From: Acidobacteriota bacterium
Lineage (GTDB): Bacteria; Acidobacteriota; Terriglobia; UBA7540
Assembly: GCA_902812365.1 (NCBI GenBank)
Contig: CADDZC010000004.1
Location: forward strand, 1 to 64,000
Length of the DNA stretch: 64,000 bases
Direction of reading: 5' to 3'
Shown here: positions 1 through 64,000 of the stretch, piece after piece
Layout of the letters: each line of letters begins with the position of its first letter
Numbering within the stretch: position 1 is the stretch's first letter
Notes under the pieces: generated by a model
The model's input: the letters and a program-made list of their open reading frames with translations, nothing else
The model's database searches: none
Told to the model about the DNA's origin: nothing
Translations under genes and position numbers: made by a program

Positions 1-54
1 CACTTTCAATCGATCGCGCTCTTTCTGGCTCAACTCGATCGGCTCCTCTCTCAT
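1..54 (-). CDS. Transposase N-terminal fragment (partial)
   Basis: Only 18 codons are visible, reading leftward from an ATG at 54-52 and leaving the window at base 1. The peptide begins MREEPIELSQKERDRLKV. That resembles the N terminus of ISNCY-type transposases, where a short Ser/Gln-Lys-Glu-Arg segment precedes a helix-turn-helix. A good ribosome binding site (GGGAGGA) lies a few bases upstream of the ATG. The family call rests on this short peptide and the IS-end-like DNA outside it, so it is tentative. The rest of the gene would decide. Confidence 0.45.
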   Translation of the reverse strand, partial: MREEPIELSQKERDRLKV

Positions 55-120
55 CGGTCCTCCCGCACCTTATGAAAGAGGACATTTCTACCTTGCACAA
101 ACCGGACATTTTCATTTTGC
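1..120. mobile_element. Edge of an insertion sequence (partial)
   Basis: This looks like the terminal part of an insertion sequence that continues off the left edge. A transposase-like coding start runs leftward out of the window. The noncoding stretch outside it carries two copies of GGACATTT, at 80-87 and 104-111, exactly 24 bases apart, as expected for repeated transposase-binding sites near an IS end. The outer boundary is not defined, because the other end and any target duplication are missing; about 120 is a guess from where the A/T-rich stretch stops. It ends just before the rplU promoter. Confidence 0.45.
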
Positions 121-143
121 GGCTACAGCCGGCTCTTCCAGCG

Positions 144-173
144 TTGACATCGGGTTGGCGGAGACCGTAGAAT
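144..173 (+). promoter_or_regulatory. Sigma70-type promoter for the rplU-rpmA run
   Basis: A perfect -35 hexamer TTGACA (144-149) is followed after 18 bases by TAGAAT (168-173), a five-of-six match to the -10 consensus. The rplU start codon is at 207, leaving a leader of about 27 bases. It lies just outside the IS edge, so the IS may have inserted immediately upstream of this promoter. No operator is visible. Confidence 0.6.
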
Positions 174-206
174 GAATTTTAGCAGCTGAGCCAGGGGAAT
201 AACTCT

Positions 207-518
207 ATGTATGCGATCTTCCGCACCGGCGGCAAGGAGTACAAAGTTTCACCGGGTGATCGGCTCCGGGTGGAGAAGCTGGCGGGTGAACCGGGCGCGA
301 CGGTGGAGTTCAACCAGGTGCTGGCGGTGCGACGCCAGACGCTGACGCTGGGCAATCCTCTCATCCAGGACGCTAAAGTGCAAGCCACGATCGTGCGTCA
401 GGGGCGAAGCAAAAAGATTCGAGTGCTGAAATACAAGGCGAGCAAGCAATATCGGCGGACGCTCGGTCACCGCCAGGCGTTTAGCGAAATCCAGATCAAG
501 GAGATTGTGACTTCTTGA
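207..518 (+). CDS. rplU: 50S ribosomal protein L21
   Basis: L21 is a large-subunit ribosomal protein that binds 23S rRNA near L20. The product has 103 residues, the usual length. It starts [12 protein letters not shown], the conserved N terminus of the family, and has a basic C-terminal half with [10 protein letters not shown] and the family Gly-His-Arg-Gln segment near the end. The ATG at 207 follows an AGGGGA ribosome binding site at 193-198. It is the first gene of the conserved rplU-rpmA-obgE order and is probably driven by the promoter at 144-173. Confidence 0.97.
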
Positions 519-540
519 TGGGGACGAGGAGGATGGCGAG

Positions 541-804
541 ATGGCGCACAAGAAGGGTTTAGGAAGCTCGCGCAACGGCCGCGATTCGAATTCCCAACGC
601 TTGGGAGTAAAGCGGTTTGACGGCCAGTTCGTCTCCGGCGGCTCGATCCTGGTTCGCCAGCGCGGCACCCGTTTGAAGCCGGGAGACAACGTGGGTCTCG
701 GGAAAGACGACACGCTGTACGCCAAGGTTGCCGGCGTGGTTCGGTTTGAAGACAAAGGCCGGTCCGGCCGGTTTGTGCACATTCTGGTTCCGGCGGCGAA
801 TTAG
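541..804 (+). CDS. rpmA: 50S ribosomal protein L27
   Basis: L27 reaches toward the peptidyl-transferase centre of the ribosome. The 87-residue product starts [16 protein letters not shown] and has the conserved GVKRFDGQ and VLVRQRGT-like (here ILVRQRGT) segments. It begins directly with MAHKK, so it lacks the cleavable N-terminal extension found in Firmicutes. A strong GAGGAGG ribosome binding site lies at 526-532. It sits 22 bases downstream of rplU and is almost certainly co-transcribed with it. Confidence 0.97.
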
Positions 805-902
805 CCGCGGGATCGAGGGGCCGGTTTTCGGCGCCATTCGCCCGAGGGCCGGGTTGGCGGCGCGTGGTTTGGGCGCTGAAGCCCTGGATCAGCAGGCTGT
901 CG

Positions 903-1976
903 ATGTTCATTGATGAGGCGGCGATCCGCGTGGCCGGGGGCCGCGGCGGCAACGGCTGCCTCGCCTTTCGGCGGGAAAAGTACGTGCCGCGCGGCGGACC
1001 GAGCGGCGGCGACGGTGGTTGCGGCGGCAACGTCTACCTGGAAAGCACGGAACACCACAACACGCTGCTGAAATTCCGTTACCAGCGCGAGTTCACGGCC
1101 GGGCGGGGCCGGCACGGAGAGGGATCGAACCGGCATGGCAAAGCCGGGGAAGACCTGATTATTCCTGTGCCCGTCGGAACGGTCGTCTACGACGCGGTGA
1201 GCGGCGAGAAAGTCTGGGACTTCACCGCGCCCAACCAGCGGTTCTTAGCGGCCCGAGGGGGCCGAGGAGGGCGCGGCAACGCGCGATTTGCCACCTCGAC
1301 CCATCAGGCTCCGCGAAAGGCGGAGCCGGGAGAGGCCGGTGAAGAGCGGGCGCTGAAGTTGGAGTTAAAGCTCCTGGCCGACGTCGGCTTGATCGGGTTC
1401 CCCAACGTGGGGAAGTCAACCTTGATCTCGCGGCTGAGCGCGGCGCACCCGCGCATCGCCGATTATCCCTTCACGACCCTTGAGCCCCACCTCGGAGTGG
1501 TCGCGCTGGATATGGACCGCACGTTTGTGATGGCCGATATTCCCGGCTTGATCGCGGGCGCGCATGAGGGCAAAGGGCTGGGGATTCGTTTTCTGCGGCA
1601 CGTTGAACGCACGCGCCTGTTGCTGCACCTGATCGATGTGGCGGAGTCGGCACGAGGCGATCCGGCAGAAGACTATCGGGTGATCATGAACGAGCTCGAG
1701 TGCTTCAGTCCGGAAGTCGCCCGCAAGCCCATGCTAATGCTGGCCTCGCGCGTCGATGCCGCCGGCCGAGGCGAGCGCCTGGAGGCTCTGCGACGCTTCT
1801 GTCGGGAACGGCGTCTGACGCTTTACGAAGTTTCGGGGGTGACGGGCGAGGGGCTGGAAACCTTGCGGCGGGCGGCGTGGGCCGCGCTTGAAGCGATCGC
1901 CCGTCCGCCCTCGAACCCGGGCGCTGTCACTCTCTCCGCGCCGGCAACGGATGCCGGCCCGGCGCCTCCTCCTTAG
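903..1976 (+). CDS. obgE: GTPase Obg/CgtA, ribosome assembly
   Basis: Obg is an essential GTPase acting in late 50S assembly and stress control. The 357-residue protein has the glycine-rich Obg fold (about 1-158), with runs such as GGRGGNG and GGPSGGDGG, then a G domain. The G1 loop is GFPNVGKST at 165-173 and the switch II region has DIPGLI. The G4 position reads SRVD instead of the canonical NKxD, a substitution of both specificity residues. There is no long C-terminal OCT domain, only a proline/alanine-rich tail. The in-frame codon at 864 is less likely as start, because the family N terminus MFIDEA begins at 903. Gene order rplU-rpmA-obgE is typical. Confidence 0.95.
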
Positions 1977-1989
1977 GACTCGCCTGACG

Positions 1990-2679
1990 GTGAACATCGC
2001 GCTCTTCGGCGGCACCTTCGATCCGGTCCACACGGCTCACGTGCGGGCAGCCCGGGCCGCCGTGCGCCAGTTTCAATTGGATCAGGTGCTGTTCGTACCG
2101 TCCGGCAATCCTCCGCACAAGCCCGAGGATCAGCTCACGCCTTTTCCGCATCGTTACGCCATGGTGGCACTGGCCTGCGGGCGCGACCGGCGTCTGGTGC
2201 CTTCGTTGCTCGAAGCGCCGAGGGCGGACGGGCGTCCGCACTACTCGGTGGAGACCGTGCGCGCCGTGAAAGCGTCGCTCGGGCCGAAGGACCGCCTCTA
2301 CTTCCTGCTGGGACTCGACTCTTTTCTTGATTTGCCCCATTGGAAGCAATACCGGCGTCTGCTGGAACTGGTGAGTTTCATCGTCGTTTCCCGGCCCGGC
2401 TTCCATCTTCGCAGGGTCCCCCGGATTCCGGCCTTTCGGCTGGCCAACGTCCACTGGTTGCGCGGGGTGCGCGTGCCCTTGGCTTCCCGCGAAATTCGCG
2501 AGGCCGTCCGGGCCGGCCGCCGGGTGACTGGCGTTGTTCCGCTGCTTGTGGAAGAATATATCGAGAAGGAGGGACTGTATCGACCTGGCCACGAACACCC
2601 CCAGAAGCCTGACGCCGGCAGTGGAGGAAGCGGTCTCGGCCGCCGAGGACAAGAAAGCCCTTCACGTGAACGTCCTTGA
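1990..2679 (+). CDS. nadD: Nicotinate-nucleotide adenylyltransferase
   Basis: NadD transfers AMP from ATP to nicotinate mononucleotide in NAD synthesis. The nucleotidyltransferase signature GGTFDPVHTAH is at residues 6-16 (the usual HxGH is HTAH here), and the second conserved motif reads ASREIR in place of SSTxIR. I chose the GTG at 1990 because VNIALFGGTFDP matches the family N terminus; the frame is open upstream to 1888, but that part has no homology-like content. The C-terminal 35 or so residues, after YIEKEGLY, are low-complexity and overlap rsfS, so the functional protein probably ends near 195 residues. It forms a block with rsfS and rlmH. Confidence 0.92.
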   Translation: MNIALFGGTFDPVHTAHVRAARAAVRQFQLDQVLFVPSGNPPHKPEDQLTPFPHRYAMVALACGRDRRLVPSLLEAPRADGRPHYSVETVRAVKASLGPKDRLYFLLGLDSFLDLPHWKQYRRLLELVSFIVVSRPGFHLRRVPRIPAFRLANVHWLRGVRVPLASREIREAVRAGRRVTGVVPLLVEEYIEKEGLYRPGHEHPQKPDAGSGGSGLGRRGQESPSRERP

Positions 2680-2956
2680 CCTGCACGCAGTTTCCTCCTT
2701 CACGGACTTTTTCCTGATCTGTAGCGGTACTTCAACCCGTCACATGCAGGCGATCTGCGACGGGGTTATCGAGCGGCTGGAGCGATTCGGCATCTTCCCC
2801 TCTCACGTGGAGGGATACGCGCAGGCGGAATGGATTCTGGTGGACTACGTGGACTTCGTCGTCCACATCTTCTCCGAGAAAGCGCGTGAATTCTATGACC
2901 TGGAGCGGTTGTGGAAGAAGGCTCCGCGAATCCGGGCCTCGAATGGAGGAGGCTGA
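2585..2956 (+). CDS. rsfS: Ribosomal silencing factor RsfS
   Basis: RsfS binds L14 and blocks subunit joining during starvation. The core is unmistakable: AAEDKKALHVNVLDL, then SFTDFFLICSGTSTRH and HVEGYAQAEWILVDY. The start is uncertain. No ATG lies in a suitable place; the frame opens with a TTG at 2534 deep inside nadD, with no ribosome site. An excellent AAGGAGGG lies at 2566-2573, which would serve a CTG at 2585 or an ATC at 2579, both rare starts. I give 2585 as the most economical choice (123 residues). The gene lies largely inside the poorly conserved tail of nadD. Confidence 0.85.
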   Translation: MATNTPRSLTPAVEEAVSAAEDKKALHVNVLDLHAVSSFTDFFLICSGTSTRHMQAICDGVIERLERFGIFPSHVEGYAQAEWILVDYVDFVVHIFSEKAREFYDLERLWKKAPRIRASNGGG

Positions 2957-2997
2957 ATCGGCGGCTTCACAACCGCTCGGGATTCATCGGGGTTCGA

Positions 2998-3462
2998 GTG
3001 CGCATCCGAGTCATCTGTGAAGGCAAGATCAAGAATGCGAACCTGCGGGAGCTCGATGCCGAGTACGCGGCGCGAATCCGCCATTTTGCCGACCTTAGGG
3101 TCGAGGAGGTTCGCCCCGTCGAGGCCCAAAAGCCGGTTAGGGACGGAAAGCTTCGGCGCGGCGAAGACCAGCTGCTCGCCAGAATTGGCGCGAGTTATCG
3201 CGTGCTACTGGATCCGCGCGGCCGCGAATATGGGTCGGACGAATTTGCCGCCTGGCTGGGCGAGCGGCAGGCGCGGGGGACTGCGGAAGTGACGTTCGTG
3301 GTGGGAGGACCGGACGGCTTTTCCGAGGCCTTTCGAAGCCGGGCAGACCTGTTGCTAGCGCTCTCGCGCATGACGCTGACCCGCGACTGGGCGCGAGCCT
3401 TGCTGCTCGAGCAGATTTACCGGGCTTTCACGATCTTGCGCGGTCATCCGTACGCCCGCTGA
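2998..3462 (+). CDS. rlmH: 23S rRNA pseudouridine(1915) N3-methyltransferase
   Basis: RlmH is a SPOUT-class methyltransferase that modifies pseudouridine 1915 of 23S rRNA. The 154-residue length from the GTG at 2998 fits the family (about 155). Visible family features are the basic N-terminal strand RIRVICEGKIKN, LLDPRGREYGSDEFA, the SAM-binding FVVGGPDGF and the C-terminal LLLEQIYRAF, with a closing Arg-Gly-His-Pro-Tyr segment. The frame is open from 2911, but the upstream residues do not look like RlmH. The pairing with rsfS is widely conserved. Confidence 0.93.
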   Translation: MRIRVICEGKIKNANLRELDAEYAARIRHFADLRVEEVRPVEAQKPVRDGKLRRGEDQLLARIGASYRVLLDPRGREYGSDEFAAWLGERQARGTAEVTFVVGGPDGFSEAFRSRADLLLALSRMTLTRDWARALLLEQIYRAFTILRGHPYAR

Positions 3463-3507
3463 AAAGCCGCGGGGCCAGGCGAAATTCGGACTCGAGCGAG
3501 GATCAGC

Positions 3508-4047
3508 TTGCCGGAAACCAGAAAAGGGTTGGTTTTGGTCTACACCGGACCTGGCAAGGGCAAGACGACGGCGGCCCTGGGCGTGGGGCTGCGAGCCGTC
3601 GGCCAGGGCCTGAAGGTGCTGATGGTGCAGTTCATTAAAGGTTCGTGGCATTACGGAGAGCTCGACGCCGCCCGCATGCTCGGCGATGACAAGTTCCGCA
3701 TCCTGCCCATGGGACGCGGTTTCGTGAAGGTCGGCGTTGAAAAGCCGGACGCCGAGGACGTGCGCCGAGTGGAAGAAGCCTGGCAGTTTGCCTCCGAGCA
3801 GCTGCTGAGCGGCGAGTATGATCTGGTGATCCTGGATGAGATCAATTACGCCATCAGTTACAAGATGCTGGAACCGGAGAAAGTGCTGGCGGCGTTGCGC
3901 CGCAAGCCGGAGATGGTGCACGTGATCCTGACCGGCCGCAATGCCCATCCGGCGCTCACTGAGTTTGCCGACCTGGTGACGGAGATGCGGGAGGTCAAGC
4001 ATCCGTACCAGCATGGCATTCTGGCGCAGCGCGGCATCGACTATTGA
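3508..4047 (+). CDS. cobO: Cob(I)yrinic acid a,c-diamide adenosyltransferase
   Basis: The enzyme transfers the adenosyl group of ATP to the cobalt of corrinoids (CobO/BtuR/CobA type). The P-loop GPGKGKTTAALG is at residues 14-25, followed by VLMVQFIKGSW, and the Walker B-like segment is VILDEINYAI. The 179-residue length is normal. The start is TTG at 3508; a GAGGA lies about eight bases upstream. No other cobalamin gene is visible here, so the protein more likely serves corrinoid salvage than a local de novo cluster. It sits between rlmH and accD on the same strand. Confidence 0.92.
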   Translation: MPETRKGLVLVYTGPGKGKTTAALGVGLRAVGQGLKVLMVQFIKGSWHYGELDAARMLGDDKFRILPMGRGFVKVGVEKPDAEDVRRVEEAWQFASEQLLSGEYDLVILDEINYAISYKMLEPEKVLAALRRKPEMVHVILTGRNAHPALTEFADLVTEMREVKHPYQHGILAQRGIDY

Positions 4048-4141
4048 CGCCGGTTCATTCGGCCGGGGACGAACATCGCCTTCGGGCAGGGAAGGGCCGC
4101 CATCGGCGGTCTCCCAGTCGCCCCCAAGGGCTCATGGCTTT

Positions 4142-4987
4142 ATGACTTGGTTCCGAAAGGAAAATCGGCCGCTCGAAGCGCCCAAGGAAAAGCGGGTGCA
4201 GACCGAGGGTCTGTGGACGAAGTGTGAAGCCTGCAAGCAAGCGCTGTGGAAGAAGGATGTGGAAGCGAATCTGCATTGCTGCCCAAAATGTGGTTATCAC
4301 TTTCGAGTCAGCGCCCGGGCCCGGCTCGAAATGCTCTTTGACGGCGGGCGGTACATCGAGCATGATGCCCGGCTGGCCTCCTCGGACCCACTCGATTTCA
4401 AGGACACCAAGCGCTACCGCGAGCGGCTGAAGAAAGCCGAGATTACGACCGGCCTGAAAGACGCGCTCATCACCGGCGAAGGCATGATCGAAGGCCGGCC
4501 GGCCCTGGTCGGGGCCATGGAGTTTCAGTTCATCGGCGGCAGCATGGGTGCGGTCGTGGGGGAAAAGATCACGCGCGCCATCGACCGGGCAATCGCCGGC
4601 AAGCTGCCGCTGATCATCGTTTCCTGCTCGGGCGGCGCGCGCATGATGGAGGGGGCCATCAGCTTGATGCAGATGGCCAAGATCAGCGCCGGCTTGGCCC
4701 GGCTGGACGAGGCGCGGTTGCCTTACATCTCCGTGCTGACGGACCCGACCACCGGCGGGGTCACCGCCAGTTATGCGATGCTGGGCGATCTCAACATCGC
4801 CGAGCCGGGCGCGCTGATCGGCTTTGCCGGACCGCGCGTCATCGAGCAGACCATCAAGCAGAAGCTGCCGGAGGGCTTCCAGAGGGCGGAGTTTCTGCTG
4901 GCTCACGGCATGCTCGACGCCATTGTGCCACGGAAGGAATTGAAATCCTATCTGGCGCGCGCCTTGCGCTTTCTGCAGCCTGGTTAA
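4142..4987 (+). CDS. accD: Acetyl-CoA carboxylase carboxyltransferase subunit beta
   Basis: AccD with AccA transfers carboxyl from biotin to acetyl-CoA in fatty acid synthesis. The 281-residue protein starts MTWFRKE and has a four-cysteine zinc ribbon near residues 20-43 (CEAC, then CPKC). The carboxyltransferase core follows, with GGSMGAVVGEK, SCSGGARMMEG, TDPTTGGVTASYA and GFAGPRVIEQT. The frame is open upstream to 4013, but those codons overlap cobO and show no family sequence. It precedes folC, an arrangement seen in many bacteria. Confidence 0.96.
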   Translation: MTWFRKENRPLEAPKEKRVQTEGLWTKCEACKQALWKKDVEANLHCCPKCGYHFRVSARARLEMLFDGGRYIEHDARLASSDPLDFKDTKRYRERLKKAEITTGLKDALITGEGMIEGRPALVGAMEFQFIGGSMGAVVGEKITRAIDRAIAGKLPLIIVSCSGGARMMEGAISLMQMAKISAGLARLDEARLPYISVLTDPTTGGVTASYAMLGDLNIAEPGALIGFAGPRVIEQTIKQKLPEGFQRAEFLLAHGMLDAIVPRKELKSYLARALRFLQPG

Positions 4988-5052
4988 GGTCTCGCCGCGG
5001 CACTGATGGGGTGTCGGCTGGCGGGAGGCGCCAGCGCCCGCTCTAGACTGCG

Positions 5053-6390
5053 ATGCATCCCAGGCTTTACGGCTCGATCGCCATGAACGACTCCGACTGC
5101 CTCGCCTACCTCGCCAGGCTGGGCCAGGAAGTGCGCGGGGCCAAATTTGACCTCGAAACGATCCGCCGCCTCACCCAGGCCCTTGGCGACCCGCAAAAAC
5201 AATACTCCACCATGATCGTGGCTGGCACCAATGGGAAAGGCTCAACCTCCGCCATGCTGGCCAGCATCCTGGAAAGGGCGGGTTTCCGCACGGGTCTGTA
5301 TACGTCGCCGCACCTGGTCCGCGTCAATGAACGCATCCGGGTTAACGGGCGCGAAATCAGCGACGACGATTTTGCGGCTGCTTGTGCGGAGGTCCGCCAA
5401 GTCGTCGAGCGGCTGGCAGTGGACAAAGTCTTAGTCCACCGGCCCAGCTTTTTCGAATTCGTGACCGCGCTCGCCTTTCTCCACTTCGAGCGGGTTGGGG
5501 TGGATTTTGCCGTGTTGGAGGTCGGGATGGGAGGACGGCTGGACGCCACGAACGTCGCCGAGCCCCGCGTCTCCGTCATTACCAACGTCGAGCTCGACCA
5601 CATGGAGTACCTGGGTTACACCCATGCCGCCATCGCCGGCGAGAAGGCGGGCGTGATTCGGGCCGGGCGCCCGGTCGTCTCAGGATGCGAGCATCCCGAC
5701 GCCGTAAATGTCATCCGGCAGCGGTCCGCCGCACTCGGCGCCCGCTTGTTGGAGACTCCCGCGCTCGCCGGACTGGGGATGATCCGAGACCATCGCGGAC
5801 GATACGCTTTTGAGGTCCCGATCAACGGCCACCGCTTCCTATCCCCGGTATTGCCCCTGGCGGGGAAATTTCAAGTCAAGAATGCCCTCGCCGCGATGAC
5901 GGCCGCCGGGCAACTGGCTGAAGAAGGTTTCAACATTCCCGAGCGCGCCATCATCGAAGGTCTGGAGCGGGCGCGCTGGCCGGGCCGGCTCGAGGTGGTC
6001 GCTGAGCGGCCTCTGGTGCTGCTCGATGGCGCTCATAATCCGGCCGCCGCCCGCGAAATCGCCCAGTTCATCCGCGAAGAACTCGGGGACCGCCGGGTGA
6101 GACTGGTATACGCCTCGATGCGCGACAAGCCGGTCGGTGACATCAGTGAGTTGCTGTTTCCGCTCGCCGAACGGGTGTACGTCACCCGGGCTCCGTCGGC
6201 GCGGGCGGCCTCTCCAGAAGAGATCGCGGACGCGGCATGCGGCCACGCGGCCGAGTTGCGGCTTGAACCTGATCCGGTCCGAGCCGTTGAGCGGGCTTGC
6301 CGGGAAGCTCGGCCCGAGGACGTGGTTTTGGTGGCCGGCTCGCTCTTTCTTGTCGGCGCGATCAAGGCGGCCGGCTTCACGGGTGGGTGA
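5053..6390 (+). CDS. folC: Bifunctional folylpolyglutamate/dihydrofolate synthase
   Basis: FolC joins glutamate to dihydropteroate or to folates. The P-loop is GTNGKGSTSAM near residue 60; TSPHLVRVNERIR, FFEFVTALAF, EVGMGGRLDATN and the C-terminal LLDGAHNPAA are all family landmarks. The 445-residue length fits. Two ATG codons are possible, 5053 and 5083, neither with a clear ribosome binding site; the second would give MNDSDCLAYL. The accD-folC order is common. The gene ends at 6390, where the acyltransferase frame is already open. Confidence 0.95.
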   Translation: MHPRLYGSIAMNDSDCLAYLARLGQEVRGAKFDLETIRRLTQALGDPQKQYSTMIVAGTNGKGSTSAMLASILERAGFRTGLYTSPHLVRVNERIRVNGREISDDDFAAACAEVRQVVERLAVDKVLVHRPSFFEFVTALAFLHFERVGVDFAVLEVGMGGRLDATNVAEPRVSVITNVELDHMEYLGYTHAAIAGEKAGVIRAGRPVVSGCEHPDAVNVIRQRSAALGARLLETPALAGLGMIRDHRGRYAFEVPINGHRFLSPVLPLAGKFQVKNALAAMTAAGQLAEEGFNIPERAIIEGLERARWPGRLEVVAERPLVLLDGAHNPAAAREIAQFIREELGDRRVRLVYASMRDKPVGDISELLFPLAERVYVTRAPSARAASPEEIADAACGHAAELRLEPDPVRAVERACREARPEDVVLVAGSLFLVGAIKAAGFTGG

Positions 6391-6472
6391 GTCATTGAGG
6401 AATGGTGACGCGCAATTGGCAACGCACGATTCGAGCCCCGCGGCGCGGGAAAGACGGCGGAGCCACGGCCGA

Positions 6473-7222
6473 TTGTCAGGCAGCGGTCTGCTGTACTACC
6501 TCAGCTATGCCCGTTCCCTTCTGTTTACGAACAACCTGATTTATCTCTACACGGCCGTTTGCGGAGCGTTTTCTCTCTGCGGGTCGGCCTTTGACGGTAG
6601 CGGGCGCTGGCAGCACGCTTGGGCGCGCATTTGGGCCAAATTGATTCTCAAAACCAGCGGCATCCGCGTGCGGGTAGAGGGCCTTGAGCACATTCGCCCC
6701 GGCGAGACGGTGATCTTTTGTTCCAACCATCCGAGCGCGATGGACATCCCAATTCTCCTGGCCCATCTTCCGATGCGGTTCCGATTCCTGGCCAAGCGGG
6801 AGCTGTTTCAAGTGCCTTTTCTTGGTTGGCACTTGCGCCGCTCTGGGCATATCGCCGTGGATCGAGCCCGACCGCATGAGGCCATGAAGAGCTTCGAGGA
6901 GGCGGCGGCCAAGATTCGTGCCGGCTCCCCTGTCGTCCTGTTTCCGGAAGGCACGCGCAGCCGCACAGGGGAGTTGCTGCCATTCAAGGCTGGCAGCTTC
7001 TATCTGGCGGTGCGGTCCGGCGTCCCGATCGTGCCTATCACGCTGAACGGCACGCGCGACACTCATGAACCGGACACTTTGCACGTCCGTCCCGGCGAAA
7101 CGGAGCTGATCATTCACCCGCCGGTGCCGACGGCGGAGCTGACTCAAGAGGACGTCAGGACTCTCTCGGACCGCGTGCGGGAAAGGATTCTTTCGCGGCT
7201 GGTCGGAAGCGAAAAGGGATGA
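6473..7222 (+). CDS. plsC: 1-acyl-sn-glycerol-3-phosphate acyltransferase
   Basis: PlsC-type enzymes esterify lysophosphatidate to phosphatidate at the inner membrane. The HX4D catalytic motif is present as NHPSAMD, followed by FLAKRELFQVPFLGW, GHIAVDR, and the glycerol-phosphate-binding FPEGTRSRTGE. A hydrophobic N-terminal stretch (LLYYLSYARSLLFTNNLIYLY) is the membrane anchor. The frame is open far upstream into folC; I picked the TTG at 6473, which gives about 249 residues. A GTG at 6383 or TTG at 6395 is also possible. It probably belongs to the upstream operon. Confidence 0.9.
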   Translation: MSGSGLLYYLSYARSLLFTNNLIYLYTAVCGAFSLCGSAFDGSGRWQHAWARIWAKLILKTSGIRVRVEGLEHIRPGETVIFCSNHPSAMDIPILLAHLPMRFRFLAKRELFQVPFLGWHLRRSGHIAVDRARPHEAMKSFEEAAAKIRAGSPVVLFPEGTRSRTGELLPFKAGSFYLAVRSGVPIVPITLNGTRDTHEPDTLHVRPGETELIIHPPVPTAELTQEDVRTLSDRVRERILSRLVGSEKG

Positions 7223-7663
7223 CTCGTTGTGGACTGCGGCTCGTCATCCACTGGGGGTTGCGGCCGGCTCCTGAGGACGGCCTGTGGACAATTGACTGTA
7301 CCCGCAGGCTGAGAGCATTACCGGCGGATCTTCGGGCACCGGCGTCCCGGGGAAGTCGTGCAGCCGATCGTGCTCTTGGTGTCGGCCATGGCATCTTATC
7401 ACAGCGGAGACGCGCTCCAAGTGAAGGGAGTCGCGAGTGGTGCGGTTGAAGCAGGACGGGCAGGCGCAGCCGTCGGGCGGGTCCAGCGATGGGGCGCGCC
7501 GGGTAGCTCGACGTACCGGAGGTCAAACGGGCGAGGACCGAAGTTGGGAACCAGACAGTTGCTGGCCGAGCGGCAGGTGACCACTCGCCCCGAAACAAGC
7601 CGGCGAAATCCTATCCGGGGGACGTCGGCTCAAGGCCAACGTACGGCTTGGCGCCGCGCCGAA
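7223..7663. other. 440-base stretch without a convincing gene
   Basis: The frame of the downstream gene stays open from 7358, and a minus-strand frame runs 7598-7155, but both are rich in Arg/Pro/Ser and show no signal, motif or ribosome site until about 7664. I looked for tRNA, 6S, RNase P and SRP RNA signatures and saw none. It may hold the promoter and leader of the next gene. Confidence 0.4.
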
Positions 7664-8503
7664 TTGAGAGGCGGCCGGTGGGCCTTATCAACCCATTGCC
7701 GGTTGGTGCTAGCCATCATGGCCATGGTCAATGTAGGTGTTGCCACAGCCCGACCATCCGGCCGCGCGGCGAGCGCCCAACTTTCCCCGCGGCCTGCGCA
7801 GATCGATCCAAAGGCGCAGCAGCTCCTTGACCGGGCCATCCAGGCGTTGGGTGGCCAGGCTTTCTTGGAGGCCAAAACCCTCACGACGCACGGGCGAGCC
7901 TTCTCCATCGCCGACGGTGCCACGGCCGGCTTTGTTACCTTCGATAGCTGGGTGGAGTATCCCGACAAGCGTCGCTTGGCATACGGCTTCGGAAAGGCCA
8001 AGCCGGTAATCCTGGTGAACAATGGCGACCAGGCTTGGGAGCTGGACAGGATGGGTATCACCGATCAGTTGCCTGAGCAGGTGCGCAATTGGAAGTTGGC
8101 CACGTATTACAGTCTCGAAAACCTCTTGCGGCTGCATCTTCACGATCCGGGAACCCTGATCCAGGCCGGCGGGGTGGATTTTGTGGATAACCTGCCGGTC
8201 GACGTCATTGATATTTTCGACCCTCGCCAGGTTCACATCCGGCTGTATCTGGACGCGCAGACTTACCTGCCGGTGCGCATCGCCTACCGCGTGCAAAATC
8301 CCCAGAGCCGGGACTGGGAGGACTACGCCGACGATTACAGCGACTACCAGCGGATTCAGGGTATTGCCACGCCGATGCATATCATGCACCTCGTCAATGA
8401 CCGGCGCGTGGCAGAGACGTTTCGAAACTCGGCCAAGTACAATGAAGATTACCCGCGCGAGTATTTCGAGCCCGTGCGCGTCGAGCAGGGTCGCCAGCGC
8501 TGA
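7664..8503 (+). CDS. Exported protein of unknown function
   Basis: The protein is about 279 residues from a TTG at 7664, or about 261 from the ATG at 7718. The longer form gives a convincing signal peptide: Arg-rich start, then LVLAIMAMVNVGVATA and an Ala-Ser-Ala-Gln processing region. The mature part has an amphipathic helix (KAQQLLDRAIQALGG), then beta-rich sequence in which substrate-like strands alternate with YLPVRIAYRV and an acidic DYADDYSDYQ. The order, with IATPMHIMHLV near the end, resembles periplasmic or outer membrane lipoprotein-sorting (LolA-like) folds common in Acidobacteriota, but no enzyme motif is present. It stands alone between plsC and hslV. Confidence 0.7.
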   Translation: MRGGRWALSTHCRLVLAIMAMVNVGVATARPSGRAASAQLSPRPAQIDPKAQQLLDRAIQALGGQAFLEAKTLTTHGRAFSIADGATAGFVTFDSWVEYPDKRRLAYGFGKAKPVILVNNGDQAWELDRMGITDQLPEQVRNWKLATYYSLENLLRLHLHDPGTLIQAGGVDFVDNLPVDVIDIFDPRQVHIRLYLDAQTYLPVRIAYRVQNPQSRDWEDYADDYSDYQRIQGIATPMHIMHLVNDRRVAETFRNSAKYNEDYPREYFEPVRVEQGRQR

Positions 8504-8528
8504 GGTGGGGCGGGAGGGCGGCCGCATT

Positions 8529-8537
8529 TGATATAAT
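8529..8537 (+). promoter_or_regulatory. Extended -10 promoter before hslVU
   Basis: TGATATAAT matches the extended -10 consensus TGnTATAAT exactly, 17 bases before the GTG start of hslV. There is no recognisable -35 hexamer at the right distance, as expected for an extended -10 promoter. Transcription would start near 8544, leaving a very short leader. Confidence 0.45.
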
Positions 8538-8554
8538 GGCAGGATGGAGAGGGC

Positions 8555-9097
8555 GTGAGTAAGTGGCCTGGAGTCAGAAGCACGACTATTCTGAGCGTGC
8601 GCCGGGACGGGCGATTGGCCATGGGAGGAGACGGCCAAGTGACGATGGGCGAGAGCGTCGTCAAGACCCGCGCTCGGAAGATTCGGCGTCTGGCCAACGA
8701 TAAGATTCTGGCCGGATTCGCGGGCTCGACGGCTGACGCCCTGTCGCTATTCTCCCGTTTCGAACAAAAGCTCGAAGAGTATCACGGCAATTTGAGCCGG
8801 GCGGTAGTGGAATTGGCCAAGGATTGGCGCACCGACCGGGCGCTGCGCCATCTGGAGGCTTTGCTGCTGGTGGCGGACGAGAAGAATACGTATCTGGTGA
8901 GCGGCAACGGCGATGTGATTGAGCCGGACGACGGTATCGCGGCCATCGGCTCGGGTGGTTCTTACGCTCTGGCTGCAGCTCGCGCGCTGGCCAAACACAC
9001 CTCTTTGAGTGCCAAGGAGATCGTGCGGGAAGCCATGGCGATCGCCGGTCAGATTTGTATTTTTACCAACGAGCAGGTGGCCATCGAGGAACTGTAA
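8555..9097 (+). CDS. hslV: ATP-dependent protease subunit HslV
   Basis: HslV is the proteasome-like peptidase of the HslUV complex. The 180-residue product has the core [11 protein letters not shown] and [10 protein letters not shown], then [13 protein letters not shown] and [16 protein letters not shown], all typical. The catalytic threonine should be the first Thr of TTILSV at about residue 10, so a short N-terminal propeptide (MSKWPGVRS) must be removed or must be exposed differently; similar extensions occur in other bacteria. The GTG start follows an AGGATGGAGAGGG ribosome site. hslU follows 99 bases later. Confidence 0.95.
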
Positions 9098-9196
9098 ACG
9101 GCGGCCGTCGGGCGACCGGGATCGTTGGTCGAGTTCGATTTCAGGGTGCAAGCGTGAGAGCCAGGAAGTCGTTGGCGGGAAGCTGAGAACCCCATC

Positions 9197-10600
9197 ATGG
9201 TATTTTACTTGCCCGAAACGCTCGAAACCGCATCCTCGATCGAGGAGATGACTCCGCGCCAGATCGTAGCGGAACTGGATAAATACGTGATCGGGCAGGC
9301 GGAGGCCAAGCGCTCCGTGGCCATCGCCCTGCGGAATCGAATGCGCCGGCAAAAGCTCTCGGAGGATCTGGCCGAAGAGATCCTGCCCAAGAACATCATC
9401 ATGATCGGGCCCACCGGCGTTGGGAAGACGGAGATCGCCCGGCGGCTGGCGCGGCTGACGAACTCGCCGTTTCTTAAAGTTGAGGCATCGCGCTTCACCG
9501 AAGTCGGCTATGTAGGGCGCGACGTTGAGTCGATGATCCGCGACCTGGTGGAGATCGCGATCGACATGGTGCGGGAAGAAAAAGTCAATGAAGTGGCCGA
9601 GAAGGCCGAGCAGAACGCTGAAGAGCGCCTGCTCGATCTGCTGCTGCCTGCTTTTCCGGCGCACCGCGACAAAGGAACGTCCTCAGGCAATGACGACAAA
9701 GCGTCGGTCATGGAACACGCGCAGCGCACGCGCGAGAAGCTCCGCGCCCAGCTCCGCGAAGGTAAGCTCGACGATCGCCAAGTGGAGGTAGACGTTCGCG
9801 AGCGAAGCTTTCCCGCCTTCGAGATCGTCTCCTCGCAGGGCATCGAGGAGATGGATATCAACATCAAGGATATTCTCCCCGGGCTGTTTGGCCAGCGGTC
9901 CAAGAAGCGCAAGATGCGCGTTTCCGAAGCCATGGAGTACTTGATTCAGGAAGAGGAGAACCGCCTGATTGATATGGACCAGGTCACTCGCACGGCGGTC
10001 GAACGCGTCGAGCAGGCAGGCATCATCTTTCTGGACGAGATCGACAAGATCGCCGGGCGAGAGCGCGGCCACGGCCCCGACGTGAGCCGCGAGGGGGTGC
10101 AGCGTGACATCCTGCCCATCGTCGAGGGGACGACGGTGAACACCCGCTATGGGATGGTGCGCACAGATCACATCCTGTTCATCGCGGCCGGAGCGTTTCA
10201 CGTCTCGAAACCGTCCGACCTGATCCCGGAACTGCAGGGCCGTTTCCCGATCCGCGTCGAGCTGAAGTCGCTGACGGTGGAGGATTTCATCCGCATTCTG
10301 ACGGAGCCGAAAAGCGCGCTCGTCAAGCAGTACACGGCGCTGCTGGAGACCGAAGGCATCAAGTTGAGTTTCACCGATGACGCGCTCGAGGAGATCGCCA
10401 AATTTGCGGCCGTGGTCAACGAGCAGACAGAGAATATCGGCGCGCGGCGCTTGCACACCATCATGGAAAAGCTTCTGGATGAAATTTCTTTCGAAGGTCC
10501 GGATTTGAAGAAGAAGACGGTGAAAATCGACGCGGCTTACGTGCAACAACGGTTGGCCGACATTGTCAAGGATCAGGATCTGAGCCGGTACATTCTCTAA
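9197..10600 (+). CDS. hslU: ATP-dependent protease ATPase subunit HslU
   Basis: HslU is the AAA+ unfoldase partner of HslV. The 467-residue protein has [17 protein letters not shown] near the start, Walker A GPTGVGKT, Walker [11 protein letters not shown], an intermediate (I) domain roughly 120-240 with charged repeats, the arginine-finger region [12 protein letters not shown] and the C-terminal LSRYIL tail that inserts into HslV. The ATG at 9197 gives an 18-residue leader before the usual family start at 9248; the internal ATG is an alternative. Co-transcription with hslV is expected. Confidence 0.96.
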
Positions 10601-10604
10601 TCCT

Positions 10605-11777
10605 TTGTCCCACCTGCAGACCACGCTGATTGGCCAACGACGGCACCGGCACCAGGAAACTCAGAAGGGGGAGTTCTCCCCAGGGCTCCGAATTTCGAAC
10701 CGCAGCGCCGGCGTGGGCGTCGCGTGGGCCTTGTGCGTTGTTTGCGGTTGGTGGGCTGGCTGCGCCGCCCAAGCTCCACCCCGCCCGCCACGCGTGGAGC
10801 GTCCCGAGCGAATCGTCGATTTGTCGGTTCATCAAGTGGGGCGGGCGTTTGAGATCGCCTTCACGCGACCGAAACTGGCCACAGACGGTCAGCTTCTTAA
10901 CCGGCCGATTGAGGTGGAGATCTTTCGGCGTATAACAGCCCCGGGCGAGTTAGTTCCGGCGGCTCTCCCTCCTACTGGGCCTTGGGCCCATCTGGCCGGC
11001 GAGGAGCTCGCCCGAGATACCGACGGCGGCATCGTCCGATATTCAGACCGGCTCACGTTGCAAGCTTTCGAGGAATACCTCGGGCACACGTTTACATTCC
11101 AGGTTCGGGCCTTGACCCGCGGTTTCCGAGGCCGACCGATTGAAAGCGAGCCGTCAAACTTGGCTCGGGCGACGCTGCTTGACGTGTGTCGTCCGCCTGA
11201 CAGTCCGAGAGTTGAGCCGACGGAGCATGCCCTGAAACTCTCATGGCCGGCTCCCGCAGTGGGCCTCGACGGCCGCGCGCCATGCTATCTTTCCGGTTAT
11301 CGGATCGACCGCAGCGAGGGTGAAAAACCCGGCCCGTTCCGACCCGTTGGACAGAGCCAGGTCCCGGCTTACGCAGACCGCCATTTTGAGTTTGGCCACA
11401 CCTACTTTTACCGAGTTGCTGCGATCCTGAAGAGCGACGGCCAAGTTGCTGAAAGTGGGGACTCGCCCGTCGTTTCGATAACCCCGCAGGACGTTTTTCC
11501 GCCGCAGGCCCCGAGCGGGTTGATCGCTGTCTACAGTGCGGGCGAGGTGGAGCTGGTTTGGAATGCCAATACGGAAGCGGATCTGGCGGGTTACAACGTC
11601 TATCGATGGGAGAGACGGACATCCCCGGAGAAGATTAACACGCAACTCGTGCGCACACCGATTTATCGCGATCGGAACGTCGAGTGCGGGCAGTCGTACT
11701 CTTATCGGGTAACAGCCGTGGACCTAGCCGGCAACGAAAGTCTCCCTTCGGAAACGGTTACCGTCGAGGCGAGATGA
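10605..11777 (+). CDS. Lipoprotein with fibronectin type III-like domains
   Basis: The frame opens at a TTG at 10605, five bases after hslU, but the true start may lie nearer 10713 (GTG), just before a signal segment GVAWALCVVCGWWAGC with a lipobox-like Trp-Ala-Gly-Cys. The mature protein has at least two fibronectin III-like modules in the C-terminal two thirds: each has a W-A/N strand pair (LKLSWPAPAV, VELVWNANTE), a Tyr-rich YLSGYRIDR or LAGYNVYRWE strand and a YFYRVAA or YSYRVTAVD closing strand. Such modules mediate binding at the cell surface. No catalytic domain is visible. The next gene encodes a membrane-anchored protein. Confidence 0.8.
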   Translation: MSHLQTTLIGQRRHRHQETQKGEFSPGLRISNRSAGVGVAWALCVVCGWWAGCAAQAPPRPPRVERPERIVDLSVHQVGRAFEIAFTRPKLATDGQLLNRPIEVEIFRRITAPGELVPAALPPTGPWAHLAGEELARDTDGGIVRYSDRLTLQAFEEYLGHTFTFQVRALTRGFRGRPIESEPSNLARATLLDVCRPPDSPRVEPTEHALKLSWPAPAVGLDGRAPCYLSGYRIDRSEGEKPGPFRPVGQSQVPAYADRHFEFGHTYFYRVAAILKSDGQVAESGDSPVVSITPQDVFPPQAPSGLIAVYSAGEVELVWNANTEADLAGYNVYRWERRTSPEKINTQLVRTPIYRDRNVECGQSYSYRVTAVDLAGNESLPSETVTVEAR

Positions 11778-11839
11778 TGGCACAGTGGCGAGGAGCCGAG
11801 CCGGCTTGCGGGGAACGCAACTATTATCTAATATCAGAG

Positions 11840-11931
11840 CGTTAACGCCGCGGGCGTGGAGATCAGGAGCGTCCTCGGGCGGCCGCGCGCCGGGCTCCCA
11901 CGTTAACGCCGCGGGCGTGGAGATCAGGAGC
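11840..11931 (+). repeat. Pair of 31-base direct repeats
   Basis: A 31-base sequence beginning CGTTAACGCCGC occurs identically at 11840-11870 and 11901-11931, with 30 bases between copies, in the noncoding gap between the lipoprotein gene and the next start. The second copy ends six bases before the AGGAGGT ribosome site of the next gene. The spacing of 61 bases equals about six helical turns, so the copies would face the same side of the DNA. Confidence 0.9.
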
Positions 11932-11947
11932 AGCTCAGGAGGTGGAT

Positions 11948-12871
11948 ATGGCCCCCCCCGCAACGCCGGAATTCAAACTGATCCTAGATCGCTTGGAGAA
12001 AGTGGAGCGCCAGAACCGCGACCTCCGCCGGACGTGTCTGGCGGGTTTCTGCCTCTTGGGCTGCCTGATTTTTCTTGATCAGCCGCGATTGGCTCAGCGG
12101 GTGGAAAGGGTGGCATCTTTGTTGAAGGAAAGCAGAGGCATGGTGTCAGCGCAGTTCAAAGAACTCTCGGAGGGAAGAACCGAGACCGGGCCGCGCGCCA
12201 TGCGCCGGCCGGACGAGAACGCTTGGATCCGGCCTGGCCGCGGAGAGCCGGCACCAACCCAGGCGGGTTTGTTAATCCTGAACTCGTTGCATCCGTTGAT
12301 ACCGACGCTTGCGGGCGTGGGCGAGACGGCTCGGGAGATGATCCAGCAGATGAAACGCCAATTCGAACTGTTCGCGAGTCCGGGTGTCAGTCGCAGCGAA
12401 GAGGAGGGCGTGAAACCGGTGCCACCCGCCGCGCTCCCGCCGGGCCCGATGACAGCCGGCGATCCAAAGCGCGTGTTCAGTTGGTCGGAGGCGCCGGCTC
12501 GCTTGCCGCTGGTCACGTGGAATCGCCCGGCCGTCGCACCGCGGGGCGAGGCGCTCCTCGTGCCTCGCGCAATCCAACTGACAAATCCGTCGGCGGCCGG
12601 GTCGCGACCGATTCCGACTTCAGCGGGCGTGTCGACGGCCTTGCCCGGTTCGACCCCAGTGGCTCCACCAGTGGGGTTAAAAGCTTTGGGCTATGCGGAG
12701 TCGGCCGGCTCGGTTCCGCAAGCCATTCTAACCGACGATATCAACATTTACGTGGTACGCCTCGGCGAAACATTTGCCGGCAGATTTCGATTACTCTCTG
12801 TGGGGCCGACCGAGGTGGCTATCGACGACCGGCTCGGCCATCGCACGCTCCGCTTGCCTTTCAATCCTTGA
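11948..12871 (+). CDS. Single-pass membrane protein with GspC/PilP-like C terminus
   Basis: The ATG at 11948 follows a strong AGGAGGT site. The 307-residue protein has a charged N-terminal helix (LDRLEKVERQNRDLRR), one membrane segment (CLAGFCLLGCLIFL) at about 30-45, a short coiled region, then a long proline-rich linker. The last 65 residues, from VGLKALGYAES to LRLPFNP, form a compact beta-rich unit with DDINIYVVRLGETFAGRFRLLSV. The layout, a bitopic anchor, flexible linker and small beta domain, resembles GspC or PilP adaptors of secretion and pilus systems. No such system lies nearby, so the role is unknown. Confidence 0.65.
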   Translation: MAPPATPEFKLILDRLEKVERQNRDLRRTCLAGFCLLGCLIFLDQPRLAQRVERVASLLKESRGMVSAQFKELSEGRTETGPRAMRRPDENAWIRPGRGEPAPTQAGLLILNSLHPLIPTLAGVGETAREMIQQMKRQFELFASPGVSRSEEEGVKPVPPAALPPGPMTAGDPKRVFSWSEAPARLPLVTWNRPAVAPRGEALLVPRAIQLTNPSAAGSRPIPTSAGVSTALPGSTPVAPPVGLKALGYAESAGSVPQAILTDDINIYVVRLGETFAGRFRLLSVGPTEVAIDDRLGHRTLRLPFNP

Positions 12872-12910
12872 GCGGGCGGAGGGATTGCTCGGACTGGAAA
12901 GGAGATCATC

Positions 12911-13564
12911 GTGAAGTTTTTTCTAGACACGGCCAACCTCGATGAAATCCGAAAGGCGGCGAGCCTCGGATTGGTTGATGGCGTGACCACCAATCCCAGC
13001 CTGATCGCCAAAGAGGGTGCGAAGTTTTATCAACGCATCGTTGAGATCTGCGAGATCGTAAAAGGTCCCGTCAGCGCCGAAGTGACAAGCCTCGAAGCGG
13101 ACGGCATGTGCCGGCAGGGGCGGGACCTGGCGAAGCTCCATTCCTGCGTTGTAGTCAAAACTCCGACGACCAAGGAGGGCCTGAAGGCCACGCGATGCCT
13201 GGTGGCGGACGGCATCAAGGTGAATATGACGCTGTGCTTTTCACCGGCCCAAGCTTTGCTTGTGGCCAAGGCGGGGGCTACCTACGTGAGCCCATTTCTC
13301 GGCCGCCTAGATGACGTTTCGCACGTCGGCATGGATCTGTTGCGGGATATCATCACCATCTATCACCAGTACGGCTTTAAAACCCAAGTGCTGGCAGCGT
13401 CGCTGCGGCATCCACTCCATGTGGTTGAGGCTGCCAAACTTGGGGCGGACGTGGCGACCATGCCCTTCAAAGTTTTCGAGCAGCTTTTTAACCATCCCTT
13501 GACGGACAGAGGCCAGGACCAGTTTCTTAAAGACTGGGAAAAAGTGAAGGATCAAGTGCTGTGA
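12911..13564 (+). CDS. Transaldolase-family protein (fructose-6-phosphate aldolase type)
   Basis: The 217-residue length and sequence match the short MipB/TalC type of the transaldolase family. Family landmarks are [13 protein letters not shown] at the N terminus, [13 protein letters not shown], the Schiff-base lysine in [32 protein letters not shown] and a C-terminal [15 protein letters not shown]. The reaction is either transaldolase transfer in the pentose phosphate pathway or fructose-6-phosphate cleavage; sequence alone does not settle it. The GTG start follows GGAAAGGAGA. The stop overlaps the start of the next gene by four bases. Confidence 0.92.
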
Positions 13565-14010
13565 AGCCGTGGTTTCACGTGGTAGCCGGCTTCATGCTGG
13601 CCGGGGCCACGTCCTTGTTGGGTGTATATGTTTGGCTCCGCATCGCGCGGTGGCGGCGCAAAACTCCGGAGGAGCTCGAGCGGTTGAGACGCTTAGAGGT
13701 TAATCATCGGGGAAGGATTACGGCCGGGCATATTGTGGATCTCATTGAGCATGATCGGGGCGAGAGACTGGCCCGATTTGTAGTCTATCATTACGAGGTC
13801 GCCGGCGTGACCTACGAAGCTTCTCAGGATGTCACCGCGCTGCCGGACGCCTTCACCGACGCTCACAGTTCTGCCGACCAACCTGCTAATGTGAAATATG
13901 ACCCCAGGAAGCCGACCAACTCGATCATTGTGTGTGAAGAGTGGAGTGGGATCCGAGCGGCAGCCCGGACCCACAGATCCGAAGGCGGAGCCCAAGACAT
14001 GCGAGACTAG
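13561..14010 (+). CDS. Membrane protein, DUF3592-like
   Basis: The 149-residue protein has one N-terminal membrane segment ([20 protein letters not shown]) followed by a basic stretch and a small beta domain, with [16 protein letters not shown] and [13 protein letters not shown]. That pairing of a strand carrying Tyr-x-Tyr-x-Val and a Val-x-Tyr-Asp-Pro segment is typical of DUF3592-type proteins. Their function is unknown. It starts with a GTG overlapping the aldolase stop by four bases, so it is translationally coupled to it. Confidence 0.75.
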
Positions 14011-14037
14011 GAAACGTGGGCGAGGGAGAGTTGGCCC

Positions 14038-15588
14038 GTGAACTTACACACCAAGTTCGAGGAACTTCGCCAACGCCAGGCCCGGGCCGAAGAGGGCGGC
14101 GGAGGTGAGCGCCGCCAGCGCCAGCACGCGCAAGGAAAGCTGTCAGCCCGCGAGCGCCTCGACTTGTTGTTCGACGAGGGCACATTCGAAGAGCTCGACA
14201 AGCTGGTCCAACATGACTGCTACGAGTTCGGTATGGCCCAGCACAAAATTCCAGGGGATGGCGTCGTGGCCGGCTACGGGCGCGTCAACGGCCGTTTGAC
14301 GTACGCCTTCGCCCAAGATTTCACCGTCTTCGGCGGCTCACTCAGTCGTGCCAACGCAACGAAAATCTGCAAGATCATGGACCTGGCGTTGAAGGTGGGT
14401 GCGCCGATCATCGGTCTGAATGACTCCGGCGGCGCGCGCATTCAGGAAGGCGTCGCCTCGCTCGCCGGCTATGCCGACATTTTCTTGCGGAACACGCTCG
14501 CCTCGGGTGTGATCCCCCAGATCTCGGCCATACTTGGCCCGTGTGCCGGGGGAGCGGTCTACTCCCCGGCGATAACCGATTTCATCATTATGGCGGATCG
14601 GATCAGCTACATGTTTGTGACGGGACCTGAGGTCATCAAGACGGTGATGCATCAGGACGTGACCAAAGAAGACCTGGGCGGCCCGAAAACTCATAATGTC
14701 GTGAGCGGCGTAGCACATTTCTTGGCTCGCGACGAGTCCGATGCTCTGGCTCTCGTCCGCGAGTTGCTCTCTTTCATGCCGCAGAACAACCGGGATGATC
14801 CGCCGCGCGTTGAAACCAACGACCCGGTAGATCGGCGGGACGAAAGCCTGGACACGCTCATTCCGATCGAATCCCATAAGCCCTATGACATTCGCGAGGT
14901 TATCCGGCGCGTCGTGGATAGCGGGTATTTCCTTGAAGTGCACGAACATTATGCCCCGAACCTCGTCGTGGGCTTCGCGCGGCTGGGTGGACAAAGCGTG
15001 GGCATTGTCGCCAATCAGCCCGCGGTACTGGCAGGATGCCTGGACATCAACGCCTCCACTAAGGGAGCGCGCTTCGTCCGTTTCTGCGACGCCTTTAACA
15101 TTCCGCTGATTACCTTCGAGGATGTTCCGGGATTCCTTCCCGGCACCGAACAGGAATTTGGCGGCATTATTCGCCACGGGGCAAAATTGCTTTTCGCCTT
15201 CGCCGAGGCTACTGTACCCAAAATCACCGTGATCACCCGCAAAGCCTATGGTGGCGCCTATTGTGTGATGGCATCGAAGCACATCCGCACGGACATTAAT
15301 TATGCGTATCCGACGGCCGAAATCGCGGTGATGGGCCCCGAGGGCGCGGTCAACATCGTCTATCGCCGGGAGCTTCAGCAGGCCGGCGATGAGGAGCAGG
15401 TGCGCCGGGAGAAGGTCAAGGAATTTCAAGAGCGTTTTGCCAATCCGTACGTCGCCGCCGAGCGCGGCTATGTCGACGATGTCATCCGGCCTCGCGACAC
15501 GCGGCCTAAGCTGATCGCTGCGCTCAGGATGCTCGAAAACAAGCGCGATACCAACCCACCGAAAAAACACGGTAATATTCCGCTGTGA
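14038..15588 (+). CDS. Acyl-CoA carboxylase carboxyltransferase (beta) subunit
   Basis: This is the biotin-dependent carboxyltransferase beta subunit of propionyl-CoA carboxylase type (PccB), also similar to methylmalonyl-CoA decarboxylase alpha (MmdA). The 516-residue protein shows [79 protein letters not shown] and [13 protein letters not shown]. No biotin carrier or carboxylase alpha subunit lies next to it, so the substrate is not fixed by context. It starts with GTG and has no overlap with its neighbours. Confidence 0.93.
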
Positions 15589-15837
15589 GATAAGAACTCT
15601 CCAGCACCGCGTCTGGCATGGGACGCATGTCGGTGCAAGCGATTGCCGGGGGCCTCGCTGGCATGGACCGAAGCATTAGGGGTTTTCCGGTCAACTGCCG
15701 AGAGAACTCGCTCTTCTTTCAGCCAGGAAGTCGTTCGGGTTCGTTTCTTCGTTGGCGAAGGGCGCGCGGTCGTGCGAAGATGCCACCGGAAACGAACCCA
15801 GCCAAGCCATTGGTTATCATAAGCAGGAGCAAGCTTT
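15589..15837. other. Convergent intergenic region
   Basis: The plus-strand carboxylase gene and the minus-strand glycoside hydrolase gene converge on this 250-base stretch. Frames open across it on both strands but carry no motif or ribosome site. I see no clear terminator hairpin. Confidence 0.5.
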
Positions 15838-17115
15838 TCATCGTGAGCCAAGCTTCTCGTGAGTTTCGAGCGCCGCGCGGTTGGCTGACCGCACGGCTTC
15901 CACGAACTCCGGATAAGGCTTATCGGCGATGTCGACGAGCCCGTAATTCGAATTCTCACCGTCGAACCGCCCCTCTTTCGGTTCGTCTTCGTACTCGAAC
16001 CAATGATACCCGACCGCTTCCGGTAGACCTTCAAGCCAAATCACGTAATTTCGATAGGCCTTGGCACGCGCCGCTTGGTCGGGCACTTTGGGGCCTGCTC
16101 CCCGGCTGTTCGGCAGGCCCGAATCCTCGGAGCGGAAGGCGAATTCGGTCACGAGGATGGGCTTCGGCGCGATAGTGTAAACGTGCTCGACGAGCGGACG
16201 AGGATTAAAGGCGTAAACGTTGATGGACACGACATCCGCGACTGCCGCGGCCCGCAGCACCGGATCAGGCGGGCGACCGGCAAACCGCGCTCCAAGGTAA
16301 AGATGGTGAGGATCAGCCCGATGGATCGCTGCGGCGCACACCTGGAAATAGCGGTTGGCTATGTCGAAGAGGAAATCGTCGGAGTCCAAAAGATAGCCCG
16401 GCGTGTTGGCGACGGCATCGACGCGCTCGAAATCCGTGGCCGCCGTTTTCCATTCCCGATTCAGGCTTCGGATGTCGTTGGCGTAACGACGCCGCAGAAA
16501 TTCCACTGCCTGGCGACGTCCAGGAGCGTCGGCGGGCAAGCTCAGGTACATGGCCAGCATGGTTTGCGGGCCCCGCCAGTCGGGTCCCCACCGCAGCTCG
16601 TTGTCGCTAAAATAGCCCACCAGAGCCGCATCCCCAGCGCGCGGCAAACACTGTCTTTGGGCGATTTCTCGGGCTGCTAGCTCAAAACGCGGGGAGTAAA
16701 CATCTGGCGGTACGCCGTGCTGCCAGTCGGCACCGGCGTGAGCCGCTATATCTAGAATCACTGTGTAGGGTGTCCCTCTGTTCCAAAGATCGGAATCAGA
16801 CCAGGCACCAATCGTGTTGAACCCCCAATTACGGAGCCGCCGGAGAGCCGTGTCGCCCCAAGCAGCGCGACTGGGATAGAGTTTTTCGACATTGCGAAGA
16901 TAAGGGTAGAGGCCGCTGCCGTCGATCTGGTCACCCGCAAAGCGAATCGTATCGACTCCTATTGAAAGGGTTGGCGCACCGTTCGGAGCGATGAACCACC
17001 AAATACCGTTACGCCTTTCAACGCGGAAGTAATTCTGCGCCGGCGCGGAGGCTGTTAACGCCAAAAACAGGGCAAGTGGAAAGAGGGAGCGAAATATCGC
17101 ATGCCGACCTAACAC
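15838..17115 (-). CDS. Secreted glycoside hydrolase, TIM-barrel (agarase-like)
   Basis: The 425-residue protein has a clear signal peptide (LFPLALFLALTASAPAQ) and begins the mature part with NYFRVERRNGIWWFIAPNG, which resembles the start of beta-agarase and related retaining glycosidases. Candidate catalytic acids are the Glu in YFSDNELRWG (acid/base position, after Asn) and the Glu in ILVTEFAFRSED (nucleophile position). Tryptophan-rich segments WWFIAP and YHWFEYED would line a sugar cleft. The substrate is not predictable. It is a lone minus-strand gene between plus-strand genes. A search against GH-A families would settle the family. Confidence 0.75.
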   Translation of the reverse strand: MLGRHAIFRSLFPLALFLALTASAPAQNYFRVERRNGIWWFIAPNGAPTLSIGVDTIRFAGDQIDGSGLYPYLRNVEKLYPSRAAWGDTALRRLRNWGFNTIGAWSDSDLWNRGTPYTVILDIAAHAGADWQHGVPPDVYSPRFELAAREIAQRQCLPRAGDAALVGYFSDNELRWGPDWRGPQTMLAMYLSLPADAPGRRQAVEFLRRRYANDIRSLNREWKTAATDFERVDAVANTPGYLLDSDDFLFDIANRYFQVCAAAIHRADPHHLYLGARFAGRPPDPVLRAAAVADVVSINVYAFNPRPLVEHVYTIAPKPILVTEFAFRSEDSGLPNSRGAGPKVPDQAARAKAYRNYVIWLEGLPEAVGYHWFEYEDEPKEGRFDGENSNYGLVDIADKPYPEFVEAVRSANRAALETHEKLGSR

Positions 17116-17551
17116 TGTTTCCTCCTTCGAGGGTTCCGCTGTAGGTTAGTTATATCATCCACGGCTTGGTCGCAGTCGATCCGTGTTCGATTAAGGCTGT
17201 TGACCGATCTACAGCCAACAGCAGAAGAGTATCGGTATTTGGTGGTATCACCATTGGGACGGTGATCTGATCGGCTTTCGGCGACCCACCGATTTCTTTT
17301 GTGAAGTGAAAGCTTAAGCAAGTCCATATCAGACACCCTGCTGAGTGCAGCTGTCAAGGGAGACGAACGAGCGGCCGAAAGATAGCGGTCCGAGATCACC
17401 GCAATCGTTGATCGTTGTCGGATAGACCTCGGGTTGGGGAGGGCCGCGGCTCTGGCACCGACGAGGCTGTGCCAGGCCGCAACGCCTTGTCTCCATATGG
17501 CACCAGTGATAGCATCACACGCTTCATATTTTCTCATTTGGAGTATGGGAC
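17116..17551. other. Divergent intergenic region of 435 bases
   Basis: It separates the minus-strand glycoside hydrolase from the plus-strand SDR gene. A minus-strand frame (17537-17109) is open but has no motif. The stretch should hold promoters for both flanking genes. I could not identify paired -35/-10 boxes with confidence. Confidence 0.4.
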
Positions 17552-18337
17552 GTGGCCTGCTACAAAGGACTAAGCCTCGACGGCAAGAAGGCGCTGGTGT
17601 TTGGCGGCACCAGTGGTTTAGGGAAGTCGATCGCCATTGGTTTTGCGGAGTCAGGAGCCGACGTGGTGCCGGTGAGCCGTCGTGCCGAAGAGGTAGCGAA
17701 GACGGCGGCGGACATCCGTGCTCTGGGCTGCCAAGCGCTTGAATTGACGGCTGACGTTACGCGCCGCGACCAAATCCAACACGTGATCGATGTGATGCGC
17801 AAGGAATTCGGCCGCATCGACATTTTGCTAAACGCTGCGGGCGTAACCAAGCGCATGCCGTCTTTGGAGGTGCCGGAGGAGGACTGGAATCGTATCCTCA
17901 ACGTTAACCTCAACGGAACCTGGAACACGTGCCAATTGATCGGCCGCGTCATGAAGGAGCAGAAGTACGGCCGCATTATCAACATTGCCTCCATCGGTGG
18001 TTTCCTGAGTTTACATGAGGCGACCGCATATGCGGTCAGCAAAGGGGGCGTGGTGATGTTAACGCGCAACCTGGGCAACGAGTGGATCAAGTACAACATC
18101 ACGGTCAATGCGCTCGCGCCCGGAGTGTTCGAGACACCGCTCAATACTCAGCTAATCAACGAGCCGAACCGTAAGGCTTCGATTATGGCACACACGCCCG
18201 CGCGGAGGTTTGGGAACCTCGAGGAGATTAAAGGAGCGGCGATCTTCCTGGCGTCGGACAGTGCCAGCTTTGTGACCGCGGAAATCATCGCCGTGGACGG
18301 CGGATTTATGGCGCAAGGAATCGGAGAATCGGCTTAG
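17552..18337 (+). CDS. Short-chain dehydrogenase/reductase
   Basis: A 261-residue classical SDR that oxidises or reduces a carbonyl/alcohol with NAD(P). The cofactor loop is FGGTSGLGKS (Gly-x3-Gly-x-Gly), the structural NAAG is present, and the catalytic set is Ser in NIASIGG, with Tyr and Lys in AYAVSKGG. The C terminus, GAAIFLASDSASFVTAEIIAVDGGF, is the standard SDR ending. Sequence features are nearest to gluconate 5-dehydrogenase or 2-deoxy-D-gluconate 3-dehydrogenase types, suggesting sugar-acid metabolism, but this is only a resemblance. It starts with GTG and lies 72 bases before the next gene. Confidence 0.9.
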   Translation: MACYKGLSLDGKKALVFGGTSGLGKSIAIGFAESGADVVPVSRRAEEVAKTAADIRALGCQALELTADVTRRDQIQHVIDVMRKEFGRIDILLNAAGVTKRMPSLEVPEEDWNRILNVNLNGTWNTCQLIGRVMKEQKYGRIINIASIGGFLSLHEATAYAVSKGGVVMLTRNLGNEWIKYNITVNALAPGVFETPLNTQLINEPNRKASIMAHTPARRFGNLEEIKGAAIFLASDSASFVTAEIIAVDGGFMAQGIGESA

Positions 18338-18409
18338 ATGCGTGATCGATGGTCGCTGGTACGGCTCCTGATAGAGCGAAGGCGGCCTTCCTCTCACTGG
18401 GAGGCTGGA

Positions 18410-21235
18410 ATGAGACCAATTGGGTTGCTGGCCATAGGTTTGTCCATGGGCATACTGGGCGCGCTTCACCGGAGCGGCGCCCAGCAGGAAACCGGGGTGA
18501 GAGATATTTTATTGCCTTCGAGTAAGGTGCTCCGCTTGCCGGTACCGGGGCATCCGCAGCGAATCAACAGTTTTCCCACCGCCATGGCAGTCAGTCCGGA
18601 CGGGCGCTATGTGGCCATCCTGAACAATGGATACGGCACGAAGGAATCAGGTTACGACGAGTCGATTGCGCTTCTCGATTTAAGCACGAAGCAAGTAACC
18701 GATTTTCCGGACCCCCGCCTCGCGAAACGCGCACATCAGACCTATTTTTTGGGACTTGCCTTTGGTGCCGATGGGAAGCATCTTTATGCCTCGCTCGCGT
18801 CCTTAACGGACCCCGAAGGGAAGACGGCCGGCGACACCGGCAATGCCATCGCCGTATATTCAGTGGCGGGCGGCCATCTCGCCCCGGAACGACTGATCAC
18901 GATTCCATTGCAGGTGCTCGATGCTCATCATCCGCCCACTAAAGTCACGCGCGGAATAGAGGCCGGAAAAGCCGTTCCTTATCCCGCCGGCCTCGCGGTC
19001 ATCGACGTCGGCAGCGCTGAAAGGCTCCTCGTTGCTGACAACCTCTCGGATGACGCTCTGCTCCTCGATGCCGCCACGGGCCAGGTGGTTCATCGCTTCG
19101 ACTTGAGTACCCATGCGGAGGTGCCGGCGTCTTATCCTTACGGCGTGGTAGCGACTCGCGACGGCCAACGCGCTTATTGCAGCTTATGGAACGCTTCGGC
19201 GGTCGCGGAGCTTGATCTGGAGGGCGGTCGCGTGGTGCGGAAGATTCCTTTGTTGGCGCCGAAATCTCCCACGGCGCCCGGATCGCACCCGACTGCGATG
19301 CTTCTTAGTCCCGACGAAAAGCGGCTCTACGTGACACTGTCCAACGCCGACCGAGTAGCCGTCATTGACACGGCCGCAGGCGCGCTGGCAGCGCTTCTTT
19401 CCTCCGAACCGCCCGGCCCACGATACGGGGGCAGTTTTCCCAACGCTTTGGCCGAGAGCGCTGACGGATCGCGCTTGTTTGTGGCCGATGCATCCACCAA
19501 TGCGGTCGGCGTGTTTAACACCACCCAGTTCCGGGAGGGCGGGGATTTCTCGTCGCTGGTGGCAGCACCGGCCCTGGGTTTTTTCCCCACCGAGTGGTAT
19601 CCCACAGCCCTGGCGGTTCATGGGGAAGATCTGCTGATCGCATCCGCCAAGGGAGAGGGAACGGGTCCGAACGACGAGGTGGTGCCGCCCAGCGCTCCGG
19701 GCGAGTCGCGCGCGACCATCCGCGGCAATCACCCTTACATAGCTTCGCTGATCCACGGCTCGGTGGCGGTGGTCAGCATTTCGGAAATAGAAAGCCACCT
19801 TGCCCGGCTTACCCGCGAAGTGGAGCAGGACAACCGGATGCTCGCGCCGCCACACCCACTTCAGTTTGCCGGCGGCCGGAATCCCATCCGGCACGTGATC
19901 TACGTGATCAAGGAAAACCGCAGCTACGACCAGGTCTTTGGTGATTTGAAGGAGGCGAACGGCGATCCGGCGCTGTGCATGTATTGTGAGGACATTACGC
20001 CCAATCAGCACGCGTTGGCGCGGCAGTTCGGCATCCTCGACAATTTTTACGTCAGCGGAGAAGTGTCTGGCAACGGGCACGTCTGGTCCACCGCCGCTAT
20101 CACCAGCGACTACACCGAGAAGACGTGGGAGATCGGCTATCGCGGCGAGGAGCGCACGTACGATTACGAAGGCGACGTCGGCAACGCCATTCCCCTCCGT
20201 GAGGGTATACCCGACGTGAATGAACCTGACACGGGATACCTATGGGGTGACGTGGCGCGGGCGGGCCTGACGCACCGCAATTACGGAGAGTATGTCGCCA
20301 CCGAGTGGTGTCCTGAATTCCGTCCCGGCGCCTTGCCGCCGCCGGCCGGCATGCCGTGCCCGAAGGCGTTCATCCAGCCGGGCGAGCCGTTGCCTGCGAA
20401 CGTGGGCCAACCGCACGGAGCGCCCAGTCCTTGGCCGTGGCCGGTTCCGATCATTGCGGAGGATATCGCCACGAAGCCTGAGCTCGAGGGTCATTTTGAC
20501 CCGCGCTACGCTGATTTCCGTCTCGATTATCCCGATCAGTTACGCGCCGACGAGTTTTTAAACGAGTTTGAAGAGTTCGTGAAGGCGCGCTCGACGGGTC
20601 GCGGAGTCGAGCTTCCTCAGTTTGTCATCTTGCGGCTGCCCAACGATCACACCATGGGAACGCGTCCAGGGGGACCGCGCCCCGCGGCCTCGGTTGCCGA
20701 CAACGACCTCGCCGTCGGGCGGGTTGTCGAAGCGGTCTCTCATAGCCCGTATTGGGACGACACGGCGATTTTTATTCTCGAAGACGACGCCCAGGACGGA
20801 CCGGACCACGTCGATGCCCATCGCAGTCCGGCGCTGGTCATCAGCAAATTCTCGCCGGGGTCAAAGGGGCGGCCCTTCGTCGATCATCATTTCTATACGA
20901 CGGTCAACATGATCCGCACCATGGAAATGCTGCTCGGCCTTCCGCCCATGAACGCCAACGACGCGTGGGCCGAACCGATGGCGGCGCTGTTTACGGGAAC
21001 TGGAAACCAGCCGCCGTTCAGCGCGGACTATCGGAATCGCGACAACCGGCTGATCTATGAGACCAACCCGCCCCGGGCGCCGGGAGCCCAGGAATCCTTG
21101 CAAATGGACTTCACCCATGCCGATGCCGCAGATGCGGCAAAGCTTAATCGCATCCTCTGGAGAGATCGCAAGGGTAACGCCCCGCTGCCGCTTCCCCGGC
21201 ACGCGGTGATTCGTGACGGAGAAGGCGACGAATAG
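18410..21235 (+). CDS. Bifunctional YncE-type beta-propeller / alkaline phosphatase-family protein
   Basis: The protein of about 941 residues starts at 18410, behind a GGGAGG site, with a signal peptide (LLAIGLSMGILGALHRSGAQ). The N-terminal half is a beta-propeller of YncE type with blades such as PTAMAVSPDGRYVAIL, PTAMLLSPDEKRLYVTLSNA and NALAESADGSRLFVADAST. The C-terminal half is a phosphoesterase of the phospholipase C/acid phosphatase group with KENRSYDQVFGD, GNGHVWSTAAI and a DDAQDGPDHVDAH metal-site segment. Such fusions are common in Acidobacteriota; the natural substrate is unknown. The frame is open back to 18338, but the signal peptide supports 18410. It follows the SDR gene on the same strand. 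Confidence 0.88.
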   Translation: MRPIGLLAIGLSMGILGALHRSGAQQETGVRDILLPSSKVLRLPVPGHPQRINSFPTAMAVSPDGRYVAILNNGYGTKESGYDESIALLDLSTKQVTDFPDPRLAKRAHQTYFLGLAFGADGKHLYASLASLTDPEGKTAGDTGNAIAVYSVAGGHLAPERLITIPLQVLDAHHPPTKVTRGIEAGKAVPYPAGLAVIDVGSAERLLVADNLSDDALLLDAATGQVVHRFDLSTHAEVPASYPYGVVATRDGQRAYCSLWNASAVAELDLEGGRVVRKIPLLAPKSPTAPGSHPTAMLLSPDEKRLYVTLSNADRVAVIDTAAGALAALLSSEPPGPRYGGSFPNALAESADGSRLFVADASTNAVGVFNTTQFREGGDFSSLVAAPALGFFPTEWYPTALAVHGEDLLIASAKGEGTGPNDEVVPPSAPGESRATIRGNHPYIASLIHGSVAVVSISEIESHLARLTREVEQDNRMLAPPHPLQFAGGRNPIRHVIYVIKENRSYDQVFGDLKEANGDPALCMYCEDITPNQHALARQFGILDNFYVSGEVSGNGHVWSTAAITSDYTEKTWEIGYRGEERTYDYEGDVGNAIPLREGIPDVNEPDTGYLWGDVARAGLTHRNYGEYVATEWCPEFRPGALPPPAGMPCPKAFIQPGEPLPANVGQPHGAPSPWPWPVPIIAEDIATKPELEGHFDPRYADFRLDYPDQLRADEFLNEFEEFVKARSTGRGVELPQFVILRLPNDHTMGTRPGGPRPAASVADNDLAVGRVVEAVSHSPYWDDTAIFILEDDAQDGPDHVDAHRSPALVISKFSPGSKGRPFVDHHFYTTVNMIRTMEMLLGLPPMNANDAWAEPMAALFTGTGNQPPFSADYRNRDNRLIYETNPPRAPGAQESLQMDFTHADAADAAKLNRILWRDRKGNAPLPLPRHAVIRDGEGDE

Positions 21236-21238
21236 CCG

Positions 21239-23641
21239 TCAAAATTTCCAATCGGTACCGAGCTCCACGCCGTTGCCGCGCACCACCCCGACCGCCTGAG
21301 CCACATCGTAATCGACGTAGCCAAGTCTCAAAGTGACCCGTCGGCCGACGTAAAGCTTCAACGCCGGTTTCAGGATAAGCGCCCGGGTCAGGGCCTGCCG
21401 CTGTTCGACCTGTTGAATGCCGATTCCGCCCCAAAAGTCGTAGCCGAGCGGTCCCCGAACTCTCCCTTCGGAAGCCGCCGTTAGCAGGTGCTGCTGATAG
21501 AACCTCGGCGTAAACAAGCCGATGAAAACGTTGCGACGGTTACCGTCGAATCCATAAAACATAGCGGAGTAGCCGACGTCTACCGACCGGCCTCCCGACC
21601 GTGCCACATTGCGGTTGATCAGGAATGTACCGCCGCTGCCCTTGACGTAATCGGAAGTGTGGGTGACCACGCGCTGGCCGCTCGCCGGGTTGATGGTGTT
21701 GCTCAGGTGCGCATACGCCTCCGTCGTATCGCGGACCCGGTAATACGTCAGGCGAACTGACGTGCGAGGGGTTAGGGCGTAGTTCACGCCCGCTTCACGT
21801 CGGCTTTCGATGACCCCTAACCGGGTGGCCAGCGGTGTATAAGCGAGCGGCGCGCGGCTCCAGGTGAGGTCGAGGCTGAGGCTCTTGTAAGGACCCAGCG
21901 TTCCGCCGGCGTAGCCGATGGGGCTGACGGTTGAACCCGGCTGCGGGCCCGCGCTGCTCGGAAAGTTGACGTCTGCACCCGGACCGAAACGGATCGCGCC
22001 GGCGCCACCTCGCAGGGTCAGAATGGACGCGAGCCGCGCGCTCTGTTGGTAGAGAATCTCGGCCGGTCCCACGGCACCCGCAACCCCACCCCGCGGGATG
22101 GCCGACGGAAGATAACTGACGCTGAGGGACGATTCCGACTTGGGAACGAGCGCCATCCTGATGCTCATGCCGTAAGTCGAAGCTCGCAGATCCTCCCCTT
22201 CCAATCTCGTCGGATTACCGCTCCCCACTCGGCCGATCTCCCGCACATAGGCGGCCGTCGTCCGCAGGATAACACGGGACTCCTGCGCCAGCTTTTCCCG
22301 CATGGCCACCACCTCGGGATTATTGGGGCTCAGGCGGTCAGCCCGATCGAGAAGTTCGAGCGCTTCCCGGCGCTTGCCCCGTGCGTGTTCAATGTTGGCG
22401 AGCAGGAAGAGAGCGTCAAAGTTGTCGGGTTCGGCAGCCACAAGCCGCGCCGCAACCTCATGCGCCGGATTGATCTCGCCCCGGTAATAGAGCATCCGGG
22501 CTTTGCCCAAGGCCGCTTCCGCGTCCCCAGGGCGGGTGCGAAGGAGCTCTTCATATTGGCGGAGAGCTTCTCCGAATCGATTCTGCCGCATCGCCAGCCG
22601 CGCTAGTTCAAGGCGCGCTTCCCGATCGAGCGGGTGAACAGCCAGCACGGAGCTCAGTGCGAGGCGTGCCGCCCGATAGTCTTTGATTTCGATGTCGAGG
22701 CGCGCGACCTCGACCGAATACATCGAGTTGGTTGGATCTCGGCTAGCCAAAGTTTGATAGGTTTGAATGGCTTCGCGGGGATGGTTCGACCACGCGTAGG
22801 CCCGCGCCAGGCCTTCCAGGGTTTCGGCGTCACCCGGCGGCGCCTGCCGGAGCACGTCTTTATACACGCGGATAGCTTCCTCGTATTGGCGGTTCCAAGC
22901 GAGCACGCGCGCCAGTCCGACCTCCGCCTCAACGTCGCCCGGCCGAATGGCCAGCACGTGGCGGTAATCTGCCGCGGCGGCGGCATAATTTTTCAACTGC
23001 GCCTCGGTGGCGGCCAGCCCCTTCCAGGCGTCCGTGTCCTGAGGATTGAACTGCAGAAGCCTCTGGTAGTACGCGAGGAGCTCAGTGGGGGCCTTCCGTG
23101 GGCCCGGGCGGGCGGCGCTGGATACGCCTTCTTGCTCCGCTCGCGCGATGCGTTCGAGCGCGAGGACATTCTCCGCATCGTGAGGATTCTTCTTTTGCAA
23201 CTCCTCGAATATCGAGCGCGCCTCAGCCCAGCGATGTGTCCAGTAAAGGACGAACGCCTTGCCTTGCAAGGCGTCATAGTTGTTGGGGTGGGCGCTCAAC
23301 AGGGCATCGTATGCCTGCAAGGCTTCCGAATACCGGCCCGTGGCTGCGAGAGCCCGCGCCAGACCCACCGCCGCCTCCGCGTTGGCGGGGTCCAGGGCCA
23401 AGGCCCTCCGGTAAGCCGCCATGGCCTCGCTCAAGTGCCCTCCGCGTCGCAGGCGGTCGCCTTGCTCGACGAGTTGAGCCGGCGACGGGGCGGTTGAGTC
23501 CTGGACGGTCATCGCCGATAAACCGGCGTTGCCAACGATTGGCGCTGCCAGACACAGACCGCCCAGAAGGGCAACCACGACCCGCCTCACCGCGCCCTTC
23601 CCTCTACTCCCTGCGTGCTCTGTCGGCGTCTGGCCTCCCAT
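21239..23641 (-). CDS. TPR protein with C-terminal outer membrane beta-barrel
   Basis: The 800-residue protein has a hydrophobic N-terminal segment (VVVALLGGLCLAAPIVGNAG), then about ten TPR-like helices pairs (roughly 50-450), for example AMAAYRRALALDPANAEA and EALQAYDALLSAHPNNYDA. From about 480 the sequence becomes beta-rich with alternating polar/aromatic strands, and it ends in a terminal Phe (GTDWKF), the usual signal for outer membrane beta-barrel insertion. This TPR-scaffold plus porin layout is that of exopolysaccharide exporters (PgaA, BcsC C-terminal half) and YaiO-like proteins. No synthase gene is adjacent. It converges with the phosphatase gene, leaving three bases between stops. 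Confidence 0.82.
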   Translation of the reverse strand: MGGQTPTEHAGSRGKGAVRRVVVALLGGLCLAAPIVGNAGLSAMTVQDSTAPSPAQLVEQGDRLRRGGHLSEAMAAYRRALALDPANAEAAVGLARALAATGRYSEALQAYDALLSAHPNNYDALQGKAFVLYWTHRWAEARSIFEELQKKNPHDAENVLALERIARAEQEGVSSAARPGPRKAPTELLAYYQRLLQFNPQDTDAWKGLAATEAQLKNYAAAAADYRHVLAIRPGDVEAEVGLARVLAWNRQYEEAIRVYKDVLRQAPPGDAETLEGLARAYAWSNHPREAIQTYQTLASRDPTNSMYSVEVARLDIEIKDYRAARLALSSVLAVHPLDREARLELARLAMRQNRFGEALRQYEELLRTRPGDAEAALGKARMLYYRGEINPAHEVAARLVAAEPDNFDALFLLANIEHARGKRREALELLDRADRLSPNNPEVVAMREKLAQESRVILRTTAAYVREIGRVGSGNPTRLEGEDLRASTYGMSIRMALVPKSESSLSVSYLPSAIPRGGVAGAVGPAEILYQQSARLASILTLRGGAGAIRFGPGADVNFPSSAGPQPGSTVSPIGYAGGTLGPYKSLSLDLTWSRAPLAYTPLATRLGVIESRREAGVNYALTPRTSVRLTYYRVRDTTEAYAHLSNTINPASGQRVVTHTSDYVKGSGGTFLINRNVARSGGRSVDVGYSAMFYGFDGNRRNVFIGLFTPRFYQQHLLTAASEGRVRGPLGYDFWGGIGIQQVEQRQALTRALILKPALKLYVGRRVTLRLGYVDYDVAQAVGVVRGNGVELGTDWKF

Positions 23642-23769
23642 ACGGCTCGCTGTGGTCGTCTATCCTACACGAAAACAGTGCCGGCTATGGAGCGATCACT
23701 TGGCTGATCGATCGCCTTTTCCGACGCTTTAAGCTCGCCGCGCCGAGCTGGGCGTATCCATCATGTCCA

Positions 23770-24444
23770 TCATGTCCGGATGGGCTCGCCGAGGAACTCC
23801 GCGACGGCCGCTTGGAGTTCGTCTAATTTGGCTGTGAAGAAGTGATCCGCCCCTTCAACCCAATGGAGCCGCTTGGGTTCGGCGAGGGACGCAAAGAACC
23901 GTTCAACCTGATCACGTGGCCCGTACACGTCCCTGGTCCCTTGCACGATCAGCTTGGGCTTTGTGACGGCCTCCAGATAGCTCATGTCAGAAGAGGCGAT
24001 GGGAATTCCCAATCCGACCAGTGACTCCACCCGCGGATCGCGGGCGCCGACTTCCAGGCCGACCCAGGATCCGAAGGAAAACCCCATTATGACCGCCGGC
24101 CGGTCAGGGAACGAACTGGTGAGGTAATCAAGGGCGGCCCGGACATCGCTCCGCTCCCCGACTCCGCGGTCAAACGTGCCGGCGCTCCGGCCGACGCCCC
24201 GAAAATTGAAGCGCAAGGCGGGCAGCCCGGCTTGCAGCGCCGCTTTGGCCGCGCGAAAAACCACTTTACTGTGCATCGTGCCGCCATAAAGCGGATGGGG
24301 ATGGCAGATCAGCGCGACCCCGCGCGGCGATCGGTCTGGATTCCATTCGAGCAACGCCTCGAGCGGTCCAGCCGGGCCGGGAATGGACAGACGCGCGATT
24401 TTCGTCACCTCACCTCCGCGGCGCAACGCTGGCAGCGCCGTCAA
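23770..24444 (-). CDS. Alpha/beta hydrolase
   Basis: A 224-residue serine hydrolase of the dienelactone/prolyl-oligopeptidase-related small type. Conserved parts are HPHPLYGGTMHSKV (oxyanion strand), LRFNFRGVGRSAG, the nucleophile elbow GFSFGSWVG with the catalytic Ser, an Asp in GTRDVYGP, and the His in GADHFF near the end. The substrate is unknown. The start could be 24444 or the GTG at 24408; a GGAGGTGAG lies directly before the latter. The gene is divergent from the plus-strand SH3-type gene that begins at 24582. Confidence 0.85.
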   Translation of the reverse strand: MTALPALRRGGEVTKIARLSIPGPAGPLEALLEWNPDRSPRGVALICHPHPLYGGTMHSKVVFRAAKAALQAGLPALRFNFRGVGRSAGTFDRGVGERSDVRAALDYLTSSFPDRPAVIMGFSFGSWVGLEVGARDPRVESLVGLGIPIASSDMSYLEAVTKPKLIVQGTRDVYGPRDQVERFFASLAEPKRLHWVEGADHFFTAKLDELQAAVAEFLGEPIRT

Positions 24445-24581
24445 GCCGCCTTGCGCTGAAATTGGATAGTGTAGAATGGAAACGGAGCTCGCTCCAATCC
24501 GGTCCGCGATGCCAGAACGGCCGGGCGGGGCGATCTTACGGCCTGAAGCGCTGATGCTTCGCCCGGGACGCGCTCACAAAG

Positions 24582-25679
24582 TTGAAAGTCAGACCGATTT
24601 TCCTCATTCTGCTGGCGGCTACGATCCTTGGCGCCGCCTATTATTCCTATATTTATGTACCGCGACACAGCCGGCCGGGCCAACCGGTCTTTGTGCTGCC
24701 CAACTATGTCCTCACCTACTCTCCCATCCAGCCGACCGGCGCCAGCGCTTACGTGTTGCCGGACTCCCTCCAGGTCTGGGATTCCCCAGCGATGGTTCGC
24801 AACGTGATTGCCACCCTGAAGGCGGGTGATCGAGTGGATGCTCTCGGCCGCTTCCGCGAGTGGACTCGCGTTCGCCTGGCCGACGGTCGCGTGGGCTGGG
24901 TCGAGACGGACGGGCTTTTGGACGCGGCGACATACGAGGCTGACGAGCGCTTGCTCGAGGAATTGTCTGCGGTGCCCCCTCAAGCGGCGGGTCATGCTGT
25001 GAACACAGCGAACGTTCACATCGCGCCCTCCCGCGATTCCACCATCGTCGCCCGGTTGACCGCGAACCAACGGCTGACGATCTATGGCCGACGGCTGGTC
25101 GAGAGCCCGCGGCCCGCCAACCTCACCGACGATCTTCCCCTGCCGCCCCCTACTCGCGATGCATGGTACTTGGTGCGCGTCGGCTCCCGCGCCGGCTGGG
25201 TTCTGGGTCGTCTGGTCGATCTCGATATCCCGCCGGCCATCGCCTCTTACGCGCAGGCCGTGAACTTGGTGGCTTGGTTCGTTCTCGACACGGTGGAGGA
25301 TAACGGCCGCTCCGTTCCGCAGTACCTCGTGGCCGATCGCGTGGGGGATGAGGAGTACGACTTCACCCACATTCGCGTCCTGACTTGGTGGAAGCGGAAG
25401 CAGACCTACGCCGTGGCTTACGTGGAAGGAGGGTTGCGAGGCTACTTCCCCATCCTCGTGACTCACCAAGGCAGCGTTCCCTATTTTCGACTGCGCTTGG
25501 TGGATGATCAGGGCGCGAAATTCCAAAAAGTTTATGGGCTGTTCGATACGGTGACGCGGGTGATGGGCACCGTCGACGGTTGGGAGAGCGACGCCATGCC
25601 AGAGCCGGGAAGGGGCGAGAGGCACGCCGCCCGCAAGGTGGCTCGCCACGCCGCGCGTTTGCGGCCGGCGCTCCGCTGA
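24582..25679 (+). CDS. Membrane-anchored SH3-domain protein
   Basis: The 365-residue protein starts with TTG at 24582 and has an N-terminal membrane anchor (IFLILLAATILGAAYYSYIYV). An SH3b-like module follows (about 60-105: LPDSLQVWDSP, LKAGDRVDALGRFREWTRVRLADGRVGWV), then a second module with VNTANVHIAPSRDSTIVA and WYLVRVGSRAGWVLGRLVDL. The rest is beta-rich with aromatic strands. SH3b modules usually bind peptidoglycan or peptides. The C-terminal tail is Arg-rich. Function unknown. It is followed 67 bases later by an acyltransferase-like gene. Confidence 0.75.
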   Translation: MKVRPIFLILLAATILGAAYYSYIYVPRHSRPGQPVFVLPNYVLTYSPIQPTGASAYVLPDSLQVWDSPAMVRNVIATLKAGDRVDALGRFREWTRVRLADGRVGWVETDGLLDAATYEADERLLEELSAVPPQAAGHAVNTANVHIAPSRDSTIVARLTANQRLTIYGRRLVESPRPANLTDDLPLPPPTRDAWYLVRVGSRAGWVLGRLVDLDIPPAIASYAQAVNLVAWFVLDTVEDNGRSVPQYLVADRVGDEEYDFTHIRVLTWWKRKQTYAVAYVEGGLRGYFPILVTHQGSVPYFRLRLVDDQGAKFQKVYGLFDTVTRVMGTVDGWESDAMPEPGRGERHAARKVARHAARLRPALR

Positions 25680-25746
25680 GACCACCCCACCCGGATCGCG
25701 CCCGCCGCCCTGCCGAAAGCCACAACTGGCGCCGGAGTCTTAGACG

Positions 25747-27066
25747 ATGAGATATCTCTGCTTTCGAGCCCTGCTTCGCGCCGGATTCGCGCTGGCGTTC
25801 CGGAGCCTGCGGATCTTGGAGATCGCGCGGATGCCGGATGGCCCGACCGTCTTGCTGATGGCCGGGCGCGTGCGTTTGATGGACTGCCTCATGGTGGTGG
25901 CGGGCCTGGAGCCGACCGTTCAGTGTTGGCTTCAGGCAGAACTCCTGAAGGGCTGGATCCCCCGCCTCCTCGCCTGGGGATTGGGTGTGGCGGTTGTCGG
26001 GCCTGAGGAGGGAGAATTACCGGCCGCTCCGGCGGCGTGCTTCGAAGCATTGTCCCGCCGCGCTTCGGTGCTGGTCGGTGGAAATCCCGCGGGTGCCGAG
26101 TCCACCCGGGCCTTTCCTGCAGCCACGCTCGCGGCCACGCTGGCGCTGCAGGCCGAGGCGGCGACGGCCGGGCAACTCGGGGTGTCGGTGGTGCCGGTTC
26201 ACACGCTGAGGCCTCTGTCATGGCGCGGCGACGCCTTTATCTACCTCGGTGATCCGGTCTTTGCCGAAGATTATGGCGCGGAACGGGGCGAAGCGCTGTC
26301 CATCCAGGCTTCGCGGTTGCAAACCGCCCTCGCCGCTGGCTGCCGGAGGAATCCGTTTTCGCTCCCCGCCGGCAGCGTGCAACACTTTCTGGCGAGCCTC
26401 GCCGGCCTCCTGCGCGAGGACGTCGAGGAGCAGTGGGCGGGGCGTCGTGAGTGGCAGCAGACGGTGGAGGGGTTCAGGCTCAGCGAGTTCGTCGAGGATT
26501 GGTGCCAAGAGACCAATCTGTTGGACCCGGCCGTGCTAGCGCGCCTCTGCCAGGCCATGGACGCCTATGACCGGTTGCGAAGGGGGTACTGGCTCGACAA
26601 GTTTGAGCGAGAGGGCGGCGTGTGGTTCCGGAGCGGCCTCCGGCGGATGCTCGCCGCAGTTGAGAGCCTGGCTGGATTTCCCTTGGCGCTGTATGGTCTG
26701 GTCAATCATTTTCTGGCCCTGATGGTGCTTGCAGCCGCGGGGCTGCTGCGGAATCGCGATCAGCGCGAACCGGCGGCATGGGCGGCGCGCGCCTTGATTG
26801 TGCTCGGGTGCTATGCGGCTCAAATCGCCGGGATCGAGCACGCGCTCGGCCGCTCGGCGGCCGGCTACTACGCCCCGACGTTGCCGCTGTCGGGGATTTA
26901 TCTGTGGAGATACGTTCGGCGGCTTCGGCGCCCGGGCCGCGGGTTCACCGCGGGCGTCTGGCCGTGGACAGGCGAATGGAGCCTGCGCCGCGCCCGCCAG
27001 CGGATACTGGCGCAAGTCAACCAATATCGTGACGCTTACGCCGACTGGCTTGGCGTCCCGCACTGA
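25747..27066 (+). CDS. Acyltransferase-like protein lacking the catalytic His
   Basis: The 439-residue protein follows the layout of glycerol/dihydroxyacetone-phosphate acyltransferases: an N-terminal RALLRAGFALAF helix, then GPTVLLMAGRVRLMDCLMVV at the place where the family has an NHPNxLLDPL-type HX4-5D motif, a segment around 150 with LSWRGDAFIYLGDPVF resembling FRSRVLLEFGEPI, and late hydrophobic helices (LALMVLAAAGLL, ALIVLGCYAAQIAG). The His is absent: an Arg or Val occupies the position while Asp is kept. This suggests a pseudoenzyme or an altered reaction. The gene has its own ATG and no overlaps. Confidence 0.65.
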   Translation: MRYLCFRALLRAGFALAFRSLRILEIARMPDGPTVLLMAGRVRLMDCLMVVAGLEPTVQCWLQAELLKGWIPRLLAWGLGVAVVGPEEGELPAAPAACFEALSRRASVLVGGNPAGAESTRAFPAATLAATLALQAEAATAGQLGVSVVPVHTLRPLSWRGDAFIYLGDPVFAEDYGAERGEALSIQASRLQTALAAGCRRNPFSLPAGSVQHFLASLAGLLREDVEEQWAGRREWQQTVEGFRLSEFVEDWCQETNLLDPAVLARLCQAMDAYDRLRRGYWLDKFEREGGVWFRSGLRRMLAAVESLAGFPLALYGLVNHFLALMVLAAAGLLRNRDQREPAAWAARALIVLGCYAAQIAGIEHALGRSAAGYYAPTLPLSGIYLWRYVRRLRRPGRGFTAGVWPWTGEWSLRRARQRILAQVNQYRDAYADWLGVPH

Positions 27067-27084
27067 CGGTGGAAAGGAGCCGAG

Positions 27085-28056
27085 GTGGCGATTTTTATCT
27101 CTGAATCGGAGGTTCAGGAACTCTTCCCGATGGAGAAGGCCTTCGACTGCGTCGAAGCCAGTCTGGTCGAGCAACATCGCGGGCGCGCGGTGAACCGTCC
27201 GCGGCAACGCATCTTTCTGCCCCACGTCTCCTTGCACTACATGGCTGCCGCCCTCCCGGGCGAGAATTGGCTGGGGATGAAGATTTATACGATCGCTCGT
27301 TCGGGTTGGCGATTCCTGGTGCTGTTGTACGACTCGGAAAGCGGCGACCTCCTGGCCGTGGTCGAGGCCGACCAGCTCGGCCGGATTCGCACCGGAGCGG
27401 CCAGCGGCGTGGCCACCCAATACATGGCTCGCACCGAGGCCAGGCGCGTGGGAATCATCGGCGCCGGACGCCAGGCGCGGACTCAACTGGCCGCCGTGGC
27501 CCAGGTTCGCCAGCTCACCGGGGTGAGAGTCTACAGCCGCGACGAGACGAGACGGCGGACGTTTGCCGATGAGATGAGCAGGCAACTTCGCCTTGAGGTC
27601 GAGCCGGCCCCAACCGCCGAAACCGCCGTTCGGTTCGGCGACATTGTCATCACCGCCACGAACGCGCGGGAACCGGTGCTGTTCGGAGCCTGGCTCCCTG
27701 AAGGTGTCCACATTAACGCCATCGGCGCCAACATGAGCAACCGCCGCGAAGTGGATGGCGAGACTCTCGCCCGCGCTTCGGTGATCGCCGTCGACAGCCT
27801 CGAGCAGGCCAAGCAGGAAGCGGGAGACCTCATCCAAGGATTGCCCTTCATTCGCGGCGGCTGGGACGCCGTGGTGGAGTTGCACGAGATCGTGGGCCGC
27901 AGCCACCCGGCCCGCCAGTCAGAAGCCGAGATCACGCTGTTCAAATCCTCTGGGATCGCGCTGTGGGATGTGGCTGCAGCCGGATACATCTATCGCCAGG
28001 CGGTCCAGCAGGGCAAAGGGCGGGAACTGGAAATCTGGAAACAGTCCGAGGGGTAA
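27085..28056 (+). CDS. Ornithine cyclodeaminase/mu-crystallin family protein
   Basis: The 323-residue protein has the family N terminus (ISESEVQELFPMEKAFDCVE), LGMKIYTIA, DQLGRIRTGAASGVATQY, the NAD-binding loop GAGRQARTQLAAV and VHINAIGANMSNRREV. The C-terminal SSGIALWDVAAAGYIY matches the motif SxGxAxxD-x-AAA. Such proteins are cyclodeaminases, imine reductases or amino-acid dehydrogenases; the exact reaction is not predictable. The conserved Lys after the N terminus (GMKIYT) and Arg-Thr-Gly-Ala are kept. It starts with a GTG 18 bases after the acyltransferase-like gene and may share its transcript. Confidence 0.88.
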   Translation: MAIFISESEVQELFPMEKAFDCVEASLVEQHRGRAVNRPRQRIFLPHVSLHYMAAALPGENWLGMKIYTIARSGWRFLVLLYDSESGDLLAVVEADQLGRIRTGAASGVATQYMARTEARRVGIIGAGRQARTQLAAVAQVRQLTGVRVYSRDETRRRTFADEMSRQLRLEVEPAPTAETAVRFGDIVITATNAREPVLFGAWLPEGVHINAIGANMSNRREVDGETLARASVIAVDSLEQAKQEAGDLIQGLPFIRGGWDAVVELHEIVGRSHPARQSEAEITLFKSSGIALWDVAAAGYIYRQAVQQGKGRELEIWKQSEG

Positions 28057-28106
28057 GAGGAGCTGCAGCCGACGGCCGCCGAGCCGTTCCCGGCAAGGGC
28101 AGGGGC

Positions 28107-28442
28107 CTACTCGATCGTGATCTGGTGGGCATAAATTTCGCCCGTTTCGGAAAGCTCGCCTTCCACCTGGACTTTTTCACCCACCTTGAGGTCCTGGCTC
28201 GTCGCCGCCGCCCCGTCCTTGCGCTCCATCTTCGTCTGCTCGTCGTAACGAACGTGAAAGACGATGTTTTGCTCGGTGTTAATCGTCAGCGTCCGCTCAT
28301 GCTGCGCCGTAATTTTGCCTTCCAGCGTGAAGCTGGACGTCTCAGATTGGGCCGCCGAGCCGCCCGTGGCGATCCGGGGCCGGGCTTCGCCAGCCATGAT
28401 GACCAGGCTCACAGCGAGGGCGATAATCTTGACGGAGGCCAT
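28107..28442 (-). CDS. Small exported protein, DUF5666-like
   Basis: The 111-residue protein starts at 28442 with a signal peptide (MASVKIIALAVSLVIMAG) and an Ala-Gln-Ser processing region. The mature part is one small beta-barrel unit with TLEGKITAQHERTLTIN, IVFHVRYDEQTKM and KVGEKVQVEGELSETGEI. The pattern of a strand ending in a charged modifier followed by VGEKVxVEG is that of DUF5666-type (OB-like) exported proteins, whose role is unknown. The frame is open further upstream, but only this part looks coding. It converges with the plus-strand cyclodeaminase gene. Confidence 0.75.
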   Translation of the reverse strand: MASVKIIALAVSLVIMAGEARPRIATGGSAAQSETSSFTLEGKITAQHERTLTINTEQNIVFHVRYDEQTKMERKDGAAATSQDLKVGEKVQVEGELSETGEIYAHQITIE

Positions 28443-28503
28443 GGCCGGTCCCGTGCCTGCAAAGCTACCGCCCGTATTATACCCGGATTCGCCGCCGCCG
28501 TGA

Positions 28504-29202
28504 TCAGAGAAGCGGCGGGTCGGCGGGCCGGCCGCTTGGCACCGCGCCGCATCGGCTCTTGGCGCCGGGTCGCTCCAGCCCCGGCACGCCGGCGCGCCGG
28601 TACAACAAGTGCGTCCCGACGCCCGGATTCGCCTCTCTGAGTTCGCCCTTGGGGAACGCCGGCGGCGACAGCCAGGAGGGAGGCTCAAGGGAAACCGCAG
28701 CGGCCGCCGGCCTCCGGACGGCCGGCAGTTTCAAGGTGCGGATCGCCGAGTTGATCCGCAACGGCAGGCGATCGAGCCGAAGGTTGGAAAAGGCGATCAA
28801 CAGGAAAATGGCCGGACCAAAGAAGGCGATGTTCCGAAGCCACGTCTGCACTCCCGCCGGCACCCCCGCCCCGACGTAGCGAGCGAAGAGATTGAGCGCC
28901 ATCATGCCCCCCAATCCCCACAGCAGGCTGCGATTCACAGGGCAATCACGCCGCAGGATCGCCAGGGCCAGTACGCCCACCGTCAATCCGTACGTGACGA
29001 TGTCGTCGATCGCCCGCACTTGATTGATCCACTGGGGCCAACCTGCCGCGAGACCCCACGCGGCCACTAATTGCATCAGGACACCGCCGCACAGCCAAAC
29101 CGTAAAAAGCTGGTTCTTGCGATGGTAGCCCTGGTTGAGGTAAAGCAGCGACAAGGCGAAAAGGACGCAAGCGTCCAGAATCCAGAAAGCGTGGGACTTC
29201 AT
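28504..29202 (-). CDS. Multi-pass membrane protein, unknown
   Basis: The 232-residue product has five or six membrane segments in its first 150 residues (AFWILDACVLFALSLLYL, VWLCGGVLMQLVAAWGLAAG, YGLTVGVLALAILR, LLWGLGGMMALNLFARYV, IAFFGPAIFLLIAFS), then a basic, proline-rich cytoplasmic tail of about 80 residues. No family is recognisable. It has its own upstream region and is the last chromosomal gene before the phage-type island, transcribed in the same direction as the island. Confidence 0.65.
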   Translation of the reverse strand: MKSHAFWILDACVLFALSLLYLNQGYHRKNQLFTVWLCGGVLMQLVAAWGLAAGWPQWINQVRAIDDIVTYGLTVGVLALAILRRDCPVNRSLLWGLGGMMALNLFARYVGAGVPAGVQTWLRNIAFFGPAIFLLIAFSNLRLDRLPLRINSAIRTLKLPAVRRPAAAAVSLEPPSWLSPPAFPKGELREANPGVGTHLLYRRAGVPGLERPGAKSRCGAVPSGRPADPPLL

Positions 29203-29359
29203 GACCGGGGACCTCCTTGGTTAATTCCAGCTTAAGTTCGTCCGCGAGGCCCCGGTGCCATCCCATTTAATACTGTGGCCATGGGTACATTCCTGATCCG
29301 CCCCTTTCTGATCCGATAGCGTCGGCGTCAAAAGGGACTCTACACCACGACCGGGGGCC

Positions 29360-29434
29360 TGTAAACGTTTAAGTCATTATATATGTAGTGTACGTTCTAT
29401 ACGTAATACACGTAATTTACAAAATAGACGAAAG
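29360..29434. promoter_or_regulatory. AT-rich left border of the phage island with ACGTAAT motifs
   Basis: About 75 A/T-rich bases in an otherwise GC-rich region. ACGTAAT occurs at 29401-29407 and 29410-29416, nine bases apart, with a related ACGTT at 29392. It is the last stretch before the island's 3'-most gene. Related motifs in opposite orientation are at the far border (52504-52538). The role, whether transposase sites, terminator or promoter, is not clear. Confidence 0.4.
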
Positions 29435-29719
29435 TTACGATTCCTTGCCGAGATGGAGACGCCGCACAAAGTGCTCGATCGGTTCGTCGGCGTCGGCTTC
29501 CTGCTCATAGATTTCGAGGACGCGCTCGAGCATGATGCCGACCACCTCGGCCCGGCGCCGCAGGCTGCGCGTGCACCAGGCTTCCAGCGTCCGATATTTC
29601 GACAACGCCAAGCGACCCACCACGGGAACGTCCAGTTTTTCGCGTTTGCGGGTCGGGACGCTCGCCTTGCGGTTGAGAATGTCCCCATAATCACGGGAGT
29701 CGATGTAATTGGGCGCCAT
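29435..29719 (-). CDS. Small basic protein, unknown (island 3' end)
   Basis: The 94-residue protein is highly charged: an N-terminal MAPNYIDSRDYGDILN, a basic VPTRKREKL segment, then a helix pair with EAWCTRSLRRRAEVVGIMLERVLEIYEQEADADEP. The charged helices are compatible with DNA binding or coiled-coil interaction but no family is recognised. It is the last gene of the minus-strand island. It could be a late regulator or a non-phage passenger. Confidence 0.5.
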   Translation of the reverse strand: MAPNYIDSRDYGDILNRKASVPTRKREKLDVPVVGRLALSKYRTLEAWCTRSLRRRAEVVGIMLERVLEIYEQEADADEPIEHFVRRLHLGKES

Positions 29720-29772
29720 CCGTCGCGTGGGGCTGAGACCTCAGCCCACCCTCCTCAGTTCTTGACCTTCGT

Positions 29773-30414
29773 TCACCAAACCTGCGCTTGCCCCGTGATC
29801 CCCCCGGCCGAGGCCACCAGGTAAAGATTCGTGGCGTCGTAGGCCGTGGTCGCTTGAAACCAGATCGACCCGCTTGAGGTCATCTGAATGACCACGCCGA
29901 GCGGGGCCCGGCCCAGCCAGTGAGGGACGGTGAAATTGCCGGCGGCAGTGGGCGCGAGCGGCACCCTGCCGTAAATCTTGGTCGCCGCGATTGCTCCCGT
30001 GACCGCGGTACTGCTGGTCGTGACCTGGCCGATCAACGCGTCGCCGGCCGCCCCCGCCACAGGAGTTGCCTGATAATAGAAACCGGTCAGCGAATTGTAG
30101 AAGAGGTACGAAGCCGCGCCGCCGGGAGCCGGACTCAAGCTCGGCGGGAGCTGCGGGGCGTAGCGTACCCCCTGCGCGTAGAGAACTCCGACCGATAGCC
30201 CCGGGGTCAGGGTCGGCGACACCGACAGGACGAATCCCGAGACGACGCCGTTGAGTCCGAAATCGCGATATTGCAGATCGACAAGGTCCGACATGAACGC
30301 CACGTTGGCATCGAGCAGCGCCCAGTTCGCGTCCTGGTCGCTTTCGTAGCCTGTCAGGCCGTGTTGGGGTTGGATGAGGCCCTTCCTCGGTAAAATGGTG
30401 CGTACGGCGGCCAT
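29773..30414 (-). CDS. Phage tail fibre-like protein
   Basis: The 213-residue protein follows the hub and a small structural gene, the usual location of fibre or receptor-binding genes. It has an N-terminal helical part (NWALLDANVAFMSDLVDLQYRDF), then beta-rich segments with repeated Gly/Ser/Thr and a C-terminal unit with PHWLGRAPLGVVIQ and DATNLYLVASAGGITG. That C-terminal unit is closely similar to that of the 90-residue protein at 39545-39817, so the domain is duplicated. No enzymatic motif. Function as adhesin is inferred from position. Confidence 0.6.
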   Translation of the reverse strand: MAAVRTILPRKGLIQPQHGLTGYESDQDANWALLDANVAFMSDLVDLQYRDFGLNGVVSGFVLSVSPTLTPGLSVGVLYAQGVRYAPQLPPSLSPAPGGAASYLFYNSLTGFYYQATPVAGAAGDALIGQVTTSSTAVTGAIAATKIYGRVPLAPTAAGNFTVPHWLGRAPLGVVIQMTSSGSIWFQATTAYDATNLYLVASAGGITGQAQVW

Positions 30415-30462
30415 TCAGTTCCTCGGTACTTTCATACTCTGTGCGAGCCTCAGGCTCGCTCC

Positions 30463-30945
30463 TCAGTTGCTGGTGTTCACGCTCGAGCGCTGCGCCAAAC
30501 AGTAAACCTTCACCGTGCCCTGATTCTGGGCGGCGTTGCCGGAAAAATAGACCTGGCAAGTCACCACGCCCGTGGCATCATTGATGTCCAGCGCGTACGG
30601 CGCGGCAATCAAGCTTCCCGTGCCCAAATCGCTCGGGGCCAGTGCCGGAAACCCGGCTTGACCCGGCGTGAAGCCGGCCCCCGGCTGCCGGCTGGACGCC
30701 AAAAAGCCGAGGAACATGCATTCGGAGCGCGAATACACGTATCCGTCAACCGGGCTGACCGGCGTCGGCACGGTGTTCCCCGAGGCGAAAAATCCCATGT
30801 AGAAAAACTCCGCCCGCACTGCCGCGAACTTGGCGTTGTGCGAAATCTTCAGGATCGTGTCGTCGGTGAGAGGCTGGCCGGCGGCTAGGGCGGCGTCGGC
30901 AAGGTCAAAAAATCCGGGAATCGAAGCGAGCGTAAGTTGAGACAT
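30463..30945 (-). CDS. Phage structural protein, unknown
   Basis: The 160-residue protein lies between the hub and the fibre-like gene. It begins MSQLTLASIPGFFDLADAAL and contains aromatic and small residues (FFYMGFFASGNTVPTPVSPVDGY is split here as FFYMGFFAS and SPVDGYVYSR) and a beta-rich C terminus with NDATGVVTCQVYFSGNA. The segment YSRSECMFLGFLASSR near the middle is notable for its Cys and aromatic residues. No family recognised; the position points to a baseplate or fibre component. Confidence 0.6.
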   Translation of the reverse strand: MSQLTLASIPGFFDLADAALAAGQPLTDDTILKISHNAKFAAVRAEFFYMGFFASGNTVPTPVSPVDGYVYSRSECMFLGFLASSRQPGAGFTPGQAGFPALAPSDLGTGSLIAAPYALDINDATGVVTCQVYFSGNAAQNQGTVKVYCLAQRSSVNTSN

Positions 30946-30996
30946 GGGCTTTCCAATTCTCCGGCGCGGAGCCTTTCACTCCGGCCTCAACCCCGG

Positions 30997-33900
30997 TCAG
31001 AAGATCGCATGGCCGGGCGAGCCGTCCGGGTTGAGGCCGCCGTTCGCCGCCGAGCTCACAAACATCAATTGGCGCCTCTGGGCCGGACTGGCGGCCGAAT
31101 AGGCCGGCACGCCCGCCGCCGCGATTCCGAACGGCGACGTCATTCTCATGAACCGCGTATCGAGCAAGCCAAACTCGATCAGGCCGGAAGCGTAATGAGG
31201 CTTGCGGTCGATGACCTCACCAACGACGTTGGTCAGGCCGCGTTGCCCGGTCAGAAAATCGGGCACGAGTCGATGGCTCAGCCACACGAAGTCGCCCACC
31301 TCGACCGGTAGCGCCGACAGCATGGCTCTCACCTGATATTGCGGCGTTCCGAAAGCGTGGCGGCGAAAAATCCGGTCGGCCAGCAGGAACGAGCGCAGCA
31401 GTCCGCCGCGTTCCAGCCGCAAGCCGTTCGCTTCGACCCGGTGCTTGAAGTGCTGACGGTACTGCGTCACCGAGTCGCCTTGCTGGTAGGTGATCTCGTG
31501 CTGGTATTGGCGCGCCGCCGTCTCGCGCACCGTGTCATCGACTCCGAAGCGGACCGTCACCGAGTTGATAATCGGCAGCCGCGTGACCGCCGGAATACCG
31601 ATGATGTTGTCTTCGTCGAGGGCCATCACCGGCGAAAGCACCTCGGGCGACTTCATTGACTTGAGGGAAAGCTGGCCGCCCGCCCGCACCACCGTGTACA
31701 GGCCCAGGACCTTCAGAATCTGGTCTTCCAACCACTGTTTGCCCTCCACCGGCCGTGTAATCTTGAACTCAAACCAATCGCCGGAAAACATCCCGTCGCG
31801 CAGCCGCAGGATCCCCGGCACGTCGAGATAAGGATTGGGATTGATCAGCGTCGTGTCGTCGCCGGGCTCGTATTGCGCCCAGAACGGGGGAGGCACGCTG
31901 GGATCCTGGCCGACTCCAAGCTCGTTCTGCATGGCGACGAGATAGATATCGAGCGGGTTTGCCGCTAGCCACCGCGGATTCTGCTCGCTCACGGGAAAGG
32001 CATTGGCTGCGACGGCCGCCCCGGACGGCTGCGGGGGAGCCGGCTGCCCGGCCGCCCACGCGCCCGGACCGCCGTTTGACCAAATCTGGGCGCCTTGCAT
32101 AAATCGCTGCACGTCGCTCGTCTCGAACGTAATGCGGCCGTCCGCCGTCCACCCGGTCGCGGTAATTTGCCGCGTCTCCAAGACCACAAAGTCTCCCAAG
32201 GCCTGCTCGGGAAATCCCATCTTTAATGTGGCCGTCTTGCCGATAAACTTCGGCTGTGACGCGAGGGCCTTCACCACGTCCCCCGGATCAATGCACTCGA
32301 CCGTCAGGGCCGAAACCGTCGAAGCGCCGTCGAGCTCGCTCGCGGTCTGACCTTGGCCGTCGGGGATGAAGAGGTAGGGCAAAGGCTGCGGATTCGTCGC
32401 CGTGCTCAGCAGCAGGGTGGGGTTGACCGAGGTCAGCCATTGCCAGCAGGTGGGAGCCAGCATCGGCCAAACCTCAAACTCGTAAGGAAGGCCGCGCGAG
32501 GCCAGCGAGTAGCCGAGAAGGGAACCGTCGCCGGTGGTGGCCCGCACCGTCCGCTGGCCGGCGACCAGCTTGGCAAGAAAACTGTCCAGACTGCCCTCGA
32601 CGCTGGCAAAGTAGGCGCTCACGCCGGGGGCGTTGTAAAGCGCGAGGAGCGCGAGAATCACTCCCCACGTGCCTTCCTGCCAGACCGAGACCGGAGACCC
32701 CGAGTAGCCGCCGGGCGAGTCGTTATAAGGCTTGAAGCCGCCAAACGGGGTGGATTGCGCGTAGGCTTGATTCCATGTATTCGCCAAGTTCGACTTGACG
32801 ATCGTTTGGCCCGTTACGTAGAACTTCTGGTAGACAAATTGAAGGCACTGCAAGGCCTTGGCGTCGTCGCCGGCGGCGTGGCACAGCAGCGCCGACCACG
32901 TCCCCGAAGCGTCCAGCGCCTGCGAGGTATCGAGCGTGTTCGCGGTGACGCCGGCGGCGAAATGACCCGGGTCGGCGGCGGGCGGAATATAAAGATGGGC
33001 CAAAACCTGCGCTTGGATCGTGGCGGCCGCCGACGCCACCTGCCGAGCGGTCGCGTTCAGAGATGTCGCCTGAGCCCCGGTAATCGCCCCGGTTTTCAGC
33101 AACTCGGTCGCGGCCGCGGGCAGCACGGCCGCCGCCCGGACGAAGGCGAAATAAGCATCGACCTGATGCTCGGTCGATACCGTCGCCTGCAGACCGGGCA
33201 CGAATTGATAACCCGGGTCCTGGTATCTCCCGTAGCCGGCGTAGAGCATTCCTTGCGTCAGGTCGGCGGCGGTGGACTGCAGGGTGAGCAAAAAGTTCAG
33301 CATGCGCTGCAGATAGAGGGCCGGCGAGAAATCGAGCGACATCTGCATGTAGAGCGCGTAGGCGTAACACACCCAAGCCATCGCGCCGGTGCGGATGTAA
33401 GCCTGATCGACCTGGCCGTAGTAAACGTCGTAGCTGAAACTGAGCGAGCCGTCGGGCTGCGGTCCGCCGACGCTAAGGTTGTCAAAATAGAGATCGCCCA
33501 CGGCGTTGAGGGTCACCTTGAAGGTGTTGACAGAGGTCAAAGTGTCGCCGGCGAGCGACTGCACGAGCGAGCCGAGAGCCACGAGCGTCGTGTGCCAATT
33601 GCTGTCCGCGGGAGCGATGGGGACTGAGATGGTCTTGGTGGCACTATTGTAAGCGGCGGGCGCGGCGAACGCGGGGCTAAGGGCGACGTCGGTCACGCGG
33701 CCCGAGCTGGTGGTGATTCCGATATCAAATTGGAACTGGTTGGTGAGCGCGGCCGCTTCCCGATGTTCAAACGACACGATCGAGTCGGTCGGATCGGGCA
33801 GGCCCGCTCCGACATAAGCAAAGCTGGCTCCGGCCGCGCTGGCATGAAACTGCAGAATGTTGCCCGTGCCGTAAGGCGGCTCCTGAGGCATGACGGAGCT

Positions 33901-35019
33901 GGCCGCCATGTTGGTCACGCTGCCGTTGGTGGCGCTCCACCGCGCGGTGGAGCCGTCCTCGGCGTTTTCCAAGATCAGCGACGCCAGATACCCCGGATGA
34001 TCAAGGAATTGGTTCAGTTGGCGAATCACCTTGGAGGCGGCGGTGAAATTGCCGGCCTCCGAGCAAGTCAGAATGAATAGCGCGGCGTCGTAAATGAAGC
34101 TGCGGTTTTGAAGGGCCGGGGCGTTGGTGGCTGTCACGTCGGGCACGTACAGCGGGTCCGACGTGGGGACGATGAAGGATCGAGGCAGGCCTTGATAAGC
34201 CGCGAGATTCTGCAGCGAGCTGTAAACTGGCGTCGGCCCGGCCACAGGATCGTTATAGACGATGTGCAGGGTGAGGACGCCGGAGGCGGGGACCCGGCTC
34301 GAGCCGGAGCGCGCGTGGTGCGAGTCCTGAACGATGATGGGAATCTGGTCTTCCTGCAGATATTCGATGTCGGTCTTAACGTATAGACGAGCGAAATACG
34401 CCGACAACTTCGGGCCCACGCCCATGTTGGAATGAGCCACCCATCCCGCGGGCAAGGCCGGATAGCCGGCCCCCGCCGGCGGTGGCGGCACGGCCGCCGG
34501 ATACAGGACGGCGATCACCGAGCCGCTCATGACCGGGGCCACGCTCCACGTCGCCACGCCGCCGCCGGCATCGGTCAGGCCGGAGCTCGCCTGGTAATAG
34601 AATTGATCGGTTCGCGCGAAGACATCGACGCGATAGTTGGCTGCCGGCTGGAGAAGCGAAAAACACCGGCCCGTCACCGTTTGTGCTCCGGTGTTCTGGA
34701 ACGTGTTCACGAACACGTTGCCGGTCGCCAGGCCGCGGGGAGAAAAGTTGATCGGAAAGCCGTCCGGCCCGGGGGTCGCGTCCGGGAGGACGCCGGCCGG
34801 CGCGTCGATCACGATGTTTTCAACGGCGGCGGTGGCGAAGGCGGAAAGATCGGCGCTCGACACGATGCCGCACTCGGCGAGCGGCGCCGCCGTCGGGGTG
34901 GCCGCGGCACTCGCCTGCCAGTTGCCCACCGGGCCGCTTTGACGCCAATAAATCCAGTTGAGCGTCTGCTTCAGGTCGCCCCAAAAATCGCCGGGATAAT
35001 ATTGCGCGACAGATGGCAT
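30997..35019 (-). CDS. Phage tail hub/receptor-binding protein with inserted glycosidase-like region
   Basis: At 1340 residues this is the largest protein of the island. The N terminus (MPSVAQYYPGDFWGDLKQTL) and first 350 residues are beta-rich. Residues about 540-850 are helical and aromatic in alternation (YYGQVDQAYIRTGAMAWVCY, TSQALDASGTWSALL, VWQEGTWGVILALLALYN, LPYEFEVWPMLAP), the pattern of an alpha/alpha-toroid glycosidase. The last 400 residues (WFEFKITRPVEGKQWLEDQI, NSVTVRFGVDDTVRETAAR, LSALPVEVGDFVWLSHRLVP) resemble gp27/J-like tail hub proteins. The likely role is adsorption with surface-glycan cleavage. No sequence-level catalytic assignment is made. Codon use and GC look like the island's. 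Confidence 0.7.
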   Translation of the reverse strand: MPSVAQYYPGDFWGDLKQTLNWIYWRQSGPVGNWQASAAATPTAAPLAECGIVSSADLSAFATAAVENIVIDAPAGVLPDATPGPDGFPINFSPRGLATGNVFVNTFQNTGAQTVTGRCFSLLQPAANYRVDVFARTDQFYYQASSGLTDAGGGVATWSVAPVMSGSVIAVLYPAAVPPPPAGAGYPALPAGWVAHSNMGVGPKLSAYFARLYVKTDIEYLQEDQIPIIVQDSHHARSGSSRVPASGVLTLHIVYNDPVAGPTPVYSSLQNLAAYQGLPRSFIVPTSDPLYVPDVTATNAPALQNRSFIYDAALFILTCSEAGNFTAASKVIRQLNQFLDHPGYLASLILENAEDGSTARWSATNGSVTNMAASSVMPQEPPYGTGNILQFHASAAGASFAYVGAGLPDPTDSIVSFEHREAAALTNQFQFDIGITTSSGRVTDVALSPAFAAPAAYNSATKTISVPIAPADSNWHTTLVALGSLVQSLAGDTLTSVNTFKVTLNAVGDLYFDNLSVGGPQPDGSLSFSYDVYYGQVDQAYIRTGAMAWVCYAYALYMQMSLDFSPALYLQRMLNFLLTLQSTAADLTQGMLYAGYGRYQDPGYQFVPGLQATVSTEHQVDAYFAFVRAAAVLPAAATELLKTGAITGAQATSLNATARQVASAAATIQAQVLAHLYIPPAADPGHFAAGVTANTLDTSQALDASGTWSALLCHAAGDDAKALQCLQFVYQKFYVTGQTIVKSNLANTWNQAYAQSTPFGGFKPYNDSPGGYSGSPVSVWQEGTWGVILALLALYNAPGVSAYFASVEGSLDSFLAKLVAGQRTVRATTGDGSLLGYSLASRGLPYEFEVWPMLAPTCWQWLTSVNPTLLLSTATNPQPLPYLFIPDGQGQTASELDGASTVSALTVECIDPGDVVKALASQPKFIGKTATLKMGFPEQALGDFVVLETRQITATGWTADGRITFETSDVQRFMQGAQIWSNGGPGAWAAGQPAPPQPSGAAVAANAFPVSEQNPRWLAANPLDIYLVAMQNELGVGQDPSVPPPFWAQYEPGDDTTLINPNPYLDVPGILRLRDGMFSGDWFEFKITRPVEGKQWLEDQILKVLGLYTVVRAGGQLSLKSMKSPEVLSPVMALDEDNIIGIPAVTRLPIINSVTVRFGVDDTVRETAARQYQHEITYQQGDSVTQYRQHFKHRVEANGLRLERGGLLRSFLLADRIFRRHAFGTPQYQVRAMLSALPVEVGDFVWLSHRLVPDFLTGQRGLTNVVGEVIDRKPHYASGLIEFGLLDTRFMRMTSPFGIAAAGVPAYSAASPAQRRQLMFVSSAANGGLNPDGSPGHAIF

Positions 35020-35049
35020 AGCTTGTCGAACCGGTTGCTTTTCAGGCGC

Positions 35050-35226
35050 TTAGGTTCCGTATCCTCCAATTCCGTACGGGACGACGCCGTAACCACCCAA
35101 AACAACCCCGGCCGTGATCGTGAAGCTTGCCAGGATCAAGCCGTAGTCCGCGATTTCGAACACGTAAAGGGGCTGTTTCGCCGGATCGGCGAGCGCATGG
35201 AGCCAAGCTTGGTTACCCACTATCAT
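35050..35226 (-). CDS. Small phage tail protein (58 residues)
   Basis: A short gene between the hub and the distal tail gene. It starts with ATG at 35226 and stops with TAA at 35052-35050. The peptide begins MIVGNQAWLHALADPAK, has a segment YVFEIADYGLILASF, and ends in a glycine/tyrosine-rich GGYGVVPYGIGGYGT tail. It fits the gap exactly, with 31 bases on each side, and has no competing frame. The Gly/Tyr tail is typical of short surface-exposed virion peptides. Function unknown. Confidence 0.55.
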   Translation of the reverse strand: MIVGNQAWLHALADPAKQPLYVFEIADYGLILASFTITAGVVLGGYGVVPYGIGGYGT

Positions 35227-35257
35227 GGCGGACGCTTGGGAGCGGTCGGAAACGTCT

Positions 35258-35644
35258 CTACCCCACCACCGCCTGCCGGAACTTCACGCTGAGCGTGTAT
35301 TTACCGGGAGCCTTGTACCGAGCCACCGACTGGGTGTCCTCCAGCCAGTAATTGGTGAAGGCGGCTTGGGAGGCGTCCGGGTAGTAACTGAACTGGCCGC
35401 CGGCCAGCGCATACTGCATAAAAGCGCTCCAGGCTGCGACATCGGCCCCATTCAGGATCCACTCCAGTTCCAGCGTCAGAAACTGATCCACGCGCTCGGT
35501 CACCGACTCGCGGACGCCCGAGCTGGCGACGTTGTCGTGGCGGACAGCCTCAAAGGCGTAAGCGGGGACGCGTCGGGGCGGATACTGGAAGTTCAAGGTG
35601 ACCGGACCCGACCCGGGGTCGTAGACAATCTTGGGATTGGCCAT
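35258..35644 (-). CDS. Distal tail/baseplate protein, phage
   Basis: The 128-residue protein starts MANPKIVYDPGSGPVTLNF and ends ARYKAPGKYTLSVKFRQ. It is beta-rich with YPPRRVPAYAFEAVRHD and LELEWILNGADVAAWSAFMQYAL. The pattern, a short beta domain with a YDPGxGPVTLNF start, is seen in small distal-tail proteins of siphovirus-like phages encoded directly before the hub. Position right after the tape measure supports that reading. Function inferred. Confidence 0.6.
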   Translation of the reverse strand: MANPKIVYDPGSGPVTLNFQYPPRRVPAYAFEAVRHDNVASSGVRESVTERVDQFLTLELEWILNGADVAAWSAFMQYALAGGQFSYYPDASQAAFTNYWLEDTQSVARYKAPGKYTLSVKFRQAVVG

Positions 35645-35707
35645 AGCGGCCTCAAAAATTACTATGTACTGACGTAACTTATCAGTAATAGACAGGGCCC
35701 AAAAAAA

Positions 35708-35893
35708 TCAGGCCGTCCACGGATGCCTGAATCTTCCCGGGCCGCCGCTCAGCGCGGAGGGCCCGGTCACGAGCCCAAGTATTACCGGTTCAGAAACTAC
35801 AGTGTAACCTGTCAGCAGGCGTTTGTCAAGAGTTATTTTGGCGATTTCAGTGCCGGCGCCCTCCGATATCGCTAACTGATTCTCTGTCATCAT
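35708..35893 (-). CDS. Possible small phage protein coupled to the tape measure gene
   Basis: The frame begins with an ATG (35893) that overlaps the TGA stop of the tape measure gene (35890), a coupling common in phage late operons. It encodes 61 residues: a polar MTENQLAISEGAGTEI, a middle with ITLDKRLLTGYTVVSEPVI and a Pro/Gly-rich tail. No family. The overlap is the main support; the region from 35650 to 35700 is A/T-rich and noncoding. It could equally be a chance frame. Confidence 0.35.
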   Translation of the reverse strand: MMTENQLAISEGAGTEIAKITLDKRLLTGYTVVSEPVILGLVTGPSALSGGPGRFRHPWTA

Positions 35894-36636
35894 CTTACTG
35901 CTGTTGCCGGGCGCTTCGTGTGGCTGGCCACCAGACGCACGTCGTATCGTTCGACTCCCGTGTTGATCACCTTCGCCAGCCATTGGGCGGCCTGGGGCTC
36001 CCCGAGCACCAGGACGTTGAGGACGCCGCCGCCCGGCCGGGCCGCGACCGGCGGCGCGGGTGCGCCAGCCGCTGCTTCCCTCTGCTCGCCGCGCGCCGAG
36101 GTCCCGCTCGCAACGCTTCTCGCCTCGAGCCCGGCCGGACTGGGCAGCGCTCCGGCCATCGCTCCGGCGGCGCCACCGATGGCTCCCCACAGGGCCGCCG
36201 ACCGGAAGGCGTTGGCCGAGCCCGTCAGATCGCCCAGAGCCAAAAGGTAAAAACCCAGCCCGAGGCTCCGCAGGGCCTGCAGAATTGATTCGGCCGTGAT
36301 GGCCATGGCCGTAGCCCGCAGCGCCCGCGCGGCCGCCTCTCCGACCGACTTCGAATAGGCCAGCGCCACGGCGATGTTCATCGTCATGCCTTGGGCCAGT
36401 TCATCGAATGCGATCGCGGCTCCCTGGCGAAAACTCGTGAGCGCCCCTTCGCCGAGTGAAAGCTGGCTGCGGAAATTCTCTCCCCAGGCGGCCAAGTCCT
36501 TGGCCACCATCCGAAATTCCGATCGCAGCGAGTCGGTCTGAGCGCTCACGTGCCGTCGGAAATGCTCGAGCGCGCCGACCGCCTGGGAGGGGTCGGCGGA
36601 GATTTGAAACAGAAGGCCGACGGTATTGTCTGCCAT
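35890..36636 (-). CDS. Short phage tail tape measure-like protein
   Basis: The 248-residue protein is alanine-rich and helical: a polar first 130 residues (SADPSQAVGALEHFRRHV, EFRMVAKDLAAWGENFRSQL), a hydrophobic Gly/Ala part (AALWGAIGGAAGAMAGALPSP), and a basic Pro/Gly tail. It lies right after the two tail chaperones, the normal position of the tape measure gene. Tape measures are normally 600-2000 residues; at roughly 0.15 nm per residue this one would specify a tail of only about 37 nm. If it is the tape measure, the tail is unusually short; alternatively it is a partial or different tail protein. Confidence 0.55.
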   Translation of the reverse strand: MADNTVGLLFQISADPSQAVGALEHFRRHVSAQTDSLRSEFRMVAKDLAAWGENFRSQLSLGEGALTSFRQGAAIAFDELAQGMTMNIAVALAYSKSVGEAAARALRATAMAITAESILQALRSLGLGFYLLALGDLTGSANAFRSAALWGAIGGAAGAMAGALPSPAGLEARSVASGTSARGEQREAAAGAPAPPVAARPGGGVLNVLVLGEPQAAQWLAKVINTGVERYDVRLVASHTKRPATAVR

Positions 36637-36648
36637 GGTGTGAAGCTC

Positions 36649-36873
36649 CTATTCAGGTCCACGCGCCAGCCGACCCAGGTTCTGTTGCTTCCAGCGCCAG
36701 AGCGCAATGGCCGCCGCCACGTCGATTTGCAGGGCCAGGGTTGCATCCATGGGGGTGCCGGCCACCGTCCCGCCCAGTAAGTCGCTCGGGCGGCACGACC
36801 ATGTCTCGGCCGCCTGGGCGAGCAACAGGAAGTCAGGCGTCTCCACGAAAGCTGGCGAGGTCGCGGTCTTCAT
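36649..36873 (-). CDS. Tail assembly chaperone, downstream frame
   Basis: The 74-residue frame (MKTATSPAFVETPDFLLLAQ... ending LARGPE) overlaps the preceding chaperone frame by 41 bases. Phages commonly encode two tail chaperones in overlapping frames, the second made by ribosomal frameshifting. Here it is +1 (equivalently -2) relative to the upstream frame, and it also has its own ATG. That ATG lies in the loop of a strong hairpin (36854-36886). So it may be produced by independent initiation, by frameshifting or by both. It is directly followed by the tape measure-like gene. Confidence 0.6.
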   Translation of the reverse strand: MKTATSPAFVETPDFLLLAQAAETWSCRPSDLLGGTVAGTPMDATLALQIDVAAAIALWRWKQQNLGRLARGPE

Positions 36874-37249
36874 CCGCGACCTCGCCCACCGCCCATCGGA
36901 TTACAAAGTTGGCATCCTCCACATGAAGCCAATCCGGTGAAATTTCGCCTGGGCCCGGGTGGAGCGACAACCGCGGCTCGACGAACACCTCCTCGAGCAG
37001 CGGGACCATCCATTCCGCCAAAGCGCGCAAGTCCTCGACCGTCTCGACGCCAACCTGGCCGGCCTGGAGCCGCGCGGCCAGGCTGGTGGGCAACTGACCG
37101 TGAAAGAGAAACCACATCGGCGTTGGCCGTCGCAAAAGCACGGGCTTGCCGAGTTTAGGGAGCACCACCCGCTCCGGCTCAGGCCGCGAAGCCGCCGCCG
37201 CGCGGCAAAAATCCTCCGGCGTAGCCAAGTGGTTTCCGTCGCTAGCCAT
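36833..37249 (-). CDS. Tail assembly chaperone, upstream frame
   Basis: The 138-residue protein lies between the tail tube and the tape measure-like gene, the standard place for a tail assembly chaperone, and its helical C-terminal half (VEDLRALAEWMVPLLEEVFVEP, HVEDANFVIRWAVGEVADED) fits the XkdN-like phage chaperones. It overlaps the next frame by 41 bases around a 13-bp hairpin. No enzyme motif. The start MASDGNHLATPEDFCRA is the first ATG. Confidence 0.65.
   Translation of the reverse strand: MASDGNHLATPEDFCRAAAASRPEPERVVLPKLGKPVLLRRPTPMWFLFHGQLPTSLAARLQAGQVGVETVEDLRALAEWMVPLLEEVFVEPRLSLHPGPGEISPDWLHVEDANFVIRWAVGEVADEDRDLASFRGDA
36854..36886 (-). promoter_or_regulatory. 13-bp perfect hairpin holding the start codon in its loop
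   Basis: Read on the minus strand, GGCGAGGTCGCGG (36886-36874) and CCGCGACCTCGCC (36866-36854) pair perfectly over 13 bases around the loop ATGAAGA (36873-36867), whose first three bases are the start codon of the downstream chaperone frame. Such a GC-rich stem would be very stable in the mRNA and must be opened by ribosomes translating the upstream chaperone. It could couple the two genes or stall ribosomes for frameshifting. Confidence 0.8.
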
Positions 37250-37306
37250 CGTTTGTCCCTTTCGTCCTTGCGATCCAACCCGTGAATTCCCAGCCTGGCC
37301 TTCAGG

Positions 37307-37918
37307 CTACAACTGCCGGTAGAACTGGGCGACGCGGTCGCCGGGGGGGCGGCTCAGAACCGCCAAGCCGTCGAATCGCACCTTATACACGGCCTCTTTC
37401 GAGCGCGTGAAACCGATCTGAAACGGCTCTTTGGCATAAGCGTTGTACAGGCACGCCACCACGAATTTTCCCGGCGAGCTGAAGCCGCGCCGCGGCGAGA
37501 TGAGGGCCACGGCCGCCTGCGGAATGCTCACCAGCCCGCCCACGGTGATCTGCTCGTAGTTTTGCGCGCCGGCAGGCAGGCCGGCGTCGGTGCCGCTGGT
37601 GTAGGCTGCGTGGGCGAGCGCCTTCGAAATTTTGACGAGCGAGGACTCCTTGAGCGTCACTTCCAGATAGGCGCTCTCCGCGGTCATCACCGAATCCACG
37701 GGCGCCGTCTCTTGGTCGATGGCGATCTCCTCGATTTTCGCCTCCAGGTGAAACGTCGAGGCCCCGTCGGAGGCGCCCATCGGGATCGGCGATCCGCCCA
37801 GAGGATTCCCGTTCGCATCCACGAGCAGACGGGCTCCGACCGCCGGCACCTGCACGCCGTACCAGAGCATTCCCGTGCCCTGGTGTATATCCGGAACCGT
37901 GATCGTAAAACCTGCCAT
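37307..37918 (-). CDS. Phage major tail tube protein
   Basis: The 203-residue protein lies after a terminator-like protein and before the chaperones, as major tail tube genes do. It begins MAGFTITVPDIHQGTG and has beta-rich segments (LEVTLKESSLVKIS, NYEQITVGGLVSIPQAA, YNAYAKEPFQIGFTRSKEA) with the repeated strand-turn pattern of tube proteins. There is no gene for a tail sheath in the island, so the tail should be non-contractile. The function is inferred from order and fold pattern. Confidence 0.7.
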   Translation of the reverse strand: MAGFTITVPDIHQGTGMLWYGVQVPAVGARLLVDANGNPLGGSPIPMGASDGASTFHLEAKIEEIAIDQETAPVDSVMTAESAYLEVTLKESSLVKISKALAHAAYTSGTDAGLPAGAQNYEQITVGGLVSIPQAAVALISPRRGFSSPGKFVVACLYNAYAKEPFQIGFTRSKEAVYKVRFDGLAVLSRPPGDRVAQFYRQL

Positions 37919-37937
37919 CGGCTTCTCCCAACTCGAA

Positions 37938-38474
37938 TTACACTTCTTCCATCTGGAACTGCACTGCCAGCGTCACGCGCAGCACGGGAACCTCCATCTG
38001 CTGGAGGTTGACCAGCCCATAGGCGTGAGACTCGACGAACACCTCTTTCACCGAACCGGCGGCGGGCGGCGTGGTGGTGCCGCTCGGGACGGTTTCGTGG
38101 ACGATGGGCAGCGGAGTCTCCCAGTCGGCCGTGGTGGCGGTGGTCACGATCATATCCAGCACGCGCGCGTAATCATGGGCGTTATCCTGCGCCATCTCCT
38201 GGTCAAACTGGCCCACATCGAGCGCCAGCGTCACCCGCGAGCGAGACTGGCGCGGTCCGACCACGTCGGGCGCGAAGGCGATGCTATCCGCCGCCAGCGT
38301 TAACCAGGGAAAGGCCGTGCGCAGGCCCGGCCCCTTGTGAAACTCGCTGATCGGGCTCAAGGCCGTGTTGACAATGGCGATCGCCGCCGCCTGATCCCGT
38401 TGCACGATGGCAATCAGTTGGTTCAGCAACGGCTTGACAAAACCTGCGTTGTACGCCGGCGTGTAAGCCATCAT
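37938..38474 (-). CDS. Tail terminator/completion-like protein (gp37-like)
   Basis: The 178-residue protein starts at the ATG pair at 38474/38471 (MMAYTPAYNAGFVKPLL) and overlaps the previous gene by a few bases. It has helix LLNQLIAIVQRDQAAAIAIVN, then beta strands with WETPLPIVHETVPSGTT and VNLQQMEVPVLRVTLAVQFQ. Between gpG-like and tail tube genes, Mu-type phages have gp37/gp38 or a tail terminator; this gene is in that place. No closer assignment is possible. Confidence 0.6.
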   Translation of the reverse strand: MMAYTPAYNAGFVKPLLNQLIAIVQRDQAAAIAIVNTALSPISEFHKGPGLRTAFPWLTLAADSIAFAPDVVGPRQSRSRVTLALDVGQFDQEMAQDNAHDYARVLDMIVTTATTADWETPLPIVHETVPSGTTTPPAAGSVKEVFVESHAYGLVNLQQMEVPVLRVTLAVQFQMEEV

Positions 38475-38989
38475 CCCACCCGATCCGGCCCCCGCGCGGC
38501 CAGGCTCCAGCCGCTGTGGCTCGCCAGGCGGCGCGCCCAGGCGCGCCAGGGCTGCGCCAGCGCCTCGCGTTCCTCTTCGGAACCGTCCCGCGCAAAATCG
38601 AAAATCGCCCGGCGCGGCACGCGGCCCGACCGTGGCGCTTCCGACTCTCCGTAGACGGCGTACGGAACGGCGGTTCCGAAAGCCAAGCGGCGGGGCGAAC
38701 CCTCGACGACACTCTCCGGCGAGCCGCCGGCGAGCGATTCGAACAATCGGTCCGTCGCCCGCATCAGGGGCTGGCCAGGGTGCCGCCTCGCTTTGCGGGC
38801 CGCGTACCGAGGGCTCAGGGGCGGCCAAGTCCCGCCTCCGGCGCTCTCAAAGCGCCGGCGGACCGCCGTGCGGACGGCCTCGGCGACCTCCCCCCAAGCG
38901 CCGCTCCAGTCGTTCAGAGCCTTCTCGAAGCGCTCCACCGTGGCGCGAAGCTCGCGGTCATGGATGTCCAGCGCCAATTCCATCATCAT
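38471..38989 (-). CDS. Phage virion morphogenesis protein (gpG-like)
   Basis: The 172-residue protein starts at the first of three consecutive ATG codons (38989). It matches the small Mu gpG-type virion morphogenesis proteins: N-terminal helix (ELRATVERFEKALNDW), then RRRFESAGGGTWPPLSPRYAA, HPGQPLMRATDRLFESLAGG and a C-terminal FGTAVPYAVYGESE. The segment with Trp-Pro-Pro-Leu and Leu-x-x-Ser-Leu is a signature of the family. Its role is tail-head joining or completion. It shares four bases with the next gene. Confidence 0.78.
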   Translation of the reverse strand: MMMELALDIHDRELRATVERFEKALNDWSGAWGEVAEAVRTAVRRRFESAGGGTWPPLSPRYAARKARRHPGQPLMRATDRLFESLAGGSPESVVEGSPRRLAFGTAVPYAVYGESEAPRSGRVPRRAIFDFARDGSEEEREALAQPWRAWARRLASHSGWSLAARGPDRVG

Positions 38990-38993
38990 CCGC

Positions 38994-39533
38994 CTAGGTG
39001 CCCCGGCGATCGAACTTCCCGAACAGGGCCGAGCTGCCACTATCGGCCGGCGTCTGGCCGGCCGGCTCATCCCCTCCCGCAATTCCCTTGAGCGCCGGAC
39101 GCGGAGTCTCACTGCAAGCCTGCGGATCGAACAGATGGTCATACAGGCCGGCGGAAAGCGGCCGGCCGTTCTTGTCCCGGGCATTGAGCTGGCCGATCAG
39201 CTCCTCGTACTGGGCCTCGAAGTCTTTCTCCATCTCCCGTGCCGCCGCCACGCCGAAGCTCGCCAGCGTCTGGCCGAGCTGGGCTGCGGCTCCGTAACGG
39301 TTGATCTTTTCAAGCACATTCAAAGCATCGGTGGAAAGAGAAGCGAGGAACGCGGCAAAGCTCGCATAAGCCCCAATGGCCTCCGTGAAGCGCCGGCTGA
39401 GAACGGCGTCGATATCTCCGGCCACGTCGTCGATGTATTGCTGGATCAGCGAATCGGGCGGATTCTGCTGCGTTCCTCCGCGCTTGAAGGTCGGGAACAT
39501 TCCCGCGACTTGTGCCACCGTGGTGTAGGACAT
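38994..39533 (-). CDS. Head-tail connector protein (gp36-like)
   Basis: From the ATG at 39533 the protein has 179 residues. MSYTTVAQVAGMFPTFKRG, then IQQYIDDVAGDIDAVLSRRF is the pattern of Mu gp36-type (DUF1320) connectors: a start segment Tyr-x-Thr-x-x-Val followed by an Ile-x-x-x-Ile-x-x-Ala helix with an Asp-x-Asp-Ala-x-Leu. The C-terminal 60 residues are polar and low-complexity. It lies between the capsid cluster and the gpG-like gene as in Mu. Confidence 0.72.
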   Translation of the reverse strand: MSYTTVAQVAGMFPTFKRGGTQQNPPDSLIQQYIDDVAGDIDAVLSRRFTEAIGAYASFAAFLASLSTDALNVLEKINRYGAAAQLGQTLASFGVAAAREMEKDFEAQYEELIGQLNARDKNGRPLSAGLYDHLFDPQACSETPRPALKGIAGGDEPAGQTPADSGSSALFGKFDRRGT

Positions 39534-39544
39534 GGGCCCTGCTC

Positions 39545-39817
39545 TCAATATTCCGCGTAAACCGTGCCCGCCGTGGCGCCGCCGGCCGCGACGGTGATGT
39601 AAAGGTTGGTGGCGTCCGGCGGCGACGTTTCACCCCAGCCGCCGCCCGCGCCCGGCTCGTAGGAAGCCGTCAGGGGTGTGGATGGCAAACCGTGCGGAAT
39701 GACGTTCGCCGCCCCGGCCGTCAGCCCAGCAATCACCAGCTTGACCTTACGGATCGGCACGCCCCGGTAGGTCTGCAGAACATAAGCGTTCCTGGTTGCA
39801 ACTGTTATCCCCGCCAT
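39545..39817 (-). CDS. Small phage virion protein with fibre-type domain
   Basis: The 90-residue protein (MAGITVATRNAYVLQTYRG ...) is beta-rich. Its C-terminal half, with PHGLPSTPLTASY and DATNLYITVAAGGATAG, is clearly related to the end of the fibre-like protein at 29773-30414. So the same small domain occurs as a stand-alone gene near the capsid genes and as a domain in a fibre-like protein. Functionally it may be a decoration or surface domain. No enzyme motif. Confidence 0.6.
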   Translation of the reverse strand: MAGITVATRNAYVLQTYRGVPIRKVKLVIAGLTAGAANVIPHGLPSTPLTASYEPGAGGGWGETSPPDATNLYITVAAGGATAGTVYAEY

Positions 39818-39825
39818 ACTTCACC

Positions 39826-40047
39826 TCACTGGGTAACTTTCCGCCCACCTGCGGAATTCTTCGACGGCTCCACTCGGCCCTCGGGAAGCAACCGCGCCTG
39901 CCGTTCTTCGAGCTCGATGACGCCGCTCGCATCTACGGGAATTTCCTGACCGTTGCCGGCGCTTCTCGCCTTCTCGACGGCCGGGGCGCCGTCGGGCAGG
40001 TACAACTTCTGGTCGTGTTCGATCGGACGCAACACCTTGTACTTCAT
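39826..40047 (-). CDS. Small phage protein (73 residues), unknown
   Basis: The frame starts at ATG 40047 (MKYKVLRPIEHDQKLYLPDG) and ends before the next ATG on the same strand. It has an alternating charged/hydrophobic pattern with VIELEERQARLLPEGRVEPS. It lies in the position of Mu gp35, between capsid protein and gp36-like gene, and the length fits. The frame is clean, while a longer overlapping frame is spurious. No family recognised. Confidence 0.6.
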   Translation of the reverse strand: MKYKVLRPIEHDQKLYLPDGAPAVEKARSAGNGQEIPVDASGVIELEERQARLLPEGRVEPSKNSAGGRKVTQ

Positions 40048-40079
40048 GTCTGGCTCCTTTCGCCGCCCCCCGCGCTCCT

Positions 40080-41018
40080 TTAGGCCACGGCGTTGATGAA
40101 GCAGATTCCCGCCGCCGGAGCGACAATCTGCACGTCGTCGTAGCGATGAACCTCGATCGCATCGGCCATGCGATTCTCGACGCGGTAGCGCTTCACCAGC
40201 GTCCCGGCCAGTTCCGGCGCCCCGAACAACCACCGAAAGGTGTAGCCCAGGGCGATTTCGCGGCGGCGGGGTTCGGGCGGGACATAGGCCAGGAGCGCGG
40301 TTTTGCCCCACACAAAATTCAGGCTGGGAGGCTGGCCTTCCGTCGCCGTGTCGTACTCGGCGCCCATCACCCAGAAGTTGTCCACATCGAAGGCGCTTTT
40401 GAGGTGGTCGGCCTGCAGGATGCCGACTTGGGTGTACTTGAAGCGGTCGATGATGCGCGGATGCTGCCGCAGCGCGGCGTAGACCGGATAAGACACCGCG
40501 AGCGTGTTTGGCGTCAACGCCACCGCCTGCTTGACCACCGTCTTTTGCGCCTCCACCGCCGAAATCGGGTCCGAGTTCACGTAGTCGGACCATTGCGACG
40601 TCCCCGACAGAGTGACGCTCGGCACCGGCGAGCTCGGCCCCATCACCAGGTTTTTTACCCGGATTTCGAAATCGAGCAGAATCGCGTCGGTCAGGTTCTC
40701 GACCGTATTGACTTCGAGATCGGTGCCGTCGGAGTTGGCGCGTTCTTCGTCGGAAATCGCGTCCTTCAGCGAGTGATCGTCGCAGAAATAAGGATTATTG
40801 GCGAGGGTCCAGGGCGCGACTTCGCGCGCCTCCGCCTTGGCGTGCCGGATCGTCTCGTACTGGCGGAATTTCTCCTTGCCAAAGACCCAGTAACGTCCGC
40901 TCTGCTTCTTGACGGGGACGACCGGGAAGAGTTTTTCCGCGAAGTAGTCGTCATTTTTGTAGCCCACGCTGACGTTATTGAGCGGTTGATCGAGGTATTG
41001 AAGGGAAATATCGGCCAT
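40080..41018 (-). CDS. Phage major capsid protein
   Basis: The 312-residue protein starts MADISLQYLDQPLNNVSVGY and contains AEKLFPVVPVKKQSGRYWVF, TLSGTSQWSDYVNSDPI and HPRIIDRFKYTQVGI, the pattern of HK97-fold capsid proteins of transposable and related siphophages. It follows the decoration gene and protease gene, so the usual order protease-decoration-capsid is kept. It lacks a long N-terminal scaffold, which is presumably supplied by the C-terminal part of the protease gene. The start at 41018 is the first ATG. Confidence 0.8.
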   Translation of the reverse strand: MADISLQYLDQPLNNVSVGYKNDDYFAEKLFPVVPVKKQSGRYWVFGKEKFRQYETIRHAKAEAREVAPWTLANNPYFCDDHSLKDAISDEERANSDGTDLEVNTVENLTDAILLDFEIRVKNLVMGPSSPVPSVTLSGTSQWSDYVNSDPISAVEAQKTVVKQAVALTPNTLAVSYPVYAALRQHPRIIDRFKYTQVGILQADHLKSAFDVDNFWVMGAEYDTATEGQPPSLNFVWGKTALLAYVPPEPRRREIALGYTFRWLFGAPELAGTLVKRYRVENRMADAIEVHRYDDVQIVAPAAGICFINAVA

Positions 41019-41257
41019 ATGGTCTCCAAGCAGTCAGAAGTCAATGGCGGGCAGCCGGGATCGAATCCGCTCTTCACCCGCTTGCCCGCTTCTGCCTTTC
41101 TCGGCGGTTCTCCCAGCACGTGTGAGAATTCAAGCCCTTGGCGCCGGACTCGCCGCCGCGAACCCTTGCGCCTACGCGGGGACCTCGGCCAGGCCCGAGG
41201 CTCCATCCCGCCGCGTCCATCGGAGTCATGACGACTCCCTGCTTCCGCCTGGTGTGG
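41019..41257 (-). other. 240-base gap inside the island
   Basis: Between the decoration protein and the capsid gene there is a stretch with no convincing gene. Short frames on either strand have no phage-like content. It is the largest gap within the structural block and could hold a promoter or terminator, but I see no clear motif. Confidence 0.4.
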
Positions 41258-41740
41258 TTAGACTTTCGTCTGTGCGAAATTCAATTGCACCTGCACCACG
41301 TCGCCGACGTTGGCGGCGTTGTGGAGCGCCATCCCCACCGGGTAGACCGTCGTGCCTGCCGCTTCGTTCACGGGCTTTACGCGGCCGTATGAATCCGCGA
41401 TGTTGACGAGTTGCCCTTGGTTGATCGGGGCGGCGGCAATGCACCGTGCGACGCCGTTCACCTGCAGGGTCAGGCCGCGATTCTGCAAGTTGTAGAGCGT
41501 CGGCGTCGTTCCCGTCACTGCCGTCGGATTGGTTCCCTGGGGCACGAAATAGTTCGGCTCCACAAAATGTTCCGTCAGCACCCCCAGCACCCCCGGGGCG
41601 TTGGCGCCGCCAGGAAGCGCGGCATACTGCTGGTTTTGAGTCGAGGGGTTGGCCACCGACTGCGTCAGCACCGTAAACTTGTGAATGCGCACGTTGGCGT
41701 CTGACCGAAAAGCCAGCGTCAAGCCATTGAGTCCTGCCAT
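41258..41740 (-). CDS. Capsid decoration protein
   Basis: The 160-residue protein starts at 41740 (MAGLNGLTLAFRSDANVRIH) and is beta-rich with the pattern of small decoration proteins (DUF2190-like): VNIADSYGRVKPVNEA, TVYPVGMALHNAANVGDVVQ and a C-terminal VQLNFAQTKV. It is translated before the major capsid protein. These proteins trim or stabilise capsids. The identification rests on order and pattern, not on a unique motif. Confidence 0.65.
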   Translation of the reverse strand: MAGLNGLTLAFRSDANVRIHKFTVLTQSVANPSTQNQQYAALPGGANAPGVLGVLTEHFVEPNYFVPQGTNPTAVTGTTPTLYNLQNRGLTLQVNGVARCIAAAPINQGQLVNIADSYGRVKPVNEAAGTTVYPVGMALHNAANVGDVVQVQLNFAQTKV

Positions 41741-41826
41741 CTGAAAAACCTCCGTCTTCCCGCCGTGGCGGGTCAATTGTCATTTGCCGGCAACTTGTAC
41801 CGCCGCGAGGGCCGGCGCCTCGAAAG

Positions 41827-43284
41827 TCACGACGCGACGCCCGCCCCCACTCCGCTCGGCGCGCCGTCAGGACCGATCCGTTTGTTGTGGGCGGCGCGGT
41901 AGCGAGCCTCAAGAGCCGGATCGTCGCGCAGCAGTTGCTTGAGCGCCTGGCCGTAACTGATGTTCCGTTCGCTCATCAGCCGCCGGACTCCCAAATCAAC
42001 TTCCTGGTCGACGGGCACCGGCTCGCCGGAACCGATGCCTTCGGATCCGAATCGCACCACGGGCATCGCTCTTTCCACGAACGCCGCGAATTCCTTAGGG
42101 CGTTCCAGGGCGTCGCGGAAGAAAAACTGGCGGTCGCGCGGCAGGATTTTGCCTCGCATGACCGCTTGGTTGAGTGCCCGCTCGGCTTCCTGGGCGGCGA
42201 TGTAGTCGGCCAGGCTGATCCTGCCGGTGCGGGCCAGCAGCTCCGCCCGGCGGTTGTCGAGCTGACCGTCCTTCACCGCTTCCGCCAGCAGCAGCTTCCA
42301 CGAGGCTTCGGCGTGGCGCTTTTCCTCGGCTTCCTGAGCGGCCGCGAGGCGTTGCCGGACCTGCTCGAGGGTCGTCCCGGGCGTTACGCCCAGCCGCTCG
42401 GCAAAACGCTCTGACGTTTTCTCCTGGTCGAACTCGTCGAAGTCCGGATTCACGCCGAGATGCTCCCTGGCGTACCCCCGGAGATGTTCATCGCTCAGGT
42501 AGCCCACCAGGTCATCGCCGTCAAAGATGCCGTGATGTCCGGCGTGCTTTCCCTCGGTCAGCTTTTTGAGACACAGTTCTTTGGCCATCGTGCTCTCTCC
42601 TTGTGAGCGGATTCCGGCGGAGGCGGCGGGCCCGTCCAGGCAGCCCGCCGAGACGTCGGCGAGCACCACGGCCCGCCGGGGCCCGCTGCCCCGGGAGAAT
42701 CCAAAGTCGGTCAGCAGAATCGGCGGCAGCTCTTCCAGAAAGGGATGATTCGTCAGCGCCCCGCTGGTCAGCGTGGCCCCCTGCGGCTGGCCCGTCTCCT
42801 TGTCGCGGAATCCCCAGTCGATCGCCGGAGAAAAAAAGCGGTATTGCCCGTTGCGGATCATCTCGCGGGCCTCTGGCGTCCATTCCACCAGCGCGCAGAG
42901 AAGATCGGAATCCGAAGATGACGAGGGCGACGTGCGGTCTCTTCGCATTCCCCAACCCCCGACTGCCAGCTGATGAATCCATCCGGCGGCGGGGATGGGT
43001 CCACCTTTCGCCACCTCCGGTTGTTCGCTGGCGTGCTCGTAGTCGATGACCACCTGGTGGTTCTCGCGCTTTTTGAAATTGCGCACCATGTCCGCCAAAT
43101 CCTGCCGCGTGATCGAGAAGCGATGCTCGCCTTTGACCCAGGTGCCCGTAATGGCCACGGGAATCTCATAAAGCTCCTTGCCGTTCTGCGGCAGGGGAGG
43201 GGCCAAGGAAAGCAGGACGGCGATGTGCCGCCCTTGGGGGTTGGCTTCCTGAGGTCCAATTTTCATCACTTGATCCACCACCAT
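41827..43284 (-). CDS. Phage capsid maturation protease and scaffold (Mu I-like)
   Basis: The 485-residue protein starts at the ATG at 43284, behind a GGAGAGGAA site; the frame is open to a TTG at 43338, which is less likely. The N-terminal protease part has FSITRQDLADMVRNF, VVIDYEHASEQPEVAK with the active-site-like His, and RNGQYRFFSPAIDW with the Ser of the Mu I protease family. The C-terminal half is long, charged and helical (LEQVRQRLAAAQEAEEKRHA), fitting a scaffold. The Mu I protein also carries protease and scaffold (Z) in one gene. It precedes decoration and capsid genes. Confidence 0.8.
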   Translation of the reverse strand: MVVDQVMKIGPQEANPQGRHIAVLLSLAPPLPQNGKELYEIPVAITGTWVKGEHRFSITRQDLADMVRNFKKRENHQVVIDYEHASEQPEVAKGGPIPAAGWIHQLAVGGWGMRRDRTSPSSSSDSDLLCALVEWTPEAREMIRNGQYRFFSPAIDWGFRDKETGQPQGATLTSGALTNHPFLEELPPILLTDFGFSRGSGPRRAVVLADVSAGCLDGPAASAGIRSQGESTMAKELCLKKLTEGKHAGHHGIFDGDDLVGYLSDEHLRGYAREHLGVNPDFDEFDQEKTSERFAERLGVTPGTTLEQVRQRLAAAQEAEEKRHAEASWKLLLAEAVKDGQLDNRRAELLARTGRISLADYIAAQEAERALNQAVMRGKILPRDRQFFFRDALERPKEFAAFVERAMPVVRFGSEGIGSGEPVPVDQEVDLGVRRLMSERNISYGQALKQLLRDDPALEARYRAAHNKRIGPDGAPSGVGAGVAS

Positions 43285-43307
43285 CTTCCTCTCCGGTTCG
43301 CCAGCGG

Positions 43308-44036
43308 TTAGCCCCTCGCCGGCTGGCTCCGTTGCCAATGCTCGCGGGGCGTGGCGCGGCGCTCCCGCCGGCTCCCCACGCGAGGCCGCTGTTCGTGGCG
43401 CAGGGTTTGGCCGTCCGCCGTGATCAGCGTCCAGCCGCCGCCGCGGCTCACGTGGAACACGCCGATGTAACCTCCCCGGGCTAACTGAAACGGTTGCGTC
43501 ACCTGATTGGCAAAATCGAACTGCGCGCTACCCGGCGTGCGGAACGATTCGAACCAGGCGGGAAACACAAAATCCGACACCGGCACGCCGTCGATCGAGT
43601 ACGCCAGAGCATCGGCCTCGACCGGGTCCGCGACCTCGTAAGCGTACAGAGTCCCCTGCTTGGCGCTCGACTGCACAAAAGCGGTCAGATTGATGTCGGG
43701 GTCGGCCAGCATCTCGAGCAACTCGTGGCTGGCGGTGACGGTCCACTGCTGGCCGTACTGAAGGTCGGTGCCGGCAAATACTTTGCCGAGCGGCAGGCCT
43801 TCGCTGGTCAGGTCGTGGTAACCGAGGGCGCCGGCGACGTCGGAGTTGTCCAGCACGACCAGCCACCAGGCGCCGGGCGCCGGAGACTGGCCGGCCGCTA
43901 CCACACTCAACTGCGCGTCGACGCCCCAGGCGGGCGCAAAGTGCTGGGAGATCTGAGTCTGGAGCGCGGGCACCGCGGAGGCAACCTGGTCATCGCTCAA
44001 GACCGTGCTGGCGTTGATGACGGCAATGCTGATCAT
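43308..44036 (-). CDS. Metallopeptidase-like protein between portal and protease
   Basis: The 242-residue protein (start ATG at 44036) has ASHELLEMLADPDINL, a His-Glu motif typical of zinc hydrolases with a spaced HExxH variation (here HELLE), then YAYEVADPVEADA, which may supply further ligands. This pattern, His-Glu-x3-Leu-x-Asp-Pro followed by Tyr-Glu-Val-x-Asp-Pro, occurs in proteins of uncertain metalloprotease type. In Mu the gene after the portal is gpF, a minor head protein; no gpF-like protein is present here, so this gene occupies its place. A role in the virion is inferred only from position. Confidence 0.55.
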   Translation of the reverse strand: MISIAVINASTVLSDDQVASAVPALQTQISQHFAPAWGVDAQLSVVAAGQSPAPGAWWLVVLDNSDVAGALGYHDLTSEGLPLGKVFAGTDLQYGQQWTVTASHELLEMLADPDINLTAFVQSSAKQGTLYAYEVADPVEADALAYSIDGVPVSDFVFPAWFESFRTPGSAQFDFANQVTQPFQLARGGYIGVFHVSRGGGWTLITADGQTLRHEQRPRVGSRRERRATPREHWQRSQPARG

Positions 44037-44040
44037 CGGA

Positions 44041-45693
44041 TCAAACCCTTTCTGCGGCGATACCGTCGCGTCCTGCGGTGTCGGTGGCTGCGAAGGCGTC
44101 ATCGGCCGCGTCCGTCGGAGTTTCGCCCGATCCGCGGGCGTCGTCTTCCTCGATCGTCTCGCCGCGCGCCGTCGCCACGCCGTGTCCGGTCTCCGGCGGC
44201 AGCGCCAGCTCTTCGCGGATGAAGCGGCGCAGGTTCTCTTCCGAAACGACGAGCCCGGCCTGCGCAAACTGGGTGAGCGTGTTGACGATGTCGGGAAGAC
44301 CCCGCGACTCGACGTTGGCGGCCACAATCTGCGGATACGGGGCTCCTTCGCCGAAGTTGTATTCTGCCAGTCGCCGCGCGGTCGTAGCCGTCAGCTCGAA
44401 GGCGATCTGATCGGCCAGATTTTGCAAGGCCAGCAGGAAAAAACTGCCGTGTTGCTTGCCCAGGGCCCGGGAACCATGCTCGGCCTGGCCCAGGTCCATG
44501 AAAAGGGCGAGTGCGGCGCGCGAGATCATCACGTTGTGGTGCTGGATCGAGGGCGCCAGGTCGCGCACCCGCCCTTCGTAGCCAACAATTCGGAAGCCAC
44601 TCGCCGCGTCGCCGGGCGGCTCAACGATCCCCGTCGCCTCATGGGCGCAAATTTGGGTGACGAAGTTGTAGGCCGTCTGCTGGTCCTCTTTGGAGAAACC
44701 GGGCGGAAGCTTGAAAACCGGCACGCCCAGCGAATTCCGCTCGCAGGCGATGGCATCGATGCGGTACAGCTGGCTTTTGACGTACCAGTGCGGATACATG
44801 GCGCGCGACAGAGCCAGGCCCCAGAAGTTGGCGCCTTCCCGCTGATAGCTGAACACCGTGCACTTGTCCGCCGGCACGAGAGCGGTCATGAAGCGGCCGC
44901 GGCGATATCCGTACTGCTCGAGCGCCAGCAGCGTTTCCCCGTCTTCTTCGGTGTGCCAGCGATAAAACGTCAGCGGCAGCCGTGCCGCCAGCCGGCGCAG
45001 CCGGATGTGGGGGCCGTCCACGGTCCAGACCTCCTCGTGGACGGCGCATCCGAAGTCGAGCATGAGGAGCGCGTTGTGAATGATATCGGGCCACGGCTGC
45101 GAAACCCATCCCCCCGTCGAGCGCCGAAATTCCAGGCCGCCGAAAAGGTTGTCGCGCACGAAGTCGGCCACCTCTTGGGCCCTGCGTTCCGCGCCCACTC
45201 CGCGCACGCGCGGACCGCGATAGGGGACGACGTTCCATTTCGCTGAAAGCACGGGCAGTTTGCAGGCGGCAAGAGTGGCCCGCACTTGGGCATCTCCCCG
45301 GCGCATCTTTTCGTAAGTGGGGATGGCCGCGCGGCCCGACAGTTCGGGGTTATATTCGCCCAGATCTTCGAGAAAACCGCTAATAATGGGCGTGCCCGAA
45401 ACTCCGTAAACTCCCGCGACCGGCTCCGGAGGCTTGCTGCCCGGCTGGGGATCGCGCACCGGTTGGACCGGGGCGGCGCCGGGGATGAGATGAGCCAGCC
45501 GGCGTCCGATCGTGGTGTCGGCGAGCGATGCCGCGCCGAGGCCGGCCTCCTGATCGGCCCGAGCGACCGCCCGATCCAGCCGCTCCGCCCATCGAGCGCC
45601 CTCGCGGCGCACTGCCGCGCGCACCGCTTGTCGGAGCTCGCGCTCGAGCGCCCGCCCCTGATGACCGTTGCCCGAACTGTGACCCTTGTTCAT
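44041..45693 (-). CDS. Phage portal protein (Mu gp29/DUF935-like)
   Basis: The 550-residue protein is a portal of DUF935 type: segments EYNPELSGRAAIPTYEKMRRGDAQVR is the typical core (shown here in two parts, LGEYNPELSG and YEKMRRGDAQV), LLMLDFGCAVHEEVW, RWHTEEDG, FMTALVPADKCTVFSY and NFWGLALSRAMYPHWYVK. The C-terminal part has an acidic tail with Glu/Asp repeats. Portals form the packaging channel. It lies after the terminase and holin genes and before the metallopeptidase-like gene, the usual order being terminase then portal. No defect visible. Confidence 0.85.
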   Translation of the reverse strand: MNKGHSSGNGHQGRALERELRQAVRAAVRREGARWAERLDRAVARADQEAGLGAASLADTTIGRRLAHLIPGAAPVQPVRDPQPGSKPPEPVAGVYGVSGTPIISGFLEDLGEYNPELSGRAAIPTYEKMRRGDAQVRATLAACKLPVLSAKWNVVPYRGPRVRGVGAERRAQEVADFVRDNLFGGLEFRRSTGGWVSQPWPDIIHNALLMLDFGCAVHEEVWTVDGPHIRLRRLAARLPLTFYRWHTEEDGETLLALEQYGYRRGRFMTALVPADKCTVFSYQREGANFWGLALSRAMYPHWYVKSQLYRIDAIACERNSLGVPVFKLPPGFSKEDQQTAYNFVTQICAHEATGIVEPPGDAASGFRIVGYEGRVRDLAPSIQHHNVMISRAALALFMDLGQAEHGSRALGKQHGSFFLLALQNLADQIAFELTATTARRLAEYNFGEGAPYPQIVAANVESRGLPDIVNTLTQFAQAGLVVSEENLRRFIREELALPPETGHGVATARGETIEEDDARGSGETPTDAADDAFAATDTAGRDGIAAERV

Positions 45694-45760
45694 GTCCGCT
45701 CAATGCCCGGATGACGGCCACGGCCCTTTGTCCGTCGTCCGGAGGAAATTACCGCCGCCC

Positions 45761-46249
45761 TCACTTGCCGCCCGGCACTTTGGACGGTGCCGCGGCCTTC
45801 GCGTCCGGATTGGCCCGCTGATAACCCTTCGCCTTTTCCCACGTTCGGGCTCCGGTGTAGCCGAGAAACGCGACGCCGAAAAGCTGCAAGTAGGCGGCGG
45901 GAATATCCATGGGCTTCAGCCCTTGATGCAAAAAGGCATTTCCCACCGGGCAGACAATCAGCGAAAAGGCGATCGCCGCGATCATGACGTAGAGGAAGGT
46001 GGGCCGGGCGCGCCGCACGTAAGCGTCTTCACTCTGCGTCTCGGCGGTGATGTTCTTGGACTGAATCTCCGCCAGCGCCTGATCGCGCGCCGCGAGGATT
46101 TCCTCGCGCTTGACCGCCAGCTCCTGGGCGGCCTGCTGCATCTGCAGCTTCTGTTCCGGCGACAAGTGGAACTGATCGATCAAGTCGCTGATCGACTTGA
46201 CCGGGTCGCCCCCTACAATCCCCTTGAAGATGTCGAGAAAACCTGCCAT
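45761..46249 (-). CDS. Holin of the 3-TM type
   Basis: The 162-residue protein has a long helical N-terminal part (SPEQKLQMQQAAQELAVKREEIL) ending in SEDAYVRRARPTFLYVMI, a hallmark of GTA-type 3-TM holins, then membrane segments (FLYVMIAAIAFSLIVCPVG, YLQLFGVAFLGYTGA). It would permeabilise the membrane for lysis. No recognisable endolysin is encoded near it. Its position between terminase and portal, rather than in a terminal lysis cassette, is worth noting. Confidence 0.8.
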   Translation of the reverse strand: MAGFLDIFKGIVGGDPVKSISDLIDQFHLSPEQKLQMQQAAQELAVKREEILAARDQALAEIQSKNITAETQSEDAYVRRARPTFLYVMIAAIAFSLIVCPVGNAFLHQGLKPMDIPAAYLQLFGVAFLGYTGARTWEKAKGYQRANPDAKAAAPSKVPGGK

Positions 46250-46313
46250 CTCTACCTCCAGCGGCCGGGCTCGGGCCCGCCGGCCGGCCCCGCTTGGGGC
46301 GGTGCCGCGGCTC

Positions 46314-46517
46314 CTAAGCCCTCAGCTTCGGTCGCGCTTCCCGCGCCGGCTTTGCCTTCGCTCTTTGCATTTCGACGGTGAGAAAAAACGCGGCATCGAC
46401 CAGCGTCGTCAAAATGTCATCGATCGTGACCAGAAGCGACCGCGCCCGCCGCCCAATCCCTCTGCCGGCCGCGACCACATGGTCGAAAGCTTTTGGACCC
46501 ACTGCGCTCAGCTTCAT
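46314..46517 (-). CDS. Small phage protein (67 residues)
   Basis: A short basic protein (MKLSAVGPKAFDHVVAAGRG ... AREARPKLRA) in the lysis-type cluster upstream of the holin gene. A hydrophobic segment SLLVTIDDILTTLVDAAFFLTV might be a membrane helix. It has a clean ATG. Possible antiholin or lysis-associated protein by position; no family match. Confidence 0.45.
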   Translation of the reverse strand: MKLSAVGPKAFDHVVAAGRGIGRRARSLLVTIDDILTTLVDAAFFLTVEMQRAKAKPAREARPKLRA

Positions 46518-46649
46518 CAGTTCGCTCCTCTCCCGGCCGATGGGTTGCCCCCGGCCGAAAACACCCAGTTCAGGAAGACTGCCCGTCGCCGAGGATGGAA
46601 CCCAGCGTCACCGGCCGCCAGCATCCGCCGGCCAGGCGCGATCCAGCCG

Positions 46650-46964
46650 CTAGCACGGTGATAGCGCCGACGAGGCAGACCACAACTGCTCCGCCCCCAG
46701 CCGCTCAGCTTCAATGTATTCGCGGACCACTTCCACGATCTTCTTTTGCGTCCGCTCGCGCTGCAGGCTGGCCGCCACCATCTGGCGGATTCCCCAGCAG
46801 AGGCGCCTCACCAAAAATAGAAACGCCACCGAGCTCACTACCAAAGCGAACACCGCGATTGGCGCCAGTACACCTTCCCACATCGAGCCGGACCTTGTCC
46901 CGGCTTCAGATTCCAGCCACAAACTGCTCGCCACGATGACCGACCCGCCCAAGGCGCTCAACAT
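46650..46964 (-). CDS. Small membrane protein of the lysis region
   Basis: The 104-residue protein has a first hydrophobic stretch (MLSALGGSVIVASSLWL) and a stronger one (GVLAPIAVFALVVSSVAFLFLV), then a polar, basic amphipathic C-terminal helix (QRERTQKKIVEVVREYIEAER). It sits between the terminase-side gene and the holin. It may be a second holin or an Rz-like spanin, but it lacks a lipobox. Function inferred from position only. Confidence 0.5.
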   Translation of the reverse strand: MLSALGGSVIVASSLWLESEAGTRSGSMWEGVLAPIAVFALVVSSVAFLFLVRRLCWGIRQMVAASLQRERTQKKIVEVVREYIEAERLGAEQLWSASSALSPC

Positions 46965-47003
46965 TTCCCACCTCCTTTGAATTGGGGGTCAGGGAGCGGA
47001 AGA

Positions 47004-47432
47004 TCAGAGCCGGGAGAAGGCCGACGTCCCATGTCGTGTCCGGCTCATTCTCTCCCCAACCCCAAGTTCCGCTCCCTGTCCCCTTTCCAACAAAACGTGT
47101 TCTTCCGGCAAGTCCGGTGCGGCATCCCGCACCGACTTCGCCGCGCGCCGCGCCTCCAGCTTGTCCCAGCGCTGGCGCGGATTCCAGACCGACGGCGACA
47201 ATTCGTTGGCAACACTGCGCAGCAGACGCGCTGAGCGCCGGATGAGGAGCTTCTGGCCTTCACTGAAGCGGTCGCCGTGCAGGACCGCGACGTTCGTGAC
47301 CTGCAAGGCGAGGAGGCGGAGTTTCGTTTCAATTCTGACCTTTGGCCTCTCCCCCCGCTCCCCATCCGGGCGGAACCGGGCCGGCAGAGTGACCCACGGA
47401 CGGCTCGAATCGGTGCGGCCTTCGCCAGCCAT
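47004..47432 (-). CDS. Phage protein of unknown function next to the terminase
   Basis: The 142-residue protein starts at the ATG at 47432 (MAGEGRTDSSRPWVTL) and lies 18 bases after the terminase stop. It is basic with LRLLALQVTNVAVLHGDRFSEG and KLLIRRSARLLRSVANELS, consistent with a helical DNA- or protein-binding factor. No family match. It probably belongs to the packaging part of the operon. Confidence 0.5.
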   Translation of the reverse strand: MAGEGRTDSSRPWVTLPARFRPDGERGERPKVRIETKLRLLALQVTNVAVLHGDRFSEGQKLLIRRSARLLRSVANELSPSVWNPRQRWDKLEARRAAKSVRDAAPDLPEEHVLLERGQGAELGVGERMSRTRHGTSAFSRL

Positions 47433-47450
47433 CGTTCCCCACCTCCTCAT

Positions 47451-48947
47451 TCACCACGCGCCGGCCGGTATTCCCTGGGCCACCGGTCGCCCCACCAGGC
47501 GCCCCACCTCGGCCAGATGATAGGCGGGTCGCTCGGCGGCCGATTCCGCCAGGCAGAAGGCCCACCAGTGATCGGCGTGGCCAAAGCGTGCGTCGTGCTC
47601 GGCGTCGAAACGCACCTGGCCCACCGAGTTCACGGTCTTCTTCACGCCGCGAAAGGATTGGCGAATGCGATCGTCGTCCGGCAAGCGGACCTTGAGTTCC
47701 TCCATGCGGCGCTTGGCGACCACGGCCAAGGTTTCCTTGGTCGACTGGGTGAATTGCACGCCCTCGATCTGGCCGGGGAAATCACGCTCCAGGGCCTCGA
47801 AAATCACCAAGCCCATGCCGCTCTTATCGATGACCATCCGTCGCAGCAGCGGCATCAAACTGCGCGCCTCGCGAATCTGCTCCGGAGTCGGCGTATTGCG
47901 CATCTCGACCACACCGCGCGTCCAGGTCACGTCCCCGACGAGCTCAGAAATCCAGATGACCGACAAATCATGTTTTCTCGCGATGTCCCACCCGGCGTAC
48001 AGACGGCCGTGAGGTCCCAGATCGGCCGCTGCTGACCCCGGACGATCGATGAGGGACAACTGCGTGCTGGCTTCGCTCGAGATGCAGCTCTGAAAGAGCT
48101 CGGGCGATATCCATTCCGAGGCTTGCGAGATGAACTGGCAGCAATATTCCTGCAACCAGGTATCTTCGTCGCAGCCGGCTTTCACCTCCGCCGGGTCCAG
48201 CGGTACGCCCTCCTGCACGGCCAGGAAAATGTCGCACCAGTGGCCGCTCCAGGGATTCACCACCTTCCCTCCCGGTTCCGCTCTGTGCACCGGCTGTTCC
48301 GCCGGCCGCACCCCGGCGTCGAGCCCCAGCGACTTGGCCAGCTCCCAGAACTTCCCCTGCTGGCCGTTGGGCGTGGAAAGGATGCGCATGTGATAGCCGA
48401 GCGAAACCTGCCGGTAGACGGCGGTGAAGATGGCCTGCGAGTCCTTGTGAAAGGCGAATTCGTCCAGCACCACGTCTCCAGTGTAGCCCCGCGCGGTGTC
48501 GGGATTGGCCGCCAGCACCACGATGCGAGAGCCATTGGGAAAACGAATCTCGTGCTGCAGCGCCGACGTTCCCGCGAAGGGCAGGTTGGGAAAGTAATCG
48601 GCCACCACGCCCTTGTAACCGTCCAGCCAGGCCTTGGCCTTTTGCGCGAGCTCGAGCGACTGGCGCTCCGAGCGGGAAAGAAAGACGACGATCCGCTGCG
48701 GAATCACCAGGCAGCGCCGCACTGCCCAGGCGGCCGTGGCCGTCGAATAGCCGATTTGCGCCGACTTGACGGCGATGGCGAAACGCGCGTCGTCCTTGAC
48801 CCAGCGCCGCTGGAAGGGCCGAAGCACGACGTCGTGACGGTCGAGATTGACCTCTGGCACCGCAGCCTCCAGCGCCGGCCCGGACGCTGCCCGGCGCGGC
48901 TGCCCGCGCTTTGAAGTCCATCCCGGTTTTCCCTCAGGCGCTGTCAT
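47451..48947 (-). CDS. Phage terminase large subunit (Mu gp28-like)
   Basis: From the ATG at 48947 (MTAPEGKPGWTSKRGQ) the protein has 498 residues. The ATPase part has VKSAQIGYSTATAAWAV as a variant Walker A (KSAQIGYS, without the usual GKT), VVFLSRSERQSLELAQK and TGDVVLDEFAFH as Walker B. The nuclease part has LYAGWDIARKHDLS, VIDKSGMGLVIFEAL and FDAEHDARFGHADHWWAF, each with acidic residues for metal binding. TerL packages DNA headful. The frame is open upstream without family sequence. No truncation. Confidence 0.85.
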   Translation of the reverse strand: MTAPEGKPGWTSKRGQPRRAASGPALEAAVPEVNLDRHDVVLRPFQRRWVKDDARFAIAVKSAQIGYSTATAAWAVRRCLVIPQRIVVFLSRSERQSLELAQKAKAWLDGYKGVVADYFPNLPFAGTSALQHEIRFPNGSRIVVLAANPDTARGYTGDVVLDEFAFHKDSQAIFTAVYRQVSLGYHMRILSTPNGQQGKFWELAKSLGLDAGVRPAEQPVHRAEPGGKVVNPWSGHWCDIFLAVQEGVPLDPAEVKAGCDEDTWLQEYCCQFISQASEWISPELFQSCISSEASTQLSLIDRPGSAAADLGPHGRLYAGWDIARKHDLSVIWISELVGDVTWTRGVVEMRNTPTPEQIREARSLMPLLRRMVIDKSGMGLVIFEALERDFPGQIEGVQFTQSTKETLAVVAKRRMEELKVRLPDDDRIRQSFRGVKKTVNSVGQVRFDAEHDARFGHADHWWAFCLAESAAERPAYHLAEVGRLVGRPVAQGIPAGAW

Positions 48948-48976
48948 CTGCCCTTTCCCCTGCCAACCCCGGCGCG

Positions 48977-49405
48977 TCAGTTGTAAGCCATCCCGCTCAG
49001 CATCGCCACGGTGATGGCCGGCGTGTTCGCGGCGTTGGATTTTCGGCATCGAATCCAGCGGATGGCGTGATTGACGGGAACCACCGTGTCGGTGGTGATC
49101 GACTGCGCCCCGTAGGCCACGCTGCCGTCGCCCGGCGCGGGCGGCTTCAAGGCCGGAATCGAGGCCTGATTGGAGACGAAAATTTGCACCGCGTCTCCCT
49201 CGTTGAACCCGTGGACCACAATGCTGAACGGCAGAATGAAGCGCCCCACATCAATCCACTGTCCTTCGGTCACCCCCGCCGAATCGAGAATCGTGGTGTT
49301 GACCAAGTTGGCGATGGAAGACGCCGCCAGCGTCGACCCCGCCGGCGCCGTCGACGACGTGACCGCGCTGGACTTGGAAAAACTGAAAAGCCTTCGAAGG
49401 TTCAA
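48977..49405 (-). CDS. Phage protein, beta-rich, unknown
   Basis: The 142-residue protein (MNLRRLFSFSKSSAVTSST ...) lies 29 bases before the terminase. It is beta-rich with VGRFILPFSIVVHGFNEGD and VAYGAQSITTDTVVPVNHAIR. Such beta-rich proteins here are often additional capsid or head fibre components. No family is recognised. The start is the first ATG and there is no competing frame. Confidence 0.5.
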   Translation of the reverse strand: MNLRRLFSFSKSSAVTSSTAPAGSTLAASSIANLVNTTILDSAGVTEGQWIDVGRFILPFSIVVHGFNEGDAVQIFVSNQASIPALKPPAPGDGSVAYGAQSITTDTVVPVNHAIRWIRCRKSNAANTPAITVAMLSGMAYN

Positions 49406-49466
49406 GGTCTCCTGCTCCTCATCTCGAGATTCTCGCCGGCCAGCCGCTCCGGCTCCGCGGGCCCCA

Positions 49467-50015
49467 TCATGAAGCTCGCGGTTCCACGCGGCGTTCCGGC
49501 GGCCCAGTCAATCCGATGGCCGCTGAAATCCGCTCCACCACTTCGCGCGTATCAAAGGGCCGGCCCTGCTTCTCCGCCGTTTGCGCCTCTTTCACAGCTT
49601 TGCGGGCGGCGTTGAGCTGCTCCCGCTTCAGCAGCAACTCCTTCTCCTTGACCAGCACTTTGCGATGCTCGCTTTGATACTTCTTCTCGAGCTCGCGGCG
49701 TTTCCGCTGTTCTTCCAGAACCTGGCGAACCTCCGCCTCGCGGAATTCCATCGTCGTCATCTGGTGCAGCAAGAGCGCCTCGACGAGCTGGCTGGCGTCC
49801 GACGACGGGTCTCGGCGGGCTGCGTTCACCAGCTTCGTAATCTTGTTCCTGATCCCCGAAATGATGTCGGCGCGGATCGGGTCGCCGATTGGCTCGTCTT
49901 TGGCGCGCCGGGCCGCCAGCTTTTTGCCTTTGGGGATGCCGGCGTCGGCGTCCGCGAGCAAGGCCGCGCCCGCCGCGTCCGTGTCGATCCGCCTCTCCCA
50001 TTCTGCGTCTGCCAT
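49467..50015 (-). CDS. Coiled-coil phage protein
   Basis: The protein of 182 residues starts at ATG 50015 (MADAEWERRIDTDAAG) and contains a long charged coiled-coil (EVRQVLEEQRKRRELEKKY, LLKREQLNAARKAVKEAQ) after a polar N terminus with IPKGKKLAARRAKDEP. It precedes the terminase and might be a second packaging-associated or scaffold protein. No family match. The frame open upstream to 50093 is not supported. Confidence 0.5.
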   Translation of the reverse strand: MADAEWERRIDTDAAGAALLADADAGIPKGKKLAARRAKDEPIGDPIRADIISGIRNKITKLVNAARRDPSSDASQLVEALLLHQMTTMEFREAEVRQVLEEQRKRRELEKKYQSEHRKVLVKEKELLLKREQLNAARKAVKEAQTAEKQGRPFDTREVVERISAAIGLTGPPERRVEPRAS

Positions 50016-50192
50016 TAAACCCTGCTCCCCCTTGACCCAGTCGGTGGCCGCGAGCCGGTTCGATCCTAAAGAGGCTTCAATCGGGCACCGCACTAGAGCC
50101 CCGAACCGGCCCGCGATCGCAACTCTTACCGGGCGGGAGTCGCGGGGCCGCCGGAGGAAAGCTGTTCACCCCGAAGGTCTCCCGCCCGGGCC

Positions 50193-50504
50193 CTACAATC
50201 CGATGGCCGGATCCGGCGCGATCCGCCCTTCCGCCAAGTCCACCGCTTTGGGCGTGGCTCGCACGGCCGTCAGCTCGATATCGGCCCGTCCGGCTCGCAA
50301 GTGCTTCAACTCCGCGTACCCGTTCTGGATGAGGTAGTTGAGGTGATACCTCACCCGGCTCTCCTCCACCGGGTAGCCCGCCCGGCGCATGGCCTGAAGG
50401 CGCAGCTCGCTGAACGGCATCCATTCCATCTGCCAGTCCGCCAGAATGCGCAACAACAGGCCGCGCTGCGACTCGTTGCGGACGTCCTCTGTTAGTGAAC
50501 TCAT
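50193..50504 (-). CDS. Winged-helix phage protein (VpaChn25_0724-like) 1
   Basis: The 103-residue protein has the layout of small winged-helix proteins of Mu-like phages: LLLRILADWQMEWMPFSELR, then VRYHLNYLIQNGYAELKHLR as recognition helix and wing, and AVRATPKAVDLAEGRI with a C-terminal Pro. Such proteins lie near the start of the packaging genes and may be regulators or packaging factors. It is paralogous in layout to the gene at 51324-51638. Binding DNA is inferred. Confidence 0.65.
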   Translation of the reverse strand: MSSLTEDVRNESQRGLLLRILADWQMEWMPFSELRLQAMRRAGYPVEESRVRYHLNYLIQNGYAELKHLRAGRADIELTAVRATPKAVDLAEGRIAPDPAIGL

Positions 50505-50669
50505 CGCACTCTCTCCCGCGTGAAGCTCGCAATTTGAGATTGAACGGCGGGAAACGCCCCGCCGAGCTCCGGTCCGTCTTCATCCCCAGGTTGTAACCGG
50601 AGTTCCGCCATGGCATTTTCCCGTTGACGTCCGCCTGCCGAATCCAGTCCCGCCGGCCGCCCCCCTCCC

Positions 50670-51260
50670 CTAGGCCGAGCCGGTCGCGCTCCGGCCATCA
50701 TCGCGGCGCGCCGGATGGTGCAGATCGAGCAACTTCGCTATCTCTTGCAACTTGGCTGAAGCCGCCGGGGGAAGAGAAGTTCCCTCGGGGTTGGCCAGAG
50801 CGTTCTCAAAGTCGTGAAATTTGCGCCGCATTAACTCCCACTTCCACAGTTTCAGTTGCGTTTCGATGCGGCGAATTCGAGTTTCGAGCTGAGTTTTGCG
50901 CGATCCGAGCAGCGCCACCTGGGCGCGAAGCTGCTGATTACGGCGCCCGAGAGACGCCTCGCCCGCTTCCGTCGCCGCCGGAGTCGCGAGAGGCGGCGGC
51001 TCCAGGGCGGCCTTGGCCAAGCGGGTCAGCTCGGCGGCAATCTCCATCTGACGGCGAAAACGCTGCTCTTGCAGCCCAGGGTTCGAGCGCAGATAGGCGG
51101 CGACCGCCTCGGCGGCCACCTTGCGGCTCGTCCAGCCGCTGGCGGCGTCGGCGACCTCTTGAAAGGTCGCGCCTTCGATTAACATCTGGTCGACGGCCGT
51201 CCGGACTTCCAGCGGCAGGTTTTCCATGCGGCGCTCCGCGTCTTTCTTGCGTTGTTTCAT
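50670..51260 (-). CDS. Mu gp27-like protein (DUF3486), probable small terminase
   Basis: The 196-residue protein has LPLEVRTAVDQMLIEGATFQ and VADAASGWTSRKVAAEAVAAYL, with LPxEVRxxVDxxL as a signature of the gp27/DUF3486 family. A leucine/Arg-rich coiled-coil follows (LRAQVALLGSRKTQLETRIRR split here as LRAQVALLGSRK). In Mu-like phages gp27 directly precedes the large terminase and is the candidate small terminase. Here three genes separate them. The helix-turn-helix-like N terminus suits DNA recognition. Confidence 0.7.
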   Translation of the reverse strand: MKQRKKDAERRMENLPLEVRTAVDQMLIEGATFQEVADAASGWTSRKVAAEAVAAYLRSNPGLQEQRFRRQMEIAAELTRLAKAALEPPPLATPAATEAGEASLGRRNQQLRAQVALLGSRKTQLETRIRRIETQLKLWKWELMRRKFHDFENALANPEGTSLPPAASAKLQEIAKLLDLHHPARRDDGRSATGSA

Positions 51261-51323
51261 TGCCTAGCCTTGTCGCGGTTGCAGCTGATCCCGGACCCCT
51301 CCGGCCGGCCCGCCCTGGGCCGC

Positions 51324-51638
51324 TCACTCCTTGGGCTCCATGTAGATGCCCTCATCGGGCGGCAAACGCCCGTCGTGGTAATCGATCCCTTTGGCCGTAA
51401 TCTTCACCAGTTGCACGTTCCGGTGGGAGCGCGGACCGCGAACTCCCTCCACGGCCACCAATCCTTTTTCGGCCAGATACGCCACATGAAAGCTCAGCTC
51501 ATCGAGAGGAACGGGGTACCCGAAAAAGTCCAATTCGCCTTGCAGCAGGGGCAGGGTCGCGGACTGCGGGAAGATCAACGCCAGGTAGTACAGAATCTTG
51601 CCGCGAATGATTTCTTTGTGACGAAGAGTCGTATTCAT
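51324..51638 (-). CDS. Winged-helix phage protein (VpaChn25_0724-like) 2
   Basis: The 104-residue protein has RHKEIIRGKILYYLALIFPQ, a helix pair, then PLDELSFHVAYLAEKGLVAVEG as recognition helix and wing, and KITAKGIDYHDGRLPPDEGI. The layout matches the gene at 50193-50504, and the pair flanks the gp27-like gene. Paralogous duplication of this regulator-like gene is uncommon and the two have diverged strongly. Likely role is regulation or packaging; not established. Confidence 0.65.
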   Translation of the reverse strand: MNTTLRHKEIIRGKILYYLALIFPQSATLPLLQGELDFFGYPVPLDELSFHVAYLAEKGLVAVEGVRGPRSHRNVQLVKITAKGIDYHDGRLPPDEGIYMEPKE

Positions 51639-51796
51639 ATGGCTTGTGCCCAGCGCAGCCTCTCATGCAACCTGCGCAGGAAAAAGATCCCTTCTACGGC
51701 TCGCCTCACCGACGCGAAGCCGCTCCGGCAAACCCAGCTCGAAGGCCGCCGAGCCACAGTCGCCTTTAAGCCCGACGCGAGGGCGATTCGACTGAA

Positions 51797-52174
51797 TCAT
51801 GGCTCCTCACCGTCCTTGCTTGGCGCGACTCGGGCCCCCTCCGCCTCCCCGCGGACCAGCCCTAACACGTTGCGGTGAATGGCCTTTAGCGCGATCAACA
51901 TTTCCTGGTGCTCGTAGCTTTCCAGGGAGTCGCGATGTTCCACCGTGGTGGCGAGCCTGGATAGCGCTTCAGCCTGAGACTGGTGAGCACCGGCGAGTTG
52001 CCCGATGTAATCCCGGGCGATATCAAACGCGCTGTCCGTCTGTTCTTTCTTGATCTCCATGGACTTATCGATCCAGTGGTGGGCCAGTCTCATGAATCCG
52101 TAAGCGAACAGAATCAAGATCAGAATGCCCGGGCCCCAGAGGACGATATAGTGTTCTAAATCTTCGGGAATCAA
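51797..52174 (-). CDS. First gene of the phage island: membrane protein with helical tail
   Basis: I place the start at the TTG at 52174 (125 residues), where the frame becomes protein-like; it is open back to 52372. It has a membrane segment (IVLWGPGILILILFAYGFM), then a helical part with DKSMEIKKEQTDSAFDIARD and LESYEHQEMLIALKAIHR. It is first in the minus-strand cluster. No family match. It may be a lysis or exclusion protein. The 520-base region upstream should hold the promoter of the late operon. Confidence 0.5.
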   Translation of the reverse strand: MIPEDLEHYIVLWGPGILILILFAYGFMRLAHHWIDKSMEIKKEQTDSAFDIARDYIGQLAGAHQSQAEALSRLATTVEHRDSLESYEHQEMLIALKAIHRNVLGLVRGEAEGARVAPSKDGEEP

Positions 52175-52693
52175 TGTCTTGCCACCCGTGAGCGCGCCCC
52201 AACCTCCGCCGCTCTCCCTGTCCTTTTCTCTTCTCTGCCCCTCACAAAATAACCTTAGCAGGCTCGAATGGGACGGTGGGGACGACTGAGAAAATTGAGA
52301 CAAATTTTTTTTGCCTAGCGGAATCAGTCGATTAACCTGTGGAAAAAGCGAGGGCTCGAAAGAATCGCGCAAAAGTGTGGAGTTTCTCCACGTCGGGGAT
52401 CTCCCCCGGGCCAGGCCGGTCTGGCCTGAGGGCTGATGGACGTCTCAAGAATTATTCACAGAACTGTGGAAAACTCTGTGGAAAAACACTCATACATACT
52501 CGGTTACGTATTGAACCCACATAGTTTCTAACGTATTGCACCGATTTAGTTCACACTTGATTAAAAATTCTTTGGATAAAGAATGCCCGCTACTCTGTTT
52601 ACTCTTGCGTTAGAAAGGAAGCCGTCTGACGTCCTCTGCTGAACGGAGGAATGAAGCGGGTGCGGCAGGTCTGGCAACCCTCTTCCGTGCGCC
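52175..52693. promoter_or_regulatory. Control region before the phage island with DnaA-box-like repeats
   Basis: This 519-base region lies between the VWA gene and the first island gene. TGTGGAAAA (complement TTTTCCACA, one mismatch from the DnaA box TTATCCACA) occurs three times, at 52338-52346, 52465-52473 and 52477-52485, and TTATTCACA (fits TTATnCACA) is at 52452-52460. From 52505 two near-tandem 25-base units start with ACGTATTG (52506 and 52531). A short T tract is at about 52305. It has A/T content above its neighbours. It probably carries the island's promoter and may be its former end or origin. Confidence 0.5.
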
Positions 52694-54514
52694 TTAACCA
52701 GTCTTGCCGGCCGTTTGAGCTCCCACGTAGGGGTCCAAGGGGACAGCAACGGAACCTTCGCTGCCGGAAGAGGACTCGCGGATGACGACCCGCAGGCGCT
52801 CGGCGCCCGGCGCGATGCGGAGTCGGCCGGTCACGCTCAGGCCGGTCTTTAACAGTTGTTGGTACTCCTCGGGCGTCAGGTTGAGGGTGACCGGCTGCTC
52901 GAGCCCGTTCACCATGCGGCCTTGGGGATCAAGCTGGGCGAAGAGCAGAGCCAGGGAATCAGCCTGGCGGCCGTTAATCGGCTGGAAGTTCAAGCGACTG
53001 AGGTCGATCTCCACCGTCAGGTCAACGACGTCGGGGGCGACCGCATCGCGATGGATGCGCACCGTCAGCCCGAGCGCCGTCGCGTCCAGCGGACTGAGCG
53101 CGGCGTCTCGCAAGGCCGTTTCCCCGCGGCCCGGATCCAGGGAATCGTCGGCCAAAGCAAAGTAACCGCGGCGGCAGAGCAGGCGCACCCCCGGACGGCT
53201 AACGCGCACTTTGATTTCATGGAAGCTCCCGTCCCACTTCACGTCGCGAGGATAGTAGCCCAGCGTGTAGGTGACGCGCGTGTCGTCGACAGCGCTGCGG
53301 ATGGCCCCAAAGATGTCGTTCGAGCCGTAAAAGGCGCGTCCGCCGGTGCTCGAAGCCAGCTCCTTCATCGTGTCAATGGTCGGTGTCAACGCCCCGGCCC
53401 CTTCAATGGTCGGCGTGCCCTCTGCCGTCACCCCGCCCGGGGCGGGAGCGCTCACGCTGCGCTCTGCGCTGAGGTTGAGGTTCACGGCAAAGGGACCCAT
53501 AAGCCCGCGGGCATCCACCGGGTAGATGGCCAGATTGGCGTTATTCAAAACGCGCTCCGCGCGCTCCATCTCATAGCCGAACGAACGCTCGCCGCGCGTC
53601 ACATTCTGCTGATTGGCGGTCCCGAATCCGACCGAGAAGGGGAAGCTGGCCGAGACCCACACCAGGTTTTTGCGGCCGGGAATGGCCGCCACGCGCCGCG
53701 CAATGGTTTCCAGAGCATCGAGGGTGCGCAGGGTGCGGTCCATCGAGTAGAAGTCGGCGCTTTTCTGCGTTGTCTCGCGGATGTATTGTTCAAAACCCAC
53801 TTCGAAGGAGCGAGCCGCGGCCGCGGGCGAGGAGACGGGCGCGCTGCCCGGGTTGGGCGTGACGACCGTGATCGAGGTCGGCTCGGGAGCCGGCTCGGAG
53901 GCGGCGGTCTCCGGCGACTCGCCCGCTCCGCTGTGGGCGAGGGCAGCGAGTAACGCTCGGGCGTCACCGGTGAAATCGTGCAGAACTTGCAGGTTGCTGC
54001 CCAGCGCGTAGATGGCAATCCGGTCGTCGGGCCGAATCTGCTCGAGGAATTTCACGATCTGGGCCCGGGCATAAACTTGATCCGCAAAATGCGTGTTGAG
54101 GGCGTCGAGCAGAATCACGGTCACGCTCGCCGGCGCTCCCCGGGTATCCTGGCGGTTGGAAAAGACGTTGGGAGCCACTTCATCCGGAATCGCGGCCGGC
54201 GGGGCATTCGGGGTGGGCCGGTTGATTTGGACGGCGAAGGAACTGATCGCCTGCTCGTGCCCGTTGTCGAGCAAAATGAAGTCGTCTTTCGTCAAGTCGG
54301 AAACCGGCTGGCCCTTCCGGTCCTCGGCCACGACGTTGACCTGCACCAGTCGAGTCGTCACGCTCAGGACCCCGGGGGGCGGCGCTTTTTCTTTGGCGTG
54401 CCGAGCCGCCGCCGGCCGGCCGTACGCTCCGAGCGCCCAGCCGAGCCCGATCATCCCCACCATCCAGCTTCGGGCGAGATGACGTCGCACCCTTGGATCC
54501 GTCTCGAAAAGCAT
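52694..54514 (-). CDS. VWA-domain protein of the acidobacterial VWFA-related family
   Basis: From the ATG at 54514 the protein has about 606 residues. It has an N-terminal signal-like segment (WMVGMIGLGWALGAYG), then LSVTTRLVQVNVVAEDRKG and PVSDLTKDDFILLDNGHEQA, which are the conserved start of the VWFA-related acidobacterial family, then VTVILLDALNTHFADQ, RIAIYALGSNLQVLHDF, NLAIYPVDARGLMG and a C-terminal half with YTLGYYPRDVKWDGSFHEIKV (given here in parts). Function unknown; secreted or surface VWA domain for protein binding. It is the last gene of a four-gene minus-strand group with three TPR genes. Confidence 0.85.
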   Translation of the reverse strand: MLFETDPRVRRHLARSWMVGMIGLGWALGAYGRPAAARHAKEKAPPPGVLSVTTRLVQVNVVAEDRKGQPVSDLTKDDFILLDNGHEQAISSFAVQINRPTPNAPPAAIPDEVAPNVFSNRQDTRGAPASVTVILLDALNTHFADQVYARAQIVKFLEQIRPDDRIAIYALGSNLQVLHDFTGDARALLAALAHSGAGESPETAASEPAPEPTSITVVTPNPGSAPVSSPAAAARSFEVGFEQYIRETTQKSADFYSMDRTLRTLDALETIARRVAAIPGRKNLVWVSASFPFSVGFGTANQQNVTRGERSFGYEMERAERVLNNANLAIYPVDARGLMGPFAVNLNLSAERSVSAPAPGGVTAEGTPTIEGAGALTPTIDTMKELASSTGGRAFYGSNDIFGAIRSAVDDTRVTYTLGYYPRDVKWDGSFHEIKVRVSRPGVRLLCRRGYFALADDSLDPGRGETALRDAALSPLDATALGLTVRIHRDAVAPDVVDLTVEIDLSRLNFQPINGRQADSLALLFAQLDPQGRMVNGLEQPVTLNLTPEEYQQLLKTGLSVTGRLRIAPGAERLRVVIRESSSGSEGSVAVPLDPYVGAQTAGKTG

Positions 54515-54654
54515 AAATCCGTCGCGCCGGCCTTGCCGGGGCTGGACGGGCATGGCCCGGGAGAAGGAGCCCGGGGAGGCGGCAAGAGGTCCCCGCGTGT
54601 CACAGTTCACAAGGCCCGAATTATACATCATCGGCAAAACCCCGCGCCCTCCGG

Positions 54655-55908
54655 CTATGGCCGCCGCGGGCCGCCGGAATCCGCGGGTTGCACCTGGTGC
54701 GGCTCGATGCCGCTTGAATCTTTGGAGGCGGAAAGCGTGCTTCGGTTCTGGTGCTGGAGCATGGTGTTCAATCGCTGGAACGCCGCCTGCTCGCGCAGAG
54801 CGTCCGCCTTGCGCTTCGCTCGGGCGTAAGCCAGAGCCAAATTGTAGCGGACTTCGGGGCTGTACGGCCCCAAGCGCTCGGCCGTCTCCAGCTCCTTAAT
54901 CGCCGCCTGGACGTTCCCGGCGCCGAGCAGCGCTCGGCCCAGAAAATAATGGGCGGCATAGGACTGCGGCGCTCGTCTTACTCCCTGCTCGGCCAGCGGC
55001 AAGGCCTTGGCGTACTGCACCTCCTTCAGCGCGATATACGCCAGTTGCATGTACGGGAGGGCGCTGTCGGGATTAATCCGGATCTCCTCTTGCAACTGTC
55101 GTTCGGCTTCCGGATAACGCGAAAGGTTGGCGAGCAGGCTTCCGTAAGCGTAATGAAGAAAGGGCACGTTCGGGTAATCCTTGAGCAACTGTTCGTATCC
55201 CGCCGTGGCCTCGTTAAAGTCCGCCGAGACTTCCGATTCGCCCACCCCGCCGACGGCCGCCACCAGCGCGTCCTTCGAGGGATCCAGCTCCGTGGGCAGC
55301 AGCGGGATGTGAAGCAGGCTCATGCCGAGCGCCGTCTTCACCTTCTCGGATTCCACGCCGTCGGTAACCAGTGAACCGAGCACCTCCTTGGCTGCCTCGA
55401 ACTCGCCAACGCGATTGAGGAGCACGCCGAGGTGGTAGGCAGCGACGTGCTTCAACTCCGTATTGTCGCCCAGCCCGAGCGTCCGGCTGTGCTGGAGATG
55501 GATGAGGGCGTTCTTGTAATCTCCGGTTTCATATTCGCACAAGCCGAGCAGCGCGTAAGCCGGCCCGAGCTGGGGGTCAAGCTCAACCGTATTGCGGAAG
55601 GCGGCCTGGGCCTCCCGGTACTGATCCATGTCGTAATAGAGAGTTCCAAGGTACCACCAGCCTTCGTCCCAGCGCGGATTGAGCCGAAGCGCCTGTTGGT
55701 AGAGTTGGATTGCCTCCGTGCGCCCGGCTCGGCGGGCGGCGTCGGCTCGCTCGGCGAGGGCCTGAAACTCAGCGCTCGGATGCGCCGGCGCGCGGGGCTT
55801 CTGGGCGCGAAGAGGCGCTGCCTGCAGAGCGGCCGTGAGAAGCGCGCCGCCGAGGAGGATGGCGGCCCCGCGAGGGCGGCAAGCGTGTTGTAGGTTTCGG
55901 GTTGGCAC
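54655..55908 (-). CDS. Secreted TPR protein
   Basis: The 417-residue protein has a signal peptide (ILLGGALLTAALQAAPLRAQ) and about eight TPR units, for example AIQLYQQALRLNPRWDEG, QAAFRNTVELDPQLGPAY and AERQLQEEIRINPDSALP. The end is low-complexity (Ser/Gln/Pro-rich). TPR arrays bind protein partners in the periplasm. It is placed 14 bases after the preceding TPR gene and 140 before the VWA gene, suggesting one operon. The order of three TPR proteins and one VWA protein suggests a shared surface complex. Confidence 0.85.
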   Translation of the reverse strand: MPTRNLQHACRPRGAAILLGGALLTAALQAAPLRAQKPRAPAHPSAEFQALAERADAARRAGRTEAIQLYQQALRLNPRWDEGWWYLGTLYYDMDQYREAQAAFRNTVELDPQLGPAYALLGLCEYETGDYKNALIHLQHSRTLGLGDNTELKHVAAYHLGVLLNRVGEFEAAKEVLGSLVTDGVESEKVKTALGMSLLHIPLLPTELDPSKDALVAAVGGVGESEVSADFNEATAGYEQLLKDYPNVPFLHYAYGSLLANLSRYPEAERQLQEEIRINPDSALPYMQLAYIALKEVQYAKALPLAEQGVRRAPQSYAAHYFLGRALLGAGNVQAAIKELETAERLGPYSPEVRYNLALAYARAKRKADALREQAAFQRLNTMLQHQNRSTLSASKDSSGIEPHQVQPADSGGPRRP

Positions 55909-55922
55909 GTGCGAGTCTCCGG

Positions 55923-57824
55923 CTAATCCAGCGGCACGAGATCGCGCGAACGCCGCGCGCGCTCGTTAGCGTCAGCCTGCAAGCGCCGGAAGCTGGCCAT
56001 TTCCTCGGCCGCCCGCTCCGGCGATCCCAATTTCCGGTAAATCTCCGCCAGCATGTAATGCGGCCGCGCGCTGCCGGGCTCGAGGCGGGCCGCGGTTTCG
56101 AGCTCGCGGGCGGCGCTCCCGTCCTCTCCGCGGCGGTGCAACGTCTCACCCAATCCGAGATGGGCCTCATAGAGCCTGGGATCGATCTGGCGAGCCCGTT
56201 CGAAGGCGGCTTGCGCGCTAGCTAAGTTCTGTTGATACAAATAGATGCGTCCAATATTGACGAGCGCCAGCGAGTCTCGGGGATCCATCTCGACCAGGGT
56301 CTCGAGAGCCTTCAGGGCCTCGTGCCACCGGTGTTGGGTCCAATAGATTTTGGCGACGTCCTGGAGGATGTCGGCGGAAGGGCCGTCTTGATCAAGAATC
56401 TGTCGGTAGATGGCGAGCGCCTTTTCCTGTTCGCCAGCGGCAGATAAATTCTCCGCCATCAATCGCTTAGCTGCCACCGAGTCAGGAGATCGCATTTCCA
56501 AGCCAGCATCCAGGCGGTAGGCGAGCCATTGCAGGATCTCGCCCAGCACAAACGCAGACTTGGGATCGGCCGGTATGGGTTCGATCCTCGGGCAAACCAG
56601 CCGCGCCACGCTCAGCAGATCGTCCCCCAAAAAGGCCGTCCGAAAGGCTGCGTAGTTCCTGCCCAAAGTTTCCTCGACAAAATTTCCGCCCCCCGGATTG
56701 GCCAGGGTCATGAACCGCACGAAGAATCCCACTCCCGTCAGCTCGCGGGCATCGCTGCCCGGGTCGGGCGCCGCCGAACCCGGCACTTCCCTCATCTCGA
56801 TCCATCGAGCGTCACCGGGGAAGCGGCGCGCCGCTTCGTTTAAAGTGCGGCCGGCCAGGGCCGCCTCGCCCAAGGCGGACGCGGCCCGAACAAAATCGGC
56901 GAGCTCGTCCGCACCGGCCAGCCTGCCGGCAGAAACCGTCTTTAAGACCGCTTCGCCTTGGCCGCGTTCCTTCTCCCCGGCCAGCACGAGCGCCAAGCGG
57001 ATCTTGGCCCAGGCGGACTGGGGAGCCAGCTCGAGGCAGCGGCGAAATTCCGCTTCGGCCTCTCGAAGCTGGCCGCTGCCAAGATAAGCGGTACCCAGCG
57101 CGAAGCGGATATCCGCGGCCCGGGGATCCCGCTCGAGAGCCTGGCGATCGCTGCTGATCGCCAAGGCCCACACTCCCTGCGCGGCATTGCGTTCTCCCTC
57201 CAGGCGATGCGGGTAGGGCGACCCGGGCCCTGCCGCCATCACCCGGGCGTAGCACGCCGACGCCAGATCGAGCGCCAATTTCGCCGCCTGATAGAATCCT
57301 TCCGGACGGTCCGCGCGCAGCCGCAAACTCATGACCATAGCCTTGAAAGCCCAGCCCACTTGGTTCAGGGCATCGGCCGACTGGGCCGCCATATACCACG
57401 CGTTGGCGTCCTGAGGATTGATCTCCACCGCCCGCCGGAAGTCGGCCAGCGCCGCTTCATGGCGATGTTCGCGCGATTCACAGACTCCGGCCAAGTACCA
57501 CGGCGTGAAGAGACGCGGACTCAGTTGGCGGGCGCGGGCCAGGGAAGGCCCGGCCTTCCGGCACTCACCGGCCATCACCTGAACCGCTCCCAGATTGCTC
57601 CACGCCTCGGCCGAGCCCGGGCGGGCCTTGGCCAGCCGTTCATAGAGCTGCTCGGCCTCCTGAAAGCGACCCGCGCGCACGGCTTCCGCCGCCTTTCCGG
57701 TCAGCGCCGATTCCTGACTTCGCCCACCGGGGCCGCCCGCCAGCAAAACGAGAACGGCCAACCCGAGCCGGCCAGCGCCGGCCCGGCGTTTCTCAACCGC
57801 AACCGGGGCTGCGATCCTGTTCAT
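55923..57824 (-). CDS. Secreted TPR protein (large)
   Basis: The 633-residue protein has a signal-like N terminus (LGLAVLVLLAGGPGGRSQE) and many TPR units spread over the full length, including ALADFRRAVEINPQDANAW, QALERDPRAADIRFALGTA and AQAAFERARQIDPRLYEAH. Between repeats there are unrelated stretches such as VGFFVRFMTLANPGGGNFVE. The protein lies between two other TPR genes, with gaps of 36 and 14 bases, so they are presumably co-transcribed. The function is unknown; secretion is inferred. Confidence 0.85.
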   Translation of the reverse strand: MNRIAAPVAVEKRRAGAGRLGLAVLVLLAGGPGGRSQESALTGKAAEAVRAGRFQEAEQLYERLAKARPGSAEAWSNLGAVQVMAGECRKAGPSLARARQLSPRLFTPWYLAGVCESREHRHEAALADFRRAVEINPQDANAWYMAAQSADALNQVGWAFKAMVMSLRLRADRPEGFYQAAKLALDLASACYARVMAAGPGSPYPHRLEGERNAAQGVWALAISSDRQALERDPRAADIRFALGTAYLGSGQLREAEAEFRRCLELAPQSAWAKIRLALVLAGEKERGQGEAVLKTVSAGRLAGADELADFVRAASALGEAALAGRTLNEAARRFPGDARWIEMREVPGSAAPDPGSDARELTGVGFFVRFMTLANPGGGNFVEETLGRNYAAFRTAFLGDDLLSVARLVCPRIEPIPADPKSAFVLGEILQWLAYRLDAGLEMRSPDSVAAKRLMAENLSAAGEQEKALAIYRQILDQDGPSADILQDVAKIYWTQHRWHEALKALETLVEMDPRDSLALVNIGRIYLYQQNLASAQAAFERARQIDPRLYEAHLGLGETLHRRGEDGSAARELETAARLEPGSARPHYMLAEIYRKLGSPERAAEEMASFRRLQADANERARRSRDLVPLD

Positions 57825-57860
57825 GCCGAAACCATAAGGCTCGGAGCCTGGCTCGCCCTC

Positions 57861-59018
57861 CTAGCGCGGCGAGGCTTTCGGCTCCGCGCCAAACATCTTG
57901 GCTCGCGCGTCCTCTTCGGCCTGTTCACGCTGGCGAAGCTCGGCGATGATGGCCTTTTCGCGGTTACCTTCGTCCAGGCGATGGGTTTTGAAATAGACCT
58001 GAGAGAGCAACACGTGGGCGTCAGTATAAGTTGGCAGGGTGGCGAGGACCTGGTTGAGAAGCGTTTCCGCCTTCGCGTAATCCTTCGCCTGGAACGCCAG
58101 GATCGCATATTCGTAGGCTACCGAAGCGTCGCCCGGCCGAATCCGTGCGGCGCGGGCCAGATACGTTTGGGCGCCTTGGCTGTCGCCCGAGATTCGTTTC
58201 AGCCGCCCCATAAAGTAATTGGCGTTGAAGTCGTTCGGGTCCCGCTCGAGCTCCTTCTGATACTCTTTCAAGGCGGTGGCCGTGTCCCCCATGCCGGCGT
58301 AAGCTGTGCCCAGGTCAGCGTGCAGGTCGGGAAGGTCGGGTTTCGAGGCCGCGGCCTTCTGAAATTCGGCGAGCGCCATCCGATAAGCCTTCACGCCCAG
58401 CAGCGCCTCGCCCAGCACCGCGTGCGTCTCAGGCGTATTACTCTTGGCGGCGGCCATCATCAGCAAAGGGATGGCCTGGGGGTAGGCGTCCAGCTTCAAG
58501 TACGAGGAGCCCAGCAGGAAAGCGGCCGAGGCCTCGCCGGGATTGGCCTCGTGGACGGGCACGAGCTCGGCGGCGGCCAATTCATAGTGCTTCAACTGGT
58601 AGTGACATAAGGCGAGCAATTCTTCCGCCTTGGCATCCCTCGGCTCGAGGATGAGCACTCGCGCAAAAGCTCGGGCCGCCTCGTCAAACCGGCCGGTCTT
58701 AAGCAGCGCCAAACCCAGATTCATGTAAAGCTCGGGGTTGGTGGAGTTGAGGGCGAGAGCCTGCTGATAAGCCTGGATGGCCTCTTTAAATTGGCCGAGC
58801 GCCGCGTAAGTTACCCCCAGGTTCGAAAGGCTTTCAAAGGTGGGAGAGCCTTGCTTCAGGCAAGCCTCGAACAGACCCTTGGCCACTTCAAAACGTTTCT
58901 GGGCGAGCGCCTGGTCGGCGCTGTGGCAGGAATCCCGTACGCTTGGGTGGCCGCCGGCTGGAACAGCCGCCAGCCAACCGCCAAGGACGCAGAGGATCAG
59001 CAGCCGGAGGCACTTCAC
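57861..59018 (-). CDS. Secreted TPR protein, first of the operon
   Basis: The gene starts with GTG at 59018, giving 385 residues with a clean signal peptide (CLRLLILCVLGGWLAAVPAG). TPR units follow throughout, such as AIQAYQQALALNSTNPELY, AARAFARVLILEPRDAKAE and ALKEYQKELERDPNDFNAN. An upstream ATG at 59060 is in frame but adds only an uncharged N-terminal stretch. It lies 379 bases before the groESL promoter and is divergent from it. It is the probable first gene of the TPR-VWA operon. Confidence 0.85.
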   Translation of the reverse strand: MKCLRLLILCVLGGWLAAVPAGGHPSVRDSCHSADQALAQKRFEVAKGLFEACLKQGSPTFESLSNLGVTYAALGQFKEAIQAYQQALALNSTNPELYMNLGLALLKTGRFDEAARAFARVLILEPRDAKAEELLALCHYQLKHYELAAAELVPVHEANPGEASAAFLLGSSYLKLDAYPQAIPLLMMAAAKSNTPETHAVLGEALLGVKAYRMALAEFQKAAASKPDLPDLHADLGTAYAGMGDTATALKEYQKELERDPNDFNANYFMGRLKRISGDSQGAQTYLARAARIRPGDASVAYEYAILAFQAKDYAKAETLLNQVLATLPTYTDAHVLLSQVYFKTHRLDEGNREKAIIAELRQREQAEEDARAKMFGAEPKASPR

Positions 59019-59396
59019 ACCGCTATTGTAACCGAGGCGCCGCTGAGCGGCGAGCACCATGTGGTGACGAGTCCCACCCCGGCTCGAATTCCCCCTGGCT
59101 TTCAGTGGGCCCGGGAAAGCCCAGCGGACACCGGGAGGGGTGCTTGCAGATTCTGGGTCTCGTGACGGGCGATTCGGCAGGAGCTGGAAGAGGGGAAGCG
59201 GCCGGCTGGCCAGAAGCGGAAGCGGTGTCCGGCGAAACGTGAAAAGCCGTATGTTATTGAAAATAAGAATGATAACTTCACAAATTCGCTCCGCCGGTTG
59301 CTCCTGACGCTCGCTGGCCGCCGAGTCTTCTGGCGCCGTCCGCCCGGCAGCTCATAGCCAGGGCATGAAAAATCGGGAGGCGGCCACATTTTTTTC

Positions 59397-59450
59397 TTGA
59401 CAGCCAAGGTGAGCGGGTGTAAATTAGCACTCTCAAGGTGGGAGTGCTAA
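59397..59450 (+). promoter_or_regulatory. groESL promoter with CIRCE operator
   Basis: TTGACA (59397-59402), 17 bases, then TAAATT (59420-59425) form the sigma70-type promoter. Overlapping the -10 is a perfect CIRCE element, TTAGCACTC (59424-59432), nine bases, GAGTGCTAA (59442-59450). HrcA binds this inverted repeat to repress groESL at normal temperature. The CIRCE lies about 158 bases before the groES start, so a long leader is transcribed. This predicts an hrcA gene elsewhere in the genome. Confidence 0.93.
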
Positions 59451-59607
59451 TCGCTCGGGTGCCAGCTGTATCACACGTTGGCAGGCCCGCCTTGGATGGC
59501 TCAGGACAACGGAACGGGCGTCGAGTGGGCAGCCCTGAGGCTCAATCGGGTCAACACTTGGAAGTTGATCTAAACCTGGAAACTTGAGGACGAAAGGAGA
59601 TCCAACG

Positions 59608-59925
59608 ATGAATGTGAGACCTCTTCATGATCGCATTCTGGTGAAGCGGATTGAAGAGAAGGAAACCGTGAAAGGCGGCATTATCATTCCCGACACGGCC
59701 AAAGAGAAGCCGCAGGAGGGAGAAGTCGTCGCCGTCGGTAACGGCAAGAAGACGGACAAGGGCGAGCTGATTCCTCTGGACGTGAAAGTCGGCGACCGCA
59801 TTCTCTTCGGGAAATATTCCGGCACGGAAATCAAGATCGAGGATCAGGAGTACCTGATCATTCGTGAGGATGAAGTGCTGGGTGTGATCGAGGGGGCGGC
59901 GAAGGCGGCGGGTGCCAAGAAGTGA
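59608..59925 (+). CDS. groES: Co-chaperonin GroES
   Basis: GroES caps GroEL during ATP-driven folding. From the ATG at 59608 the 105-residue product starts [17 protein letters not shown], has the mobile-loop segment [18 protein letters not shown] and ends AAKAAGAKK. An AAAGGAGA ribosome site is directly upstream. An ATG-like start in the leader at 59584 is not supported. The CIRCE-controlled promoter drives it together with groEL, which starts 73 bases after its stop. Confidence 0.97.
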
Positions 59926-59931
59926 GGGTAA

Positions 59932-61672
<1,741 letters not shown>

Positions 61673-61755
61673 GAAGCCGTCACCGGCTCTCCAGTGGCGA
61701 TCGAAACCTATGCGGGAGGCGGCCGGGACGGGAGGTTGGTTCGAAGGCGGTTGTC

Positions 61756-61788
61756 AGGGCGGGGAAGTCTCCCCGCCCTTTGTTTTTT
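61756..61788 (+). terminator. Intrinsic terminator after groEL
   Basis: A perfect 10-base stem AGGGCGGGGA / TCCCCGCCCT with loop AGTC (61756-61779) is followed by TTGTTTTTT. This is a textbook rho-independent terminator ending the groESL transcript 84 bases after the stop codon. The facing minus-strand gene stops just beyond it at 61804. Confidence 0.92.
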
Positions 61789-61803
61789 GCTCCGCCGCAA
61801 AGA

Positions 61804-62712
61804 CTACCCCTGGCCCAGTTGGAGCAGGAGAACGGCGAGGCAGGCGACGCCGAGCGCGGCCCCGCCGAAGACGTGCAGCGCGGCTCGATGGCGCCGCTCG
61901 CTTTCCACACCCGGTTGGCTGCGCCAGGAGATGCGAAAGGTGGGTTCGTGCGCGCCTTTGGTAATGACCCGGCGCTCCGCTTCATTGCGGGCGTTGCGGT
62001 TTTCCGCGCACGTTCCAGTGACGTCATACCAGTGTTCCGGGAGGATACAATACTCGGAAAGGCGGAACCGGCCGCCGGCCGAAGCCGCGGGAACCAAACT
62101 CCATTCCGGCCCGAGGGCGCCCCGCCGAATCCCCTCTTTGGCCGAGGGCCGATGGTCCGAAAGGGATAAGACCAGGTTGCGGTATCCGCATCCGGCCTGC
62201 TCGATAAAACTCCGCAGTTCATCGTCGCTCGGCGCCTGATCCGTATTTTGGGCTAACCCCTGCCGTTCGCCTTCTTTGCCCAACAAACGGCGCCAGGTTG
62301 GACCCGCGCCGATTTCGCGGCGGCCGGTGCCGATCAGGTCATATTCGGCTCCGAAAGGGTTGACCAGCACGCGCCCGGAGCCGTCTTCTAGGTAAAACGG
62401 GACGCCCCCGGTTACCGTATTTTGGTGCGACCAGTGGCCGCCTTCAGCGCTCGAGTCTTTTACCCATCGTTCGATCTCGACCTTATAAAAGAAGCAGTCG
62501 GAGCGGGTCACCGGGCCCTTGAGACGGATCTCGCCCTTGGCCTTGCCATGAATGTGGGTGAGTCCCATCGCCACGCCGCGAATAGGAATGAGCGGCGTGT
62601 GTTCCACCCGGCGGTACTCGCGGTAGGCGCGAAACCCTTTGAAAAACCAAGCTAAACCGGCTGCGACGCCGGCGGCCGACAGAATCCCAGCGTCGCCGGG
62701 GACGGGAATCAT
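61804..62712 (-). CDS. GIDE-domain E3-ligase-like membrane protein
   Basis: The 302-residue protein has an N-terminal membrane helix (ILSAAGVAAGLAWFFKGF) and a C-terminal one (AALGVACLAVLLLQLG). Between them are beta-rich segments with TPLIPIRGVAMGLTHIHGKA, TRSDCFFYKVEIERW, VPFYLEDGSGRVLVNPFGAE and YRNLVLSLSDHRPS. This layout is that of the GIDE/BAM domain family, known from mitochondrial MULAN E3 ligases and found in bacteria without a RING finger. I see no RING-type Cys/His set here. It stands alone between the groEL terminator and a LutC-type gene on the same strand. Confidence 0.68.
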   Translation of the reverse strand: MIPVPGDAGILSAAGVAAGLAWFFKGFRAYREYRRVEHTPLIPIRGVAMGLTHIHGKAKGEIRLKGPVTRSDCFFYKVEIERWVKDSSAEGGHWSHQNTVTGGVPFYLEDGSGRVLVNPFGAEYDLIGTGRREIGAGPTWRRLLGKEGERQGLAQNTDQAPSDDELRSFIEQAGCGYRNLVLSLSDHRPSAKEGIRRGALGPEWSLVPAASAGGRFRLSEYCILPEHWYDVTGTCAENRNARNEAERRVITKGAHEPTFRISWRSQPGVESERRHRAALHVFGGAALGVACLAVLLLQLGQG

Positions 62713-62790
62713 ACCGTCCGAGTATCGGCGGAATCGCAGGCAGGCTTGACGGGCGCCGAGGGGAGTCCAGCGCCGGAAGCCGGGGCTCTC

Positions 62791-63540
62791 CTACGGATGG
62801 GGCGGCAGCTCGCCGCAACAGCACTCTTCCACTAAGACCGCGTGCAGTTCGCCGGGACCATGGACGCCGCGGACGAGAACCTGTTCGATGTCCGCCGTGC
62901 GGCTGGTGCCGGTAATGAAGACGACCGAGCGGCCGGGGGCTGTGCCGTCAGCACGCCAGCCCTCGCCCAGTTTGGCTATAACCTGGTCGAGAGTTTCCAC
63001 GATTTGCGGGCGGCGATAAAGCACGACGTGAACCGGCGGGGCCAGAGACGCCAACTGGCTGCCCTCACGGGCACTGGTCAGGACCAGACTGCCGGTTTCT
63101 ACCAGCGCCCAATCGGCGCCGGTGATGCCGACTTGGGCCGCGAAGCAGGCTTCGCGGTAAGCGCGCTCGCGCTCCGGATCGGTTGGCTGGCCGGCGGACG
63201 GCCAGACGTCCACCGAGTAGCCCCAGGCGGCTAACGTGGCGTGAAGGTTCAGGGTGGCGAGCAGCGGGTTTCGGGAAAGCACAATGCCTCTGGCCCGAGC
63301 GCTATCGAGAATTCCGCGCCAGATCGATTCGAGCTCGGAAAGGCTTGCAGCTCTGTAAGTTAATCCGCCTACCTGGCGGAGCTCCGCCTCGAACGCATCC
63401 AGCCAACGCTCCCGAGGCACGGGCGCCAGTACGGGTCCGAGCGGAGGAAGCTGATCGACCTGCGGGGCAGGAGCCGGCGAGTCGAGCGGATGCCGAAGAG
63501 CTTTCCGAATGCGCTCCAACATCTCTTTTCGCCCGCCCAT
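62791..63540 (-). CDS. lutC: LUD-domain protein, LutC-type
   Basis: The 249-residue protein has the LUD/YkgG fold of LutC: N-terminal KEMLERIRKALRHPLDSPAP, LSRNPLLATLNLHATLAAWGY, EACFAAQVGITGADWALVETG, SLVLTSAREGSQLASLAPPVHV and FITGTSRTADIEQVLVRGVHGP, ending in a VEECCCGELPPHP tail with three Cys. LutC acts with LutA and LutB in lactate oxidation; neither is visible in the window, so they may lie further right or be absent. The start is at 63540. It lies before a 415-base gap. Confidence 0.85.
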   Translation of the reverse strand: MGGRKEMLERIRKALRHPLDSPAPAPQVDQLPPLGPVLAPVPRERWLDAFEAELRQVGGLTYRAASLSELESIWRGILDSARARGIVLSRNPLLATLNLHATLAAWGYSVDVWPSAGQPTDPERERAYREACFAAQVGITGADWALVETGSLVLTSAREGSQLASLAPPVHVVLYRRPQIVETLDQVIAKLGEGWRADGTAPGRSVVFITGTSRTADIEQVLVRGVHGPGELHAVLVEECCCGELPPHP

Positions 63541-63955
63541 CTATAGTCCTCCGCATGGCGCCTTGTCCAAAACCATGTGGGACCGGATTCTATCATGCCC
63601 GGGGACGGCCGAACTGATAAAAGGGCTTGAAGATTGGGTTGTCGAAGCGTGACTCGAGCCGAGCGTTAGCGGGCGGCTCGGAGGGCGACGGCGAGACAGG
63701 GAGGGAAGTATGAGGAGAGTCCGCGAGTGGATTCGCCAGATCGGCCAGAGGTGGCATCCGTGGGTGACCTTGGTGGAAGGCCGCTCTTGGCGAGTATGAA
63801 TCTTTGGAAGTTGTAGACAGAAAAGAAGTTGAAAAAATTCCGGGAATTTGGTACGGTTTGTGCAACCTCGTGACCTGCCGCAACATCGGATGAAGGTGCA
63901 AGCCGGGGTTCAGCGGAGGGAGTGATCCCCGTTACATCGTGAAGGAGATTTGGTT
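63541..63955. other. 415-base region before the last gene
   Basis: Upstream of the partial gene at 63956. A minus-strand frame (63901-63593) is open but Pro/Ser-rich and without motif. It carries a possible sigma54 site (63849-63864), with the two T/A-rich stretches in 63825-63850. Nothing else is recognisable. Confidence 0.4.
63849..63864 (+). promoter_or_regulatory. Possible sigma54 promoter
   Basis: TGGTACGGTTTGTGCA fits the sigma54 consensus TGGYACR-N4-TTGCW with one mismatch in the -12 element (GTGC instead of TTGC). The next start codon is 92 bases downstream. An upstream activator site would be expected between 63600 and 63800; I did not find an obvious inverted repeat there. Confidence 0.4.
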
Positions 63956-64000
63956 ATGGCGACTGCGGTAAAGACCCGGAAGGACTCATACCGAGCATTG
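63956..64000 (+). CDS. Gene beginning at the right edge (partial)
   Basis: The ATG at 63956 follows a good GAAGGAGA ribosome site. Only 15 codons are inside the window, MATAVKTRKDSYRAL; the gene runs out of the right edge. The N terminus is basic. It is too short for any family call. Confidence 0.6.
   Translation, partial: MATAVKTRKDSYRAL

Follow-up and report, generated by a model that had tools for sequence, protein, structure and literature searches.

A candidate gene-transfer-agent-like locus of probable Mu-type siphovirus descent in a family of Acidobacteriota

The block of phage late genes at positions 29435-52372 of the window (the whole 64,000-nucleotide stretch of DNA that was analysed) is best read, with a probability of roughly 0.77, as a phage-particle locus of the gene transfer agent (GTA) kind that was domesticated by its host and is inherited vertically. 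It also seems likely that the locus represents a further independently derived GTA family, which would belong to the Acidobacteriota, descend from a Mu-type siphovirus and occur in most of one soil family, with replacements in two genera. Domestication, which the first-pass annotation had preferred to decay, is favoured by the occupation of one fixed locus in 11 genera, the existence of empty sites, the congruence with the host tree, the low dN/dS values and the conservation of packaging residues in the large terminase subunit (TerL).

Gene content of the island

Open reading frame calls and HMM matches define a complete late module, in which a Mu-type head is combined with a siphovirus-type tail and which comprises about 27-30 genes, all on the minus strand. 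The core reading frames are open and chromosomal genes directly adjoin the island on both sides, as had been described in the first-pass annotation. The island yielded no integrase, transposase, repressor, replication gene, sheath or endolysin, which confirms the earlier description of a late-gene block devoid of early genes; a candidate endolysin is carried by many relatives. The earlier gene inventory was correct with regard to the late-gene set and required amendment in that a holin is present and that the capsid and packaging half is specifically of Mu type, with portal, protease and gp27 packaging/head genes (PF06074, PF10123 and PF11985, the last through the orthologue in genome G010).

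The operon is headed by g51 (51797..52372), which encodes a small protein with one transmembrane segment, tentatively holin- or spanin-like, and whose true start probably lies inside its ORF. Many relatives have an orthologue in the equivalent place, with identities of about 42-52%. Then comes p436b (51324..51638; phrog_436, 1e-10), which is conserved more strongly than any other small gene here, with 67-85% identity across genera. The TerS-like/Mu gp27-like gene (50670..51260; cluster c4) is identified through its G010 orthologue (PF11985, 28.5 bits; phrog_426, terminase small subunit), and is followed by p436a, a second phrog_436 copy (50193..50504; 1.4e-9), and by a second TerS-like gene (49467..50093) of cluster c12, a member of which directly precedes TerL in G024, G034 and the phage G029:C47. 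An ORF between this gene and TerL (48977..49405) gave no PHROG or Pfam match. TerL itself (47451..49049; phrog_2, 3e-35; PF03237/PF17289, Terminase_6N/6C) comprises ATPase and nuclease parts, whose catalytic acids D196-E197, D355, D408 and D493 are each kept throughout 28-29 sequences or with a single exception. Three small ORFs follow (47004-47450, 46650-46964 and 46314-46517), the second of which has a transmembrane segment and homologues (g46b) in G001, G024, G004, G015 and G020. The 3TM holin (45761..46249) matches PF11351 (GTA_holin_3TM, 9e-19) and phrog_3427 (2e-23).

The portal is of Mu gp29 type (44041..45693; PF06074 Portal_Mu, 2.8e-43; phrog_113, 1.7e-55), and the prohead protease/scaffold of Mu I type (41827..43338; PF10123, 5e-30; phrog_328, 3e-32). 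The gene between them (43308..44096) encodes a protein with a HELLEMLADP motif and no Pfam match, and occupies a variable cargo position. The putative head decoration protein (41258..41776) has a conserved position and a match to PF09956 (Phage_cement_2, E 2e-4) just below the cut-off, while the major capsid protein (MCP; 40080..41018) is recognised by phrog_1005 (5.6e-78) and PF03864. Neither capsid nor portal matched other capsid or portal Pfam families at E<=0.01, except the P23-45 portal. The order of g14 (39545-39817), g13 (38994-39548), which is head-tail adaptor-like, and g10 (37938..38828), which is tail-terminator-like and has its true start near 38475, is conserved in relatives, and their functions are suggested by position. 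The Neck1/tail completion gene (38471..39184; phrog_26, 6.9e-15; PF05069 at the cut-off) probably starts downstream of its ORF start.

The major tail (tube) protein (MTP; 37307..37918) matches phrog_2175 (1.4e-5) and phrog_885 (2e-3); its AlphaFold model, with a pLDDT of 33, was set aside. Two small overlapping genes (36833-37249 and 36649-36873), conserved in relatives, are assigned to tail chaperones by position. The tape-measure-like protein (35890..36636), which matches phrog_2335 weakly (E 0.008), is short: its 248 aa, and the 248-314 aa of island homologues, compare with 710 aa in G029:C47, a difference that bears on the tail and says nothing on head size. By a rule of thumb, a tape measure of 248-314 aa would correspond to a tail of roughly 35-50 nm. 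In the distal tail position are g06 and g05 (35050..35644), whose order is conserved in relatives. A 1340-aa hub/fibre fusion (30997..35019) matches the tail fiber families phrog_13714 and 7032 and is a homologue of the G029:C47 hub protein, and the island ends with three distal genes, g03, g02 and g01 (29435..30945). In G000, G006, G009, G010, G011, G013, G023, G024 and G029 the first two of these are conserved as far as the downstream boundary.

Fixed locus, descent with the host and selection

The order of the locus is the Dtd gene, the island and the block of an ornithine-cyclodeaminase-like gene, which in the window (27085..28056, plus strand) lies outside the element and anchors its downstream boundary. 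The cyclodeaminase-like block adjoins the island in six genera, and Dtd or its neighbour lies beside the island's lysis genes in eight, so that the union of both junctions gives one common locus in 11 of the 18 genera. From Dtd to the cyclodeaminase gene the filled locus measures 28.5-30.7 kb, and in two genera (G004, G020, G034 and G037) the locus is empty, with 236-409 bp after Dtd. No early genes lie between the flanks of the filled locus in G006, G010 and G023, and MuA and MuB are absent from the island and from the filled loci of relatives. Relatives of TerL and/or the capsid were found in 36 of the 39 family genomes (this genome and 38 relatives), most of which are fragmented assemblies, whereas elsewhere in the class 11 of 360 genomes gave a capsid match, with identities of 25-39%. 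Pieces resembling the locus are already listed as viruses in IMG/VR.

In many relatives the head of the cluster holds a candidate endolysin (a weak SLT match) together with holin/spanin-like genes. The SLT-like lysis gene has no detectable copy in the genome studied here, whose upstream flank is also rearranged, and the copy in the window could therefore be less competent than those of its relatives.

The gene trees share with a host tree built on two proteins 9 of 10 splits for the MCP, 9 of 13 for the protease, 11 of 20 for the portal and 9 of 23 for TerL, the last showing that congruence is not full, whereas at most 3-4 splits were shared in 2000 label shuffles. The Mantel test gave p <= 2e-4. 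Where dS was unsaturated, dN/dS was 0.025-0.087 for the MCP, 0.03-0.06 for the MTP and 0.16-0.26 for TerL, values that resemble those of flanking host genes, and the structural genes are under purifying selection. The comparison of synteny and dN/dS proposed in the first-pass annotation thus supports its reading. The fixed locus in 11 genera and the common splits indicate mostly vertical inheritance and co-diversification with the host. The exceptions are genera g3 and g5, which have no copy at the fixed locus and carry divergent islands elsewhere; descent is therefore not strictly vertical throughout.

Origin of the locus and alternative explanations

Besides its island at the fixed locus, genome G029 contains a second, separate element, the full-length transposable phage G029:C47. 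This phage has MuA- and MuB-like genes and gives an indication of what the ancestor of the island may have been. Phage and island share, in equal order, phrog_436, gp27/TerS, TerL, Portal_Mu, the I-type protease, the cement protein, the capsid and a siphovirus tail; the island differs in lacking MuA, MuB and the repressor, and its tape measure is about 40% as long. This order presumably resembles that of B3/D3112-like transposable Mu-like siphophages, while the nearest isolated phages reach about 30-32% identity in capsid and portal. A longer copy with a transposase, which the first-pass annotation had named as evidence against domestication, was thus found in part, but as a phage separate from the stripped island kept in the same genome, and it therefore points to the origin of the island and does not refute its domestication.

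The search for a Mu-type transposase in the wider genome, also proposed earlier, gave no PF09299 match, and this Mu-transposase C domain was absent in 12 of the 15 genomes searched, the present one included. The MuA-like gene of G029 was well recognised only by PHROG 310 and missed by PF09299, so that absence by the latter is weak evidence. The DDE_2 model (PF02914) matched neither this genome nor its controls and is given no weight, and no integrase was among the matches listed for contig C4. TACGTA-like motifs near both borders were rejected as Mu-type ends since they were not found at relatives' islands, and candidate TG/CA ends had no matching 5-bp duplication as judged by eye.

A Mu-like prophage remnant in decay, whose late genes stay open by chance, would explain the absent early region, the missing lysis gene of this genome and the in-place deletion from TerL to g03, with flanks intact, in G013. 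It is nevertheless very unlikely: decay would break frames long before capsid identity falls to about 50%, and here the locus and its gene order persist across genera at that identity, with dN/dS far below 1. An active transposable prophage, with an early half that the assembly lacks or that is provided in trans, would agree with the phage in G029 and with the capsid genes linked to a transposase in G036, and a metagenome-assembled genome could contain a misjoin; yet genomes assembled independently of one another show identical junctions between host and island, neither target duplication nor conserved end repeats were seen, and the PF09299 result, weak as it is, points the same way, which makes this explanation highly improbable. 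That related phages inserted independently and repeatedly at a single hot spot has hardly any probability. It could account for the two island types (49-50% capsid identity) that occupy one locus and for the islands placed elsewhere in g3 and g5, but no site-specific integrase lies in or beside the islands, island trees agree with the host tree, and the synonymous distances of island genes between G010 and G023 (0.38-0.69) approach those of the flanks (0.71-0.78).

The particle may also have been domesticated for a purpose other than gene transfer, for example to kill kin, to defend against phages or to release a cargo protein, with any DNA packaging incidental. The evidence consists of gene content and selection, which leaves room for such a role, and some relatives' clusters hold genes for large secreted, papain-like or metallopeptidase-like proteins. 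Use as a tailocin or for secretion needs no capsid or packaging motor, however, and the retention of TerL, portal, protease and capsid, with the ATPase and nuclease acids of TerL conserved, therefore counts against this alternative, which is considered unlikely.

The preferred reading, that of a GTA-like locus, starts with the probable insertion of a transposable siphovirus of Mu type between the Dtd and ornithine-cyclodeaminase-like genes early in the acidobacterial family. Genes for transposition, the repressor gene and the early genes would then have been lost, and those for lysis, packaging, head and short tail kept. The operon would be expressed in few cells under some host signal, and TerL and TerS would fill heads with host DNA, because the phage genome could be neither excised nor replicated. 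Lysis would follow from the holin and from an endolysin whose gene lies either here or elsewhere, and the particles, with their short tails, may deliver DNA to kin. If this is true, the occurrence of the locus in filled, empty and partly deleted form, together with the full-length phage relative, would make the steps of domestication readable (loss of transposition genes, shortening of the tape measure, fixation and later replacement), and the locus would hint at a way in which DNA is exchanged in a soil group that is abundant and for the most part uncultured.

Comparison with known gene transfer agents

GTAs are defined by caudoviricete-derived proteins, an endogenized genome, mostly vertical inheritance and co-diversification with the host, as well as by encapsidation of mostly random host DNA, a head in which the GTA genome does not fit and delivery of DNA to other cells (PMC9662315). 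The proteins of the island that are caudoviricete-derived by HMM matches include the portal, protease, capsid, TerL, neck and tail, and its chromosomal flanks and the junctions common to many genomes indicate full endogenization. Three independently exapted GTA groups with known genes occur in Alphaproteobacteria and spirochetes (PMC9662315). A literature search, with most subscription journals and bioRxiv preprints outside its reach, found no GTA reported in Acidobacteriota, and in an acidobacterial genome paper the term is used only in a general sense (PMC5900883). Bartogtaviriformidae (BaGTA) and Brachygtaviriformidae (VSH-1/BhGTA) are likewise independently domesticated phage-particle loci (PMC9662315), from which the island is set apart by description, no linked replication origin or secretion genes having been noticed beside it.

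Rhodogtaviriformidae, represented by RcGTA of Rhodobacter capsulatus, resemble the island in having a chromosomal late-gene cluster, vertical descent, no replication or integration genes and a short tail, which for the island is predicted from genes; the holin family PF11351, named for GTA release, is a further likeness. The capsid and portal of RcGTA belong to families other than PF03864/phrog_1005 and PF06074. The capsid (PF03864-like/phrog_1005) and portal (Portal_Mu, PF06074) of the island are therefore not of RcGTA type, a distinction drawn from family matches and the known RcGTA families, and the island differs from RcGTA also in its phylum and in its probable Mu-type origin.

Gene content of the island

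The first-pass annotation described a block of about 30 minus-strand phage late genes lacking early genes, and this description was borne out in the window genome (3.5 Mb in 123 contigs, 96.7% complete). At window positions 29435-52372, 27-30 minus-strand genes stand in late-phage order, and no early genes were found among them. Gene assignments were based on PHROGs and Pfam, with the small terminase (TerS) recognized via its orthologue in genome G010. The island begins with a one-TM protein, phrog_436, a TerS/gp27-like gene, a further phrog_436, a second TerS-like gene and the large terminase (TerL), followed by three small ORFs, a 3TM holin, a Mu portal, an unknown gene and a Mu-I-type protease. 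Next come the head genes (cement-like protein, major capsid protein, adaptor-like genes, neck), the tail genes (tail tube, chaperone-position genes, a short tape-measure-like protein, distal tail genes) and finally a 1340-aa hub/fibre and three distal genes. The GC content is 64.0%, compared with 62.1-63.6% in the flanks. TACGTA-like repeated motifs lie in AT-rich stretches at both ends (52494-52543 and about 29370-29440); these motifs were not seen at relatives' islands. The 99-base tRNA-Gly called by ARAGORN within an ORF at 26846-26944 is probably a false positive.

A conserved chromosomal site and its occupants

Gene calling and clustering of relatives' contigs, the synteny comparison proposed earlier, revealed one conserved neighbourhood: a 529-aa gene, Dtd, the island, small genes, an ornithine-cyclodeaminase-like gene, a creatininase-like gene and more shared genes. 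The upstream junction is present in genera g4, g7, g8, g11, g13, g14, g16 and g18, the downstream one in g1 (window), g7, g10, g11, g12 and g14, and either in 11 of the family's 18 genera. In G006, G010 and G023 a single contig spans both junctions, and no transposase, integrase or repressor was recognized between them. Among the matches listed, the only integrase on a locus contig lies about 70 kb away, in G006. In the window genome Dtd is located about 13 kb upstream, beyond groES/groEL and other genes; the upstream flank has therefore been rearranged.

The distance from Dtd to the cyclodeaminase gene is 28.5-30.7 kb in filled genomes. The site is empty in G004 and G020 (g5) and in G034 and G037 (g3), where the downstream flank follows 236-409 bp past Dtd and a more divergent island is located at another position; G034:C233, the example that was read from end to end, likewise contains no early genes. 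In G013 both flanks and both island ends are kept, and a truncated TerL directly joins the distal gene g03, an in-place internal deletion (L096, G013:C291, 9861-11534). Large lineage-specific secreted-protein-like genes also occur at varying positions within the structural cluster (L057 1924-8328, G005; L064 8589-10895, G010; L061 8262-10651, G006).

Of 39 genomes of the GTDB family, the window genome among them, 33 have a TerL relative and 32 a capsid relative, which makes 36 with at least one of the two; two of the remaining three are only 58-75% complete. Outside the family, 360 genomes of the class were sampled and 11 gave a capsid match (25-39% identity), and the closest isolated phages share about 30-32% identity in capsid and portal. 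Three IMG/VR "viral" contigs (L039, L042, L043) match the window island, and L043 also carries the lysis gene found at the chromosomal locus; rather than free viruses, all three probably represent fragments of the fixed-locus island. Another family of the class, f7, has a second candidate fixed-locus late module (G044:C182, L078; G084:C235, L079; G066:C94, L099; G052:C77, L108, L080, L109), with phrog_436-like and gp27-like genes, a related TerL and a portal different from that of the window island. It adjoins rplU-like and TPR/SleB-like genes in G044, G084 and G066, and no early genes were noticed in the module.

Descent, selection and phage relatives

The host tree was built from HslU plus ObgE. 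With it the capsid tree shares 9 of 10 splits, protease 9/13, portal 11/20 and TerL 9/23, against an average of 0.2-0.3 and at most 3-4 when labels were shuffled (Mantel p <= 2e-4). The positions of G004/G020 and G015 differ between the portal tree and the host tree. The suggested dN/dS analysis, run for G010-G023, yielded 0.066 for capsid, 0.10 for portal and 0.20 for TerL, with 0.056 for tail tube and 0.11 for fibre; three host genes in the flanks gave 0.13-0.18. At synonymous sites the distances of the island genes are near those of the flanks and somewhat lower (0.38-0.69 vs 0.71-0.78), which could be explained by occasional recombination or codon bias. TerL residues D196-E197, D355, D408 and D493 are kept throughout the compared sequences, with at most one exception each.

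A longer copy with a transposase in relatives had been named as evidence against a domesticated island. Such a copy was found in part, as a phage separate from the fixed-locus island (C75 and C10) that the same genome, G029, also carries. This relative (G029:C47; L241, L077, L242) is a full-length transposable siphovirus-like prophage of about 34 kb, with a MuA-like transposase (phrog_310, 5e-66), a MuB-like ATPase (phrog_296, 1e-26; AAA_22), a phage lysozyme (PF00959, 4e-26) and late genes in island order. Its tape measure has 710 aa vs 248-314 aa in islands, and its capsid falls near the G006/G010 group on a branch of 0.63, vs 0.02-0.21 for the islands there. The island capsids of g3 have transposase-linked capsid genes (G036:C62, C764) as their sisters in the tree; therefore, phage and island may have exchanged capsids in that genus, or a second domestication may have taken place there. 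Capsid genes at three loci (G036:C764, L227; G036:C62, L229; G031:C127, L231) possibly represent a small transposable element or fragment; both G036 loci have few other late genes and have MuA-like genes close by on the opposite strand, and C764 a MuB-like gene too.

Proposed working and class assignment

Judging from the anatomy of the island, one long operon would be expressed, Mu-type heads would be assembled and TerL/TerS would package any available DNA; for expression, packaging and delivery this picture is inferred by analogy with known gene transfer agents (GTAs; PMC9662315; PMC7296036). The tails would be short and non-contractile (no sheath gene was found in the island). The cell would be lysed by the holin and an endolysin, for which an SLT-like gene is the candidate in many relatives; no copy of it, nor another endolysin, was detected in the window genome. 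Under the GTA definition applied here (PMC9662315), three features (phage-derived proteins, endogenization and vertical co-diversification) are found in the island; the other three (random packaging of host DNA, a head too small for the GTA genome and delivery to cells) concern the particles. The island, known here from its genes, is therefore filed as GTA-like and not as a proven GTA. Its capsid and portal families speak against membership in the group of RcGTA, the GTA of Rhodobacter capsulatus.

Follow-up and report, generated by a model that had tools for sequence, protein, structure and literature searches.

We analysed a window of 64,000 nucleotides from an Acidobacteriota bacterium (assembly GCA_902812365.1, contig CADDZC010000004.1, positions 1 to 64,000). 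On its minus strand an ATG-initiated open reading frame at 31000..35019, with its stop codon at 30997-30999, encodes a hub fusion protein of 1340 residues, the length given in a preliminary description of this DNA, which named no strand. From the N terminus, and throughout on the minus strand, it comprises a variable β-rich part (residues 1-290; 34150..35019), the modelled first helical hairpin of an α/α toroid (residues 300-345, or ~301-340; 33985..34122), a modelled β-sandwich with CBM11-like matches inserted between hairpins 1 and 2 (residues 346-519; 33463..33984), toroid hairpins 2-6 (residues 520-870; 32410..33462), and a gp27/VgrG/J-type hub fold (residues 880-1290; 31150..32382), the last two assigned from models and VIA comparison. 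The VWQEGTW and YEFEVWP motifs noted earlier lie at residues 779-785 and 846-852. The frame is not a chance one, since residues 200-885 align with 23 relatives at 47-69% identity and the toroid displays pairwise dN/dS values of 0.10-0.18 (7 pairs). Pfam returned no family at E≤1 for the protein and only chance-level matches for 24 relatives; a PDB sequence search gave zero sequence relatives of the protein or its toroid, and plasmid sequences searched with residues 519-885 gave none. PHROG matches were to weak tail-fibre families, over residues 517-738.

The hub gene follows the tape measure within a tail module, as in gp27/VgrG/J hubs. Upstream of it on the minus strand, PHROG matches identify the terminase large subunit (47451..49049), a holin-like protein (45761..46249), the portal protein (44041..45693), a head maturation protease (41827..43284), the major head protein (phrog_1005; 40080..41018), a tail completion/neck protein (38471..38989) and a major tail protein-like product (37307..37918); then come a short tape-measure-like gene of 248 aa with a weak PHROG match (35890..36636), a conserved 128-aa tail-tip gene with no PHROG match (35258..35644), and a 58-aa gene conserved in 22 loci (35050..35226). 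After the hub stand conserved minus-strand genes of 160 aa (30463..30945) and 213 aa (29773..30414). In several genera, the element is flanked by a conserved plus-strand host gene (27085..28056), presumably ornithine-cyclodeaminase-like. The tRNA-Gly called at 26846-26944 was dropped as an attachment site because it lies inside an ORF with relatives in other genera.

An intact hub with an exchangeable enzyme block

The gp27/J-like C terminus proposed earlier proved to be a full gp27/VgrG/J hub at ~880-1290; VIA matched the hub model over the range 1-428 to the phage Milano hub (Z 18.7), lambda J (16.1), T4 gp27 (14.7), and the RcGTA protein 6tba_8A (12.6). The enzyme, on the other hand, is not built into the hub as had been supposed: the modelled hub is whole from residue ~872 onwards, which rules out an insertion in the hub fold, and the toroid is instead fused N-terminal to an intact hub. 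In one relative (G419), PgaB-like and GH18-like domains take the place of the toroid on the same hub; thus, the enzyme block of this hub family is an exchangeable module. Plain hubs of the same family and gene order, devoid of any enzyme block, occur as the second copy in G439 (509 aa) and in G651 (~470 aa). By sequence reading, the PgaB-like deacetylase of G419 lacks the aspartates of what we take to be the first deacetylase motif. G419 was omitted from one hub comparison.

A comparable layout is found in the gene transfer agent of Rhodobacter capsulatus, RcGTA, whose "megatron" Rcc01698 (g15) comprises, in the accessible text, an N-terminal adhesin-like part, a peripheral domain, and a T4 gp27-like central domain (PMC7296036), the peripheral domain being described as a TIM barrel in the accessible part of PMC13420450. 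As far as these texts go, both proteins place a carbohydrate-enzyme-type fold N-terminal to a gp27-like domain, a likeness seen at the level of structure (for the hub, 6tba_8A, Z 12.6). RcGTA differs in carrying a TIM barrel, whereas the protein described here carries an α/α toroid and a sandwich, and in dividing its gp27-like parts over two proteins. A protein of a Coprococcus phage (NatCom_10489, XTK82734.1), annotated as hypothetical and encoded two genes after the tape measure, has the same toroid and mouth residues, but lacks the sandwich and has the toroid at its C terminus. In the accessible part of one survey, α/α toroids account for 11 of 984 phage depolymerase folds, and a hub fusion is not described there among the toroid virion depolymerases (PMC11326577). 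The role of enzyme-like domains projecting from tail hubs, the RcGTA TIM barrel included, is called unknown in the accessible text of a 2026 preprint (PMC13420450); a hub family in which unrelated polysaccharide-acting folds have replaced one another as the enzyme block opens this role to direct testing.

Distribution and inheritance of the element

Within the host family, 37 of 39 genomes contained the hub, capsid or terminase (hub 31, capsid 32, and terminase 33 of 39), with at least one core gene in all 18 genera. Outside the family, the hub profile matched 1 of 360 genomes and the toroid profile had no match (0/395). Element dS is near host dS in most pairs, many values exceeding 1 and approaching saturation; where unsaturated, structural genes have dN/dS of 0.02-0.25, indicating purifying selection, and a single decayed copy was found, in G428. 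Capsid divergence follows the host and the capsid tree is largely host-like. The Mantel permutations treat genomes as exchangeable; in the version with one genome per genus, which is weaker, ClpX distances correlate with those of the capsid (r 0.35, 51 of 9999 permutations) and of the toroid (r 0.51, 26 of 9999). The distance test used the G409 copy on contig C429 and the G439 copy on C10; relatives covering <60% of a gene were excluded from trees and distances.

The chromosomal position is more variable. Empty flank junctions occur in G403 and G414; g212 and g214 show empty junctions and g227 a different flank, which rules out one fixed chromosomal site family-wide, and elements reside at other chromosomal sites in g227 and g212. 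Extra capsid copies are present in G404, G406, G409, and G439, and the hub tree placement of G426 and G416 disagrees with the host and capsid trees, pointing to hub exchange between lineages. Contigs related to the element are also present in IMG/VR.

The element in this soil bacterium is perhaps a tamed phage, not an ordinary virus, and seems inherited across almost the whole family. A domesticated element of the GTA kind, with a hub comparable to the RcGTA megatron, is plausible, and its structural genes are under purifying selection. The fuller proposal, that this is a new, independently domesticated GTA-like element ancestral to the host family, with an exchangeable polysaccharide module convergent with the RcGTA megatron hub, we put forward tentatively; the module is an α/α toroid in most genomes and PgaB-like plus GH18-like in one, and the particle would cross the exopolysaccharide of kin cells by means of the hub module and then deliver DNA. 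Against it stand the use of more than one chromosomal site, the empty sites, the additional copies and the exchange of hubs among lineages, in an element described here from sequence. These same observations, namely the empty junctions of G403 and G414, the alternative sites in g227 and g212, the additional capsids, the discordant hubs of G426 and G416 and the IMG/VR contigs, would be expected of an undomesticated lineage of temperate phages whose host range is narrow and which favour a particular integration site. Such a lineage is a possible but not a probable reading, given the presence in 37 of 39 family genomes versus a hub match in 1 of 360 outside, the agreement of element and host dS in most pairs, and the correlation of capsid and host distances; moreover, integrase, transposase, and repressor PHROGs were absent from the 28 of 29 predicted element genes scanned, and the integrase family PF00589 had no match on the contig. 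If the element is a GTA, the range of vertically kept DNA-transfer particles would come to include an abundant soil group, for which the literature searches, with passages of PMC5900883 and PMC9662315 consulted, listed no report of such particles.

The toroid, its mouth, and its predicted activity

AlphaFold models built from 24 relatives show a six-hairpin α/α toroid at residues ~300-870, with the sandwich (~346-519) inserted; the toroid model starts at residue 200, with low confidence up to ~300, and has a mean pLDDT of 78.8, its helices being mostly above 90. The helical block recognised earlier at ~540-850 is therefore real but larger than claimed, hairpin 1 having been split off by the sandwich, and its helices are not strand-free: in the model β-hairpins flank the active-site mouth. 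A glycosidase-like toroid was borne out by VIA, which gave Z 21-27 against many toroid enzymes, as for an (α/α)6 fold; the best match is the methylmannose polysaccharide hydrolase MmpH (7qsj; Z 27.2, 294 residues, 3.3 Å), followed by AGE epimerases and GH76 mannanases at ~Z 24. The GH8 and GH9 folds proposed for comparison were not recognised in 50 VIA rows, which contain other toroid families, a result that excludes nothing. Sequence profiles of the MmpH/GH63-GH125-like, GH76, AGE or C5-epimerase families gave no match (Pfam, PDB); thus, membership of the toroid in GH8/GH9 or any other CAZy family lacks sequence-family support. Foldseek matched the sandwich (~346-519) to CBM11, that is, as carbohydrate-binding-like, and ranked D-glucuronyl C5-epimerase first for the toroid (E 2e-10), a match with a TM of ~0.2 across the whole model.

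Across 24 aligned rows, the invariant residues at the mouth include Y541, R543, E617, H618, D697, D703, E782, E847, and W859. The carboxylates among them, all on the minus strand, are E617 of the EH motif (33169..33171), D697 (32929..32931), D703 at the start of helix 7 (32911..32913), E782 in VWQEGTW (32674..32676) and E847 in LPYEFEVWP (32479..32481), where model pLDDT is low. With conservation mapped on the model, they stand as candidates for the carboxylate pair sought at the mouth. Positions kept in 23 or all 24 rows number 47/132 on the active face, 4/43 on the opposite face, and 29/220 in the remaining toroid; in a circular-shift control, 2 of 395 shifts did as well as the active face. 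Sets A2 and A3 omit L019 and L021, as well as L006, which an insertion interrupts. In the Coprococcus phage protein, Y530, D531, Y541, R543, E617, H618, D697, D703, Y772, E782, E847, and W859 are retained, but D621, invariant in the 24 rows, is not. The acid and base carboxylates of MmpH are known, according to the accessible text of PMC9883506; this mycobacterial enzyme has 14% identity to the toroid.

Overall, we consider it likely that this protein forms the hub at the tail tip of a siphovirus-like particle and bears a polysaccharide-acting toroid, and that it is encoded by a phage-derived element kept largely by descent in the family. The toroid is probably polysaccharide-cutting, as predicted from the model, and degradation of polysaccharide would take place at attachment. 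The C-terminal gp27/J-type hub would close the tail tube, with the β-rich part and the (α/α)6 toroid with its sandwich hanging from the tip, ahead of the hub. Most likely, the toroid would bind and cleave, by hydrolysis or by lyase/epimerase chemistry, the exopolysaccharide of related soil Acidobacteria; this would let the tip reach the outer membrane, with DNA delivery then following. Particles would be produced by this element, which seems to have passed mostly by inheritance through nearly all of the host family.

Instead of a hydrolase, the toroid could be a uronic-acid-type polysaccharide lyase or C5-epimerase. The first-ranked Foldseek match points that way, as do many invariant Tyr residues together with R543 and H618 at the mouth, a set that we take to resemble toroid polysaccharide lyases; the best whole-fold VIA matches are, however, a mannan hydrolase, AGE epimerases, and GH76, and we regard this chemistry as doubtful. 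It is unlikely that the toroid has lost catalysis and serves as a lectin-like domain for receptor binding, recognising a glycan without cutting it: the catalytic pair is a candidate one, the inserted sandwich is CBM-like, and the replacement deacetylase of G419 is devoid of its presumed first-motif aspartates, but 24 relatives share the mouth carboxylates, Tyr, Arg, and His without exception, and most of these residues recur in the Coprococcus phage, an invariance beyond that expected of a binding surface under host-range pressure and thus against a dead lectin, and sandwich dN exceeds toroid dN in 5 of 7 pairs.

Predicted architecture of the hub protein

The hub gene (30997-35019 including the stop, minus strand) encodes 1340 residues from its ATG start; the protein had no Pfam match at E≤1 and only weak tail-fibre matches in PHROG. 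First searches gave seven relatives, on six IMG/VR contigs (42-55% identity, best segment) and in one Coprococcus phage (28% across hub residues 523-871); profile scans added 16 hub loci on genome contigs, every title being Acidobacteria or Terriglobia, and four viral contigs. On a viral contig, L006:9885-11170, a transposase-like insertion splits the hub gene. Modeled from alignment A2 (residues 200-885 plus 23 relatives; mean pLDDT 78.8, pTM 0.80; mostly >90 in the toroid helices, poor at residues 200-300), the helices are predicted to form a six-hairpin α/α toroid, with a β-sandwich (about 346-519) between hairpins 1 and 2. By VIA-align, the toroid matches MmpH (7qsj) with Z 27.2 (294 residues, 3.3 Å), AGE-type epimerases (about 24-25), GH76 mannanases (about 24), the unsaturated glucuronyl hydrolase 2fv0 (23.5), and GH94 phosphorylases (about 23); thus, the glycosidase-like α/α block proposed in the preliminary description is supported by the predicted fold. 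Foldseek ranked D-glucuronyl C5-epimerase first for the A2 model (E 2e-10, TM only ~0.2 over the whole model) and matched the sandwich to CBM11, and the best match in the viral structure library was F9VHN7 (585 aa; E 1.4e-11). The A3 model (residues 870-1340; pLDDT 78.7) resembles the complete tail hubs of Milano (Z 18.7), VgrG1 (18.6) and lambda J (16.1), with lower values for T4 gp27 (14.7) and the Rhodobacter capsulatus gene transfer agent, RcGTA (12.6), agreeing with the suggested gp27/J-like C terminus. Because these residues alone match full tail hubs, the models place the enzyme-like block as a fusion ahead of an intact hub; the earlier notion of an enzyme built into the hub holds as to the shared protein, but not as to an inserted position. 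Positions conserved in at least 23 of 24 aligned rows make up 47/132 of the active face (five segments before odd-numbered helices), 4/43 of the opposite-face loops, and 29/220 of the remaining toroid; 2 of 395 circular shifts reached the active-face value, a test that was not blind, the segments having been picked with the invariant residues already known. Y541, R543, E617, H618, D621, D697, D703, E782, E847, and W859 are among the invariant polar residues; E782 and E847 lie in the two motifs first singled out (VWQEGTW and YEFEVWP). The Coprococcus phage protein, aligned through its residues 276-660 and without the sandwich, keeps all the listed invariant polar residues but D621; the gene encoding it lies two places after the tape measure. 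For MmpH, the acid is reported as Asp47 or Asp50 and the base as Glu262 (PMC9883506).

Exchange of the block and parallels

By sequence comparison, the enzyme block ahead of the hub is exchangeable. In the host-family genome G419, a hub 31% identical over residues 881-1340 follows a different N-terminal part, whose first section resembles the poly-GlcNAc deacetylases PgaB/IcaB/BpsB (E down to 1e-7) but has none of the aspartates usual in the first deacetylase motif, and whose second resembles GH18/chitinase/YaaH proteins (PDB 5jh8, E 4e-10; Pfam GH18, E 6e-6, scoring slightly below the family cut-off). The second hub copy of G439 (509 aa) is devoid of the block, and G651, the sole out-of-family hub match, encodes a plain hub (about 470 aa) within a module whose genes follow the same order. 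Several genomes carry pectate-lyase-like or β-helix spike genes downstream of the hub; no counterpart of these was found in the window. Spike/fibre-like genes within the element region, at L049:5774-7780, L050:14493-16541, L142:5239-6915, and L172:1900-5295 have, by eye, signal-peptide-like starts, odd in virion parts, and may encode secreted enzymes. In architecture, the nearest parallel to the hub protein is the RcGTA megatron, described with adhesin-like, peripheral, central gp27-like, and fibre-binding domains (PMC7296036). A preprint (PMC13420450) describes its peripheral domain as a TIM barrel whose function is unknown, whereas here a toroid is predicted in the barrel's place.

Gene content of the element

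The hub is accompanied, all on the minus strand, by terminase, portal, protease, decoration-like, capsid, neck, major tail, short tape-measure-like, and holin-like genes. Among 28 of the 29 genes predicted between 29435 and 52174 (39545-39760 omitted), PHROG gave no match to integrase, transposase, repressor, or replication families; one gene weakly matched (E 0.0085) a family named Rnase E. PF00589 has six matches in the genome, none on the element's contig. The tape-measure-like gene (35890-36636) is short, encoding 248 aa, against ORFs of 711 aa in G439's second copy (L142:11585-13717) and 809 aa in the G651 module (L172:12077-14503); a short tail is possible for the window's element. In G412, the tape-measure neighbors lie only ~190 bases apart (L055:5604-5790; same gene pair in L017); the tape-measure gene seems to be missing, and this element may therefore be defective. 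Nine genomes have, upstream of terminase, a conserved gene that by eye is lysozyme/transglycosylase-like (L069:11767-12834, L070:10148-11026, L072:5991-6767, L165, L166); two copies tested had no Pfam match, and no counterpart was seen in the window's upstream flank.

Distribution, location, and descent

Among the 39 host-family genomes, several of them incomplete MAGs, the hub profile matches 31 (17/18 genera), capsid 32, and terminase 33 (18/18 genera); at least one of the three occurs in 37 (exceptions G405 and G429) and all three in 26, while the host control gene ClpX is found in all 39. The hub-domain profile matches 28/39 family genomes, not the single other-family genome in the same set, and 1/360 class members outside the family (29/399 overall); the toroid profile matches 27/39 and, in the phylum draw, 1/396, the window's own genome only. 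Both flanks of the element are common to G426, G428, G438, and G440 (genera g221, g223, g228) and present in G419, there with the ends on separate contigs. The flank with gene 27085-28056 also occurs in the window, G416, and G439, and genes neighboring it are present in G420; members of g227 share a different flank. At the flanked site, G428 retains only a remnant, and in G403 and G414 both flank genes are present, ~400 bases apart, with no element between them, the element being located elsewhere in the genome. Since sites are partly common and partly empty or different, we conclude that the element is probably ancient and for the most part inherited, yet not immobile. Within an ORF conserved in other genera, ARAGORN calls a 99-base tRNA-Gly (26846-26944), probably spurious.

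Capsid and ClpX trees give mostly the same groupings: both recover genera g212, g219, g221, and g228, pairs within g212, and a clade of g1, g213, g215, g224, and g227, to which the capsid tree adds g225. ClpX distances correlate with capsid distances (r 0.59, n=28, 0/9999 permutations; one genome per genus, r 0.35, 51/9999) and with toroid distances (r 0.60, n=21, 0/9999). Of eight pairs examined, most have an element dS near that of the host; G438-G440, for instance, gives 0.38-0.68 (host 0.70-0.71). In G413-G414, divergence is greater in the element (1.10-1.13 vs. 0.58). Against simple descent, however, in the hub tree G426 sits beside G431/G436, while G416 joins part of g227, and G404, G406, G409, and G439 carry additional capsid copies. 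Those of G404, G406, and G409 form a second capsid lineage within g212, which may represent a duplicated element or a separate one. According to PMC9662315, GTAs derive from phages, have been exapted by their hosts, are passed on vertically, and package part of their own genome at best; vertical transmission seems to apply in part to the element. An account of 35 prophages in Acidobacteria uses "gene transfer agent", in the part consulted, in a general sense only (PMC5900883). Across seven pairs of genomes from the same genus, the toroid has a dN/dS of 0.10-0.18 and the hub domain one of 0.07-0.14; values are 0.10-0.24 in the N-terminal 290 residues, 0.08-0.25 in the sandwich (with saturation in one pair), and 0.025-0.066 in the capsid protein (six pairs).
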